Origin: Trichobilharzia szidati
Lineage: Eukaryota > Platyhelminthes > Trematoda > Strigeidida > Schistosomatidae
NCBI GenBank assembly: GCA_944472155.2
Contig: OX235272.1
Location: 104,352,020-104,416,019, forward strand
Length of the DNA: 64,000 nucleotides
Direction: 5' to 3'
The notes under the pieces are model-generated. The model did not search any database. It was given only the letters and a program-made list of their open reading frames with translations, and had not been told where the DNA came from. Numbering within the stretch: position 1 is the first letter of the stretch; every line of letters starts with the position of its first letter. This document shows, one piece after another, positions 1-64,000 of this stretch. The translations under genes and the position numbers were made by a program.

Positions 1-395
1 TGATAAATAACTTTAAAGGCTTCGTTAGAGTCAACTTGATGTCCAACTCATGAACGAGATGGGCTGGTACTGAGCTGCGTATAGCAGCTTTATTCGGACC
101 TTTGCGAACTAACATGTGTGGTGTTCAGTAATTCGACCATGAACTTGGCTAATCGTGAGCCCAATGATCTTATGGCAACACCATCTGACTATCTATATAT
201 ATTTCTTTATTGAACCACTAGGCCGAGTCCTAGCGGATTTTTCCTGACTAGACTACAGAATGGTCCTCTTAAAGAAGTAATTTATTATCGTGATTTCAAT
301 TGCACAATTTGTTGATGATACATTTACAGCTGTGAAGAAAGAAAGTGAAGCTTGGGAACATATTTGATAAATTCAATAAAGCACATCCTGAAGAT
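1..395. mobile_element. Two PLE fragments placed head to head
   Basis: 1 to about 160 reads on the minus strand as a PLE GIY-YIG/C-terminal piece; about 160-395 reads on plus as an RT core remnant with V-D-D-T-F-T-A-V-K near 315-340. The copy B equivalent is 40490-40995, where the minus-strand part extends further (F-K-V-I-Y-R motif). Confidence 0.55.
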
Positions 396-478
396 GAGTC
401 CTAAAACTAGACAGGCTGGCTGGCTGTCCAGTGCTTCTTGGTTCACCATAGTTCTCTAACTGATATCAATCCATAGTC
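396..478 (+). mobile_element. SINE type III, 3' fragment
   Basis: Shares the family tail (TTCTCTAACTGATATCAATCC). Against copy B (40995-41105) a short stretch between GGCTG repeats has been lost. Confidence 0.5.
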
Positions 479-664
479 AAAAACTTCAGTAAACTAAAAC
501 ATAATAAAATAAGTATACAGTTGGTTATGAGTCTGTTCTAGCTGAATAGAGCTGAAGAAAACGGAGTTGAAATTAGTCATATATATACATGTTAATGATT
601 AAATATAATATAACTTGGACTATATATTATTATTCTCTCTTCAATTATATTTTGATTTTCATAG

Positions 665-742
665 TGTATCCCTTGGGCACAAGATATTCTGAATAGAAGC
701 TTCTACAATGTTTTAAAAACTGACTCTGCTCTAGTTTGTGAA
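665..742 (+). CDS. Exon with Cys42 and Cys66 (type-2 paralogue)
   Basis: 78-nt exon, 26 codons, phase 0 at both ends. The acceptor has a strong pyrimidine tract and the donor is GTATGT. It differs from the copy at 41308-41385 by one synonymous base (TCT/TCC serine). Confidence 0.75.
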
Positions 743-2146
743 GTATGTTTTGTTTTTGTTTGTAAAAATTAGTTAAGTTGTTTTTTTTAACCTTCTTGGG
801 GGGAAAACGGACCGGTGGGTAGAATGTTGTGTACATACAGAATAGGTGCGTTAGTCCACTTGAAAAACTTTCAATGGAATTTGACTGAATTTTATGCTTG
901 AACTAACACAACTATGCACTTATTACAAGCAATATCATTAGATACACTGTCCTACTCAATCAGATTTAGCAAAAAAATACTTATTGTGAATTTACGGCTC
1001 ACAGGTAGAATGCTAGCCAGCTACGTAGGTGGTTCGGAATTCGATCCCTAATCGATGGACTCATCCTTTACCTCGTTAAGCTAGTAATAAGACTGATGAA
1101 GAAGGAAGGTTGTAGGTGCATGAGGCTAACAACCTTATCCCGCAAAAACAAATACCATTTTTACCGAAAATTTAAAGCTCCAGCTTTAAACCCTATGTTT
1201 CACTGCGAAAGTAAAGGAATAAAAAGAAAGAGTTATATACATATATATATGCAGAAACATCACCATAAATGGGAGAAATCTGAAAGAAGCAACCTCCCTT
1301 ACCTGGAAAGCATCGTTTTAACTACAGGCGGACGGAACAGATGAGGATATCAAAGTGAGGATCTGGAAAGGAAGGCAAGCTTTTATTACTCTCAACTCTG
1401 TGCGGAGATCGACAGCCCTACTCAGTATGAAAAATAAGATCCGCATTTTCAACTCCATTGTGAAGTCAGTGATGCTATACGAATCAGAGACTTAACGCCA
1501 CGCCGTGTCACGAAGGGCACTTCGAAAAAACTAAAAGCCTGTATCAACAGCTGTCTTTGCTCAATAATTCGCTCAAGATCAGGTGGCTGGCTAGAAAAGA
1601 TCAGCAATAAGGGTCTCAGGCAATGAGAAAACCAACTCAGCAGGAGTCAATTGTGCAACGAATATCCAAGAAGAAATGGAGATGGATTTCCGATACTCTG
1701 AGAAAACAAACCATCAAGTAAGTGACATCACACGCCAAGTCATCGCACGAGTGGAACCCGAATGGGAAGTGGCGAGTTGGTCATCATTGCGAGGGTGACA
1801 TGGAGGAGGTCATGTGAAGAGGAGATGAAAGCATATGGGTAGACGTGGAGCCAGATGATGAAAACGTTGGCAGAGAACCGAACGCAATGAAGACGTGCGG
1901 CCGAAGCCCTATGTTCCTCTAGGAATTAAAGGAAATAATAATAACAGTAATAATAATAATAATGATCGCAACATCTTAAGTGGTTTGTAGGGTTTTAAAA
2001 TCTTCGGTGTATAATCGAAGCCTTTGTCCTATATAGGGAGAACCTTCAATTTTCTCTCTCCCTGTTTATGCATAAATGTATATTTATGCACGAATTTTCA
2101 CTAATATTTCCTATTTTAATTTTTCTAGTACGCTTTTCTTTGCTGA
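665..2146 (+). CDS. Saposin-like type-2 gene, last two exons only (5' part off-window)
   Basis: Two exons are visible: 665-742 and 2129-2146. The first is 78 nt, enters and leaves in phase 0, follows a long pyrimidine-rich acceptor ending TTTTCATAG and precedes a GTATGT donor. It starts and nearly ends with Cys (C-I-P-W ... L-V-C-E), matching Cys42 and Cys66 of a saposin B fold. The second follows ATTTTTCTAG and encodes Y-A-F-L-C then TGA, giving the C-x5-C ending of saposins. Both exons are copied in gene 2 at 41308-41385 and 42770-42787, with one synonymous change in total. The earlier exons (signal peptide and Cys1/4/32) must lie upstream of the window. An RTE fragment and a SINE lie in the intron. 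Saposin-like proteins bind or disrupt lipid membranes and are usually secreted or lysosomal; the role here is inferred. Confidence 0.75.
990..1258 (+). mobile_element. SINE type I (tRNA-derived, RTE-tailed)
   Basis: Decayed A box, B-box-like GGAATTCGATCCC, then the family middle (GCATGAGGCTAACAACC) and the tail CCCTATGTTTCACTG. Shared with 41635-41880, so older than the duplication. Confidence 0.7.
1262..1966 (+). mobile_element. RTE-type LINE, 3' fragment
   Basis: Frameshifted RT C-terminus and 3' UTR of the same family as 16720-19880, ending GAAGCCCTATGTTCC then an (AAT)n tail at 1943-1966. Copy B equivalent 41925-42606. Confidence 0.75.
2129..2146 (+). CDS. Terminal exon with Cys72 and stop (type-2 paralogue)
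   Basis: Five codons (Y-A-F-L-C) then TGA, after an acceptor CTATTTTAATTTTTCTAG. Joined to the 78-nt exon it gives C-x5-C, the normal saposin C-terminus. It is identical in the copy at 42770-42787. It is too short to be called without the upstream exons. Confidence 0.7.
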   Translation, partial: YAFLC

Positions 2147-2179
2147 AGAAGGTCGCTTTTCAAGAAGTCAAGAAGTATT

Positions 2180-3620
2180 TCATATGTAGGTAAGTCAAAT
2201 GTGATAGATGTGACATTCTTATCTGTGATCATTTTCAATCTTTAATCAAGCATTGTGTATCCGCCTTGACAAATTCCACTAAGAAGCACCTCAAGCTAAC
2301 GTATGTCTTTATCAATATTTTAGGGGTCTTCATAAAGATTCTAGAGATAGCCTAGATTGATGTAGGTTGGGCTTCTTATAAATTGGCTGTATTTATTCAG
2401 TACCCAATATATTTCATGACGGTTTTCGTTACAGTGATTGAATGTAATTTCATATAGTTGTGTTTCCTGAGCTAGATAGTTTACTTGCGAAGCTTTCATT
2501 GTCCTAATCGCTAGTCAACATCTTCAGAGCATCCTTTAATTTGAAGTGACCATCTAAATTTCTGTACGAGTTTATTAGTCATCTCTTCTTGTGACCTTGA
2601 ACGTGGTTGATCCCTCTTGTCCATCTTCACAACATCTAGTCTACTTGTATTGATACTGATTTTTTCCCTGAACTGAAGTTTCACCCTGTGCACATGAGAT
2701 TTTCCTCTTATGGATTGGTAAATTTTCTCTGGTATTCTTGGTGTTTCTTCTGTCTAGTATTTGAAGTTTGTCCCAGTCGAATTGATGCTCATGGTTGTCT
2801 GTATGCAGCGATATTAGGGACTAGATGTCATATCTTTTGATAGCCAGTTTGTGCTCATGGATGCGAATCCGAAAAGGACGCCCACTTTCGCCAATGTAGT
2901 ATTTTTCGCAGTGGTTGCAATTTATTTTGTAGATGATTTTGGTTTTGTCTCCTTTCGCTGTTGAGTGTTTTGGCTGACACACGGCAGGCCGAGTGAAGTG
3001 ATTTTGTTGCCTTATGTGAGATATAAATTCCTTAATGTTTTTAATAGTCTTGCTGGGATTTCTGAGATGTCCTCCATGTGTGGTAAGATGATATTCTTCG
3101 TCCATTCCTAAGGGCCTTTTGATTTTATTGGTTGACTTGGAGGTAGATGTCTTTTGATGAAGTTTCGTGGGTATCCATTCTTTTGGAAGACGTCCAGGAG
3201 ATACTTTTCTTCAGTTTTCCTCAAGGTGGGAGTGCTGCAGTGAGTTTGTATGCAAATCTTTTGTGTTGTTGGGTTGTTGCTGTTGTAATTGAGTATTTAG
3301 TCTGTATGAGTTGATTTTCTATCAGCTTGAATTTCTAATTTTTCTGTGGTTGCTCACTTGACTAAGACGTTTAAAAGTGGGATTTTGTTCTCTGCTTCCT
3401 ATTCTCTTGTGAATTTGTTGTCGTTGAAGATATTGTTTATTAGGTTGTGAATTCTGTCTAACTCGTTTCGTTTGATTGTTACGAATGTGTCGAACAAAGT
3501 AACGTATCCAAACATTGTGTGATCTTTGGTGGGATTGTGTTTTCGAGGCCTTTGCATCACTGTTTCTGCACAATAAAACTTGAAAGTATTGCAATTACCT
3601 ATTTCACACAAAAGGGTTTG
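2180..3620 (-). mobile_element. PLE group A remnant (RT end plus GIY-YIG)
   Basis: On the minus strand the RT C motif is damaged (Y-V then F-D-T-F-V-T-I-K near 3490). A GIY-YIG endonuclease piece follows at 2821-3105, with N-C-N-H-C-E-K-Y-Y-I-G-E-S-G-R. The order RT then GIY-YIG is diagnostic of Penelope-like elements. Frames are broken. Copy B equivalent 42810-44340. Confidence 0.75.
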
Positions 3621-3763
3621 TCAAAGAAGAGTGTGATAAATTACTAGAAAACGTATCTCGTGAAGAAATAACAGATTAGAGAAGCAAACTTGTAAGCATT
3701 GGCAGAATTTAACTATTTTAACACAGTTATAAATTAAATAGAGCCATCAGGCAAAAAATGGAG

Positions 3764-4002
3764 CTTCGGTGGCACAGCGGTAGAATACACACCAACCACG
3801 CAGGTGGTCTGGGGTTCGTTTCCCGATCCCCAAGGCACTTATTTACCTTGCTAAGCCAGTATTGAGACTGGTAAAGGAGGAAGGTTGGGCATGAGGCTAG
3901 CAACCCCATCCCACAAAAATAAACACCACTGCTACTGAAACTTCAAGACTGTAGCTTCAAGCCGTATGTTCCACTGGGAAGGTGAAGGAATATAAAATAA
4001 AA
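3764..4002 (+). mobile_element. SINE type I, unique to copy A
   Basis: tRNA-like head (CGGTGGCACAGCGGTAGAAT and GGGTTCG) and the RTE-like tail GCCGTATGTTCCACTGGG. Imperfect flanking repeats at 3747-3763 and 4003-4018. Copy B has the empty site near 44450. Confidence 0.8.
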
Positions 4003-4277
4003 TCTGGCAACATCGAAGATTTTTTAATTGGGGATGTATGCTTAGTTCACTCGTGAAATTAGATCCTTTTGGCGCAACTTGATAAAAAGAAACAAGACGT
4101 TTAAGGTGCTTTATGCACTACTATGATATATTGGCTGCATTTGTATGAATTATTATTGATAAATATTTTCTTTGAAAAGCACAAACATCTTGAGTTGTCG
4201 GTATTCAGACACTGAATGGAAAACTTAACTAACTGTGACGCAGCCATTTAACAATAATAATATTATGATAATAATAG

Positions 4278-4622
4278 TGTGACGACAGAAGACAAGGGCT
4301 AGGCTACAAATCGTTTATTCAGAAAATCATGAGATATTTATAGATTTTTATGCACATTATTATTCGTTATTGTCAGAAGAGAAACAACGTCTTCTGATTG
4401 GTTGTTTTCTTGCTGAAGGTTATTCTCTCATCTCTTTGTGGCCGTTTCTTAGACAGTCCGGTCTGCGAAACGTATCTGCCCACGTTAGATCTGCTGTGAT
4501 TGGATGATGAGTCCCTCAAGGCTAGGCTTTGTTGTTGTTTTCTCTCCTAACCCCGATTCGGGACGTAAACATTGACGTAGATTGTTGTTTACAATTTTGC
4601 CTCGCAGACAGATCTCACCACA
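4278..4622 (+). mobile_element. Solo LTR, about 345 bp
   Basis: Begins TGTGACGACAG and ends CTCACCACA (TG...CA), flanked by the 4-bp direct repeat ATAG (4274-4277, 4623-4626). No internal coding region. A 4-bp target duplication suits Ty3/gypsy. The strand is arbitrary. Related to 44723-45068 and 25651-25954. Confidence 0.75.
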
Positions 4623-4626
4623 ATAG

Positions 4627-5640
4627 TAATAATGGCTTTATTCTGAAAAAAATGCGTCTGACATAACACAGGATATTCAGTGAGTTCCAATTCAAGATGT
4701 GTGTGGCATCTTCAAATGGGAGAATAACTGACAATACATCATCTGAAGCAATATTGTTCCAACCGAAGTATGCTTGCTTCAGTGCTAGCTACTCCACAAT
4801 GTTATTCCTCGATTTCCTTCGAAAATATTCCCAGTTGTAGGTAGAAAGTTGTTTGAAATGGTGCACAAGTGTTGGTTGTGACTCTTTGTGGTAATCAGAA
4901 GATTAGGACGATGTGAAATGAAGTAAAACCGATGCATTCTGATGGATAGATAACTTAGCCCGATGATTTAAGCAGGCCGCCAGGAGAGGTGTCATATGTG
5001 CAATCAGATATTCGCTTTTGTTGTTTATCTCATGCGTCTGACAGAAACTGACCCTCTTATCCTTATCACATTGTCCTTCCATGACTAAGAACCATAAAAT
5101 GTCCATCAGTCAGTCAGTCACTCACCACCTCAGTATTTTTATTCCCCTCACTTGGTATCCATCAGATAACGTAAAAATATGACAAGTATAAATGAAAACT
5201 TTACACAGAATTCTACATCTGAAAGAAGCAGACACAGACAGTAGGAATAGTGGTTGTTATAGCCCACTGAATACAGAATGCAGCAAGTATTCAGCAATTA
5301 TTGCTGAAACCTACGCAATTTCTCAATTTCAGTCATCAACTTCGAGCAAAGTGACTGAAACTTCACGGTTATCTGAATATATATGTATGCATATATGTAT
5401 ATTACTGAATGTAGAATGAAATGTGCATCAACCTGCTTATATTAAATTTTTGTTAACCGAAATTACAAAACTTCATACTACTCATTGGTTTGAAGAAACC
5501 AGAGGACACAGGTCCATTAGAGTACTCGCATGTATCATTTACAGGTAAACCGTAAAGTTTATCTCTCTAATTTAGCTGTAGCAGTAAGCACTACGTGTAA
5601 ATTATTATAATAGTATGATTACCCCCTTGGGTTTCAAGTG
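4627..5640. other. No gene recognised
   Basis: AT-rich non-coding sequence, partly copied at 45073-45840. ORFs here are not conserved between the copies. Confidence 0.5.
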
Positions 5641-6760
5641 TAACATAGGGCTTCAACAACACATCTCCACTTCGTTATATTGCATGTTGTCCTCTTCAGC
5701 TGGTTGGGCCCACAGTTGTCCATAATCTCTCATCTCCTCCTCCAACTCACACGATCTCCTCCATGTCACCGTAGGACGACCCACTCGTCGTCTCCCATTA
5801 GGATTCCACTAGTAGGGCTGACGCGCGATGTCATTCGACTACCACCTCAACATACACCCGATCCATCTTCAGTTTTTCCCACATATCTGTTGAGTCATCG
5901 GCTCTCGCCTGTTTGTTTGTTCTCAGATAGAGTTTCTTGTGTCTGATTCTTTCTGGCTCGCCGGTCGGCCATTTGATCTTCATTATGGAGTCAGGAAACA
6001 CAGATGTTGATAAAAGTCTACAAACGGCTGTTGAAAATGCTTTCCGTGATGCGTATAGAAGGACCGACTTGACATTGATGGTTTCAGGTTGATGAGGGTG
6101 TAACTTGCCTTTTTGATTCTGACTTTGACATGTTCATCCCCCCTGTCAACTGTGGTTGCAACGATGATGGCTGCCTAGACAAGTGAAGGAAGTAACCTAT
6201 GTCAAATCTCTTCCTTCGATGGTGGTTGGTCCTAGTTGCTGTTGTTGCTTGGTTATCTTCATCACCTCCGTCTTCTGTTTGTCTACGTGGAGTCCTGTCT
6301 TCTCTGCCTGCAATTTCTGATAGTTTGTTGATTTTCGCCTGCTGACCTACAAATCCTCGAGTTTTTGAGACACAGAAGCATAAACCATCCAGGCGTGAAA
6401 TGTAGTTCCTCTAGAGCCTTCTAATTGGTCAGTTCAGATTATTCGTGTATTCTCACTACCCACAATGTGCCTCATAATCTAGTTGAACACAGTTAAGAAT
6501 ATCATCGGTGATAATAGTCAGGCAACCAGCCTTATTTTACTTCCATCTTCACTTCAAAGGCTTCTTCACTGAGTTTTCCACTGTGGATGACCTAAAGCGT
6601 GGCACTGTCATATAGCCAGGTGTTGAATGAGGTTGATAAGGATTTTGGCACTGCACACCATAGTATTGAAGTAGTTTCCGAATCACTTCTCGGTCAGTGC
6701 TGTCTGTCGAAGGCATTTTCGAAGTCAATGAAGTTAAGACTCAGGTCTAACTGCTATTCT
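5640..6760 (-). mobile_element. RTE-type LINE, decayed 3' fragment
   Basis: Reads on minus as the RT end and 3' UTR of the RTE family; frames are heavily broken. Copy B equivalent 45855-47030. Confidence 0.65.
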
Positions 6761-6769
6761 ACGTATAAA

Positions 6770-7795
6770 TACGCATTACATTCAAAAGAAGAATGCGTGA
6801 TTACAAACCAAAAGCCAAGACGTTTAGCTGAAGACATACAGAAACTTTTAACTTCTCAGCTTAAATATTTTCACAACACACCTGTCATCTATCCAAACAA
6901 AACACAATTTGCAAATATAGTCTTTGGTACAAAAAAATACAACTTCTTGTCCGAAATAACTGGTCGAAATTACATTAGTATGGAACATGAATTTTAAAGT
7001 TCAGGAAACTTTTATGGTGAAATGTAGTTTTACAAGAAGAATATGTTGAGAAAGAAGTTTCTTAAGAAATTAACTTCTGTGGCACGGAGAGTTTGTCTCT
7101 CCGCTATATATTACAACTGCGGGGGTATTTAAAATTTCCATGGATTGTCTTATATAAATTTGTATTGTGCACCTTTCCTTGTTTATTTTCGTGAATGTAT
7201 TTGCTTCTTATCTTCCTTTCAGTTGGGATGCACCTTATTCAATTCACTTTCAGCGTTTAACACAATCATGCAATTATTGTAGATCTTCTGCAAAATTCTA
7301 ATAAACAATTAAAGACTAATTGGATTTATGGGAGTTTTACAGAAATGCAGTGTCGTAATGATAAACTTTGTTATGCCTTTTTTAAAAGTGTAATCCGTAC
7401 ATGTTTTCGCATAAATGTTTTCAGTAAAATATCTCAAACCCCAATCAGATTTAAGTGTAAATTAAATACTGACTACTACTCATAAACTAATACGTTGAAA
7501 GGAGTTATTTGCGTGATAGTGTTTTTTATTGAAATCCACAATACTCCTTTCTTCCTGTCTTAGACTCGTCAACTATAAAAGTACTTGCATTTTAGTGAAA
7601 AATAACGTTCCTGCTAAGGCTTGACTGTAGCAGTCATCATCGTAAATGCAAAAGTGTGTGATCCATTAGGCTAACTGAGCAAATGCCTATTAACTCTTGT
7701 GATACAAAAAACTGCTGAACAAGTTTCAATCTGTGTTGTGCCAACAGATTAAGCTAAAACTATATATTAAGAAGACGGTAGCAGCAAGGAAAAAA
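6770..7795. other. No gene recognised
   Basis: Shared with 47040-48045. A 132-codon ORF across 6599-6997 has stops in copy B and overlaps RTE debris, so it is not called. Confidence 0.5.
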
Positions 7796-9225
7796 ACTTC
7801 TTTTCGACGAAGTCATTAACTAGACAGCTGCACAGTCATGTATTTATAGTGAATGTGTGAGGAAATTCCAGAATTATTTCAGGCCAAAGGTAAAATTAAT
7901 AAAATTACAATGCTCCTAGTTTGGGAATCTTCATCAGTACGCACCCACTGGGGTTCAAACCAAACTAGGACGAAACAGCTATCCATTACTCCCAGCTGGT
8001 TTTCCAATGGTTCTCTAACCAATGTCAGCTCATAATTAAATCCTGTAACCAACCAACCAAATCCCTACAAACCAACACTTGAAAATTACAATGTGCAATA
8101 ATCAGGAAGATCGGGTGGAAAAGACAAAATAAGATTATAATTACTGGAAAAGTCGTGAGTTTATATAATTATGGGTTAAGGACGCAGTGTTAACAAAATA
8201 GGTACGAGGTTCGGACATATAAAAAAATACAAACAGTAATCAAATCTAATAATGCAGATAGCGATATAAAAAAGGTAAAAGGTGATGGATTCCCATCCAG
8301 ATTCATAGACAAGAATCTAAAACCAAAGAAAACACCTGAAAAGGTGCAAGTCACCCCCAAATATATGCTGTTACCTTACCCAAAATTTAAAAGTGATCAC
8401 GAAGCAGAACTTCTCCGTAGACAGATTTCGAAGTCTCTCAGTTAAATATATTTCACCGCCAGCTTACGAGTAAGATTTTCTGACAAGAAAATATTCAAGC
8501 AGCATGTGATGAAAGACAAGCTATCGCATATACCAGTTCACTTCCTTGTGTGGAGCTGATTACAATGGCGGTACCATGCGTCCGCTTGTAAAACGATTTC
8601 GGGAACACTATCCAGCATAGTTAGCAAAAAGAGAACACGAGTGTATACAGTTCGATAACAGAACATCTGCTGGTGGATTCTGAACATTCAGCCCCATTTG
8701 AAAAGTCCTTCAAAGCCATATACAAGATCCGATCAAATCACTTTTCTCAAAGGGAGTGAAATCAAGACATCTAGGAATAGCTGAGGCATTGGCGATCCAA
8801 AATCTTTATCCTATTCTATGTGTCCAAAAGGAACACGTCCAACCGTACTCCCTACTTTGGCCATCATGAAAAGTCTGTTTCACCAATAATGATTATCCTA
8901 TTACCTTTCTTGTCCAACCTTCCCGTTTATTTGTTATAATTACGTTTTTAAATTGCCACCTGCATTATCAGATTTCGTTACTGTTTGTATTTTTATGTGT
9001 CCGAACCTCCTACTACATTCTTAACCCGTAATTATACAAACTGACGACTTTTCCAGTAATTATAATCTTATTTTGTCTTTTCTACCTATCTTCCTGATCA
9101 TAACATATTGTAATTTCATTAATTTGACCTCTGACCTGAAATAATTCCGTGCTTTTCTGACATATTTAATATAAATACAGGACTGTACAGCTGTCTAGTT
9201 GATGACTTCGTCGAAAAGAAAACTA
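7796..9225. mobile_element. PLE group C copy bounded by inverted 3'-end repeats
   Basis: A PLE C-terminal/GIY-YIG remnant (+, about 8275-8880) lies between arms 7796-8270 and about 8945-9225 that are reverse complements (both start or end with TTTTCGACGAAGTCAT-like sequence). The left arm is interrupted by a SINE at 7913-8081. Copy B equivalent 48045-49290, without the SINE. Confidence 0.7.
7913..8081. mobile_element. SINE type III with inverted 5' part, unique to copy A
   Basis: Flanked by the perfect 12-bp repeat AAAATTACAATG (7901-7912, 8082-8093). The first 48 nt are the element's middle in reverse orientation; the rest is forward. Copy B keeps the empty site near 48150. Confidence 0.8.
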
Positions 9226-9880
9226 TATACTCAAGACGAGTTTTTATTTTCTTAGGCTGAGGTCATTAATAGGAGTAATAGTGGTACATAAGCACTCATC
9301 AGAGCCGCACTTAAGTAAGAGGGAAACTATTTGATGACCATACCTCATGGAAGGCACAAAAAGTCATATTCCTAAAAAGCGGTTCATCCGATACCATAAC
9401 AAGGTGAAGACGAATAGAGTCGCTCTGTAATCGAATGTTAATTTATATTACAGGGACAGCATGTGAAGTATACCAATAATGTGTAGAAAAAATCAAATGT
9501 TGAAGACCGTTATAGGTTGCGCAAATAGATAATTCATGCCTTCCAGAGAAATTTTTGTCGTATAAAAGTCCACATCAGCTGATGAGAAATTGGAGTATAA
9601 CTATCATTTAGGAATTTCTAGAATGATACTAGATTAACCACTGACGTTACCTTCAGCTTACTTTCAGTCTAAGTGTTCAAAAACATAAAAAATGCATCAT
9701 AAGTGTGAAGAGAGTGCACAACCATGACCGCATGAAACCATCAGAAGAATAAGCAGACAATTTCTACTGGAGGGTTATTTAAGTTTGTTATTTCACAAAA
9801 AAACGATCCTCACTCATCCATCTTGGATGGTAATTTCTTTCAGTAAGACTTACGAAATAAGCGAATAAACAATTCTTCTC
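9226..9880. other. No gene recognised
   Basis: Non-coding, conserved with 49290-49960; no frame survives in both copies. Confidence 0.5.
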
Positions 9881-11700
9881 TAATTACGATCAAAAGACAT
9901 AAGAAATTTTCAAAAAACAACATTCTCTTGGATAATTTCCTTTTCCAGCTCTACAATTATATATATGTATACGCATTTATATTCACAGAATATTCTAGAA
10001 CAATCGCCATTAACAATATTGGTAATTTTTGTCTAAATAACATCGATTTGTTAAGATCACAAAAGAATCCCCACGGTTCAAGAAAGATGCATAAGTTATA
10101 TCACAAGCACAAAACTGTAACAGTAAGTAGAGTATTATATAAAATTAAGAAAATCTCTACAACAAATTAAGGGCCATTAAAACCTTGATGGTTGGTTAAC
10201 GGGGTTAGGAAAGCTTTTGAACCAATTTCTTCTTTTGGATACATAGATTAGACTTGTTAATGTAAATTCCAACAGTCAGCCTCAGCAATATGTAAAGGCG
10301 GAACTCTTGAGGTGAAATTAAGCTAAGTTGGTTGGTATGCGGTAGATGATGTTGAAAGCCGTGTTTAAATCAATTTTCTGTTCTGTATCTACGAGATGAG
10401 ACAATAATAGAACTATGAATGGATTTTGTTTTTCGCTTACTTAACCAACCAGTATGCAGGATGGTGTTCGAAGATCCGACGATGAACACGCCTAATTGCA
10501 CGGCCCATGTAACTGGCCCCGCAGGAACAGCCAAATCGATATCTTTCGAACGTGAAATAGGGGTGCTTTGAAAACACACCGTGATTCAGCAGCACTGAAT
10601 GCTTTTTTTGTCTCATTCTTTAGGCGTCGTTTCAGTAGCTCATTTATGTTATCTTGAGGAACCGAGGTTGTAAGAACAAGACCTTTTTCGGAAGTGTTGG
10701 TACCCTGGCCTGTCTTGACTTTTAGTTCATATTCTTATTGATGAATTTTTCTCGGCAGCCGTTCTCACTCAGCAACTCTTTGATAATATTAAGCACCTCA
10801 TTAAGACATCCATCAGAGCATATTGGTCTTGCTCTGTGACGGACCAAGTACTTTATTGGATTGCGTTTGTATTTCAAATGTACGAAGCTGACGGCATCGT
10901 CATACTTTCCAGTTGATGAAGGTTTTCCATGTACACTTCATTCTACCGTACCATCCTCTTTTCTAGTATTAACAACGTCTGAGAATGAAATACTGGAGTC
11001 CCTTTATTTCTTTCCCGATGGTACAATTCATTGCAGGATGAACATCGTTAAATTTTTCCGGGCTGTTCTTTTCTTCATCCTCATTTTTCATAATCAAAAA
11101 TGTATCATCTATGTAATGACAGTAAAATCCTAGTTCATCAGTAGCATCTTTCAAAGGCCCATTCTGTACTTTTGCAAGAAAATGTCGGCTACAATGGGTC
11201 CTAGTAGTGACCCTATTGCCACACTGTTAAATTATCTATATAGTTCCTTTTTAAATAAAAAGTGGACACTCATTGTGCATTTCAAAAGAAGCCCTACCAT
11301 TACAGATATAGGAATGGTGACACCGATGCTTTGTCTACTAAGTTCTTCCAATACAAAGTCGTCTACTGTTTCCATAAGTTGTATATTGGTGAATAAAGAA
11401 GATACATTAAAAGATATGATGAATCGACTATCAACATTTAAATCTTTTATCCTCCCAACTAATCCAAAGGTGTCTTTCATGCTCTGTTTCACCAATTCGG
11501 TACGTAGAAGTTGTAGGAGTTTGATTAACCATTTGACTATAAGATGTTATGGTGAGTTTAAAATACCTAGCACTGGCCAAAGAGGCAAACAAAATTTGTG
11601 CACATTTGGTGAATAAAATGCAATATTGGCGTGAACGTCCTAGTGCCTTTCAGTGATGTATACTGACATTGTGACATAAAGTCTTGTTGTTTCAGGATGT
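9880..11700 (-). mobile_element. PLE group B remnant (RT, GIY-YIG, 3' UTR)
   Basis: Minus-strand RT motif A F-N-V-S-S-L-F-T-N (11232-11495) and motif C Y-I-D-D-T-F-L-I (10969-11154), then a frameshifted GIY-YIG part near 10450-10560 and an AT-rich 3' end. Copy B equivalent 49960-51770, where motif C reads Y-M-D-D-T-F. Confidence 0.8.
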
Positions 11701-12029
11701 TCAGTGTTCAGAAGTTCTACTCAGTTTTTGAAGAAATACGTTTCATCACCAGGCTATTTGAACTCTTCCACACTAAATATATTAAGAAGTTCCAATCTCT
11801 GATAGGTTAACCTACTACCAGAGGGCATGAATGAATACGTTTCATAGTTGAAGGAGTTATAATGTTTTAATAAAATGTAGGCATAACACCCCTGTTGAAA
11901 TCTGTTGTATCATTAACAAAACGTGGTCGTCTTAACACAGCATCAAGAAGATGTACTTCTGCTTAGTTTATGTGGACAAACAGCTATTTATTATGTGTCA
12001 TTATTTGTCACTACTCAGAGTACCTGGCA

Positions 12030-12265
12030 AGTTTAATTGGTTGGGGGATTTCATCATGAGCTGACATCAGTTAGAGAACCATTGGAAAACCTGATGGGAT
12101 TACTGCCAGACAGCCGGTTCGTCAGTTCAGTTTGGTACTCTTCATCAGTACGCTCCCACCGGGGTTCGAATGCAGGACCTTCTGGTTACACGGCTAGCGA
12201 ACTCGTAGACCATTAGGCCTCTGGGACCCGATCCAGTGACCAGCCAATGAATTCTAGCTTCTACC
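12030..12265 (-). mobile_element. SINE type III (hammerhead-like core)
   Basis: On minus: tRNA-like head with TGCATTCGAACCCC B box, then GTACTGATGAAGAG and the tail with TTCTCTAACTGATGTCAGC. Not in copy B at the same place. Confidence 0.75.
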
Positions 12266-12365
12266 AATTCATGAAATAGGGTGATAATTTCGCAATGTCT
12301 TCTTCGATGAGTTACTGCCTCACCTTCAGTCTGTTTGTCAAACAAAAATACAACTGGTTTTGGTT

Positions 12366-14110
12366 ATTTTAACCAATAGGGTGTGTTAGGATTACTAACT
12401 TTTGGGTGGAGTTACGTAATATAAATACGGTTAAAAACAATTGGCTGTTAATGAAACTAGGGTAAAACAAAAACGATGAGTTGTTACAAACAGTTGTTAA
12501 AAAGGAGTTACGTAATAGTATGAACAATTTGATGATTGAGTTGTACTCAGGGCACACATAGGAACAAAGTGGAGAATACGAACTGAATGAAAACAAAACA
12601 CGTAGTTCATTGAAGAGTCTGTTTTCAACGAATTCATTTTCTTAGCTGCACAAAAGCAAATATACATGTGTTATTTTGTATGTATGTGTACATTAAGTTT
12701 GTCAAACAAAAATACAATTGGTTATCGTTATTTTAACTAAACAGGTGAAGATTGGTAACTGGATTTACTTAATACAAAATCAGTCAAGAAAAATAGTTGT
12801 AATGAAATTAGGGTGGTAACAAAGGTGATGAGTTGTCACAAACAGTTGTTAAAAGAAGTTATGTAATGATATGAATAGTTTGATGATTGAGTTGTACTCA
12901 GGATACACACATAGGAACAAAGTAGAGAATACGAAATTACGTAGGATTTCTAAATGAATACAAGAATCATAAGCAATTAGCGAAACAAGCAAACAAACAA
13001 AATTAAGTCACCAAAACTCAACAAAGTTATTGACAGTAGAATTGGTTGAGTAGTTCTCTTTTTGTATGCACAGCTACGGTTTTTCTACGTGATTGGCAAG
13101 ATATATATATTTTCCTTCACGTTCCCCAGTGGAACATAGGGCTTCAAGCTAGTGACTTGAAGTTTCTGTAGCAGTGTTTATTTTACAGGATGGGGTTGCT
13201 AGCCTCATGCCCAACCTTTCCTCTTCACCAGCATTATTTCTGGCTTAGCGAGGTAAAGGAGTGCGTCGGCCGGGGATCGAACCCCGGACCATGTGCATAG
13301 TTGGCGAGCGTCCTAGCTGCTATGCCAAGAGCTTCAGCGATACAAAGAAGACGAAACCGTATTGCCTTTTATAGGTTATTCCTGACTCTGTAGATTAATT
13401 TGAAGGAGGCGTTTGTTGAGATGGAATGATCAGTTAACCAAGTGTTCAGTTATCGCACTCCTTATTGCACCACTATTACCTTTTCACAACCATGCTGGAT
13501 AGTGTTCTTGAATACTTTAGGACAGTGTGCACCTCGAACGACTGACGCACCTGGCTCCACAGCAGTAGGTGAACTGATATATGCACATAGAAGTGGTCAG
13601 ATGCGGGATATTGTCCTTAAGGCTTCTGCAGATCAGTGGACGACTGGAGAACACCATTCTTAGCGTTGTTGGAAAGTGTTCTTCTCAGACGTGATGTCAT
13701 CCTTCTCTTGAGAATATCGCATATTAAATCTCCCTTGAAATCCAAGTAGAGTTTCTTTTTCTGCGTAAGTGAGGCTTCGTTCCTCCAAATTCTTCGTGTG
13801 ATATTTTTGTCAATGAATCTTGGTGGGTAACCATTTTGGATGAAGATTTATCCCAAAATATCTAACTCCGTTTCTAGAACATCGGGACTACAGATGCGTT
13901 GGATGTGGGTGGAATGGGTACCCAGGTATAGAAGCTTGTTAGTTGACCATTCCAAGTAGCTTTTTTATGGATCAATCTTCTTAAGGTCCCATATGTTCTT
14001 CTTGTTAGTTCCATATGTACATATATATATGTATATTTGCGATTGTGCAGCTAAGAAAATGAATTCACCGAAAATAGACTCTTCAATGAACTACGTGTTT
14101 TGTTTTCAAT
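12366..14110 (-). mobile_element. PLE group D copy with inverted ends
   Basis: C-terminal and GIY-YIG remnants on minus (about 13400-13860). The 3' UTR is partly duplicated in direct orientation (12366-12600, 12742-12940), and an inverted piece of it (GCAGCTAAGAAAATGAATTC) occurs at 14047-14066. Interrupted by a SINE at 13102-13322. Copy B equivalent 54180-55535. Confidence 0.7.
13102..13322 (-). mobile_element. SINE type I, unique to copy A
   Basis: Minus-strand SINE with GGGGATCGAACCCCGG B box. Flanks TGGCAAGA (13094-13101) and TGCCAAGA (13323-13330) are a near-perfect target duplication. Copy B has the uninterrupted site near 54690. Confidence 0.85.
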
Positions 14111-14149
14111 AATATCTGGATGGGGATGATTCATGAACGTTTGAAAGCT

Positions 14150-14825
14150 GCCATGGAATGGTCAGCTGACAAATTTTTAACAACTGTGTACCAATTGGTT
14201 ATAAACGAAGGTTGACGCCGTCGCTTGCCACTGGCATCCGGCTAATACGTAGTCCTCATACTGTGGAGGAAGAGTTAAATCTTCTAACTAAAATCCTAAT
14301 GGAAAATGGATTTCCGCCAAGTACAGTGAACACTTATGAAATGTGACCTATCGTCCCTAACCAAGAAATGCTCTACATGAGCTGAGAACTCAAAGGTCAC
14401 TTAGCTTCTCATATAACTAGCAGAAGGACTTCACAGTTCCTGAAGAGGGCACTACCTGGCGCATCTTTGAGAATAGCGTTCTCCAGTCGACCAGTACTGT
14501 TTAACAACCTACAGGAAAAGATCCTGAAGTTGACCAACTCTCTGTGAGTTTATCAATCCACCTGCTTATGTGGAGCTAGATATATCTGTTGTTCAACTCG
14601 AGTTTTGTCCAGGATGGTGCAAGAAAACTAACCTACATGGTTACGAAGAGATGGGAGTGGAGCCGTGCGAAGTGCGATCATTGAACATCTAGTCAGTAAT
14701 GATCACCCTATCTATACAACCTCCACCTTTAAAGTCATCAACACGGCGAAGAGTAATTTGCCCAAATCACTACATACCCGATACTCATCTGCATTTCTGA
14801 AGCCATCTTAAGATATCAACGTAAT
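14150..14825 (+). mobile_element. PLE C-terminal fragment (GIY-YIG)
   Basis: Plus-strand remnant: E-E-L-N-L-L-T-K-I-L near 14265, then C-L-C-G-A-R-Y-I near 14560 and F-K-V-I-N-T near 14730. Copy B (55600-55889) is cut by an RTE fragment. Confidence 0.7.
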
Positions 14826-14989
14826 TTACAACTTTTATTTTTTACTTCTCAAGCCATTTCTGAGTAGTTATATCAATTATGTCACCCCTTATTACTAAAT
14901 AATAGACTCCAGCCAGCCTGAGAAGACGATTTGGTCAATAGAGAAGTTTTCTTCAATGAATTTACCTTTTATTTTTCTTCATGACTCGT

Positions 14990-15192
14990 ATTCGCATCGG
15001 TGGCACAGCTGTTAGGACTCTAACCGACCAAGCACATGTCTGGGGTTCGATTGCCTACCTACGCACATCTGATATCGATGGTCAGCCTGTAAAATTTTGG
15101 CTACCAATATCACATGCTGAAAATTCCATCCATACTTGTACCAAAAATACAGTGTGGAATCAAGTTATTATCAAAATAATTTTTAAAAAATA
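14990..15192 (+). mobile_element. SINE type II
   Basis: A-box CGGTGGCACAGCTGTTAGG, B-box GGGGTTCGATTGC and the tail GAAAATTCCATCCATACTTG. Copy B equivalent 56851-57040. Confidence 0.8.
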
Positions 15193-15511
15193 ATTTATCA
15201 AAATAAATGCTGACAAAACAGTAAATATCTTAAGATATTTGAGATAAGCAAAACCTTTGATATTACAAAATTTATTAGAAAAACAAAAAATAACCACAAA
15301 ATATTTGTACCATGTTAACTTTACATTCCTTATTAATCACAAGATAATAATGATAATAACAATAACGTCTGATACTTTGTACCTAAAATATCCTATGAGA
15401 ACTTCACTGGAATAATAAATACACACAAGGGAATACAACACGAATAAATTATGCTGACTTTGATAATGACTCTTAGACATTAACAGATTGCTCAACTACG
15501 ATTTGATACTA
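15193..15511. promoter_or_regulatory. Upstream region of gene 1A, no element proven
   Basis: AT-rich 320 bp before the leader exon, kept in copy B at 57041-57370. It should hold the promoter and 5' UTR if the gene model is right; no TATA box or trans-splice acceptor could be fixed. Confidence 0.3.
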
Positions 15512-15554
15512 ATGCTGTTTGTGTTACTAACTGTTTTACTTGTTACAACAGTAG
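15512..15554 (+). CDS. Signal-peptide exon of gene 1A
   Basis: ATG followed by 13 mostly hydrophobic codons (M-L-F-V-L-L-T-V-L-L-V-T-T-V) and a GTAAGT donor, ending in phase 1. The copy at 57371-57413 keeps the frame, with two synonymous changes and two conservative replacements (V to L, T to A). This is what selection on a hydrophobic leader would leave. Exon 1 of gene 2 (40 nt) has the same phase. Confidence 0.65.
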
Positions 15555-18500
15555 GTAAGTTTAATTTTGCTGAGTAGAATTTTCATGTATGACGACTGTT
15601 GTACGATCTGAGATAATCTTGAGCAGACAGATCACCACCAATGTGGGGGATGATGAACGTGAAATAAAAATCTGGCTAGCGGTAGTATTCTTAACAGTGA
15701 TATCTGGATAAATACCTCGGATGTGTAACAGGGGAGTGACAACAGTCAACTGTCAACTAGAACATCGTATTATCGTAATCATTACATGCAATGCCTAGCT
15801 GATATAAGAGTAGAACTTGCGCACTGTGGCAGAGTGTAACTCCATTGTGTATTTATTTTGATAAAGTCTCACAGTGTGTTATACAGTAATATTTACTGAT
15901 GACCATGTTGCCATCATAATTAATTACTGCTCATAATCATATCAATTTCTAGGGCAAACATAAGGTGTAGCAATGGGATGGATCACCAATATCCCCTATT
16001 GTAGCAGATATCTTAATGGATGGATAGCTAAGAAAATATTGCTCTTAACATTAACATGTAGTCCTAGTCCAAAGATATTGTGGAGATATGTGGATGACAC
16101 TTTCGCTCACAATGTTAAAAACAAAATATATATCTCTAGCTTCTCCACACATATAAACTTACTAGTAAAGGGAATAAAATTCACATTTGCGTCGAAAAAT
16201 GAATAAGGAGAATTAACTATGATATTAGATTGTAAAATAAAACGAATAGAAGAAAGTAAACTGCACACTAGCGTTTATAAAAAGCCAACGTATTCAGCTA
16301 ATAGATATTTAGAGTTGAATTCATCTCATCCGTTATGTGTCTGTAAAGGCAGGCTTAGTTAAGCGTCTCTTTAAGAAACTGAGCAATAGCACTAAGTAGT
16401 ACAACAAAAAACCTAAATGATGAAATGAAACAGATCGAAGAAGAAGCGTTGGTGTTAAATAACTAACTATCCTATAAAATTCATTAGGAAGATCAGAAAA
16501 TGTGGAAAGCAAAATAAAAATAATGGTGAAAATATTAATGATAACATAAATTAGAAAGAAAATATAATATATCTGCAGTTCTACCATATAAGGAGAGGAC
16601 ATCAGCGACCCTCCCTACGTAATATTCTTAATAATGTAAGATTTAGGGTGGCATTCAAACCTACAAACCTACTCAGGCAGGGACTAGCTCCGTAGTTTAA
16701 AGCATCCTGTCAGTTGACTCAATTATTATATTATTATTATTGTTTCCTTTGGTTCCCTTAGGAACAAAGGGCTTCAATCAGACGTCTCCATTGACTTCGG
16801 CTCTCTGCCAACGTTTTCGTCACCTGGCTCTACGTCCGCTCACATGCTTTCATCTCCTCTTCACATGACCTACTCATCCATGTCACTCTCGCAATGACGA
16901 CCAACTCAACGCTTCCCATTTGGGTTCCACTCGAGAAATGGTCTGGCGTGTGATATCACTCACTTTATGGTTTGTTTTCTCAGACTATGGCCAATTTGCC
17001 TTCATTTCCCCCTGCATATTTGTTGCACAGTTGGTTCCTGCTCGGTTGTTTCGCACATTGCCAGAGATTCCTCCGGCCAGCCATCTGATCTTGAGGATTG
17101 AGCAAAGACAGATGTTTGTGAAGGTGTATAGTTTGTTCAAAGTGCCCTTCGTGACGCGAAGCCAAGTCTCTGATCCGTATAATAAGTGACACTGACTTCA
17201 CATTCTAGTTGAAAATCCGGATCTTATTTTTATGCTGAGTAGTGTTCTTGGTCTCCACACAGACTTGAGAGAAATGAAAGCTTACCTTGCTTTCTTGATC
17301 CCCGCTTTGATATCCTCGTCAGTTCCACTTGTAGTTGCAACGACGCTTCCCAGGTAGGTAGGTAGGTAGAGCAGGTTACTTCTTTCAGATTTCTCCCATT
17401 TGCGCTGATTGTTGTCTGTTGTTGTTGTTTCTGTTGCTGTTGGTCAGGAATCTTCATCACCTCTCTTTTCTCTCTGTTCACCTGAAGGAATTCCTATCTT
17501 CGATGCTTCTTCTACCGCTTGTTCAACTTGTTGCTTTTCACTTGCATATCTTCCAGTTTGTGGGAAATCAGATATATACCATCGGCAAAATCCAGATCCT
17601 CCAAGTTTTTTGTGTGTGTCCATTTTATGCCTGTTTCCTGGCTGCCCGCTCTCTGTCTGTTGCATTATCCAATCTACTGCAATCAGGAAAATCACTGGAG
17701 ATAGTAGGCAGCCAGCCATCTTGTCTCACTACCGTCTTCACTTCGAGGGATCTCGTGAGTTTCCCGTTGTGGATTACTTGTCATGCAGCATTGTCGTACA
17801 ACTGTTGAATGGGATGTATAATTGTTAGCGGCACCCCATAGTAGCGAATTACTTGCTTAATCACCTCTTGATCGACACTGTCTGCTGAAGGCCATGTCAA
17901 AGTCAATTAAGTTGAGTTAGGCAGAGAGCTGAATGACTGTCATTCCAAGCTCTGTTCGGTGATAATCCGCAGTGTTGCGATTTGATCGATGTATGACTTG
18001 TTCCCCCTGAATCCAGCGTGTTCCGGTCGAAGGTTTTTATTCAGGACGTGTTTGATTCTCTCCAGGATGGTGCGGCTTAGTAGTTTACTCTGGATGGACA
18101 GAAGCATAATTCTGCGCCAGTTCCTGCATTGACCTAAGTCCCCTTTCTTTGGTAGCTTGAATAAGTAGCCTGTCTCCCAATCCTCGGGTGCCTCGGCCTC
18201 TTTCTGCACCTCCTCCAGTAGTGGCGTCATCAAGTCCGCTGATGTCTCTGGGTACATTTTCGATGCCTCTGTTGGGATTCCGTCTGATCCCGCTGCTTCT
18301 CTAGTTGTTAGCATCTTGATTGACTCCAGGATTTCTGTTCTCGTCGGAGAGTTGATATTCACTGGTAGTTTCATTTCTGCTGTTGGTATTAATGGAAGCG
18401 TTGTAGGTGGCGGTCGATTTAGAAGTCTTTTGAAGTGTTCAGCCCAGTGTTTCCTTTGCTCCACCTCTTCGTTGACTGACTTTCCACTGTCATCCTTCAC

Positions 18501-21500
18501 TGGCTTAATTTGTGTTGAACTTTCCCCCGATAGGAAACTAGTTTTTTGGTAGAGTGTTGCGAGGTCTCTGTAGCCTGAAGCTTGCTCTGCTTCTTTTGCC
18601 ATAGCTTCATAATATTTTCTTTTGTCTTCCCTGTTACCCTTTTTCTCTTCTGTTCAGTGTATCATCGCTTGCATTCAAATCCTGTTTTGTTCCTCGATGA
18701 TGCACTGGACAATCGTTTGTTTCACCACCCTTCTCTCTTCTGTTAGTCTTCGTGTATCCCTATGAAGCTACTGTTTGTCCTGTCTTTTCTTTTTGCCTGG
18801 AATTTCCATGCAGGTTAGATTCCACACCTATTTTAGGCTGTTCTAGTGTTTTTGACGCTGGTCTCTTCGCTAGTGTTGATTTGTGTCTCCTCCTTTTTCC
18901 TTATGATTGCAGTGAAGATGTCTTTTTTGAGCAACGAACCTGACTTGTGGTCTGTGTGCAGCTCCTGTTTCTTTGAAAGCTTTAAATTTGATTTGGAGTG
19001 TTCCATGTACAAGATAGTGGTCTGAACCAGCTTCCACTCCTCTTCTTACTTTTGCGTCCAGTAAGCTGCCTGTCTACGTCCTTAAGTAGTGTTGAGATGA
19101 AGTCAATTTGGCTTTTGGTTCCCTCTTCTGGTGACACCCATGTAGACTTGTGGATATCCTCGTGCTTGTATACGCTGTCACCAACCACTAGTTCATTGAA
19201 GGCACAGAAGTCCGCGAAGGGTTCTCCGTTTTCATTCATCTCTCCACGAGCTTGTCTATCCGTAATGAGCTCGTATTATCACTCAAAGTAATTATGAAAA
19301 GGTATCCATAATGAGTTCTCTTCCTGTATTGTCTAGTCCCATTTCGGCGTTCGTGTCTCCCATTAGTATTTTGATGTCACCCACGGGAATATTGTCCATT
19401 ATTACCTGCAGTTGTCTGTAGAATTCTTCTTTCTTTTCGAGGTCTGCGTTGTTTGTCGGTGCATAGCATTGTATAACTGTCACTTTCCTTTCTTGTGAGT
19501 TGAACCTGGTGGTCATTATCCTGGGTGAGATTGTCTACCATTGTATAAGGGCCTTCGTTGCCGTAGGTGACATATAAAAGCCACACCCTCTGTGTGCACG
19601 TGGTTGTATTCTGGGTGACCGGAGTAGATCACCGACTCTCCCGTTGACAATTTGGTGAGCCCACTTCCATTCCATCTGCTTTCGCATATTCCCAGTACTT
19701 GAATTCCATATCTTTTCAACGCGTTTGCGATGTTGGAAGCTTTGCCAGTCTCATACATGGTGCGTACGTTCCATGTTCCCACACAGACTTTTTGTTTTGT
19801 CGCAAGGAGGCTCATCGTGCTGAAGTTTCTGTAGGAACTTTGTTTACAGGGTAGGATTGCTAGCCTCATGTCCGAGGAGGAATTTGTTACATAAAAGGTT
19901 ACAGAGGAGCAACATTTTGGGTTGCTCCCCTTAAAATCAGGAAAACAAGGAATAAAGCAATCAGAATAACACCAGTAAAAGGAAAAAAATTCACAACAGG
20001 AAGGGCAGTGACGACAACAGTAAATAAACCCTTAGCAGTAGTATCATTGTCAAATACAGTTAACGAAAATGATATCAAAACCATAGACTCATGGACTTGA
20101 GTCAACTTAGGTATGTAAATGCAACAATATATTCAATTATAGATGCCAGTTAGCGTTAAACTTTCACAATATTCCAAACAGTTAGTCATAGGTATTATTA
20201 AACAGAATAATATAATTTACAATAAACCTTGCAATGACTTTGAGTTGAGTCAACTACACTGACTAGAGTAGTGGATTGCGGGTAGTCTGATTTTCTGTCA
20301 GAACGTACGAATTTAGCCATGGTTAGAATGACTGAACCCACCCGCACGAAGATAAGTATTTTAGAAAAAAAGCTCAGCAATTGCACCGCATGAATGCACT
20401 AACAATGGAATTAAAACATTACCTGCCCATTTAGGTTTCCTCTAAACAATCTTATTCGCATTTAATTAAGCTTATTTATCATCTATTTCAGGGTCAACTT
20501 CGTCTTTCAATCATGTAAAGGTAAATGTAACGTTTTTATAATGTTTTTTTTTATGAATGGATTTCCTGCACAGAAATATTGATAGTCCGAATAAGTCTCT
20601 TTCTGAGCGCTTTCCTATTATAGCAAAAACTGAAATTTTCTTAGCTTCGTTCGCCTCCAGTACAAAAATAATTTAGTAAGGAACCTAAGCCACAGGGTTA
20701 TAACTCTATGCTGAGAAGAGGTAACTGAAGATGAACCTAGCATTATATATGATACCTTGACTGAAAATAGCCATCCAGACAAATTCATCAGGAAACATAT
20801 GACCAAGAAAGTAGAAAAGGACTATTCTCCCTCTATGTGTAAAATAAGAAGTCTTTATATATACGGCTGCAGTTCAAAAGTGATATTGCGATTGAAATAA
20901 TCACTAACAATTTGAAAAGATGTATTCCAAGAACTTTTAATGCCGACACACTACAAGTCTTATTTTCTACACCACAACTGGTGAGAGTTGGCCGTTGCTT
21001 TAGGAACTTAATTTCTCGTACTCTCTCGGGAACACCTACCAGTGTGGTGTGGATAAATAAAGGTGTGGTTAATAGCATCATTGGTTGCATATTAGAACAG
21101 CATTGACAAATCCTTCTCTATTATCTGCCGTTACCTAAAAAATTGCCAGAAACACCCAGGTACCACAAACTCCAAACAGCAGAGGCTATTTCGACTTGCC
21201 TGAACAACCAGTGATTTGTGTGCAGAAGAAACGTCCATCCAAAAACTACTACTGCCCTGACCGGCCTTCAGTAGAAACTCTAAATCCATGAATTTGTATT
21301 ATTATCTTTCCTAATTTGTTCGTCTGATATTCAGTGTGTTGTTATGTTGATACTGTTGAACCGTAATCTATTCAAACTATCAAGTGATTCGATGTTATTT
21401 AAACAACATTAATGTTGTTAATAACACTAATTCATCCACTATTATGCATACATAACTGTAGCACCTGATGAAAAAGGGTTTATCGAAAAGAATATTCCTT

Positions 21501-24500
21501 GTTAACTAACCATTCTTTTAATATTTTTCAAATTTTTTAAATGGATATGTTAGTTAGGCGATTAAATTTCTCAATATGAAATGTCTTATCAGTAACAGCT
21601 GCCTTCGATCCATCCTGAAGATAAAACAGCTGCTTAGAAATTCAAAGCAACACAGAACCCTAACAGCAAGTCAACCAATAAACAACCATTCAGCAAATAT
21701 AAAGAAGGGAGCAGAGATGGATTGGACATACCCCGAGTTAGGAATGCCTCCAAGGTATCTGTTTACAGTGGGGGGAATCGAAATCTTATAGGCATTCGTG
21801 AAGCCAGCTCGAAATGACTGCATAGATCCGACTGAAATGGAGATGTGCTTCTGAAGCATTATGCTCCGATAGAAACCCTAGGGAATAAGAATAATCCTCA
21901 TGATGTGCTGGTAATCTAACGTCTACCAAGTGCTTCACTGGCTCAGAGTTAGGGTGCTCGTTTACCTTGCATATGGTACGGAGTTTGAATCCCGACTGAC
22001 GCACATCTTCACCTCCCTTGTCGAGTTGTATGCCCGACGGAGACAGGGAAAGTCGGCTAGTGGCTAGCAAACCACCCCCTCATGGATACTGAAGCTTCAA
22101 AGGTCAAACTTGTAATAGAAAAATAAAAATCGCATCAGCCAAACGAAACGACTTTAAGTAATTCATTGTGATTCGCTCTTACTATTCTTTAATCTCAGCT
22201 AATTTTTCTAACTCTAAGTAAATGTTTTTTTTTTCTCCCCCTAGGTTACTGAGAACAATTACTTCAATGATAATGGTAACTCTAAGAGTACCTTGTCAGA
22301 CTGTAAGATTTCAGTCCACTTGAACTTTCTAATGTCAATTTTGTTTATAGGGTGTCAGACATGTCAAACAGCAGTTAACTATATTCTATCAGTTTTGGTA
22401 GAATATTTCCAAGTTCATAAAATTGATAATTACATTGAAACATTTTGCAAAATAGCTGGAAGTTCTAATATATCGGTAAGTTTTCAATACTTCATGATTT
22501 AACATTGTCCGAAAACTTGAATGTATTTTTTTTGGATAACTATGGAGACACGTTCATTTTCATAAAAGTTTTGTATTTCCCATTGTGAATGAAAAAGAGC
22601 AAAACGATATTGTCCACTTTACTCACTTCTCGCTACTTAATGCTGCTGCTAATAGCTGTATCAAAGTAGTATTATTAAAAGACAATTAGGTAATTTTTGC
22701 GTTGTTGTCGATTTGGCCGACGGGTAAAGATAACAAAACCAGGTAGGTGTAGATTGTTGGATTTGATAAGCGTATAAATTACTGAAATTGTTCACCGCAT
22801 TTTGTCATTTCATGGGTGGCGAAGTGGGTGTTGTAACCAGTTTAAATTCTGCTTCAGTCCATCATCGTCGGTGGCACAGTGGTTAGGACTCTCGCCGACC
22901 ATGCACATGGTCCGGGGTTCGATCCCCTGCCGGCGCACACCCGATATCTATGGTCGGCCTGAATTTGGGCTACCGATATCCATGCTGAAAATTCCATACT
23001 TGTACTGAAAATACGGTGTGGAATCAAACTGTAAATCAAAATAATAAAAAAATAAAAATAAAATCCTTATTCATCAGACAATCTGGATTCCATTTGATAT
23101 GAATTGCTTCTCGTGATATTAGACGTTCTTTCTCATTTTTCCAATCATTCGGCATCATTTCAATATTGTCAAAATCAATTTGTGACCTGATTCTATAGCG
23201 TAGTGTGTAGAAAACCTATCGCTTATGATTTTTCAAGCTTTTCTAGTTCAGCTGGATTTCTCGGTGGTCGAACAGACAATCATCCTACCATCTCCACTTC
23301 TTCTGATTACCTTGATTACTCTCAGGTGAGGTTTGTCCCATGTAGGTCGCATCACACCACATTTCAATCATTTTATTTTGTAGGCACAATTAGATTGAGA
23401 ATGACTAGGGAATTGGAGGTCTTTCACATGTACAAGGTTGCTTTGTAGTGTGGTGTGTGTGTCTGATGTTTTAAAGAAAACTTTGATGTTGTGCTTAGTG
23501 AGTACTCCTCTTCTGATATCGCCTGATGTATCTCATGGTTTGTGTGGAATGACAACAACAGTTGAGGCGCATGTCTTTGGAACACACATTCGACCATATT
23601 TAATCTCAGTGTTGATTTCGTTGATGAAGTCCTTTGGGTAGTTATTTTTCTCTCAAGAGAATTTCAGCAATGTTTGATATTTCTTCTTCTTCATCTGCAT
23701 TCTCACCCGTCAACATCGAAGTGTGTGGTCGTACTAGAGGACTTGAAACCATTGACATATTTGCGCTGACGCCGTGTGATGACTCACAGTCTAAATATTT
23801 CATGGAGTGGGCTTTATTCCCTAATATAGACATATATATATTGAAATATTGTTTTCACTCCTCGTAACCAGGCAGTCTAGAAATGATAGTTCACCGAAGT
23901 GTGATTCTGCCCGCTTGCGAAATCACCTGGATGCTGGGAGATACATTGATTAGTTTCTCCCTGAATGACTTGTGTAAATCTCGTTTCAGCACAACACTTT
24001 ATTGACAAAACTGAAAACGCATTGACAACCAATGAAGCTTGAGCATTTTACTTCAGTGAAGCAACAGTTATCTCTCAAAATTACTCAATATTAGTAAATA
24101 AATATTTCTTGAATTCTCATTTATTGCAAACCAGTCATCAGATTTCATTGAAATTATTAAATTAACAAATCAGTAAGTGAGTTACAGTAGGAAAGACATT
24201 TCGAAGGAAACGTATCAGTGAATGTGTTTACGATAACTAACTAGAAAATAATGGTCCACGAGCTCACCTTGCAACCGGAATGTCCTGGGTTCGAGCCTTG
24301 ATGGTAGGTGCGTGCTGATGAAGAGTGCCAAACTATGCTGATGAGAAAACTGTCTAGAACTCCATGGTGGTTTTCCAGCGGTTCCCTCACTGATATCAGC
24401 TCATGATGAAATCCAGTAAAATAATAATCATTTACAGATCGAAAATCGGCAGGCGCCATTGGCTCCGTCTCAGTGGCTGCAAGATCAACGAGCTGACATC

Positions 24501-27500
24501 GTGAGCTGAAAGTTCGGGACTCGATCCCTGCTTGGATCATAGGCTCGTACTGTTGAAGAGTTCATGACTAGGGCGAAATAGCTGACCAACACTCCATAGT
24601 TTTAAACGGTTCTCCAAATGATGTCAATTCATAATCAAATCTGAAACCGATCATTTACACGTTTCACTGATATACATCATGGTTACACAGCTAGAAGGCC
24701 TATCTGTGTTATCCTGATATATGTTTAAGCAACATTTTGCATCTGATAGAGAATTAAGTAGCATATTAAATTTCACTTAATTATCATTTATTCGTTTTAA
24801 CGACAGTTTATTGGTTTTATTTAACAAATTATCAGCAGAACACTGTGAAATCACTCTCCATTAGAACAAAACTCCATGTAAAACTTTTATAACACAAGTG
24901 GCTCGAATTTAACTCTACTGGATAGTAAACCTTTCATATTCTAATCGTTTGCTAATCCAGTAATGTGTATTATCCGAGCACAGAAAATGGTGGAATAATA
25001 TTCTATGTATGGTCTACCGAAAGTGCATAAATCAGGAGTGCCCCTACGTCCCATACTAGATATGTCTCATTCATCCTATCACGAGACGGCAAAGGTGCTG
25101 GTACAGCTAACTCAACCCTTTCATGACGAGTTAGTGAAGCATAGTGTCAAGGATACCTTTTAATTTATCGACAAGATTAAAAACTTGAACGCAGCTAGCA
25201 TATACATGGCATCACTTCATGTTTCATCTCTATTCACTAATATGCCTCTAGTGGAAACCACCGATTAAATCTGCGAACAGATTATAGAAAGGAAATGGTT
25301 CACAGATATTCCTGTTGGTAATCTGAAACAACTACTTGTTAAGTATACGACAATTGTTCAGTTCTTGTCTAATAATGAAATGTACAGAACGGTTGATGAA
25401 GTGGCCATGGGATCCTCACTGGGACCTATTTTTGCGAACATATTTCTATCAAAACTAGAAAATAGTCCGTTGAAAGATGAAATAGCAAAAGTAGAAATGT
25501 ATTGCTGTCACATGGATGACACTCTTGTAGTGTACGATGAAGGGCTAAGTGGTGACTTGATTTTGAGCAGCTTCAATAATGCTCACCCAGCGGTCCATTT
25601 CTCCTATGAAGGAGAATACAGCGACTCTCTGCACTTCCTCGACGTCCTACTGTAACAACAGAAGACAAGGGCCAGGCAGCAGATCGTTTATTAAGGAAAA
25701 TAAACACATATTTATAGATTTTAATGTACATTATTGTAGATCATTGTTAGTGAAAAACACAGTCTTCTGGTTGGTTGTTTCTTACAGAAAGTTAACCTTG
25801 CATCTCTTTGTGGCTGTGTCAGATCATCTATATGCTAACTGTATCCGCCTACGCAAAGCCTTTGTTCTCATTTTCTCAACACCAATATTGGGGACATAAA
25901 AATTGACGTCAATTACTGTCTACCAACTTTGGCTAGCAGCCAGCTCTCACCACACTACTAGCGAGAAGAGAGGATGGTTCCGTCAAAAGAACCATATTTA
26001 CAAAGCCAGAGACCAAAGCTTTGTATACACACTTCATTAGCTTCGTACCCATGAAATACAAACGTAATCTGATCAGGTGCTTAGCATTTAGAGCGAGGTC
26101 CATTTGTACCAAAGACTGTTTAGAGAAAGAACTCCAGGTCGTCCAAGACATTCTAAGCGAGAATGGATATCCAGGGAAGTCCACTGAAACCATTGTAGGT
26201 CACAATAGTCGTAAAAATGAACTGGAAACGGTTGAGCATCTGTTTTTACGTCTACAACTGAAGGGATATGCCCCTGTTGATATTCTATCGCAACGTTTCA
26301 CCAGGGTGATAAAGAAAACCTTCTATTCTGCAGATCTGCTCCTATCCTTAAGTAACCGTCCAATAAACACCCAGCAACTCGAAGATATCTTACCTAACCT
26401 TAACTCTTCTTCATGCATGTTCAATTTCAACTGTTCCTGTGGTTCAAGTTATATAGGGCGCATAATTAGGCAGGTTCGTTAACTGGTTCAAGAACATTTA
26501 CCAGCTTGGTTCAGCAGGAGGGAAATTAAGTGCATAAAAGCTCAATCCTGTCACACTTGGTCGATACTAGACATCACATCGATGCCAACACAACCTTCAA
26601 GGTTATATATCAAACTCCGAAGTCGTTATCACGTACAGTTTGCTTGCATCTCCTACATAAAGCTAGAGCTTTTACAATAAGATCGACTAAACCGGAACTT
26701 CATATCCAAAAAGAACACGTTCAGACACTGTTCCTTCTATGGCCAAACTTGGATTAAAGTTTCTTCTTCTCACCAAGAGTGCTCCTTCCCCTTATCCCCC
26801 TTGGTTTTTTTTCTTTGCTTATTATTACAATTATTATTATTGTTCGTCCTAATTTACACCCTTCATGCAAACATTCTCTCAGTACTATCGAATTTTCTAT
26901 TTATGCTATGCTATCCGGACTTATTACGATTAGTGATATTATCTCTTTTCTCAATATATGCCTCCACCTGTTTCATTTCACACATTCTTTATTTCATTAT
27001 GAATCTCTCACTGCAGTCCTACTATCTCCTCTTTGATGCATGCCACTTTGTACTAGCTACTCACTCATCTGACACCTTTTATAACCTTGAACTGACTTGT
27101 CAATTTTCTTACCTCACACTCTCCAAATCTTTTATGATCAGTCACCACCAATGTCTCCTATTTTACTATATTTTGTAATCGATTTCAGCCTAGCACGACG
27201 TTTGTTACACAAATACGACTAATTATTTTGACACCCCATGACTAATCTGTTATTCCACGTTAAAAAATATACACCGCATAACTGGCTATCATTACTGTAA
27301 CTACAACAAATATTACACTTTATAACTGTGTAAGGACCTGGAGAGGGGAAATTATTTGACAAGAATATTCTTCGTTCAGACTGACTTATAATTCATGTGA
27401 TATGGGAATATTTCACACTATTAAATATTTAATGTGATTAAGTATGTTAATCATTCTTGAGGACGTTGTATGCTCTCAATGCCTCAGATACTTTGGCGTC

Positions 27501-28812
27501 TACTGATATGCACTTAAAAATATGATTATTTTATAAGTGATGCATACCTGAGTTCTAGTCATAACTATATTTTTCTTCTAGTGCTCAGCTTTACTGGCAG
27601 AATATGTCACCAATACTGTTGACTTGATTAATTCCACGAACCCGATGACACCATGCCGAGTAAGTTTACGTCAATACCAATAATACCTTCTTATGTTCTG
27701 AAAACGACTATTAAATGCTGTATTAACATCAACTTTATGCTCATCGGCTACAAGGTATGCTGAAAATGTAGCTACGAATTGATACTGTTTATCCCCTATG
27801 CAGGATGATGTTCGGAAATACGATAATGAATCGGCCTAATTGTACGCCCAATGTAGCTAGCCACGTAAATGCAGTCAAACTCGTAGACACACATAGAGGG
27901 GACAAAATTATGTAGATTGTCCTTATTTTTCGAATGTAAAATAGGGGTGGTAGTGAAGAGACAACGTGCCTCTGCTGTGCTGGAAGTTCTTTTAAGTGCA
28001 GTTTTCAGGCACTGTGTTACTATTTCGCTCTTGTTTTCACTGAGGATTTACATATTTATGAACAGTGGTTTTGTTGGAGCTGTTCCCATACTGGCTCTTT
28101 CGCTGCTAATTTCATATTTTTACTCAATGAACTTCTCTGGATAGCCATTTTTACTAAGTAATTCTCTAATAATCTTAAGCTCCTCATTGAGGGAGTCATT
28201 TGAACACAATACCCTAGCTCTATGAACCAGAAACTTTACCAAGTTACGCTTATATTTCAAAGGTTCAAAAATCAAAAAATGAATGTACTGACCTGCTGTT
28301 GTAAGTTTCCTATACAAACTCCTTCTTAATGTACCATCTTATTTCCTTGCCAGGAAGACATCTAGGAGAGAGAGACTATCATTACTTTCTTTCTCTATGC
28401 TGAAGTTTATTGCTGAATGGGCATCATTAAACTTGTCAAGGCTGTTCACTGCTTCATTCTCATTTTTCATGACCAGGAATGTATCAACCGCATATATCGA
28501 CAGTAGAATTCCAAATCATTAATTACTCCTTTCGGTGGTCTATTCTCCAGCTTAGCAGTGAAAAAAGCAGCCAGGATTGAACCTAATCTATTTACTGATC
28601 GACACAGTAACAGTTCAAAAACTATTCCTACGTTCAATTTATGGGAGATCTACATACTTCTAATATTTTATCAGTAGTTAAAATGGTCATATATTCAAAA
28701 TTTGTGTCATCTTGTATAAATTGTTAGTTTATTTAATTTTTAAATACAAGTATTTCAAATTAAAAAAAGCTGTCTGAAAATCTTTTTTTAGGCCCTCATT
28801 TTATGCAAATAG
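15512..28812 (+). CDS. Saposin-like type-1 gene 1A (single SapB domain, secreted)
   Basis: Spliced model: 15512-15554 (signal peptide), possible microexon near 15676-15692, 22245-22302, 22351-22475, 27582-27659, 28792-28812 (stop TAG). The domain has six cysteines at relative positions 1, 4, 32, 42, 66 and 72, exactly the saposin B pattern, with expected pairs 1-72, 4-66 and 32-42. Two N-glycosylation sequons are visible (N-I-S at 39-41, N-S-T at 58-60). The mature protein would be about 93 residues. Every junction from 22302 onward keeps phase, with GTAAG-type donors and T-rich acceptors. The weak point is the link from exon 1 (phase 1) to 22245 (phase 0): it needs a small extra exon or use of the upstream GTAGGT donor. 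SAPLIPs bind or permeabilise membranes; fluke examples are gut- or gland-secreted, so that role is inferred. Confidence 0.8.
15676..15692 (+). CDS. Candidate 17-nt microexon of gene 1A (weak)
   Basis: After ATCTGGCTAG there are 17 nt before GTGATA. Read from the phase-1 leader they give A-V-V-F-L-T and restore phase 0, as the next exon needs. The stretch is unchanged in copy B at about 57534-57550. Both splice signals are weak, so this is only a proposal; gene 2 has a well-supported 29-nt microexon in the same place. Confidence 0.3.
15820..16715 (+). mobile_element. PLE group E remnant (RT core)
   Basis: G-V-A-M-G near 15970 and R-Y-V-D-D-T-F near 16085-16105 are the PLE RT motifs; a decayed 3' region follows. 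Lies in intron 1 of gene 1A. Copy B equivalent 57690-58555. Confidence 0.75.
16720..19880 (-). mobile_element. RTE-type LINE, about 3.1 kb (SR2-like), inactive
   Basis: Minus strand, 5' to 3': apurinic endonuclease piece (19869-19516; V-G-T-W-N-V-R-T-M and G-I-C-E-S-R-W), linker, RT fingers and palm (18602-17940; E-H-A-G-F-R and D-Q-I-A-T-L motifs), RT C-terminus and 3' UTR, then an (ATT)n/(AAT)n tail near 16720-16742. The catalytic F-A-D-D is damaged and there are several frameshifts. The family encodes one EN-RT protein for target-primed reverse transcription. It lies in intron 1 of gene 1A and is shared with 58560-61640, so it predates the duplication. Confidence 0.85.
19885..20640. other. 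No gene recognised
   Basis: Non-coding intron sequence. About 360 bp (20027-20387) is missing from copy B, with ACC at both edges. Confidence 0.5.
20640..21520 (+). mobile_element. PLE C-terminal fragment group F
   Basis: Broken plus-strand C-terminus and 3' UTR. Copy B (62040-63050) is clearer: N-S-Y-P-D-K-F-I then a GIY-YIG piece with A-S-Y-I-G-R-G-S-R near 62470-62500. Confidence 0.65.
21935..22130 (+). mobile_element. SINE-like tRNA-derived repeat (type IV)
   Basis: CTGGCTCAGAGTTAGGGTGC and GAGTTTGAATCCCGAC look like A and B boxes. The copy at 63450-63660 retains a type-I-like tail (CTTGTGTTCCACT). Confidence 0.6.
22245..22302 (+). CDS. N-terminal linker exon of gene 1A
   Basis: 58-nt exon between acceptor TTCTCCCCCTAG and donor GTAAGA. 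It encodes 19 polar residues beginning V-T-E-N-N-Y and ends with the first base of a Trp codon. It is separated from the next exon by a 48-nt intron, typical of the short 5' introns of schistosomes. The copy at 63776-63833 has five amino-acid changes in 20 residues. Confidence 0.75.
22351..22475 (+). CDS. SapB exon with Cys1, Cys4 and Cys32 (gene 1A)
   Basis: 125-nt exon. It opens with C-Q-T-C followed by an amphipathic helix and reaches Cys32 in E-T-F-C-K. The donor is GTAAGT and the exon ends in phase 0. Same length and phase as 36423-36547 of gene 2. Three synonymous changes and one replacement (V to A) separate the core codons from the copy at 63881-64000. Confidence 0.88.
22530..23960 (-). 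mobile_element. PLE group J remnant
   Basis: Closely similar to 34130-35300. Minus-strand V-Y-K-I-K near 23380 marks the GIY-YIG part. Interrupted by a SINE at 22862-23052. Intron of gene 1A. Confidence 0.7.
22862..23052 (+). mobile_element. SINE type II, well preserved
   Basis: TCGGTGGCACAGTGGTTAGG (A box) and GGTCCGGGGTTCGATCCCC (B box) are near-perfect; tail GAAAATTCCATACTTG then A-rich. It interrupts the group J PLE. Confidence 0.85.
24240..24422 (+). mobile_element. SINE type III with CTGATGA core
   Basis: B box GGGTTCGAGCC, then CTGATGA at 24315-24321 and GAAA at 24345-24348, then the family tail GATATCAGCTCATGATGAAA. Confidence 0.75.
24445..24655 (+). mobile_element. SINE type III, second copy
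   Basis: Head-to-tail with the previous element. CTGTTGA in place of CTGATGA; GGGCGAAA retained; tail GATGTCAATTCATAATCAAA. Confidence 0.7.
24990..27230 (+). mobile_element. PLE group G, longest copy, split by a solo LTR
   Basis: RT order is visible: Y-G-L-P-K-V-H-K-S-G near 25006, V-S-S-L-F-T-N near 25220, M-G-S-S-L-G-P-I-F near 25408, M-D-D-T near 25515, L-H-F-L-D-V near 25630. After the LTR the frame continues through 26482 with a GIY-YIG end (C-S-C-G-S-S-Y-I-G-R near 26440). A few stops remain. It lies in an intron of gene 1A. Confidence 0.85.
25651..25954 (+). mobile_element. Solo LTR inside a PLE, 4-bp target duplication
   Basis: TGTAACAACAG ... CTCACCACA, flanked by CTAC at 25647-25650 and 25955-25958. 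The host PLE frame resumes directly when the LTR and one CTAC are ignored. Related to the LTRs at 4278 and 44723. Strand arbitrary. Confidence 0.88.
27582..27659 (+). CDS. SapB exon with Cys42 and Cys66 (gene 1A)
   Basis: 78-nt exon in phase 0 after TTTTTCTTCTAG and before GTAAGT. It begins C-S-A-L-L-A-E-Y-V and ends N-P-M-T-P-C-R. The conserved helix and Pro before the last Cys are typical of SapB part 2. It lies in a clean strip between a PLE ending near 27230 and another starting near 27730. Confidence 0.85.
27730..28640 (-). mobile_element. PLE remnant group H
   Basis: Minus strand: damaged RT C region near 28490-28520, then K-Y-K-R-N-L-V-K-F near 28250 and a C-terminus; close to group B. 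In the last intron of gene 1A. Confidence 0.7.
28792..28812 (+). CDS. Terminal exon of gene 1A with Cys72 and stop
   Basis: Acceptor AAATCTTTTTTTAG is followed by A-L-I-L-C-K and TAG. With the preceding C-R this gives C-x5-C, the canonical saposin end. No AATAAA was seen just downstream. Confidence 0.75.
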   Translation, partial: ALILCK

Positions 28813-28854
28813 TAAGTCAATTTATTATTAATTTTTAAATATTCTTGCTGTCGT

Positions 28855-29080
28855 TATTATCGCATTTGGTTCCGAATGAAATTTATATGGTCTCGGCAGT
28901 ACATCCCCATTTCACCTTGTTCTCCTCAGTCATTTTTGAAAGGCTTCTCTTGCCCATTGAAGTTTTTGTGATAGTTTGAATGGTTTCGCAGGGCAGGATT
29001 GCTAGTCCCACGCCCAACCCTTCTCCTTACCAGAGCTTGTTATCAGCTAGAATACCAGTGAGTCAGTAGACTGGCACCAA
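28855..29080 (-). mobile_element. Short RTE 3' piece and SINE type I piece
   Basis: 28865-28925 resembles the RTE 3' end on minus; 28990-29065 matches the type I SINE middle (GCAGGGCAGGATTGCTAG). Confidence 0.5.
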
Positions 29081-29089
29081 TCACCATTA

Positions 29090-29790
29090 ACGGGAGAGAT
29101 TTGACAGAGGTTACTTCATTAACTTATCCGGCTAGGAAGTACCATTTCAGCATCAGGCCAACAGAACGGATGAACATGTCAAAGCTAGTCGGAATCGGAA
29201 ACGCAAGATACACCTTCATTAACCTGAAACCAGTTTGGAAATCTTCTGCACTCAGCCAGCATAAAGAAGAAGATTTGGATTTTCAACACCACTATCAAGT
29301 CAGTCGTCGGTCAGTTCTTTTATGTGTCGGAAACATGGTCGGGGATCATGGAAAGCATTCTCAACAGCCGGCTGTGGACTTTTATCAACAGGTGCCTTCT
29401 CTCCCTCTATATTTAAGATCAAATGCCCCATTGGTCGGGAAGAATTAGCAATAAGACACTCTGACAACAAACTAACCAAGAGCAGACTGCTTAACAAATA
29501 TGCAGGAGAAAATGGAGATCGATAGGGCACACACGTTGAGGAGACCATCGAATGATATCTTATGCTATTCAGGCCATCAATCGAGTGGAATCCTAGTGGG
29601 AAGCGACGAGTTGGTAGTCAGTGTGTGAGTGGTATGGGGTAGATCGTGTGTTGGGAAGTAAGAGACGAAAGATTATGGATAATCGTGAGTTCAGCCGCCT
29701 AAAGAGAATAGCAGAAAACACAGTAAATTGGAGATGTATTGTTGAAGCCCTGTATTCCACTCGGAACTCAAGGGAATGATTATAATCCGC
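29090..29790 (+). mobile_element. RTE-type LINE, 3' fragment
   Basis: Frameshifted RT end and 3' UTR on plus, ending GAAGCCCTGTATTCCAC. Same family as 16720-19880. Confidence 0.65.
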
Positions 29791-30169
29791 AGTCGCTTTT
29801 AGCCTCCATTTCACTCCTCACACGGTGTTCTCTCTGACATCAACCTGCATGCCCAACTCATCATTTCCTATTCAGATTCCAATTTAAAATTTAACACGAT
29901 GTCAGTCGAAAATCTCCTCAGCGCATGTTCAGTTCATCTCCTTCTTCATATTTGTTAGCTAACGGGTTCTTCGTTGGCTCGTTGACAGAGTTCCTTGCCG
30001 CTCATCCTTTCTGACCATCTGAAATCTCAGAGAACAATACTGTTTCCAATTAAATCTCCCTCAAGCTTTATTTAAATGTATACTGTTTCACATGTAACAG
30101 TTGCAATCAACCAATGACGAGTAACTCATGAATGAAAAATAAGTACTGAATGATCCGAAGACTTCAGTA

Positions 30170-31310
30170 TTAACAGCAATTAAAATATTTTATTAAAAGA
30201 GTTGATTTATAAGGATTTAAAAGGTGTGCAATTATAAGATTAGTAGACAAATCGAATAAAATAAAAACGCTACGTAATATTGTGTGAAATTTAATAGCAT
30301 AGAATTTAATGTTGTAAAAAGGAATTGATTTAGAATGACAAGTGGAACAAGTGAAATAATACCGAGGACAATTAAAAGTGAGAGCAGTAATAGTAACAAT
30401 TGACGTAATAAGGAAGAGTATACAAATTGAATAGACAAAAATGAAAAAATGAAAAATTGGTAGAGCTAAAATTTGATTGGGGATTACCATACTTTAGCAT
30501 AGAGGGATTAAGACAATGAAAGTTGGAGGAGTTGAACGAACTTTTCTGTACACAGAGATCTGGCTTTTCCGTTTCGATAGCCAAAACTTCAGCAATACAG
30601 ATGAGTCGGGTACTTAGGTATTTGGGTGAATTACTCTTTGCCTTGTAGATGACTTTGAAGGCGGAGGCTATAGAGATAGGGTGACCATTATCGACCAGAT
30701 GTTCAATGATCGCGCTTCTTATTGCTCCACTTCCACCTTTTCGTGACCACGCAGGATAGTGTTCTTGCACCCTCTTGGACAAAACTCGAGTCGAACGACC
30801 AATATACCTAGCTCCACAAGAGCAGGTGAATTGACAAACGTACATAGAGTTTATCAACAGCTGGATCTTGTCCCTACGTAACCGACTCATCTGTATTGCT
30901 GAAGCTTTGGCTATCGAAACGGAAAAGCCAGATCTCTGTGTACAGAAAAGTTCGTTCAACTCCTCCAACTTTCATTGTCTTAATCCCTCTATGCTAAAGT
31001 ATGGTAATCCCCAATCAAATTTTAGCTCTACCAATTTTTCATTTTTTCATTTTTGTCTATTCAATTTGTATACTCTTCCTTATTACGTCAATTGTTACTA
31101 TTACTGCTCTCACTTTTAATTGTCCTCGGTATTATTTCACTTGTTCCACTTGTCATTCTAAATCAATTCCTTTTTACAACATTAAATTCTATGCTATTAA
31201 ATTTCACACAATATTACGTAGCGTTTTTATTTTATTCGATTTGTCTACTAATCTTATAATTGCACACCCCTTTTTCAAATTCTATCCATCCTATGAATTA
31301 TTTCATAAAG
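30170..31310. mobile_element. PLE fold-back with near-identical arms
   Basis: Arms 30223-30609 and 30882-31268 (387 bp each) are reverse complements without indels and with very few mismatches. The minus-strand reading from 30968 gives the PLE GIY-YIG (C-S-C-G-A-R-Y-I-G-R) and C-terminus; the right arm repeats only the 3' part. It ends about 170 bp before the assembly gap. Confidence 0.85.
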
Positions 31311-31334
31311 ATTTGACTTGTTTTTTAACTTCGA

Positions 31335-31478
31335 TCAGGGATAGAACCATTGACCAGCGGAGTCCATCCCGTCAGGAGTGGAGACAAATGCTCACTACGG
31401 ATAACACTAGCCAGTTGATGATCGCGCTAACATCACGAATTGGTAGAAGTTAAGATCCATAGACTGGCCACTAAGGGC
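31335..31478 (+). mobile_element. SINE type III, 5' part, cut by the gap
   Basis: GAATTGGTAGAAGTTAAGA and the flanking sequence match the 5' region of other type III copies. Confidence 0.5.
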
Positions 31479-31977
31479 NNNNNNNNNNNNNNNNNNNNNN
31501 NNNNNNNNNNNNNNNNNNNNNNNNNNNNNNNNNNNNNNNNNNNNNNNNNNNNNNNNNNNNNNNNNNNNNNNNNNNNNNNNNNNNNNNNNNNNNNNNNNNN
31601 NNNNNNNNNNNNNNNNNNNNNNNNNNNNNNNNNNNNNNNNNNNNNNNNNNNNNNNNNNNNNNNNNNNNNNNNNNNNNNNNNNNNNNNNNNNNNNNNNNNN
31701 NNNNNNNNNNNNNNNNNNNNNNNNNNNNNNNNNNNNNNNNNNNNNNNNNNNNNNNNNNNNNNNNNNNNNNNNNNNNNNNNNNNNNNNNNNNNNNNNNNNN
31801 NNNNNNNNNNNNNNNNNNNNNNNNNNNNNNNNNNNNNNNNNNNNNNNNNNNNNNNNNNNNNNNNNNNNNNNNNNNNNNNNNNNNNNNNNNNNNNNNNNNN
31901 NNNNNNNNNNNNNNNNNNNNNNNNNNNNNNNNNNNNNNNNNNNNNNNNNNNNNNNNNNNNNNNNNNNNNNNNNNNNN
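31479..31977. other. Assembly gap (N)
   Basis: 499 unknown bases. Confidence 1.
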
Positions 31978-32468
31978 GCCATCCATTCTCAGATTTGTGA
32001 TTTAAAAACAAACATTCCATGGACAGCACTTGGCCTAAGCGAACTTTCATCAGAGGTTCGAGTACAATTTGAAGATTACACTACTGTGGTTTTAAAGGAA
32101 GATGCGATAGTGTTAATCTCAAATTGAAGAATCCACTTAAGCCAACACAATCAAGTGAGAAATTCCTGAAACACCCTGAAAAATACATCTTTAACTACTC
32201 TTCGATTAATTCAAGTGCTATTCATATGGAAATATTATCAGATAGGTCAAAATTCTGTTTCCCTCAGTCGAATGAAAAGACGCCATATGATCAAGTTCAG
32301 CTAGAGAATCTGATCAACCACACAAGGGACCTGATAGCGAATTCATCAGTGCTAAATTGTGCTCATCAATTTATGAAATTTGTACTGAAATCGCTCCAAC
32401 ATCTCACGAAGGAACATTTCATTCAGTTAAAGGAGTTGAGTCATAATAAGAATATCCTACTAATATGA
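31978..32468 (+). pseudogene. Unrecognised coding-like fragment with a frameshift
   Basis: Two adjoining open stretches: 31978 to about 32126 in one frame and about 32074-32465 in another, with stops TGA and TGA/TAA. The second is 114 codons from its ATG (132 from the preceding stop), lysine- and leucine-rich, with codon use like a real protein and no low-complexity sequence. No family was recognised. It has no visible splice sites, is bounded by the gap and a (TA)n run, and is not duplicated in the window. It may be a retrocopied or captured host gene piece, or part of an unknown element. Confidence 0.45.
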
Positions 32469-32491
32469 TATATATATATATATATATATAT
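32466..32491. repeat. (TA)n microsatellite
   Basis: Uninterrupted TA repeat after the coding-like fragment. Confidence 0.95.
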
Positions 32492-32494
32492 TCA

Positions 32495-32990
32495 AGCATG
32501 CGTTTGTAGGGATTTGATTGGTCAGTTATAGGATTTCATTATGAGCTGACATCAGTTACAGAACCATTGGAAAACCACAAGGGACTACTGCCAAGCAGCT
32601 AGCTCTTTCTCCAGCCTAGTTTAGGACTGACTCTTCATCGCTATGAACACACAGACAAGGGTTCAAATTCGGGAACTTCAGGTTACAAGATTGAGCTCGC
32701 AGACCACTAAGCCACTGGGCTACGATTGAATGACCACTCCTTGAATTCCAGCTTCTGCCATTTCACGCATGATATAGCGCGACTGGCACTATCCAATGTC
32801 ACCTGTGGCAAATATCTGCCCTGACACCAAACCTGCTCTATCCTTCTGGTCAAGACTTCTCACTAGAACTCAGGTAACCACCTACCTGAATGAGGCCAGT
32901 AACTAGTGAGCATCTCATTGATATTCAATTATTGGTTCGTAGGGATTTGATTGATTGGTTACACGACTTCATCATGAGCTGACATTATAA
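32495..32990 (-). mobile_element. SINE type III copies
   Basis: 32510-32910 is one long minus-strand copy, with GCGATGAAGAGTC in the core and GGCTGGAGAAA; 32935-32990 is a second 3' fragment. Confidence 0.65.
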
Positions 32991-32999
32991 ATAGCCTTA

Positions 33000-33370
33000 A
33001 AATTTGTCTGATGAATAAAAGTACAAAATGAAGAATATTGAGCTTATTTATTTCATATGAAAATATTTTTTTTAAACATTCATTTTTCAATGTAAAACAT
33101 TAAATTAAACAAAAGAGGCAATGAACTTCAGAATGCTAGAAACATCTCCGTTATCAAAACAAACATATTTTTGTAAAAAGACAAAGGTCTCATTTCTCTA
33201 ATAATAATAATAAAAAACTCAAAGTCAACCCTCAAAATACTTTGTTGTTGTGTTTCTTTTTTCAAAATAGGTTAAGATAAACTATAAAACTCAATAACAA
33301 AGTTAAATAGAATTAATTAATTTATATATATCTTACATTATTATACTCAGCAACAATAATATAGACAGTT
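33000..33370. promoter_or_regulatory. Upstream region of gene 2, no element proven
   Basis: AT-rich, free of recognisable repeats; would contain the promoter of gene 2. No motif could be assigned. Confidence 0.3.
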
Positions 33371-33410
33371 ATGCTTTGCCTACAGTTCATTCTATTCATT
33401 GTATACACAA
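33371..33410 (+). CDS. Signal-peptide exon of gene 2
   Basis: ATG then M-L-C-L-Q-F-I-L-F-I-V-Y-T, ending in phase 1 at a GTAAAC donor. Phase and hydrophobicity match exon 1 of gene 1A. Confidence 0.65.
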
Positions 33411-36400
33411 GTAAACTATTAATTTCTGCTGAAATTCAGCTGTAATTCTGTCTCCTTTTCTAGTTGGTTTGCAGTTCATTTATGCGGTTGATGTAAGCAT
33501 TACTGTTCAATGTTTTTATATTTCATACTAATTTACATACTTACATATACATATATGCTCACTGTTCTAATAGATAGATAGATATTCATATATAAAGTAG
33601 CATAGTTATTTGTTATGCGTCGGTGGCACAACAGTAAAATGTTCGCTAATCAGGCATAATGTGGTTCGGGGTTCGATCCTAAGCTGACAAGGCACTCCTT
33701 TACCTTGCTAAGCCAGTAATAACACTAGTAAATCGGCAAGGTTAGCAGCCCCATCCTGTAAAAGTAAACACCAATGCTACTGAAACATAAAACGTCTTGC
33801 TTGAAGTCTCCTGTGTTTCGCTGGGGACGTAAACGAATGAAAAATATGATAAAAAATAGTCATTCGTTAAAAAATACATACTTGCTGCTTGGTTAACTTC
33901 ATGAGAAAGTACTTAGAAGTGTTTCCTACACACTATAGAAGATAAATGTTTAAAACTAGGGCTCCTAGTGGTGTTGTCCCTATAAACAACGGTAATTGTG
34001 GAATACGATCCAGGTTGATTTTAAGACACTGATAAAACTGACTAAAAGTCGTGAATTTCATTATGAGACAGACTAAGGATAACTAGTTATGTATGTAACA
34101 AACCAAGTTTACTTTTAACAGTTTTTGTATTTCCCAGTGTGAATGAAAAACAAAACGATATCGTTGGTATTACTGACGTTTCACTATTTAATGCTGATGC
34201 TGCTATTAGCTTCATCAAAGTAGTATTATTAAACCAGAATTTACAAAATCCACTCAGCTGGCATTATATAACAACTTAATCATCCTTCATCAGCATGGGG
34301 TTGGCCAACTGATAAAGATAACAAAACCAGGTTTAAATTGTTGGATTTGATAGGCCTATATACTAATGGAACTGCTAATCACATTCGTGTTGATTTTATC
34401 ATTTCCTGGGAGTGAGAGGGGTGTTGTAACCTGGTCAAATTCTGTTTTAGTCCGTCATTCCTATTCAACTCAGACAATTTGTATTTTCATTTGATATGAA
34501 CTGCTTCCCATGATATTAGACGTTCTCTGTGATTTCTGAAATCCTTCGGCATTATTTCAATATTGTCATAATCAATTTTATGACCTGATTCTATAGCTTA
34601 GCGTGTGAGCGACCTATGGCTGGTGATTTTTTAAGCTTTTATAGTTCAACTGGACTTCTCAACTACCGAGCAGACACTCACTCTACGGTCTTCGCTCCTT
34701 CTCATTACATTGATTTCTCTCTGACGAGGTTCATCCGATGTGTATCACATCACATCACATTGCAAGCATTTTATTTTGTAGACACAATTAGATTGAGAAT
34801 GCTTAGGGAATTGGCGATCTTTCACATGAACTAGGTTGCTTTGTGGTGTGTGTGTGTGTAAGGGAGAGACTTTGACGTTTTGGAGAAAACTCCATTGTTG
34901 TGCTTACTGAGTACTTTTCTTTTCTGATACCTTCTAACGTATCTGATGGTCTATATGGAATGACGATATTTTAGATGCATGTTTTCGGAATACGTTTTCG
35001 ACGATGTTTAATGTAGGTTTTGATTTTGTTAATGAAGTTGTTTGGGTAGTTATTTTCCTCTCAAGAGGATTTTTAGTGATGTTTAATATTTCTTCTTCTT
35101 TTGTTCCCTGCTCATCCGTTAACATCGAAGTGTATGGTCGTCTAAGAAGACTTGAAACAACTGGTATCATTGCGCTGATTTGGTGTGATGAACCGAAGTC
35201 TAAATATTGGTCGGTGGGAGTGGGTTTTCTTCCTGAATAGATATATGTATATACTGTGATATCCCTTTTCCCTCCTCTTAACTAAGCAGTCTAGAAATGT
35301 TAGTTCACCAAAGTCTGATTCTACCTGCTTTGGAAGTAAACTGAATGTTCAGTTTCTCCAAAAAGGAATTACGTACATCAAATTTTAGCACAATGAAAGT
35401 GTCATTAACGTATCTCAGCCATATTTTAGGCATGAGTATGCTTGAAAAGATGTCATCTCCAAATGTATTCATGAAAAGATCAGTGACTAGTGGGGAAACT
35501 GGTGGACCCATAGAAATACCACTTGTCTGTTTATATCAATTCCCTTTAAACCTAAATCAAATACCTCTCAGATAGAATTGCTAACTTTTAATAATTCCAC
35601 TGATGTCTGGTGGATGTCTTTGTGATAGAGTTGTGTCTGGTTCTAGTAAACTGAAAGTGATATCAAGACTTTCAGTAATAGGAATGCTGGTATATAATGA
35701 GTTAAAAGCATAGCTTACCATAATATCTTCTTGATCAACCTACCGGTGTTCTGTTTTGCACTTGAAAACATATGAATCTTTTATAAAATTTTGAGTGCAG
35801 TTTTGCAGTGATTGTAATATCGAAAACAAGTATGTGGAAAGGTTGTATTTTGGTGATGTGAGTTGGCAAAATCGACTACTTCTCTTAATGGCACGGTAGG
35901 TTTATGTAACTTTGGTTGACCATAGAATTTCTTAGGATTCATAAAATCTTAGTTTTTGGTTTAAACAGGAGAGAATTTCGAATTTCGGGGCTTTAATTCT
36001 TGAACATATACCTATCGAAATAGTCCAACTGATCTCTCTTTGACTCTCCATTCAAATCCCTCAATAAGCAAAGTCAGACTACTGTGAGAGAAGTTTCAAG
36101 ATAAGATGAATTACAGACTAACTGCGAATAACCTTTTGAGTTACAAAACAGTTAAATCTCTTATTCAAATATTTAGGAGCATATATGTTCTTAAAATGTT
36201 ACTTCTAAGTTTACATTGATTTGTTAGCTGATTTGCATTCAACCCAACTTTTCTGTTCATGCTATATATTTCATACTGTGCGTAAATTATTCAACTTCCA
36301 CTCTACCTTATTATATTTTAAAAAATCAAGGCTGAACACCTCTCCAGTCCTCCATCTGATGACTTGAGTAAGTTGATTCTTTTTGTGTATCATTTGTCAA

Positions 36401-39400
36401 TCTTATCTCCATACACCTTTAGAATGTGAAGTATGCGAAGGCCTAGTCAACATAGGAAAGTTATACCTCTTATCTCCAAAGGTCACTAGAATACTTGACA
36501 ATTTCACTTGGAAATTTTGCAGGTTACCAGGAATTGTTACGAAAAGAGTGAGTTAAATATTTAGTGTGTAAAGCTATGAATCAATAAACAAGTCAGTAAA
36601 TATATTCTTTCAAACATCTATAAAACAGAAAACGATTGAGCAAAGATTATCCTTTCCGATAAATTCCTCTTCCGGCTCCACAATTATATATATGTTTATA
36701 TACATAGAATATTCTAGAATAGTAGCCAATAACACTATTAGTGTTTCTTAAGTAATATCGATTTGTAAAGTAAGATGAATGTAATTACAGTTCATTAAAG
36801 ATGCTTAAATTATAATATTAATATTAAAAATATAGTAGCAAATAGAATATCAACTAAAATTAGGGAAATTTCTACAAAAATTGAGGATCATTCAAACCTA
36901 GATGGCCAAAGTGAGGATAATGTTTGAACTAGCTTCTTTTGGATGCACAAATTAGGCTTCTTAATGTGGATCCCAACAGCCAGTTTCAGCAATATTTAGT
37001 AGTCGAACTCTTAAGGCGAGATTGAGATCTGTTGGTATGCAATAAACAACCCTGAAAGCCTGGTTAACATCATTCTTGTGTTCTGTATCCACAAGATGAG
37101 ATAGTACAGCGCTGCGAATAGCAAAGGACGAACGAAATCTGTAGAACACAAGATTGATGTAAACCAGGATTTCAGAGTCATTTATCGCATACCAACAGAT
37201 CGCAATTTCGCCTCAAGAGTTCGACTGCTAAATATTGCTGAGACTGTTGGAATCCATATTAAGAAGCCTAATTTATCCATCCAAAAGTAGTTAGTTCAGA
37301 CATTATCCTTACCTTGGCCATCTGCGTTTGAATGATCCTGAATCTTTGTGGAATTTTCCTAATTTCAGTTGATATTCTGTTTGCTACCAAATCTTTATTA
37401 TTAGAATTTAAACATCTTTAATGAGTTGTAATTGCATTCATCTTACTTTACAACTCAATATTATTTTTCAAAAACCAGTAATATTTTTATTGACTACTAA
37501 TCTAGAATATTCTAGGTATATAAACATGCATATGCAATAGTAGAGCCAGAAGAGGAATTTATCGGGAAGGATATTCTTTGCTTAATTATTTTGTGTTTTA
37601 TAAATATATTCTTATCTAAAGTGATTTATATAATATGTGAGAATGCTTGTTTGTACCACTTTAACCGATGTTTCCTTTTGGATGGCTAGTGCCTCGGCTA
37701 TGCCCAGATGTCTTAATTTTACTCCCTTTCATAGGTTTGATCGAATTCTGCGTATATTATTTTGAAGGATTTTTTCGAATGGCGGTGAATATCTTGAACT
37801 GGTCAGATGTCCTGTCACACTGAACTATATACACGTACTATGGGCCAAATGGTAAATCTCCCTCATGAATACTATCCAGGCTGGCGAGTGAAAAGAGAAC
37901 GAGAACGCGTGTCTAGTTCAATGTTTACTTTATTGAGTGAAAATGACCACTTGCTGAGACATATCTTGCAAATATAAGCAGAGTGTTATATAACACATCG
38001 ATATACTTAATACTTTTCTCGGAAACCACTCAAGCCTTCTTACGATAAATGCTCGTAGGCAAAACGCTTTGAGGTTATGTTAGAAAAATCAAATAATTTA
38101 ATCTGACTTTAAGCAAACATTGGTCGAAAGGAAATAAGAATGGAACTTGTACACTACAGTAGAGTATAATTCCACTGTGAGTAAAATTTATTTTGATTAA
38201 TTCTCACAGTGGTGTTATGCGGTAATATTTACTACTGATGACCACGTTTTGAGCATAGTTCATTATTCCTCATAATCACATCAGGATACTCACACAATTT
38301 TCAAACTTCCTTTTAAATGATTCCGCTATTTCTCATCTCTTGATATGACTGGTAGTAGTAGTACTTTCGATATTTCTAGTATGAGTGACGAGTCTGAACG
38401 AAGATTCAGTTTGTAATCAACCTCTCTTTATCTCCACCTGCCTATTTAACTTCTTAGAATTCTAACCCTCTCGCACTCTATTGTGTGCTTGTGGGTTGAT
38501 GCATGCATACAGTGCAGTTGTTGAGTTTTTGTTCTAAATTACCTATCTTCGTGGGATCATTCATTCTAACCTTAGCTAAATTCTTATGTTCTGACACAAA
38601 ATCTGACTACTCCTGACCTAGTAGTCTAACGTAGGTGATTGACTTAACTCACAGTCATTGCAAGGTATTTTGAAAATTGTATGACTTTGTTTAGTTGGAT
38701 CAACCGAAAGAGTCCTTTAACCAACAGAGATTGTCCTTACCTGAGTAAGTTTGTAGGTTTAAAAGCCACCAGCCTAATTCTTGCTTTGTTAAGAATCCTA
38801 CTTAGAAAGGGTCTCAGATGTACCGTCCTTATATGGTAAAACTACTGTAGATAGCTTATATTCTTTCCTATTTATGTTATCATTATTAGTTTCCGCATTG
38901 ATTGTATTTCGCTTTTGACCTTTTCTGATCTTTCTAATGAATTTTTTAAAATAGTTAGTTATTTAATACCAACCAGCTATTCTTCTATCTGTTTCATTTC
39001 ATCATTTAGATCTTCTTTTGTATTACTTAGTGCTATTGCTCTGTTTGTTATACGGATAACTAAGTCTGCCACACAATATTAGGGGAAAGGGTTAAAATTC
39101 TAAAAAGTAATGTAAGTAGGTGGAGAGAGAGGTGGATTATGGAGTCCTTGTTAATCGAGTCTACACCCAACGCGTGCAATAGGATGCAATAACTCATCAG
39201 TCATACCAGAAATATGAAAGATACTACTACCAATCAAACCAAGAGATGAAAAATAATAGAATTATATAAAGGAAGTTAGAAAGTTGTTTGGGTCATCAGT
39301 AGCAAATATTACTGTATAACACGGTGTGAGTTAATCCAAATTAATTTTACCCACATTGGTCAAAATCGTACACTATGTTTTAAGTGATCACAATACCACA

Positions 39401-42400
39401 GAAATTTATATTTTTAATTTAGAATAGATTGTTAAATCGGCATAAATTACAGTCTAGGTGTGATTATGTCTTTGACTGGTCACTACTTAAACAGTTAGAT
39501 AGTTCTATGCCACTTGAAATTTCACAATTAGTTTGACAACAGCTTCAAAATATGTGAATTTTGCCTTCAGTTAAACTTAATAGCATAGCTAGATAATAAT
39601 GTGAATGACGGAGGAGTACTTTACTTGCTTGTAAGGATTATTTACAATTCAATAAGATATCTCCTGTGGCGAATGCTGGTGACGTGCGGGTTTATTTTTC
39701 ACATGTTTTTCTAAGGGATTTGATTCCTTTTTCAAGTCTGACAACCAATTGATATTATGGACGATTGAGTCAGATCCCGGTAGTTGAGAATGCTATAAGA
39801 GCTTGCCTTGTACATGGAAGGTCCTAGGTTAGAACTCCTGTCGGTGGGTGCGTACTGATTAAAAGTCAGTCTCAAGCTAGGCTGACGGAACATGTGGTTC
39901 TCCAGTACTCCTTGCTGGTTTTCAATGGTTCCGTAATTGATATGAATCCGTCGTCAAACTTAATAAATAAATCAATTCCCTGCAAATCAATTCTTGAAAA
40001 TTAGAAAAAAGAGCGGGGAAATATATCCCTTTTCAATTCAACTGCTTCTTTACCATTGACTGGCTGGTTGGCTGTACACTAATACATAGTGGTCTTTCAC
40101 ACCAAAATCTTTTCACCAATAAAGTCGTTATCTCAGTTAATCAGTTTTAGGTATAGGTGAATAATGGTGGGTGAAATTAAGAGGTTAAAAGTCATCAAAA
40201 CAATTAACTAATAGGTGTTATTAACAAGATATCTAAGTTTTGAAAGAGGGAGGAGTGAAGCGTAATTATCAACGAAATTCAAGATAAGTTAATTCTTAGT
40301 CGTTAACACCAAGTTAATATGTACCCAACAAATTCGTGAAATAGCCATGATGACTAAGAAGAATAGGATGACTCAGAAGAATTACGTAAAACACAAACAA
40401 AAAGGTTAATGGAATTAGCTGGAGTTGTAAAAATAAGCAAAGTCAAGAGACAGTAACAAAGGGAGGGGAAAAATTGTTTTTAAAAACTTAACGTATTATG
40501 TAATTGTCCATGGCAACGAAAGGGGCTGTAAAAATTCCTTTCGAATTCACACATAGATTTGGCTTGTTCAGATGAATTCCGATCGCCTCTGCTGTATGTG
40601 AAACTCATACTCGTAGACCATGCGGCGTGAGGTCGGGTGAAATACGATAAATAACTTTAAAGCCTTCGTTAGAGTCAACTTGATGTCCAGGTCAGCTTTA
40701 TTCGCACCTCTGCCAAACCAAGATCAGAGGTGTTCAGAAATTCGACAATGAACTTGGCTAATTGTACGTCCAATGATCGATCCTATGGCATCACCATCTG
40801 ACTGTCTATATAAATTCTTTATTGAATCACTAGGCCAAGTCCTAGCGGATTTCTCCTGGCGAGACTACAGAATGGTTCTCTTAAAAAAGTAATATATTAT
40901 GGTGATTTCAATTGCACGATTTGTTGACTATACACTTAGAGCTGTGAAGAAAGTAAGTGAAGCTTGGGGATATATTGGATAAATTCAATAAAGCACATCT
41001 TGAAGATGAGACCCGAAACTAGACAGGCTGGCTGGCTGACGAAACAGCTGGCTGTCCAGTGCTTCTTGATTCGCCATAATTCTTTAACTGATATCAATCC
41101 ATGGCCAAAACTTCAGTAAACTAAAATATAATAAAATAAGTATACAGTTAGTTATGAGTCTGCTCTAGCTGAATGGGACTGAAGAAAACGGAGTTGAAAT
41201 TAGTCATTTATATACATAAGTATATATTTACATGTTCATGATTAAATATAATATAACTTGGACTGTATATTATCATTCTCTCTTCAATTACATTTTGATT
41301 TTCATAGTGTATCCCTTGGGCACAAGATATTCTGAATAGAAGCTTCTACAATGTTTTAAAAACTGACTCCGCTCTAGTTTGTGAAGTATGTTTTGTTTTT
41401 GTTTGTAAAAATTAGTTCAGCTGTTGTTTTTAACCTTCTTGGGGAGAAGGGGGGTCAGTGGGTAGAGTGTATACATAGAGAATAGGTGCATTAGTTCACT
41501 TGAAATACTTTCAATGGAATTTGACTGAATTTTATGCTTGAACTAACACAACTGTGCACTTATTACAAGCAATATCATTAGGTACACTGTCCTACTCAAT
41601 CAGATTTAGCAAAAAAATACTTATTGTGAATTTACGGCTCACAGGTAGAATGCTAGCCAGCCACGTAGGTGGTTCGGAATTCGATCCCTAATCGATGGAC
41701 TCATCCTTTACCTCGTTAAGCTAGTAATAAGACTGATGAAGAAGTAAGGTTGGAGGTGCATGAGGCTAGCAACCTCATCTTGCAAAATTAAATACCATTT
41801 TTATCGAAACTTCAAAGCTCTAGCTTTAAACCCTATGTTCCACTGCGAACGTAAAGGAATAAAAAGAAAGACTTATATACATATGTATATATGCAGAAAC
41901 ATCTTAATCACCATAAATGGGAGAAATCTGAAGGAAGCAACCTCTCTTACCTGGAAGGCATCGTTTCAACTACAGGCTGACGGAACAGATGAGGATATCA
42001 AAGAGAGTATCGGGAAGGGAAGGCAAGCTTTTATTACTCTAATCAAGTCTGTGTGGATATCAACAACATTACTCAGTATGAAAAATAAGATCCGGATTTT
42101 CAACTCCAATGTGAAGTCAGTCAGTGCTACTCACTATACGGATCAGAGACTTGACGTCACGCTGCGTCACGAAGGGCACTTCAAAAAATCTACAAACATA
42201 CATCAACAGCTGTCTTCGCTCAATACTTCGCTCAAGATCAGATGGCTGGCCAGAAAAGATCAGCAACAGGAATCTCTGGCAATGAGCGAACCAACCAACT
42301 GAGCAGGAACCAATTGTGCAACAAATATGCAGGGAGAAATGGAGGTGGATTATTGCCATACTCTGAGAAAACAAACCATTAAGTGAGTGATATCACACGC

Positions 42401-42787
42401 CAGGCCATCACTTGAGTGGAACCTGAATGGGAAGGGGCAAGCTGGTCGTCAGTGTGAGGGTGACATGGAGGAGAAGATCAAATGAATAGGGCAGACTTGG
42501 AGCCGGATGATCAAAACGTTGGCAGAGAACCGAACGCGATGGGGACGTACACGGCTGAAGCCCTATGCTCCTCTAGGAATTAAAGGAAGTAATAATAATA
42601 ATAATGATTGCAACATATTAAGTCGTTTGTAGGGTTTTAAATCTTTGGTGTATAATCGAAGCCTTTGTCCCATATAGGGAGAACCTTCAATTTTCTCTTT
42701 CCCTGTTTATGCATAAATGTATGTGTATACATGAATTTTCACTAATATTTCCTATTTTAATTTTTCTAGTACGCTTTTCTTTGCTGA
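33371..42787 (+). CDS. Saposin-like type-2 gene 2 (complete SapB gene, six exons)
   Basis: Model: 33371-33410, 33464-33492, 36331-36367, 36423-36547, 41308-41385, 42770-42787 (stop TGA). All phases agree and the total is 327 nt, i.e. 108 residues. Exons 1 and 2 together give a signal peptide (hydrophobic core, then F-I-Y-A as a likely cleavage site). Exon 3 is a 13-residue polar linker. Exons 4-6 give one SapB domain with cysteines at relative positions 1, 4, 32, 42, 66 and 72, as in gene 1A, and one sequon (N-F-T). Introns 1 and 3 are 53 and 55 nt; the other introns are kilobases long and filled with PLE, SINE and RTE sequence. It is a secreted SAPLIP by family knowledge; lipid binding or membrane lysis is inferred. 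The first and third exons rest only on composition, phase and splice signals. Confidence 0.8.
33464..33492 (+). CDS. 29-nt microexon completing the leader of gene 2
   Basis: Strong acceptor TCTGTCTCCTTTTCTAG and donor GTAAGC, 53 nt after exon 1. It converts phase 1 to phase 0 and encodes G-L-Q-F-I-Y-A-V-D after the split Ile codon, giving a good signal-peptidase context (Y-A). Confidence 0.65.
33613..33845 (+). mobile_element. SINE type I
   Basis: TGCGTCGGTGGCACAACAG, GGTTCGGGGTTCGATCC and the tail GAAGTCTCCTGTGTTTCGCT. In intron 2 of gene 2. Confidence 0.75.
34130..36010 (-). mobile_element. PLE group J, fuller copy
   Basis: Minus strand: G-Q-P-K-L-H-K-P near 35920, F-N-S-L-Y-T-S-I-P near 35700, M-G-P-P-V-S-P-L near 35505, R-Y-V-N-D-T-F near 35410, then a linker and a damaged GIY-YIG end. 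In intron 2 of gene 2. Confidence 0.8.
36331..36367 (+). CDS. N-terminal linker exon of gene 2
   Basis: 37-nt exon, A-E-H-L-S-S-P-P-S-D-D-L plus the first base of a Lys codon, before GTAAGT. It plays the same role as 22245-22302 of gene 1A (phase 0 in, phase 1 out). The acceptor (AAAATCAAG) is only moderate, so the start is less sure. Confidence 0.6.
36423..36547 (+). CDS. SapB exon with Cys1, Cys4 and Cys32 (gene 2)
   Basis: 125-nt exon after CTCCATACACCTTTAG and before GTGAGT. It starts C-E-V-C-E-G-L-V, a classic saposin opening, and carries Cys32 in W-K-F-C-R. Length, phases and cysteine positions equal those of 22351-22475, although most other residues differ: an old paralogue rather than a recent copy. 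Confidence 0.85.
36640..37582. mobile_element. PLE fold-back, arms about 440 bp with 58-bp spacer
   Basis: Arms about 36640-37084 and 37143-37582 are reverse complements with small differences; both carry the group B C-terminus and 3' UTR (3' ends outward). Lies in the intron after the 36423-36547 exon. Confidence 0.8.
37670..37815 (-). mobile_element. Short PLE group C fragment
   Basis: Minus strand resembles 8630-8790 (F-K-I-I-Y region). Confidence 0.5.
38160..39370. repeat. Inverted repeat around a group E PLE fragment
   Basis: Arms about 38165-38465 and 39085-39365 are diverged reverse complements sharing the sequence that precedes the group E RT at 15820. The spacer holds a minus-strand group E 3' piece (38680-39065). 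Confidence 0.65.
39760..39990 (+). mobile_element. SINE type III
   Basis: Core GTACTGATTAAAAGTC and CCAGTACTCC, then the tail with GATATGAATCCGTCGTC. In gene 2 intron. Confidence 0.65.
40150..40995. mobile_element. PLE fragments head to head (copy B of 1-395)
   Basis: Minus-strand C-terminus and 3' UTR to about 40770, then a plus-strand RT piece. Confidence 0.55.
40995..41105 (+). mobile_element. SINE type III, 3' half with intact stem III motif
   Basis: Contains GACGAAACAGCTGGCTGTCC (about 41038-41057): GAAA, a 5-bp ACAGC/GCTGT stem and a GTC site as in hammerhead ribozymes; the first half is degraded. Confidence 0.6.
41308..41385 (+). CDS. SapB exon with Cys42 and Cys66 (gene 2)
   Basis: 78-nt phase-0 exon, C-I-P-W-A-Q ... 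L-V-C-E, with acceptor TTGATTTTCATAG and donor GTATGT. It completes the domain opened at 36423-36547 across an intron of about 4.8 kb. Confidence 0.8.
41635..41880 (+). mobile_element. SINE type I (copy B of 990-1258)
   Basis: Same insertion as copy A; tail CCCTATGTTCCACTG is better kept. Confidence 0.7.
41925..42606 (+). mobile_element. RTE-type 3' fragment (copy B of 1262)
   Basis: Ends GAAGCCCTATGCTCC and (AAT)n. In the last intron of gene 2. Confidence 0.75.
42770..42787 (+). CDS. Terminal exon of gene 2 with Cys72 and stop
   Basis: Y-A-F-L-C then TGA after ATTTTTCTAG. Gives C-x5-C with the previous exon. Identical to 2129-2146. Confidence 0.75.
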   Translation, partial: YAFLC

Positions 42788-42809
42788 AGAAGATCGCTTT
42801 TTAAGAAGT

Positions 42810-44340
42810 CAAGAAGTATATCTGATGTACGTAAGTCAGCATTCTTATCTGTGGTCATTTTCAATCTTAATTCAAGCATTGTGTGTCCGGCTTGACAAAT
42901 TCCACTAAGAAGCACCTCAAGCTAACGCATGACTTTATGAATATTTTAAGGCTTTGCACAAAAATTCTAGAGATAGCCTGGATTGATGTAGGTTGGGCCT
43001 CTTATAAGCTGGCTGCATTTATTCAGTGTCCAATATATTTCATGACAGTTCTCGTTAGAGTGATTGAAAGTAATCTGATGTAGTTGTGTTCCTTGAGCTA
43101 GATGGTTTATTCGCGAAGCTTTCACTGCCCTACTAGGCAACATCTTCAGGGCGTACTTCAATTTGATGAAGTGGGCACTTTAATTTCTCCACGGATTTAT
43201 TAGTCATCTTTCCTGGCTATTTTGGAAGTGATTGGATGTTTTTGTGTGTTTTCATACTCTCTAGGCTACTTGTATTGGTATTGATTGTTTCCTTGACTGG
43301 AAGTTTGACCCTTTGTGTGTGAGATTTCCTTCTTATCGATTGGTAATTTTTTTCTACATCAGTATGTCCATTAATAACGATTCACTAGAATACTAGGCAT
43401 CCAAAAATTCTCTGGCACTCTCGGTGTATCCTCTGGCTATTTTTTGAACATTGTTCCAGTCAAATTGATGTCCATGGTTGTCTGTATGCAGCGATATGAA
43501 GGAGTAGAAGTCATGACTTTTGCCATCTAGTTTGTGTTCATGGATGCGAAGACGAAGAGGGCGTTCACTTTGGCCAATTTAGTGTCGTTCGCAGTCGTTG
43601 CAATTTACTTTGTAGATGATGTTGATTTTATCTTCTTTCTCTGTTGAGTGTTTTGGCTGATATAGAACTGAGTGAAGTGATTTTGTTGGTTTATCTGCAA
43701 CATCAGTTCCTAAAGTTGTGAAGAGTCTTGCAGCGATTTCTGAGATGTCCTTTATGTATTACAGGGCGATTTTCTTTGTGTTTTTCTTGGGGGCCTTTGA
43801 TTTGGTTGGTTGGATTAGGGGTATTTCCTTTGATGAAGTTCCGTGGATATCCATTCTTTTGCAAGACGTCTATGAGATACCTTCCTTCAATTTTACTCAA
43901 GGCAGGAGTGCTGCAATGAGTCCTGGCTCTCCTGAATACTGTTTGTACACAACTCGTTTTGTCTGCTATTGAGTTGTTGCTGTTGTAACTGAGTATTTGA
44001 ACTGTGTGAATTGATTTTCTATAAACTTGAATTTCTTATTTTCCTGTAGTTGTTCATTTGACTAAGACATCGAAAAATGGGATTTTGTCCTCCGATTCCC
44101 ATTCTCTTGGGTATTTGATGTCTTTGAAGATGTTGTTTATTAAGTTGTGAATTTTCTTCAACTCGTTCACTTTGATAACCACCACTGTGTCATCAGTTTT
44201 ACATATCCGAATTTTAGTTTTGGTCTTCAGTAGGATTATGTTTTCGGGTCAGTGCATCACTGCTTCTGCACAATCAAACCTGAAAGTATTGCAATTACAT
44301 ATTTCACAAAAACGGGTTCGTCAGAGAAGAGAGTGATCAA
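42810..44340 (-). mobile_element. PLE group A remnant (copy B)
   Basis: Matches 2180-3620, frames more broken; starts just after the gene 2 stop. Confidence 0.7.
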
Positions 44341-44722
44341 TTACTAGAAAACGTATCGCTTTAAGAAATAAAGGATTACAGGTGCAAACTTGTGAGCATC
44401 GGTAGAATTTAACTATTTTAACACAGTTATAAATTAAATGGAGTCATCAGGCAAAAATCGGAGATTTTTGAATTGGGGATGTATGCTTAATTCACTCGCG
44501 AAATTAGGTTCTTTTGGCGCAACCTGATAAAAAATAACAAGACGTTTAAGGTGTTTTATACACTACTGTGATATATTAGCTGTATTTGTATGAATTATCA
44601 TTGATAAATATTTCCTTTGAAAAGCACAAGCATCTTGAGATGTCGGTATCCAGACACTGAATGGAAAACTTAACTAACTGTGACACAACCATTTAACAAT
44701 AATAATATTATGATAATAATAG

Positions 44723-45068
44723 TGTAACGACAGAAGACAAGGGCCACGCAACAGATCGTCTATTCAGAAAATCACGAGATATTTATAGATTTTTATGCAC
44801 ATTATTATTCATTATTGTCAGCAGAGAAACAACGTCTTCTGATTGGTTGTTTTCCTGCTGAAGGTTATTCTCTCATCTCTTTGTGGCCGTTTCTTAGACA
44901 TTCCGGTCTGTGAATCGTATCTGCCCATGTTACGTCTGCTGTGATTGGCTGTTGAGTCCCTCAGGGTAAGGCTTTTGTTCTTGTTCTCTCTCCTAACCTT
45001 GATTCGGGAGGTAAACACTGACGTAGATTGTTGTTTACAATTTTGCCTTGCAGACAGCTCTCACCACA
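44723..45068 (+). mobile_element. Solo LTR (copy B of 4278)
   Basis: TGTAACGACAG ... CTCACCACA; flanks ATAG and ATGG. Confidence 0.75.
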
Positions 45069-45854
45069 ATGGTAATAGTGGCTTTATTCTGAAAAAAAGT
45101 GCATTTCACATAATACAGGATATTCAGCGAGTTCCATTTCAAGGGAAATACCCCTTGTGTGGCATCTTCAAATAGGAGAATAATCGATAATACATCGTCT
45201 GAATCAATACTGTTCCAACCGAAGTATGCTTGCTTCAGTGCTAGCTACTCCACAGTGTTATTCCTCGATTTCCTTCGATAATATTCCCAGTTGTAGGTAG
45301 GAAATCATTTGAAATTGAGCACAAGTGTCGATTGTGACTTTTTGTGGTAATCAGAAGATTAGGACGATGTGAAATGAAGTAAAGCCGATGCACTCTGATG
45401 GATAGATAATTTAGATAGCCCGATGATTTAAGCAGGCTGCCAGGAGAGGTGTCATATGTGCAATCAGACATTCGGTTTTGTTGTTTATCTCATGTGTCTG
45501 ACAGAGACTGACTCTCTCTCATCCTTATCACATTGTTCTTCCATGACTAAGAACGATAAACTGTCCATCAGTCAAGCAGTCAGTCACTCAACACCTCAGT
45601 ATTTTTTATTCCCCTAACTTGGTATCCATCAGATAATGTAAAAATATGATAAGTGTAAATGAAAACTTTACACAGAATTCTACATCTTTATATTTTTGTT
45701 AAAAAAAATTACAAAACTTCATACTACTCATTGGTTTGAAGAAGCCAAAGCAAACTGGTCCATAAGAGTATTCGTCAGGTCAGCTGTAATGTTTACCTCT
45801 CTAATTTATCTGTAGCACTACACATAAATTATCATATCGTTATTACTCCTGTGG

Positions 45855-47030
45855 GTTTTGAGTGGAACATGGGGCTTCAACAGCACATATTCACTTTCTT
45901 CTGTTTGGTGCTGACTTCTTCAGCTAGCTGACCCCACGTTTGCCCATAATCTCTCATGTCGTCCTTGCCAACATCGGATAACCCACTCGTCACTTCCCTT
46001 TGGGATTCTACTCGAACAATGGCCTGCATTGCGAGCGATGTCATTCGATGGTTACCTCAGAGCATGCCCTATCCATCTCGATTTCTTCCTACATGTTTGT
46101 TGAGCAGTCGGCTCCTGGTTGATTTTTTGCAAGCCAGAGTTCCTTGTCGCTGATTCTTTCAGGTTGGTTGGCGTGCTATTTGGTCTTCAGTTTGAAGTTA
46201 ACGAAGATAGCTGTTGATAAAGTTATGCAGCTAGCTGTTGGAAATGCTCTTCGTGATGCGCCAGTTCAGTTTTTGACCCATACAGAAGCAGTAACTGACT
46301 TCACATTTGTGCTGGGATTCCGAATATTGTTGTTTATGCTGCATAGTGAAGAAGCTTTCCAAAACTCGTTTCAGATTGATGAAAACATATCTTGACCTTC
46401 CGATTCTGGCTGATTTTGACATTTTATCCGTTCCGACTGACTATTGCTGAAACGATACTCAGTAGAAAAGTGAAGGATCTGACCTCTTTCATTTCTCTCT
46501 CACTGATGGAGATTGGTGCTGGTTGTTGTTGTTGGTTGGTTGGTTGCTTACTTTCATCACTTCCGTCTTCTCTATGTTCACCCGCAGTTCTGTCTTCACC
46601 ACCCGCTCACGTCTTCTCCCAGTCTGTTGATTTTCACCTGCCTAGAAGTCTTCGAGTTAGTGTGACATTAAACATAAATCATCCACGCGAGAAATAAAGA
46701 TCTTCTCTAGCCTCCCTGTCGGTCAGTCCAAAGTATTCCTGCCTTCTCATTCCCCACGTAGAGTGCGCCGCATAATCCAATCCACTACAATTAGGAATGT
46801 CATCGGCGATAATAGGCAGCCAGCTTTGTCTTACTCCTGTATGCCCTTTCTAACGCCTCACCGAGTTTTCCGTTGTGGATCACCTGACACGTAACACTGT
46901 CATATAGCCAGCTGTTGAATGAGGTTGATAAAAAATTGGGGCACTGCACACTTTAGTGTTTAAGCGATTTTCAAATTGCTTCTTGATCAATGCTGTCTGC
47001 CATAGTCGATGAATCTAAGGTACAGGTCTG
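45855..47030 (-). mobile_element. RTE-type decayed fragment (copy B of 5640)
   Basis: Minus-strand RT end and 3' UTR; no open frame. Confidence 0.65.
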
Positions 47031-47039
47031 ACTGCCATT

Positions 47040-48045
47040 CTACGCATAAATACGCATTACATTCAATACAGAAATTAATAATTACACACCATAAGTCAAG
47101 GGGTTTAGCTGATGACATATAGAAACTTTTATCTTCCAAACTTACATGTTTTCACAACAGATCTGTCATTTATCCAAACAAAACACAGTCTGCTAATATA
47201 TAATTTGCGACCAACAAATACAACTTATTGTCCGAAATAACTGGTCAAAGTGACAGTAGTGTGGAACGTGTATCGTGAAGTTCACGAAACTTTTATGGTT
47301 CAAGAAAAAACACTTTACAAGAAGCATATGTTGAGAAATTAGTTTCTTAAGAAATTGGCTTGTGTCACACAGAGTTTGTCTCTCCGCCCACTAAATTACA
47401 ACTGCGTGGGTATTCAACATTTTCATGGATTGTCCTATATAAACTTGCATCATGCACCTTTCCTTGTTTAAATTCATCAATGTATTTGCTTCTTATCTTC
47501 CTTTCAGTTGGGATGCACCTTATTCCATTCACTTTCAGCGTTTAACACAATCATACAATTATTGTAGATCTTCTGCAAAATTCTAATAGACATTTAATAA
47601 CTAATTGGATTTATGGGAGTTTTATAGAAATGTAGTTTCGTAATGATAAACTTTGTTTCGCTTTTTTTAAAAATGTAATCCGTGCATGTTTTCGCATAAA
47701 TGTTTTCAGTAAAATATTTCAAACCCCAATCAGATTTAAATGTAAAGTAAATATTGACTACTACTCGTGAACTAACACGTTGAAAGGAGTTATTTGCGTC
47801 TCTCTCTTAGACTCGACAACTATAAAAGTACTTGCATTTTGGTGAAAAATAACGTTCCTCTTAAGGCTTGACTGTAGCAGTCTTCGTCGTAAATGCAAAA
47901 GTGTTATCCATTAGGCTAACTGAGCAAATGCGTAATAACTCTTGTGATACAAAAAACTGCTGAACAAGTTTCAATCCGTGCTGTGCCAACAAATTAAGGT
48001 AAAACTATATAAATTAAGAAGACGGTTGCAGCGAGGAAAAAAATC
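47040..48045. other. No gene recognised
   Basis: Copy of 6770-7795, non-coding. Confidence 0.5.
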
Positions 48046-49290
48046 TTCTTTTCGACGAAGTCATCAACTAGACAGCTGTACAGTCGTGTATTTATATCAA
48101 ATATGTCAGAAAATTCCAGAATTATTTCCGGTCAAAGGTCAAGTTAAGAAAATTACAATATGCAATAATCAGGAAGATGCGTAGAAAAGAAAAAATAAGA
48201 TTATCATTACTGGAAAAGTCGTCAGTTTTTACAATTACGGGTTAATGACGTAGTATTAACGAAATAGGTAGCAGGTTCGGACATGTAAAAATACAGACAG
48301 TAACCAAATCTAATAACGCAGATAGAGATTTAAAAAAGGGAAAAGGTGATGGATTCCCACCCAGATTCACAGACATGAATCTAAAACCAAAGAAAGCACC
48401 TGAAAAGGTGCAAATCACCTCCAAATATATGCTGTTACTGGACCCCAAATTTAAAAGTGATCCTGAAGCAGAACTTCTCCGTAGACAGATTTCGAAGTCT
48501 CTTAGTTAAATATATTTTACCGCCAGCTTACGAGTAAGATTTTCTGACAAGAAAATATTCACGCAGCATGTGATGAAAGACAAGCTATCGCATATACCAG
48601 TTCACTTTCTTGTGTGGAGCTGATTACAATGGCCGTACCATGCGTCCGCTTGTAAAACGATTTCGGGAACACTATCCAGCATAGTTAGCAAAAAGAGAAC
48701 ACGAGTGTATACAGTTCGATAACAGAACATCTGCTGGTGGATTCTGAACATTCAGCCCCATTTGAGAAGTCCTTCAAAGCCATATACAAGATCCGATCAA
48801 ATCACTTTTCTCAAAGGGAGTGAAATCAAGACATCTAGGAATAGCTGAGGCATTGGCGATCCAAAATCTTTAGCCTATTCTATGTGTCCAAAAGGAACAC
48901 GTCCAACCGTACTCCCTACTTTGGCCATCATGAAAAGTCAGTCCCACCAATAACGATTATCCAATTACCTTTCTAGTCCAACCTTCCCGTTTGTCTGTTA
49001 TATTTACGTTTTTAAATTGCCACCTGCATTATCAGATTTCGTTACTGTTTGTATTTTTATGTGTCCGAACCTCCTACCTATTTTGTTTAATACTACGTCA
49101 TTAACCCATAATTATACAAACTCATGACTTTTCTAGTAATTATAATCTTATTTTTTCTTTTCTACGCATCTTCCTGATTATTGGACAATGTAGTTTTATT
49201 AATTTGACCTGTGACCTGAAATAATACTACAATTTTCTGACTTATTTAATATAAATACATGACTGTACAGCTGTCTAGTTGATGACTTCG
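48045..49290. mobile_element. PLE group C with inverted ends (copy B, no SINE)
   Basis: Same layout as 7796-9225 with the empty SINE site near 48150. Confidence 0.7.
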
Positions 49291-49959
49291 TCAAAAATAA
49301 AACTATATGCTCAAGATGAGTTTTCATTAACTTAACCTGGGGTCATTAATAGGTACATAAGCACTCATCAGAACCGCATTGTAGTAAAAGGGAAACGAAT
49401 TGATGACCATACCTCATGGAAGGCACAAAAAGTCATATTCCTAAAACGTGGTTCATCCAATGTCATAATGAGGTGAAGGTGAATAGATTCGTTCTGTAAT
49501 CGAATGTTAATTTATCTTACAGGGACACCATGTGAAGTATACTGATAGTGTGTAGAAAAAATCAAATGTTGAAGACAGTTATAGATTGCGCAAATAGATA
49601 ATGCATGCCTTCCAGAGAAACTTTTGTGTTACAAAAGCCCCACATCGAATGATGAGAAATAAGAGTATGACTGTCATTTAGTAATTTCCAGAATGATACT
49701 AGATTAACCGCTGACGTAACCTTCAGCTTACCTTTAGTCTAAGTGTTCAAGAACATTAAAATGCATCATAAGTGTGAAGAGAGTGCACAACCATGACTGC
49801 ATAAAACCATCAGAAGAATAAGCAGACAATTTCTACCGGAGGGTTATTTAAGTTCGTTTATCACAAGAAAATGATCCTCATTCATCTATCTTAGGTGATA
49901 ATTTCTTTAAGTGATACTTACGGAATAAGCGAATGAACAGTTCTTCTCTAATTACGATT

Positions 49960-51770
49960 AAAAGACATAAGAAAGTGTGAACAAACAACATTCTGCTGGA
50001 TAATTTCCTTTTCCAGGTCTACAATTATAAATATATATATGCATTTATATACACAGAATAATCTAGAACAATCGCCATAAACAATATTGGTGTTTTTTGT
50101 CTAAATATTATCGATTTGTTAAGATCACAATAGAAATACCACAGTTCAAGAAAGATGCATAAATCATAGTAATAAGCATAAAAATGTATTGGTAAATAGA
50201 GTATCAAATAAAATTAAGGAAATCTCTACAAATTAAAGACCACTAAAAACTTGGTGGTCGGTTAACGGGATTAGGAAAGCGTCTGAGACAATTTCTTCTT
50301 TTGGATACATAGATTAGACTTGTTAATGTAGATTCCAACAGCCAACTTCAGCAATATTTAAAGGCGGAACTCTTGAGGTGAAATTAAGCTAAGTTGGTTG
50401 GTATACGGTAGATGATGTTGAAAGCCGAGTTTAAATCAACTTTCTGTTGTGTATCCACGAGATGAGATAATAATAGAACTATGAATGGATTTTGTGTTTC
50501 GCTTACTTAACCAACCACTACGCAACATGGAGTTCGGAAATCCCACTATAAACACGCCTAATTGTAAGGCCCGTGAAACTGGCTCCACAGGAACAATCAA
50601 ACTGATATCTGACGAAAGTCAAATAAGAGTGCTTTGAAGACACACCATACTTCAGAAGCAGTGAATGCTTCTTTTTACCTCACTCTTTGGGCGTTCTTTT
50701 AATATCTCACTGATGTTATCCCGAGGAACCAAGGTTGTTAGTACAAGGCTTTTTTCGGAAGTGTAGGTACTCTGGCCTGCCTTAACTTTTATTTCATATT
50801 CTTATTGATGAATTTTTCTTGGCAGCCTTTCTCACTCAGCAACTCTCTAATGATATTAAGCACTTCGTTAAGACATTCATCAGAGCAGACTGTTCTTGCT
50901 CTGTGACGGACCAAGTACCTTATTATATTGCGTTTGTATTTCAAATGTACGAAGCTGACGGCATGGTTATACTTTCCAGTTGATGTAGGTTTTCCATGTA
51001 CACTTCTTCCTACTGTACCATCCTCTTTTCTAGTATTAAAAACGTCTGAGAATGAAATACTAGAGTCTCTTTATTTCTTTCCAGATGGTACAATTTATTG
51101 CAGGATGAACATCGTTAAATTTGTCAGGGCTGTTCTTTGCTTCATCCTCATTTTTCATAATCAAAAATGTATCATCCATGTAATGACAGTAGAATCCTAG
51201 TTCATCAGTCGCATCTTTCAAAGGCCCATACTGTACTTTTGCAAGAAAATATTGGCTACAATGGGTCCTAGTAATGGCCCTGTTGCCACACCATTAATTT
51301 ATTTGTATAGTTCCTTATTAAATCAAAAGTGAACACTCATTGTGCACTTCAAAAGAAGCCCTATTACAAAAGATATAGGAATGCTGACACCGATGCTTTG
51401 TCTACTAAGTTCTTCGCATACAAAGTTGTCTACTGTTTCCATAAGTTGTACATTGGTGAATAAAGAAGATAGATCAAACGATATGATGAATTTACTATCA
51501 ACATTTAAATCTTTTATCCTCCCAACTAATCTAAAACTGTCTTTCATGCTCTATTTCACCAAATCAGTACGAAGAGGTTGAAGGAGTTTGATTAACCATT
51601 TGAGTATAAGATGGTATGCTGAGTTAAAAATACCTAGCGCTGGCCGAAGAGGCAAACAAAATTTGTGCACATTTGGTGAAAAATGCGGTATTGGCATGAA
51701 CGTCCCAGTGAGTTTCAGTGATGTATAATGGACATTGTGACATAAAGCCTTGTTATTTCAGACAATGCAG
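49960..51770 (-). mobile_element. PLE group B remnant (copy B)
   Basis: F-D-L-S-S-L-F-T-N in 51323-51547 and Y-M-D-D-T-F near 51170. Confidence 0.8.
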
Positions 51771-51884
51771 TGCATACAAATTCTCCTAATTGTTGTAGAT
51801 AATGAATGCGTCATCCACCTACTACTTATAAAACCCAAAGTTGTCAGTCAAATTTCATGAGATGTGTGTGTTTAATAGTTTTGA

Positions 51885-52125
51885 CATGAAATAACCGATA
51901 TCAGTTCATGGCGAAATCTCGAAACCAATCAAATCACTGAAAAACAACGCATGAATGTCAATCTGATGCTCATTAGTTACTAGCGCTATTCATGTACGGA
52001 GTTACCTGAGTTCTTCCGAGAAGTCGTGACCAGTGGGCTACAGCAGGTCGGGTGTGAGAACAAATACTCACCAACGACATTCGCTAGTGGTCGCGCTATA
52101 TCATGAATTGGGAGAATTTGGAATT
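51885..52125 (+). mobile_element. SINE type III fragments
   Basis: A 3' piece (51890-51955) then a 5' piece (51965-52125) ending at the LINE tail. Confidence 0.5.
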
Positions 52126-53424
52126 CATAATAATAATAATAATAATTTACTTTATTCCAAAAATAGTACTTATAATACAGAAAGGAATTCTCAGCATTTG
52201 TCACAATATTGCATTTAAACAAAATTAATCGGAGGAATTTGTCCATATTTACGACATAATTATTAGATATAATAATAATAGTATTAATAATAATAAGAGT
52301 GAGTTTGTTTCAAACGGTTTTGTCGATTCAGTTTGGGAACTTTAGCATGTTATAGATTATTGGATCTAATGTTCTGTTGATATCGTATTGTGAGGGGAAA
52401 TACAAAATTAACAGTTGTAATACAGCTTAGAATTATGTCCACACTTTTGAAAAAAAATAAACAAAACGACAAAATTGAGAGGATTATAAATATAAGAAAT
52501 ACAATAACAATAAAGAATGATGCTTTAAGGGTAAAGGAAATGGTTTATTTAGTAGTGCAAAGAAGGTTAGTTAGTTCATTTCTGATACTATTTTCATCAC
52601 ATAAAGTACGTGTTAAATATGGTATAGTGGAATTTTTATACTTAGACGTACGTGCATAAATTCTTATGAAAAGACTTCTTGTTTTACCTGAGGAGACACA
52701 AGGCTGGAGCTGCGGGTAGAGTGGGTGCTCAGAGTCTGACAAAATTTCTCTAGAGAATCTGTTGCATGACATCAAATGCCTGACGGTGACAATGCCAACG
52801 ATATGGCCCAATGGGATACCACTCGTCCTACTGACAGTCTTCAGAGTTCTACGAAGTATGACATAGTCCTGTTTTAGCAATCCAGGGAGGAATAATGGTG
52901 AACAGTAAAGAAGAATAGGTAAAATACACGAGTTGACAAACTGTAAGAGGAGTGGTTGAGTTATGCCTGAGTGCCTCAACTTCTTAATGTAAAAAGTCAA
53001 ACGAAATATTCTTTCAGAAATCGCTAAGACGTGAGAGGACCAGGATAGGTCAGAAGAGAGAATTAAACCAAGATACTTAACTTCAGACTTGGTTTCTATA
53101 TCAGTATCATCGATTTTGCAACGGTCATAGGAACCAACGGCTTCATTTAACTTTCGTTTACATCGGAAACTGAAATTAACAGTCTGACATTTGGAAGGAT
53201 TAAGTTTAAGGCCGTTAGACGAAGACCATTTGCTAATTTCTGATAGAAAGTTGTTAATCTTAGTGCAGTCAAGCTGAGAGTTAACAGACACTGAAATAGT
53301 TAAATCATAGGCATACTTAACAAAGTTCATTTCATCAGAGTGAGGCAAGTCATGCAGGAAGAAAGAAAACAGAAAAGGAGGAAGGACAGTGCCTTAAGGG
53401 ACACCAGCCTCAGTAAGCAATTGG
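52124..53424 (-). mobile_element. CR1-like LINE, 3' end with long RT reading frame
   Basis: Minus strand. A 267-codon open frame (53348-52545) holds the RT palm and thumb: K-Y-A-Y-D-L-T-I-S (normally A-D-D), L-N-P-S-K-C-Q, V-K-Y-L-G-L-I-L. Just upstream G-V-P is followed by TAA in place of the Gln of the G-V-P-Q-G motif. The element ends in an (AAT)n tail at 52124-52145 and is 5'-truncated at 53424. Present only in copy B, so the insertion probably followed the duplication. The D to Y change and the stop make it inactive. Confidence 0.8.
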
Positions 53425-53615
53425 ATCGAGTCCCAGTGGCTTAATGATCTATGAGCTTGCTAGACTTGTAACCAGAAGGTCCTGGTTTCAAGCCGTGTTG
53501 GTGGATGTGTACTGCAGAAGAATCCCAAACTAGGCTGACGAAGCAGGTGTATGTCCAGTACTCCCTGGTGGTTTTCCAATGATACTCTAACCGATGTCAG
53601 TTCATGATGAAATCA
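53425..53615 (+). mobile_element. SINE type III, degenerate core
   Basis: Head GGTCCTGGTTTCAAGCC; CTGCAGA replaces CTGATGA; CCAGTACTCC and the tail are kept. Confidence 0.7.
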
Positions 53616-53619
53616 TGAT

Positions 53620-54175
53620 TTCCAGGTTTTTACTGTAAACCTGTATACCAACACTGTCAAGGAAGTATGTCAAAACGGAAGGTGCAGATTTCTTATAGGT
53701 CATCTTCATATAGGAAGAAGGTGGAAAGTGATTTTGACAGATTGAAAATAAGGAATATAATAGATTACAGTTTAATAACGTCTCTATAATATAAAAAACT
53801 GGGTATAATAGAAAGAGCTTGAAAATATTTAGAATTGAAAAATTAATTGTAGTAATAAAAATAGTGAGACGAGTTTAGATAATTCTATGGACAAAATGAT
53901 AATTTAACCAGGATGAGAATAATAATGGACGAAATGAAGTAAAATAGTAAGCCATGATAGCACAGTAGAATATACTACCACGACAGATTCAAAGTGACCA
54001 CCATTTCCTCCTGTACACAGACATTGTGTTTGTTTATCATAGTTTCAAGCGTCTTTCTGTCCCTTATCTGACATTAGTAAATGACAGAGAACGCGTCTAG
54101 CATTCATTTCCATAATGTGAAACTACCAAGGAGGACCGATGGAACTTTGAAGATATTGATTTGTAAAAAGCTAAA
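53620..54175. other. No gene recognised
   Basis: AT-rich sequence found only in copy B; no motif seen. Confidence 0.5.
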
Positions 54176-54179
54176 CACG

Positions 54180-55535
54180 TAGTTCAGCAAAGAGTCACTT
54201 TTCAGTGAATTAATTTTCTTAGCTGTACAATCGTAAATATATAAATATATGTGTTATTTTGTATACATGTGTACATTAAGTTTGTCAAACAAAAATGCAA
54301 TACGTTATGGTTATTTTAACTAAACAGGTGAGAATTAGTAAGTTTCGGTTGGAGTTACGTAATACAAAGACGGTCAAGAAAATTAGGTGTTAATGAAACT
54401 AGTGTAGTAACAAAAGTGATGAGTTGTCACAATCAGTTATTAAAAAGGAGTTGTATAATAATATGAATAGTTTGACGGTTGAGTTGTGCTCAGGATACAC
54501 GTAGGAACAAAGCAGAGTATATGAAATTACGTTAGAGTTCCAAATGAATACAAGAATTATAAGCAATTAGCGAAACAAGCAAACAAACAAAATTAAGTCA
54601 TCGAAAACCAACAAATTTGTTATTATGGTAATAGAATTGGTTGAGTAATTCTCTTTTGTATGCGCAGCTCCGGTTTTTCTATGTGAATAGCCAGAGCTTC
54701 AGCGATACAAAGAAGACGAAACTCTATTGCCTTTGGGAGGTTATTCTTGGCTCTGTAAATTATTTTGAAGCAGGAGGCGTTTGTTGAGATGGAATGAACA
54801 GTGTTAACCAGGTGTTCAATTATCGCTCTCCTTATAGCACCACTATTGCCTTTTCTTAACCATTCTGGGCAGTGTTATTAAATCCTCTTGGACAGAATGC
54901 GCGTCAAACGACCAATGTACCTGGCTGGCTCCACAGCAGCAGGTGAACTGATATATACACATAGAAGTGGTCAGATGCGGGATCTTGTCCTCAAGGCTTC
55001 TGCAGATCAGCGGGCGACTGGAGAACACTATTCTTAGCGTTGCTGCAGAGAATGTTCTTCTCAGAGGTAATGTTATTCTTCTCTTAAGAATATCACTTGC
55101 TAAATCTTCCTTGAAATCCAAGTTCATATAGAGTTTCCTTTTCGGCGAAAATGAAGTTTCATTCCTCCAAACTCTTCGTTTGATATTTCTGTTTATGAAT
55201 CTTGGTTGGTATCCATTTTGGATGAAGATTTCTCTCAAAATATCTAACTCCGTTTCTAGAACATCGGGACTACAGATGCGTCGGATGTAGGTGGCAAGGG
55301 ATTGAATTAAATTTCGATTTTGTTGAATGGCTACTCAGGTATAGAAGCTCGTTACTTGACCATTCCAAGCAGCCTTTTATGGATCGATCTTCTTAAGGTC
55401 CCATCAGTTCTTCTTGTTAGTTCCATACATATATATATATATATATACATATATATATAATTGTGATTGTACAGCAAAGAAAATTAATTCGCCGAAAATA
55501 GGCTCTTTGATGAACTACGTATTTTGTTTTCATTA
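54180..55535 (-). mobile_element. PLE group D (copy B, no SINE)
   Basis: Minus frame 55238-54843 holds a C-terminal linker and the start of GIY-YIG (Y-Q-F-T-C-C-C-G-A), then a frameshift. Confidence 0.75.
55425..55460. repeat. (TA)n microsatellite
   Basis: TA/CATA repeats between two PLE pieces; shorter in copy A near 14018-14034. Confidence 0.9.
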
Positions 55536-55599
55536 ATGTCTGGATGGGGATTATTCATGAATTATCACAAGCTGTCATGGAACGTTCAACTGACAAATT

Positions 55600-55889
55600 T
55601 TTACAGCTGGGTACCCATTGGTTAAAAACGAAGCCTAATACCGTCACTTGCCACTCGCATTCGGCTCATACGTAGTTCTCATACTGTGGAGGAAGAGTTA
55701 AATCTTCTAACAAAAATCCTAATGGAAAATGGATTTCCGCCATGTACAGTGAAAACCTATGAAATTTGACCTATCAACCCTAACCAAGAAAATGCACTAC
55801 ATGAGCTTGCAATTCAAAGGTGACTTAGCTTCCCATATCATTAGAAGAAGGATATCACAATTCCTGAAGAGGACATTCCCTGATGCATC
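55600..55889 (+). mobile_element. PLE C-terminal fragment, truncated (copy B of 14150)
   Basis: Same as 14150 onward until GATGCATCGTTGAAAA, where an RTE fragment begins. Confidence 0.7.
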
Positions 55890-56838
55890 GTTGAAAATTA
55901 TTATTATTATTATTGTATCCTTCAATTCCTACAGGAACATAGGGCTTCAGCCGTGCGTCTCCATTGCGTTCGGTTCTGTGCTAGAGTCTTCACCTGGCTC
56001 CAGGTCTGCACACACGTTTTCATCTCCTCTTCACATGACCTCCTCCAAGTCACCCTTGCATTGACGACCAACTCGCCGCTTCCCTTCCGGGTTCCACTCG
56101 AGCAATGGCTTGTCTAGTGATGTCACTTGATGCTTTGTTTTCTCAGAGTATGGCCACCAATCCATCTCCATTTCTTCCTGCCTGTTTGTTTCACAATTGG
56201 TTCCTGGTTGGTTTGCTCCCAGAGATCTCTATTGCTGATCTTTTCTGGTCATCTGATCTTGAGTAGTACTGAGCGAAGACGGCTGTTAATGAAGGTCTGT
56301 AGTTTGCTTGAGGTGCTTTTTATGACGCGCAGTGCAAGTCTCTGATCCGTATAGTAGGTGGCACTGACTTCACATTGGAGTTGAAAATTCGGATCTTATT
56401 TTTCATGCTGAGTGCTGTTCACCTCCACACAGACTTAAGAATAGTGAAAGCTTGTCTTGCCTTCCCGATCCTTGCTTTGATATTCTCGTCAGTTCCGCCT
56501 GTAGTTGAAACGGTGCTTCCCAGGTAGGTAAAATAGGTTGTTTCTTTCAGGTTCCTTCCATTTATGCTGATTTTTGTCTGTTGTTGTTGCTGTTGGTGGT
56601 GTTGTCCAGGAATTTTCACCACCTCTGTCTTCTCAATGTTCACCTGAAGTCCTATCTTTGGTGCTTCTTCTGCCAACTTGTTGCTTTTCGCTTGCATATC
56701 TTCCAGTTTGTGTGGAATCAGACATATATCATCGGCGAAGTCCAGACCCTCCAAGTTTTTTGTGTGAGTCCATTTTATGCCTGTTTCCTCACTGTCCGCT
56801 GTTTGTCGCATTATCCAATCTACTGCAATCAGTTAGTT
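55890..56838 (-). mobile_element. RTE-type 3' fragment, unique to copy B
   Basis: Minus frame 56811-56419 includes F-A-D-D-I-C-L-I, the intact RT catalytic motif, and L-G-S-T-V-S. Starts at the (ATT)n tail. Together with a deletion it replaces copy A 14490-14970. Confidence 0.8.
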
Positions 56839-56850
56839 ATTTCATATTAG

Positions 56851-57040
56851 CATCGGCGGCACAGCTGTTCGGACTCTAACCAACCATGCACATGTCTGGG
56901 GTTCGATCGCCTACTGACGCACATCTGATATCGATGGTCAGCCTGTAAAATTTTGGCTACCGATATCATATATGCTGAAAATTCCATACTTGTACGAAAA
57001 ATACCCTGTGGAACCAAGCTATAATCAAAATAATTTTTTT
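56851..57040 (+). mobile_element. SINE type II (copy B of 14990)
   Basis: CGGCGGCACAGCTG, GGGGTTCGATCGCC and the tail GAAAATTCCATACTTGTACG. Confidence 0.8.
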
Positions 57041-57370
57041 TAAATAATTTATCAAAATAAATCTTGACAAAACAGTAAATATCTTAAGATATTTGAGATA
57101 AGCAAAACCTTTGATATTACAAAATTTATTAGAAAAACAAAAAAAAGCACAAAAAAATTGTACCATTTTAACTTTATATTCCTTCTTAATCGCAAGATAA
57201 TAATAATGATAATAATAATAATAACGTCTGATACTTTGTACCTATAATATCCTATGAGAACTTCACTGAAATAATAAATACACACAAGGGAATACAACAC
57301 GAATAAATTATGTTGACTTTGATAATGACTGTTAGACATTAACAGATTGCTCAACTACGATTTGATACTA

Positions 57371-57413
57371 ATGCTGTTTGTGTTATTAACTGTTTTGCTT
57401 CTTGCAACAGTAG
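57371..57413 (+). CDS. Signal-peptide exon of gene 1B
   Basis: M-L-F-V-L-L-T-V-L-L-L-A-T-V, then GTAAGT, phase 1. Copy of 15512-15554. Confidence 0.65.
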
Positions 57414-60400
57414 GTAAGTTTAATTTTACCGAGTAGAATTTTCATGTATGACGACTGTTGTACGACCTGAGATAATCTTAAATTGACAGATCACCACCAA
57501 TATGGGGGATGATGAACGTGAAATAAAAATCTGGCTAGCGGTAGTATTCTTAACAGTGATATCTGGATAAATAGCTCGGATGTATAACAGCAGAGTGACA
57601 ACAGTCAAATGCCAACCGGGACATCATATCACTGCAATCATTACATGTAATGTCTAGGTGGTATAAGAATAGAACTTGCGCACTGTAGCAGAGTGTAACT
57701 CCATTGTGTATTTATTTTGATAAAGTCTCACAGTGTGTTATACAGTAATATTTATTGATGACCATGTTTCCATCACAATTAATTACTGCTCATAGTCATA
57801 TCAATTTCAAGGGCAAACATAAGGTGTAGCAATGGGATGGATCACCATTATCCCCTATCGTAGCAGATATCGGTATGGATGGATAGCTGGGAAAATATTG
57901 CTCTTAACATTAACATTTGGTCCTACTCCACAGATGGATGACACTTTCATTCACAGTGTTAAAAACAGAACATATATCTCTAGCTTCTTCGCACATATAA
58001 ACTCAATAGTAAAGGGAATAAAATGCACATTTGAATCGGAAAATGGACAAGGAGAATTAGCAATGATGACAGATTGTAGAATAAAACGAACAAAAGAAGG
58101 TAGACTGCACACTACAGTTTATAAAAAGCCGACGCATTCAACTAATAGATATTTAGACTTTAATTCATCTCATCCGTTATCTGTTTGTGAAGGCAGGCTT
58201 AGTTAAGTGTCTGTCTAACAAACTGAGCAATAGCACCTAGTAGTACAGCAGGAAACCTAAATGATGAAATGAAAAAGATCGAAGAAGCGTTGGTGTTAAA
58301 TAACTAACTATCCTATAAAATTCATTAGGAAGATCAGAAAAGGTTGAAAGCAAAACAAAAATGATGGTGAAACTAATAATGATAACATGAATAAGAAAGA
58401 ACATATGACATTTACAGTTCTATAAGGGGAGGACATCAGCAACCCTCCCTACGTAAGATTCTTAAAAAATTTAGGATTTAGGGTGGCATTCAAACCTACA
58501 AACTCACTCAGGCAGGGACTAGCTACGTAGTTTAAAAGACCCTGTCGGTTGACTCAATTATTATATTTTTTTATCATTGTTTCCTTTGGTTTCTAGAGGA
58601 ACATAGGGCTTCAACAACATGTTTCCATTGCCTTCGGTTTTCTAACAACGTTTTCTTCACCTGACTACACGTCCGTCCACATGCTTTCATCTTCTCTTTA
58701 CATGGCCTCCTCATCCACATCACCCTCACACTGATGAACAACTTACTGCTTCCCATTTGGGTTCCACTCGAGCAATGGCCTGGTGTATGATGTCACTCAC
58801 TTGATGGTTTGTTTTCTCAGAGTATGGCCAATCCGCCTTCATTTCCCCTTGCATATTTGCTGCACAGTCAGTTCCGGCTAGGTTGGTTCGGTCACTGCCA
58901 GAGATCCCTGTTGCTGATCTTTTCTGGCCAACTGATCCTGAGTATTGAGCGAAGACAACTGTTGATGAAGGTCTGTAGTTTGTTTGAGATGCTCTTTATG
59001 ACGCGCTGGCCAAGTATCTGATCCGTATAGTAGCACTGACTGACTTCACATTGGAGTTGAAAATCCGGATTTTATTTTTGATGCTGAATGCTGTTGACCT
59101 CCAAACTGACTTGAGAGTAGTGAAAGCTTGTCTTGCTTTTCCGATTCTTGCTTTGATATCCTCATCAGTTCCGCGTGTAGTTGACACGATGCTTCCCAGG
59201 TAGGTAAAAGAGGTTGTTTCTTTCAGGTTCCTTCCATTTATGCTGATTGTTGTATGCTGTTGTTGTTGCTGTTGGTGTTCTCGAGGAATCTTCATCACCT
59301 CTGTTTTCTCTATGTTCACCTGAAGTCCTATCTTCGATGCTTGTTCTGTCAACTTGTTGCTTTTCGCTTGCATATCTTCCAGTTTGTGGGAAATTAGACA
59401 TATATCATAGGTGAAGTCCAAATCCTTCAAGTTTTTCGTTAGGGTCCATTTTATGCCCATTTCCGCATTGCCCGCTGTCTGTCGCATTATCCAACCTACT
59501 GCAATCAGGAAACTCATTGGCGATAGTAGGCAGCCAACTTGTTTTACTCCTGTCCCCACTTCGAAGGATTCCGTGAGTTTCCCCTTGTGGATGATTACTT
59601 GGTATGCAGCACTGTCGTACAACTGTTGGATGAGGTGTATAATTGTTGGCAGCACCCCATAGTAGCGAAGTAGTTTCCAAATCACCTCTTGATCGACGCT
59701 GCACTATCGAAGGCCTTTTCAAAGTCAATGGAGTTGAGATAGAGAGGTGACTGCCATTCCAGGCTTTGTTCAATGATGATCCATAGTGTTGCGATCTGAT
59801 CAATGCATGGATTGTTTCTCCTGAATCCAGCCCGTTCTGCTCGAGGGTTTTTATTCAGGGCGAGTTTGATTCTCTCCAGGATGATGCGGCTTAGTCGTTT
59901 ACTCGGGATGGACAGGAGCATAATGCTGCGCCAGTTCTTGCATTTCTCTGGCAGTTTGAATAAGTAGCTTTTCTTCCAACCCTCAAGTACCTTGCCCTCT
60001 TTCCGCACCTCCTCCAGTAGTGTAGCATCAAGTCCGCTGATGTCTCTGGGTACATTTTCAATGCATCTGCTGTGATTCCATCTGGTCCTGCTGTTTCTCT
60101 AGTTGTTAGCATCTTGAGTGCCTTCAAGATTTCTGTTCTCGTTGGAGGGTTGATGTCCACTGGTAGTTCTGCTTCCGCTGTTGGTATTATTGGGTGCTTT
60201 GTATGTGGTGGTCGATTTAGAAGTTTCCTAAAAGGTTCAGCCCAGTGTTTCCTTTGCTCCACCTCCTTGGTGATTGACTTTCCATTGTCATCCTTCACTG
60301 GCTTAATTTGTGTTGAACTTATCCCCGATAGGAACCTAATTGTTTGGTAGAGTGTTGCGAGGTCTCCTTCGCCAGCAGCTTGCTCTGCTTCACTTGCCAT

Positions 60401-63400
60401 AGCTTCATAATATTTTCTTTTGTCTTCCTCCGCACTCTTCGTTGCTGTCTTGTTTAGTGTATTGTAGCTTGTATACAAATCCTGTTTTTGTTGCTCGTCG
60501 ATGCACCGGACTCTTTTGTTTCACCATCCTTCCCCCTTCTGTTAGTCTCCAAGTGTCCATAGTGAGCCACTGTTTGTCCTGTCTCTTCTTTCTGCCTAGA
60601 ATTTCCATGTAAGTTTGACTCTACACAGCTTTCAGGCTGTTCCAGTGTTTTTCAACGCTGGTCTCTTCTGTGTGCTTATTTGTGTCTCCTCCTTTTTCAT
60701 TTTGATTGCAAGGAAAATGTCCTTTGTGGCCTGATCCTTCAGTTTTTGAGCACTGAACATGGCTTGTGGTCTATCTGCAGCTACTTTTTATTTGAAAGCT
60801 TTTAACTTGATTTCGAGTGTTCTTTGTACGAAATAGTGGTCTGAGCCAACGTCCACTCCTCTTCTTACTTTTGTGTCCAGTAAGCTGCCTCTCTACGTCC
60901 TTGAGCAGTATTGAGATGAAATCAGTTTGGTTTTTGGTTCGTCCGTCTGGTGACACCCATGTAGCCTTGTGGATATCCTTGTGCTTGTATACGCTGTCAG
61001 CAATCACTAGTTCATCGAAGGCACAGAAGTCTGCGAAGATTTCTTCACTTACATTCATCTCTCCAAATGCTTCTCCACTCATAATGAGTTCTCTACCTGT
61101 GTTGTCTGATCCCAGTTTGGCGGTCATGTCTCCCATTTGCATTTTAATGTCACGAATGGAGTATGGTCCGTTGTTGCCTGTTACTGCCTGCAGAACTGTT
61201 ATTTCTTTTCGAGGTCAGTGTTGTTCGTGGGTGCATAACATTGTATAATTGTCACTTTCCTTCCTTTCTGAGTTGAATCTGGTGGTCATTATCCCGGGCG
61301 AGATCGCCTCCCATTGTATGAGGGCCTTCGTTACCGTTGGTGACATCATGATAGCCACACCCTCGGTGTGCTCATGGTTTTCTTTTGAGTTACCGGAGTA
61401 GATCACTGACTCTTCCGTTGAAAATTTAGTGAGTCCACTCACATTCCATCTGCTTTCACATATTCCGTATCTTTTCATCTCGTTTGCAATCTGAGCAGCT
61501 TTGCCAGTCTCATACATGGTGCGCACGTTCCATGTCCCAACAAAGACTTTTTCTTTTGACGCAAGAAGACTTATCGTACCGACGTTTCTGTAGCAGCTTT
61601 GTTTACAGGGTGGAGACGCTAGCAACACGCCTGAGAAAGGGCTTGTTACATGAATATATAGGTAACAGAAGAGCGACTTTTTGGATTGCTCCCATTAGAA
61701 TCAGGAAGATAAGGAATAAAGCAATCTGAATCACATCAGCAAAAGGAAAACAAATTTACAACAGGAAAGGCTGTGACAACAAAAAATAAACCGCATGAAT
61801 GCATTAACTATGGAATTAAAACAGTAACTGCCCATTAAGGTTCCCTTTTAACAATCCTATTCGTATTTAATCAAACTTATTTGCCATCTATTTCAGGGTC
61901 AACTTCGTCTTTCAACCATGTAAAGGTAAACATGATGTTTTTATAATGTTTTTTTATGAGTGGATTTTCTACACAGAAATAATAAAGGTCTGAATGAGTA
62001 TCTTTTAAGCGCTTTCCTATAATAGCAAAAGTGACATTTCCACAACTTTGTTCCTCTCCAGTACAAATGAAATCTTGTAAGAACCCTCAGCCACAGGATC
62101 AGAGTTATATGCTCAAAAGAGGCAACTGAAGATAAACTAAGGATTGTATATAATACCTTGATCGAAAATAGCTATCCAGACAAATTTATCAAAAAAATAC
62201 AAATGACTAAGAAAGTTGAAAAGGACTATTCACTCAATAACCATAAACCAGAAGCCTTTATACCTACAACTGCAATTCAACGCCTGCAATATACCAAGCG
62301 AAAGAATTGCAAAGAAGTTAAGAAAATCAGTTCAAAGATATTTTTAAGCTGGTAAACGACAATTCTTATATTCTACACCTCGACCGGTGGTGATTCCCCA
62401 ATTGAAGGATGAATTACTTAGATCAGCCACCTCTAATTGTATCTGCCAATTCAAATGCGTTGTTGGTAGAGCGAGCTATATTGGACGTGGCTCTAGGAAC
62501 TTGATTTCTAGTGCTCGTTTGGGAACACCTAGCAGTGTGGTGTGACTAAATAAAGGTGTGGTTAGAAGCACCAGTATCTGCCTATTAGAACACCTGGTCA
62601 AAACCGGCCACTAAGTTAGCAATGACAAATCAATCTCTATCATCTACTGGATACCAGACAAATTGCCAGAAACAACCAGGTACCACATACTCCAAACAGC
62701 AGAGGCTATCGCGATTCGCATAAAACAACCAGTGATTTGTGTGCAAAAGGAACAGGTTCAGCTAGCCATTTTACTGCTCTGGCTTTCCATGCAGCCTGTA
62801 AATTCATGAATCTGTATTATTATTTCTCTGAATTTCTCTGATATTCAGTATATTGTTATGTTGATGCCACTGAACTGTAATGCATTGCTATTACTATGAT
62901 TACTGATTAGATGTTATTTAAACAAAAATAATGTTGTTAATAACACTAATTTATCCACTACTATGCATATATAACTGTAGAACCTGATGAAAAAGGGGTC
63001 ATCGAAAAGAATACTCTTTGCTCACCAACTATTCTTTTGATATTTTTCACATTATTTAAATGAATATGTAAGTTAGGTGTTTAATTTCTCAATATGAAAT
63101 GTCTTATCATTAACAGCTGCCTTCGATCCATTCTGAAGGTAGAACAGCTGGTTAGAAATGCAAAGCAACAAAGAACTCTAACAGCAAGTCAACCAATAAA
63201 CAACCATTCAGCAAATATAAAGAAGGGAATAGAGATGGATTGGACATACGCCGAGTTGGGAATGCCTCCAAGGTATCTGTTTTCAGTGGGGGAAATGAAA
63301 TCTTATAGGCATTCGTGAAGGCAGCTCGAAATGACTGCTTAGATCCGACTGAAATAGGGATGCGCTTCTAACGCCTTATGCTCCGATAGAAACCCTAGGG

Positions 63401-64000
63401 AATAAGAATAATCCTCATGATGTGCTGTTAATCTAACGTCTACCAAGTGCTTCACTGGCTCAGAGTTAGGGTGCTCGTTTAGCATGCATATGGTACGGAG
63501 TTTGAATCCCGACTGACGTACATCTTCACCTCCCTTGGCGAGTTGCAAGCCCGACAAAAACAGGGAAAGTTGGACGTGAGGCTAGCAAATCACCCCCTCA
63601 CGGCTACCGAAGCTTGAGAGCTCAACCTTTAGGCCTTGTGTTCCACTCGTAATAGAAAAATAAAAATCACATCAGCCAAACGAAACGACTTTAAACAATT
63701 TATTATGATTCACTACGATTCTTTAATCCCCGCTAGTCTTTCTAACTCTTGGTAAATGTTTTTCTCCCGCCCTAGGTTACTGACAATAATCACTTCAGTG
63801 ATGATGGTAACTCTAAGAGTACCTTGTCAGACAGTAAGATTTCAGTCCACTTGAACTTTCTAATGTCAATTTGTTTATAGTGTGTCAGACATGTCAAACA
63901 GCAGTCAACTATATTCTGTCAGCTTTGGTAGAATATTTTCAAGTTCATAAAATTGATAATTACATTGAAACATTTTGCAAAATAGCTGGAAGTTCTAATA
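57371..64000 (+). CDS. Saposin-like type-1 gene 1B (5' part; runs off the window)
   Basis: Visible exons: 57371-57413 (signal peptide), 63776-63833 (linker), 63881 to the window edge (120 of the expected 125 nt). It is the tandem-duplicate of gene 1A: the exon order, phases and splice sites are kept, and the long first intron holds the same PLE and RTE insertions. The linker has changed quickly (E to D, Y to H, N to S, N to D, W to M against gene 1A) while the SapB core shows one replacement in 39 codons. The exons with Cys42, Cys66 and Cys72 should lie just past the window. Same inferred role as gene 1A. Confidence 0.8.
57690..58555 (+). mobile_element. PLE group E remnant (copy B)
   Basis: R-Y-V before D-D-T-F has been lost by a short deletion near 57930 (M-D-D-T-F remains). 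Confidence 0.75.
58560..61640 (-). mobile_element. RTE-type LINE, about 3.1 kb (copy B)
   Basis: EN piece 61628-61215 (V-G-T-W-N-V-R-T-M), second EN piece 61142-60771, RT pieces 60478-59891, 60008-59682 and 59685-58996. The catalytic motif reads F-T-Y-D. Same insertion as 16720-19880, with a shorter frameshift load in the RT. Confidence 0.85.
62040..63050 (+). mobile_element. PLE C-terminal fragment group F (copy B)
   Basis: N-S-Y-P-D-K-F-I near 62164 and a GIY-YIG-like A-S-Y-I-G-R-G-S-R near 62470-62500; broken. Confidence 0.65.
63450..63660 (+). mobile_element. SINE-like repeat type IV (copy B)
   Basis: Copy of 21935-22130 with the tail CTTGTGTTCCACTCG. Confidence 0.6.
63776..63833 (+). 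CDS. N-terminal linker exon of gene 1B
   Basis: 58 nt between CTCCCGCCCTAG and GTAAGA, beginning V-T-D-N-N-H. The split codon is ATG (Met), where gene 1A has TGG (Trp). Confidence 0.75.
63881..64000 (+). CDS. SapB exon with Cys1, Cys4 and Cys32 (gene 1B, cut by window edge)
   Basis: C-Q-T-C opening and Cys32 retained; expected to end at 64005 by comparison with gene 1A. Confidence 0.85.

What the first reader, a model, noticed from the sequence alone, without database searches (positions are those of the whole stretch)
665..64000. Hidden tandem cluster of saposin-like genes of two alternating types
Four genes or gene parts share one exon plan (signal exon, linker exon, 125-nt exon, 78-nt exon, tiny last exon) and the same six-cysteine spacing (1, 4, 32, 42, 66, 72). 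The order is type 2, type 1, type 2, type 1. No single ORF exposes them because the exons are 18-125 nt and the introns are kilobases of retroelement. The signal was found by phase-consistent splice sites, not by ORF length.
Basis: partly seen in the sequence, partly recalled or inferred. Interest (0 to 1): 0.9.

Follow-up and report, generated by a model that had tools for sequence, protein, structure and literature searches.

The report
Hidden saposin-like gene cluster in fluke
The window holds four small secreted saposin-like genes, cut into tiny exons that ordinary gene finding can miss, and they belong to a larger cluster of such genes in what looks like a blood fluke; the protein family is known, but this fast-changing cluster shows how members can stay hidden.

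Summary
Two genes lie complete in the window and two are cut by its ends. The six-cysteine spacing is exact. The five strict exon-pattern hits in the window all belong to these genes; shuffles gave 0 and 0.06 per strand. The alternation is one ~38.4-kb tandem duplication of a type2-type1 block; across it exons differ at 3.7%, the rest at 12.8%. Flanks and genome searches show ten related genes or gene parts over ~0.48 Mb of one chromosome. A four-type profile matches saposin A at 6e-6, and 26 of 26 matches are saposin-fold, but Pfam SapB is below cut-off (type 1) or absent (types 2-5). A GST exon suggests a schistosomatid fluke. One type-2 pair differs about as fast as neutral DNA yet stays intact. 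Best reading: secreted lipid-binding SAPLIPs, probably of the gut, diversifying after duplication. No expression data were available.

The parts
665..742 (+). Gene t2A, exon 5 (78 nt; Cys 42 and 66); exons 1-4 lie left of the window at -7316..-7277, -7223..-7195, -4459..-4423, -4367..-4243
2129..2146 (+). Gene t2A, exon 6 (18 nt, YAFLC-stop; Cys 72)
15512..15554 (+). Gene t1A, exon 1 (signal exon, 43 nt, phase 1 exit)
20492..20520 (+).
   Evidence: splice sites and reading frame conserved in both copies, one synonymous difference
22245..22302 (+). Gene t1A, exon 3 (linker, 58 nt)
22351..22475 (+). Gene t1A, exon 4 (125 nt; Cys 1, 4, 32)
27582..27659 (+). Gene t1A, exon 5 (78 nt; Cys 42, 66)
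28792..28812 (+). Gene t1A, exon 6 (21 nt, ALILCK-stop; Cys 72)
33371..33410 (+). Gene t2B, exon 1 (signal exon, 40 nt; weak donor A|GTAAAC, present also in t2A and t2C)
33464..33492 (+). Gene t2B, exon 2 (29 nt)
36331..36367 (+). Gene t2B, exon 3 (linker, 37 nt; weak acceptor)
36423..36547 (+). Gene t2B, exon 4 (125 nt; Cys 1, 4, 32)
41308..41385 (+). Gene t2B, exon 5 (78 nt; Cys 42, 66)
42770..42787 (+). Gene t2B, exon 6 (18 nt, YAFLC-stop; Cys 72)
57371..57413 (+). Gene t1B, exon 1 (signal exon, 43 nt)
61897..61925 (+). Gene t1B, exon 2 (29 nt)
63776..63833 (+). Gene t1B, exon 3 (linker, 58 nt)
63881..64000 (+). Gene t1B, exon 4, first 120 of 125 nt (ends at 64005; exons 5 and 6 at 68463-68540 and 69662-69682 outside the window)
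1..30218 (+). First copy of the ~38.4-kb tandem duplication (begins at -8137 outside the window)
32530..64000 (+). Second copy of the tandem duplication (ends at 71069 outside the window)

Best explanation
The window is the middle of a cluster of short, secreted, single-domain saposin-like proteins (SAPLIPs) of a schistosomatid-like fluke. Each complete gene has six very short exons: signal start, 29 nt, linker, 125 nt with cysteines 1, 4 and 32, 78 nt with 42 and 66, and a last exon with 72 and the stop. Splicing gives a 108-120 aa precursor. Removing the signal peptide and linker region leaves a domain of about 75 residues, which should be held by three disulfides (1-72, 4-66, 32-42, by analogy with saposins). 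Shown here from sequence: exon plan, profile similarity, constraint, duplication. Inferred: splicing itself, secretion, release into gut or oesophagus, and that the protein binds lipid and destabilises or strips membranes of ingested cells. The two-gene block t2-t1 was duplicated once in tandem, and type 2 also exists as inverted copies. The scaffold (frame, cysteines, splice sites) stayed fixed; in the t2A-t2C pair most other changes alter amino acids.
For: Exon pattern specificity. Six-exon models with matching phases: t1A, t1B, t2A, t2B and t5, and inverted copy t2C with the same six exon lengths as t2A. Four-type profile against PDB: saposin A 6.3e-6, SP-B 0.001, amoebapore A 0.002, 26 of 26 matches at E<=10 of the saposin fold. 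Reversed-sequence controls: no match, and two unrelated matches at E 1.3-1.4. Exon differences 25/681 against 4311/33805 elsewhere, no gaps in exons, 0 of 20000 random placements as low. t1 pair dS 0.153, dN 0.037. The C3 multi-domain saposin gene has a SapB exon starting right at cysteine 4 after an AG acceptor, the same border as the 78-nt exon. GST exon closest to 28-kDa GST chains (Schistosoma by recall), 1.6e-31. Literature, passages seen: schistosome SAPLP multigene family and gut/vomitus location (PMC9302751, PMC4350168, PMC4671649).
Against: No transcript or protein evidence. Pfam SapB models: type 1 below cut-off, type 2 none, types 3-5 none (types 3 and 4 were partial products). A single type-5 sequence found no PDB match at E<=10. 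Exon 4 folds alone as two helices, but only at pLDDT 67-68. Some donors are weak (t2 exon 1, score -0.2; t5 exon 1, score 1.5). The t2 linker acceptor has a poor pyrimidine tract and my own linker search missed it. Single exons are not exceptional: 2.8% of 78-nt windows of the duplication are as conserved as t2 exon 5, and type-1 exons 1 and 3 are no more conserved than their flanks. Signal peptides were judged by eye and hydropathy. Function and tissue are carried over from related flukes.
Confidence: 0.85

Rival explanations
1. The products are mainly membrane-permeabilising (amoebapore/NK-lysin-like) agents rather than lipid carriers; the acidic type 1 and the basic type 2 would work as partners or on different membranes.
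For: The profile also matches amoebapore A (0.0021). Type 2 (t2B) domain pI 8.8 and net charge +3.7 at pH 7, type 1 (t1A) pI 5.6. Lytic activity of fluke SAPLIPs is mentioned in passages seen of PMC11727788 and PMC4350168.
Against: Best matches are saposins, which bind lipid. The t1A and t2B domains each carry two possible N-glycosylation sites; t2A lacks one of them (I for T). No activity data.
Confidence: 0.35
2. Part of the cluster is decaying: some copies are unexpressed pseudogenes kept by recent duplication.
For: No last exon was found for t4, and t3 has only an odd 81-nt candidate exon 5. t2C differs from t2A at neutral-like rates (dS 0.109, dN 0.122; non-exon 14.5%).
Against: t1A, t1B, t2A, t2B, t2C and t5 have intact frames, splice sites and cysteines. 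A simple neutral model gives 6e-4 (frame and cysteines) or 3e-5 (splice sites too) for t2C staying intact. Tandem pairs are constrained.
Confidence: 0.12
3. Exons of neighbouring units are joined across genes into multi-domain, prosaposin-like transcripts.
For: All units in the window are on one strand, and exons have matching phases. A multi-domain saposin gene exists on C3.
Against: Each complete unit has its own start exon and its own stop exon.
Confidence: 0.04
4. The pattern is a chance reading of splice-like sites.
For: Exons are tiny and found by pattern; the type-5 sequence alone finds no PDB match.
Against: Shuffle controls, conservation without gaps, profile match and recovery of the same plan in t5 and t2C.
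Confidence: 0.01

Closest known systems
Schistosome saposin-like protein multigene family (SjSAPLP1-15, SmSLP-1, vomitus saposins; passages of PMC9302751, PMC4350168, PMC4309203)
   Same: SapB proteins of blood flukes, many paralogs, dN/dS of 0.39-0.82 reported for vomitus saposins of S. mansoni against S. haematobium
   Different: A genomic cluster, a ~38-kb block duplication or a fixed exon-length plan was not described in the passages seen
Fluke SAPLIPs of ~100 aa with one saposin B domain (26 genes in Calicophoron daubneyi; passages of PMC11727788)
   Same: Size, signal peptide, single domain, lineage expansion
   Different: Those were chosen by their saposin B domain annotation; the genes here fall below or outside the Pfam cut-off
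Prosaposin / saposins (PDB 7p4t saposin A; 2gtg proactivator polypeptide)
   Same: Cysteine pattern and best profile matches
   Different: One domain per gene instead of several; an extra exon border just after cysteine 66
Schistosome micro-exon genes (MEGs; definition recalled)
   Same: Secreted (inferred), very short exons
   Different: Only one internal exon is 36 nt or less, and its length (29) is not a multiple of three; cysteine-framed domain

Membership tests
Saposin-like proteins (SapB domain) | Six cysteines in the saposin order and spacing | tested here: met
   1,4,32,42,66,72 in t1 and t2; same in t5; all six kept in t2C. Not complete in t3 and t4 (last exons not found)
Saposin-like proteins (SapB domain) | Sequence-profile similarity to saposin-fold proteins | tested here: met
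   Profile of four types: 26 of 26 PDB matches at E<=10 are saposin-fold, best 6.3e-6. Against: Pfam SapB below cut-off for type 1 and absent for types 2-5; t5 alone none
Saposin-like proteins (SapB domain) | All-helical four/five-helix fold | tested here: inconclusive
   Exon 4 alone: two helices, pLDDT 67-68.
Saposin-like proteins (SapB domain) | Disulfides 1-6, 2-5, 3-4 and lipid interaction | not testable with these tools
   Needs protein
Saposin-like proteins (SapB domain) | Secretion signal (for extracellular SAPLIPs) | tested here: inconclusive
   Hydrophobic start exons in t1, t2, t3 and t5; none found for t4; no trained predictor used
Prosaposin | Several SapB domains in one precursor | tested here: not met
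   One domain between own start and stop exons
Micro-exon genes (definition recalled) | Most of the coding sequence in symmetric internal exons of 36 nt or less | tested here: not met
   Exons 43,29,58,125,78,21 and 40,29,37,125,78,18
Pore-forming SAPLIPs (amoebapore, NK-lysin) | Membrane permeabilisation | not testable with these tools
   Only charge and a weak profile match

The most novel reading that the evidence does not exclude
A cluster of at least ten secreted saposin-like genes in which the exon template, reading frame and six cysteines are held fixed, while in some copies the rest of the domain changes about as fast as neutral DNA after duplication. These genes escape SapB domain models, so blood-fluke genomes may hold a hidden, diversifying SAPLIP repertoire at the host interface.
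Probability: 0.4. Interest if true: 0.6.

Novelty: new member of a known kind. Interest (0 to 1): 0.45.

Why it matters
SAPLIPs are gut-secreted proteins and diagnostic antigens of flukes (passages of PMC9302751, PMC4309203). The copies here would be missed by annotation that relies on Pfam SapB cut-offs, so counts of the family may be too low. The tandem, inverted and diverged copies on one chromosome let selection on each exon be measured directly, and the exon template gives a simple way to look for hidden members elsewhere.

Tried and rejected
A phase-0 signal exon of 39 nt at 15512-15550 joined straight to the linker was dropped. The 43-nt donor is far stronger (7.1 against 0.6), and its phase 1 needs a further exon, for which two candidates conserved in both copies were found. 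I took 20492-20520, whose peptide is identical in both copies; the other, 21947-21975, has two amino-acid differences. Early signal-exon scans allowed phase 0 only and so missed t2; one search listed its start at 33371 without my seeing it. A candidate 29-nt exon before t4 (-35361) also occurs on the other strand at -70908, so I read it as a repeat. t3 exon 5 (81 nt) and t4 exons 1, 2 and 6 remain unsettled. NCBIfam gave only a phage-holin match at E 0.011, under its cut-off. Rfam and tRNA scans were empty. The sigma-70 promoter scan means nothing here. One search used a wrong window record; it was repeated correctly. Papers: no report of such a cluster was seen in the listings of searches, which show 15, 20, 6, 5 and 2 papers. 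The library is partial, the paper cited for the S. japonicum family (10.1093/infdis/jiw188) is not held, searches and readings 33 and 34 failed, and PMC5825161 has no mention of saposin.
Full report
OBSERVATION. A strict scan asked for AG, 2 nt, Cys-x2-Cys-x27-Cys, 125 nt, GT, and for AG, Cys-x23-Cys-x, 78 nt, GT, without stops. It found two 125-nt and three 78-nt exons on the plus strand of the window and none on the minus strand. 200 dinucleotide shuffles gave on average 0.0 and 0.06 per strand. A relaxed scan of 264 kb allowing exon-4 lengths of 110-152 nt (with GTA or GTG donors) returned eight exon-4 candidates, all of 125 nt, so the constant length is not only built in by the strict pattern; the first two cysteines were still fixed and the third was allowed a range. 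A looser scan with any GT also listed shorter ends (110, 113 nt) for three of the same exons. For exon 5 the relaxed scan returned, besides 78 nt, three candidates of 81, 81 and 99 nt, one of which may be t3's exon 5.

GENE MODELS. The missing link was a 29-nt second exon. In type 1 it lies at 20492-20520 (copy 61897-61925), with frame and splice sites conserved and a single synonymous difference; one search listed one other conserved candidate. In type 2 the same-length exon was the only second-exon candidate passing fixed criteria in each of the two regions scanned (t2A and t2B), 53 nt after a 40-nt signal exon. Complete models, in window coordinates: t1A 15512-15554, 20492-20520, 22245-22302, 22351-22475, 27582-27659, 28792-28812 (117 aa). 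t1B 57371-57413, 61897-61925, 63776-63833, 63881-64005, 68463-68540, 69662-69682. t2A -7316..-7277, -7223..-7195, -4459..-4423, -4367..-4243, 665-742, 2129-2146 (108 aa). t2B 33371-33410, 33464-33492, 36331-36367, 36423-36547, 41308-41385, 42770-42787. t5, outside the window, 86019-86064, 86109-86137, 88800-88860, 88908-89032, 92411-92488, 96170-96193 (120 aa). Each sum is divisible by three with one start and one stop. The partial t3 model departs from the plan: its second exon is 20 nt.

WHY THE TYPES ALTERNATE. Plus-strand self-comparison of 224 kb shows one tandem duplication, -8137..30218 against 32530..71069, offset about 40.7 kb, with no third copy in line (first seen). Aligned bases are 87.4% identical. 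Each copy holds one type-2 and one type-1 gene in that order. The 2.3-kb spacer between copies holds the 499-base gap.

THE CLUSTER. Flanking DNA adds t3 (-52187), t4 (-25336/-21500) and t5 (88908) on the plus strand and t2C on the minus strand (-85404/-88884). Whole-genome protein searches (1.11 Gb, 907 contigs; only best candidates are scored) place type 1 at t1A and t1B only (6 of 6 matches). Of 9 type-2 matches, 8 lie at four places on C2 (t2A, t2B, t2C, t2D) and one on C3 at E 1.1. Of 14 type-5 matches, 6 lie at two places on C2 and 8 elsewhere at E 0.07-6.6. t2D has intact exons 4 and 5; the second type-5 copy was not read. In all, ten genes or gene parts lie between C2:104.20 and 104.68 Mb. 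Types 3 and 4 were not searched genome-wide (unanswered for type 4; type 3 never asked).

WHAT THE PROTEINS ARE. Type 1 matches prosaposin at 0.003 and saposin A at 0.0038; type 2 matches proactivator polypeptide chains at 0.008 and a chain named saposin C at 0.014. A profile of types 1 and 2 gave 0.0025. A profile of types 1, 2, 4 and 5 matches saposin A at 6.3e-6; of 26 distinct sequences at E<=10, all 26 are saposin-fold molecules (for the plant aspartic proteases the fold is recalled). Reversed controls gave none, and two unrelated matches at E 1.3-1.4. Against: Pfam SapB is below cut-off for type 1 and absent for type 2 and for types 3, 4 and 5; type 5 alone finds nothing in the PDB. Types 1 and 2 are related to each other (BLASTP 4e-5 for one comparison, 21% identity). 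Exon 4 alone is modelled as two helices at modest confidence. The only place over the PF05184 cut-off in the genome, on C3, is a multi-domain saposin gene with an exon that starts right at cysteine 4 after an AG acceptor, the border that the 78-nt exon has here.

SELECTION. Across the tandem copies the twelve exons differ at 25 of 681 positions, with no gaps; other aligned positions differ at 4311 of 33805. None of 20000 random placements of the exon lengths reached so low a count. Caveats: exons 1 and 3 of type 1 are no more conserved than their flanks, the type-2 flanks are themselves well conserved, and 2.8% of single 78-nt windows are as conserved as t2 exon 5. The t1 pair has dS 0.153, dN 0.037; the t2A-t2B pair 0.044 and 0.004, on only three and one changes. 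In contrast t2A against t2C has dS 0.109 and dN 0.122 (7 and 29 changes), with non-exon divergence 14.5%. Yet all six exons, all ten splice dinucleotides, the frame and the six domain cysteines are kept. Under a simple neutral model the joint probability is about 6e-4 without and 3e-5 with the splice sites (substitution and gap rates, independence assumed). So the scaffold is kept while the rest is free, or driven, to change; this test cannot tell the two apart. Passages of PMC4350168 report dN/dS of 0.39-0.82 for saposins of S. mansoni vomitus against S. haematobium, which fits.

ORGANISM. A GST exon from the same genome matches the 28-kDa GST chains at 1.6e-31, then a sigma-class GST at 9.4e-19. 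That the first are Schistosoma and the second Fasciola is recalled. I conclude a schistosomatid-like fluke; this rests on one exon, and the species is not established.

FUNCTION. Inferred from family: secreted, disulfide-bonded lipid-binding proteins acting on membranes of ingested cells in gut or oesophagus. Passages seen: S. japonicum has at least 15 SAPLPs, and some schistosome saposins are proposed to lyse red cells (PMC9302751). Ten S. mansoni saposins are the most active group of gut-secreted genes in that study; one exception is biased to heads, with weak evidence for a saposin domain (PMC4671649). C. daubneyi has 26 SAPLIP genes against 0-12 in other flatworms (PMC11727788). Two saposin B transcripts are among the ten most raised in T. 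regenti schistosomules (PMC6362228).

VERDICT. A real, well-supported cluster of a known kind of gene. The new elements are its six-exon template, the block duplication that makes the types alternate, the extent of the cluster, and the contrast between a fixed scaffold and fast change in type 2.

Noticed in passing
about 31980-32470: Two protein-like frames in different reading frames next to the 499-N gap, in the spacer between the two duplicate copies; weak Utp13 (0.021) and Tudor_3 (0.027) matches under cut-off. Possibly a broken retrocopy of another gene.
   Followed up: partly
17940-18653 (-), 52545-53393 (-), 19516-20031 (-): Retroelement pieces: RVT_1 4.2e-5 (under cut-off) and 3.9e-9, endonuclease-like 0.044 (under cut-off); two lie in intron 1 of t1A, and repeated stretches recur through the 224 kb.
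   Followed up: partly
25937-26482 (+), 30372-30971 (-), 54843-55334 (-): Frames with a CSCG/CCCG...YIGR-like motif that looks like Penelope-type elements (recalled); the one scanned (25937-26482) had no Pfam match.
   Followed up: no
G000:C3:114414144-114433372 (L001-L003, L020-L025): A multi-domain saposin gene, the only place over the PF05184 cut-off in the genome (three matches); one of its domains has the same 1,4,32 cysteine spacing.
   Followed up: partly
window coordinates 84818-85655 (L014): Local tandem repetition with offsets of 120-340 nt near the type-5 gene.
   Followed up: no
G000:C6, C7 and C8, seven places: Weak matches of the type-5 protein (E 1.36-6.59) with open frames of 103-133 aa, perhaps a repeat family.
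   Followed up: no
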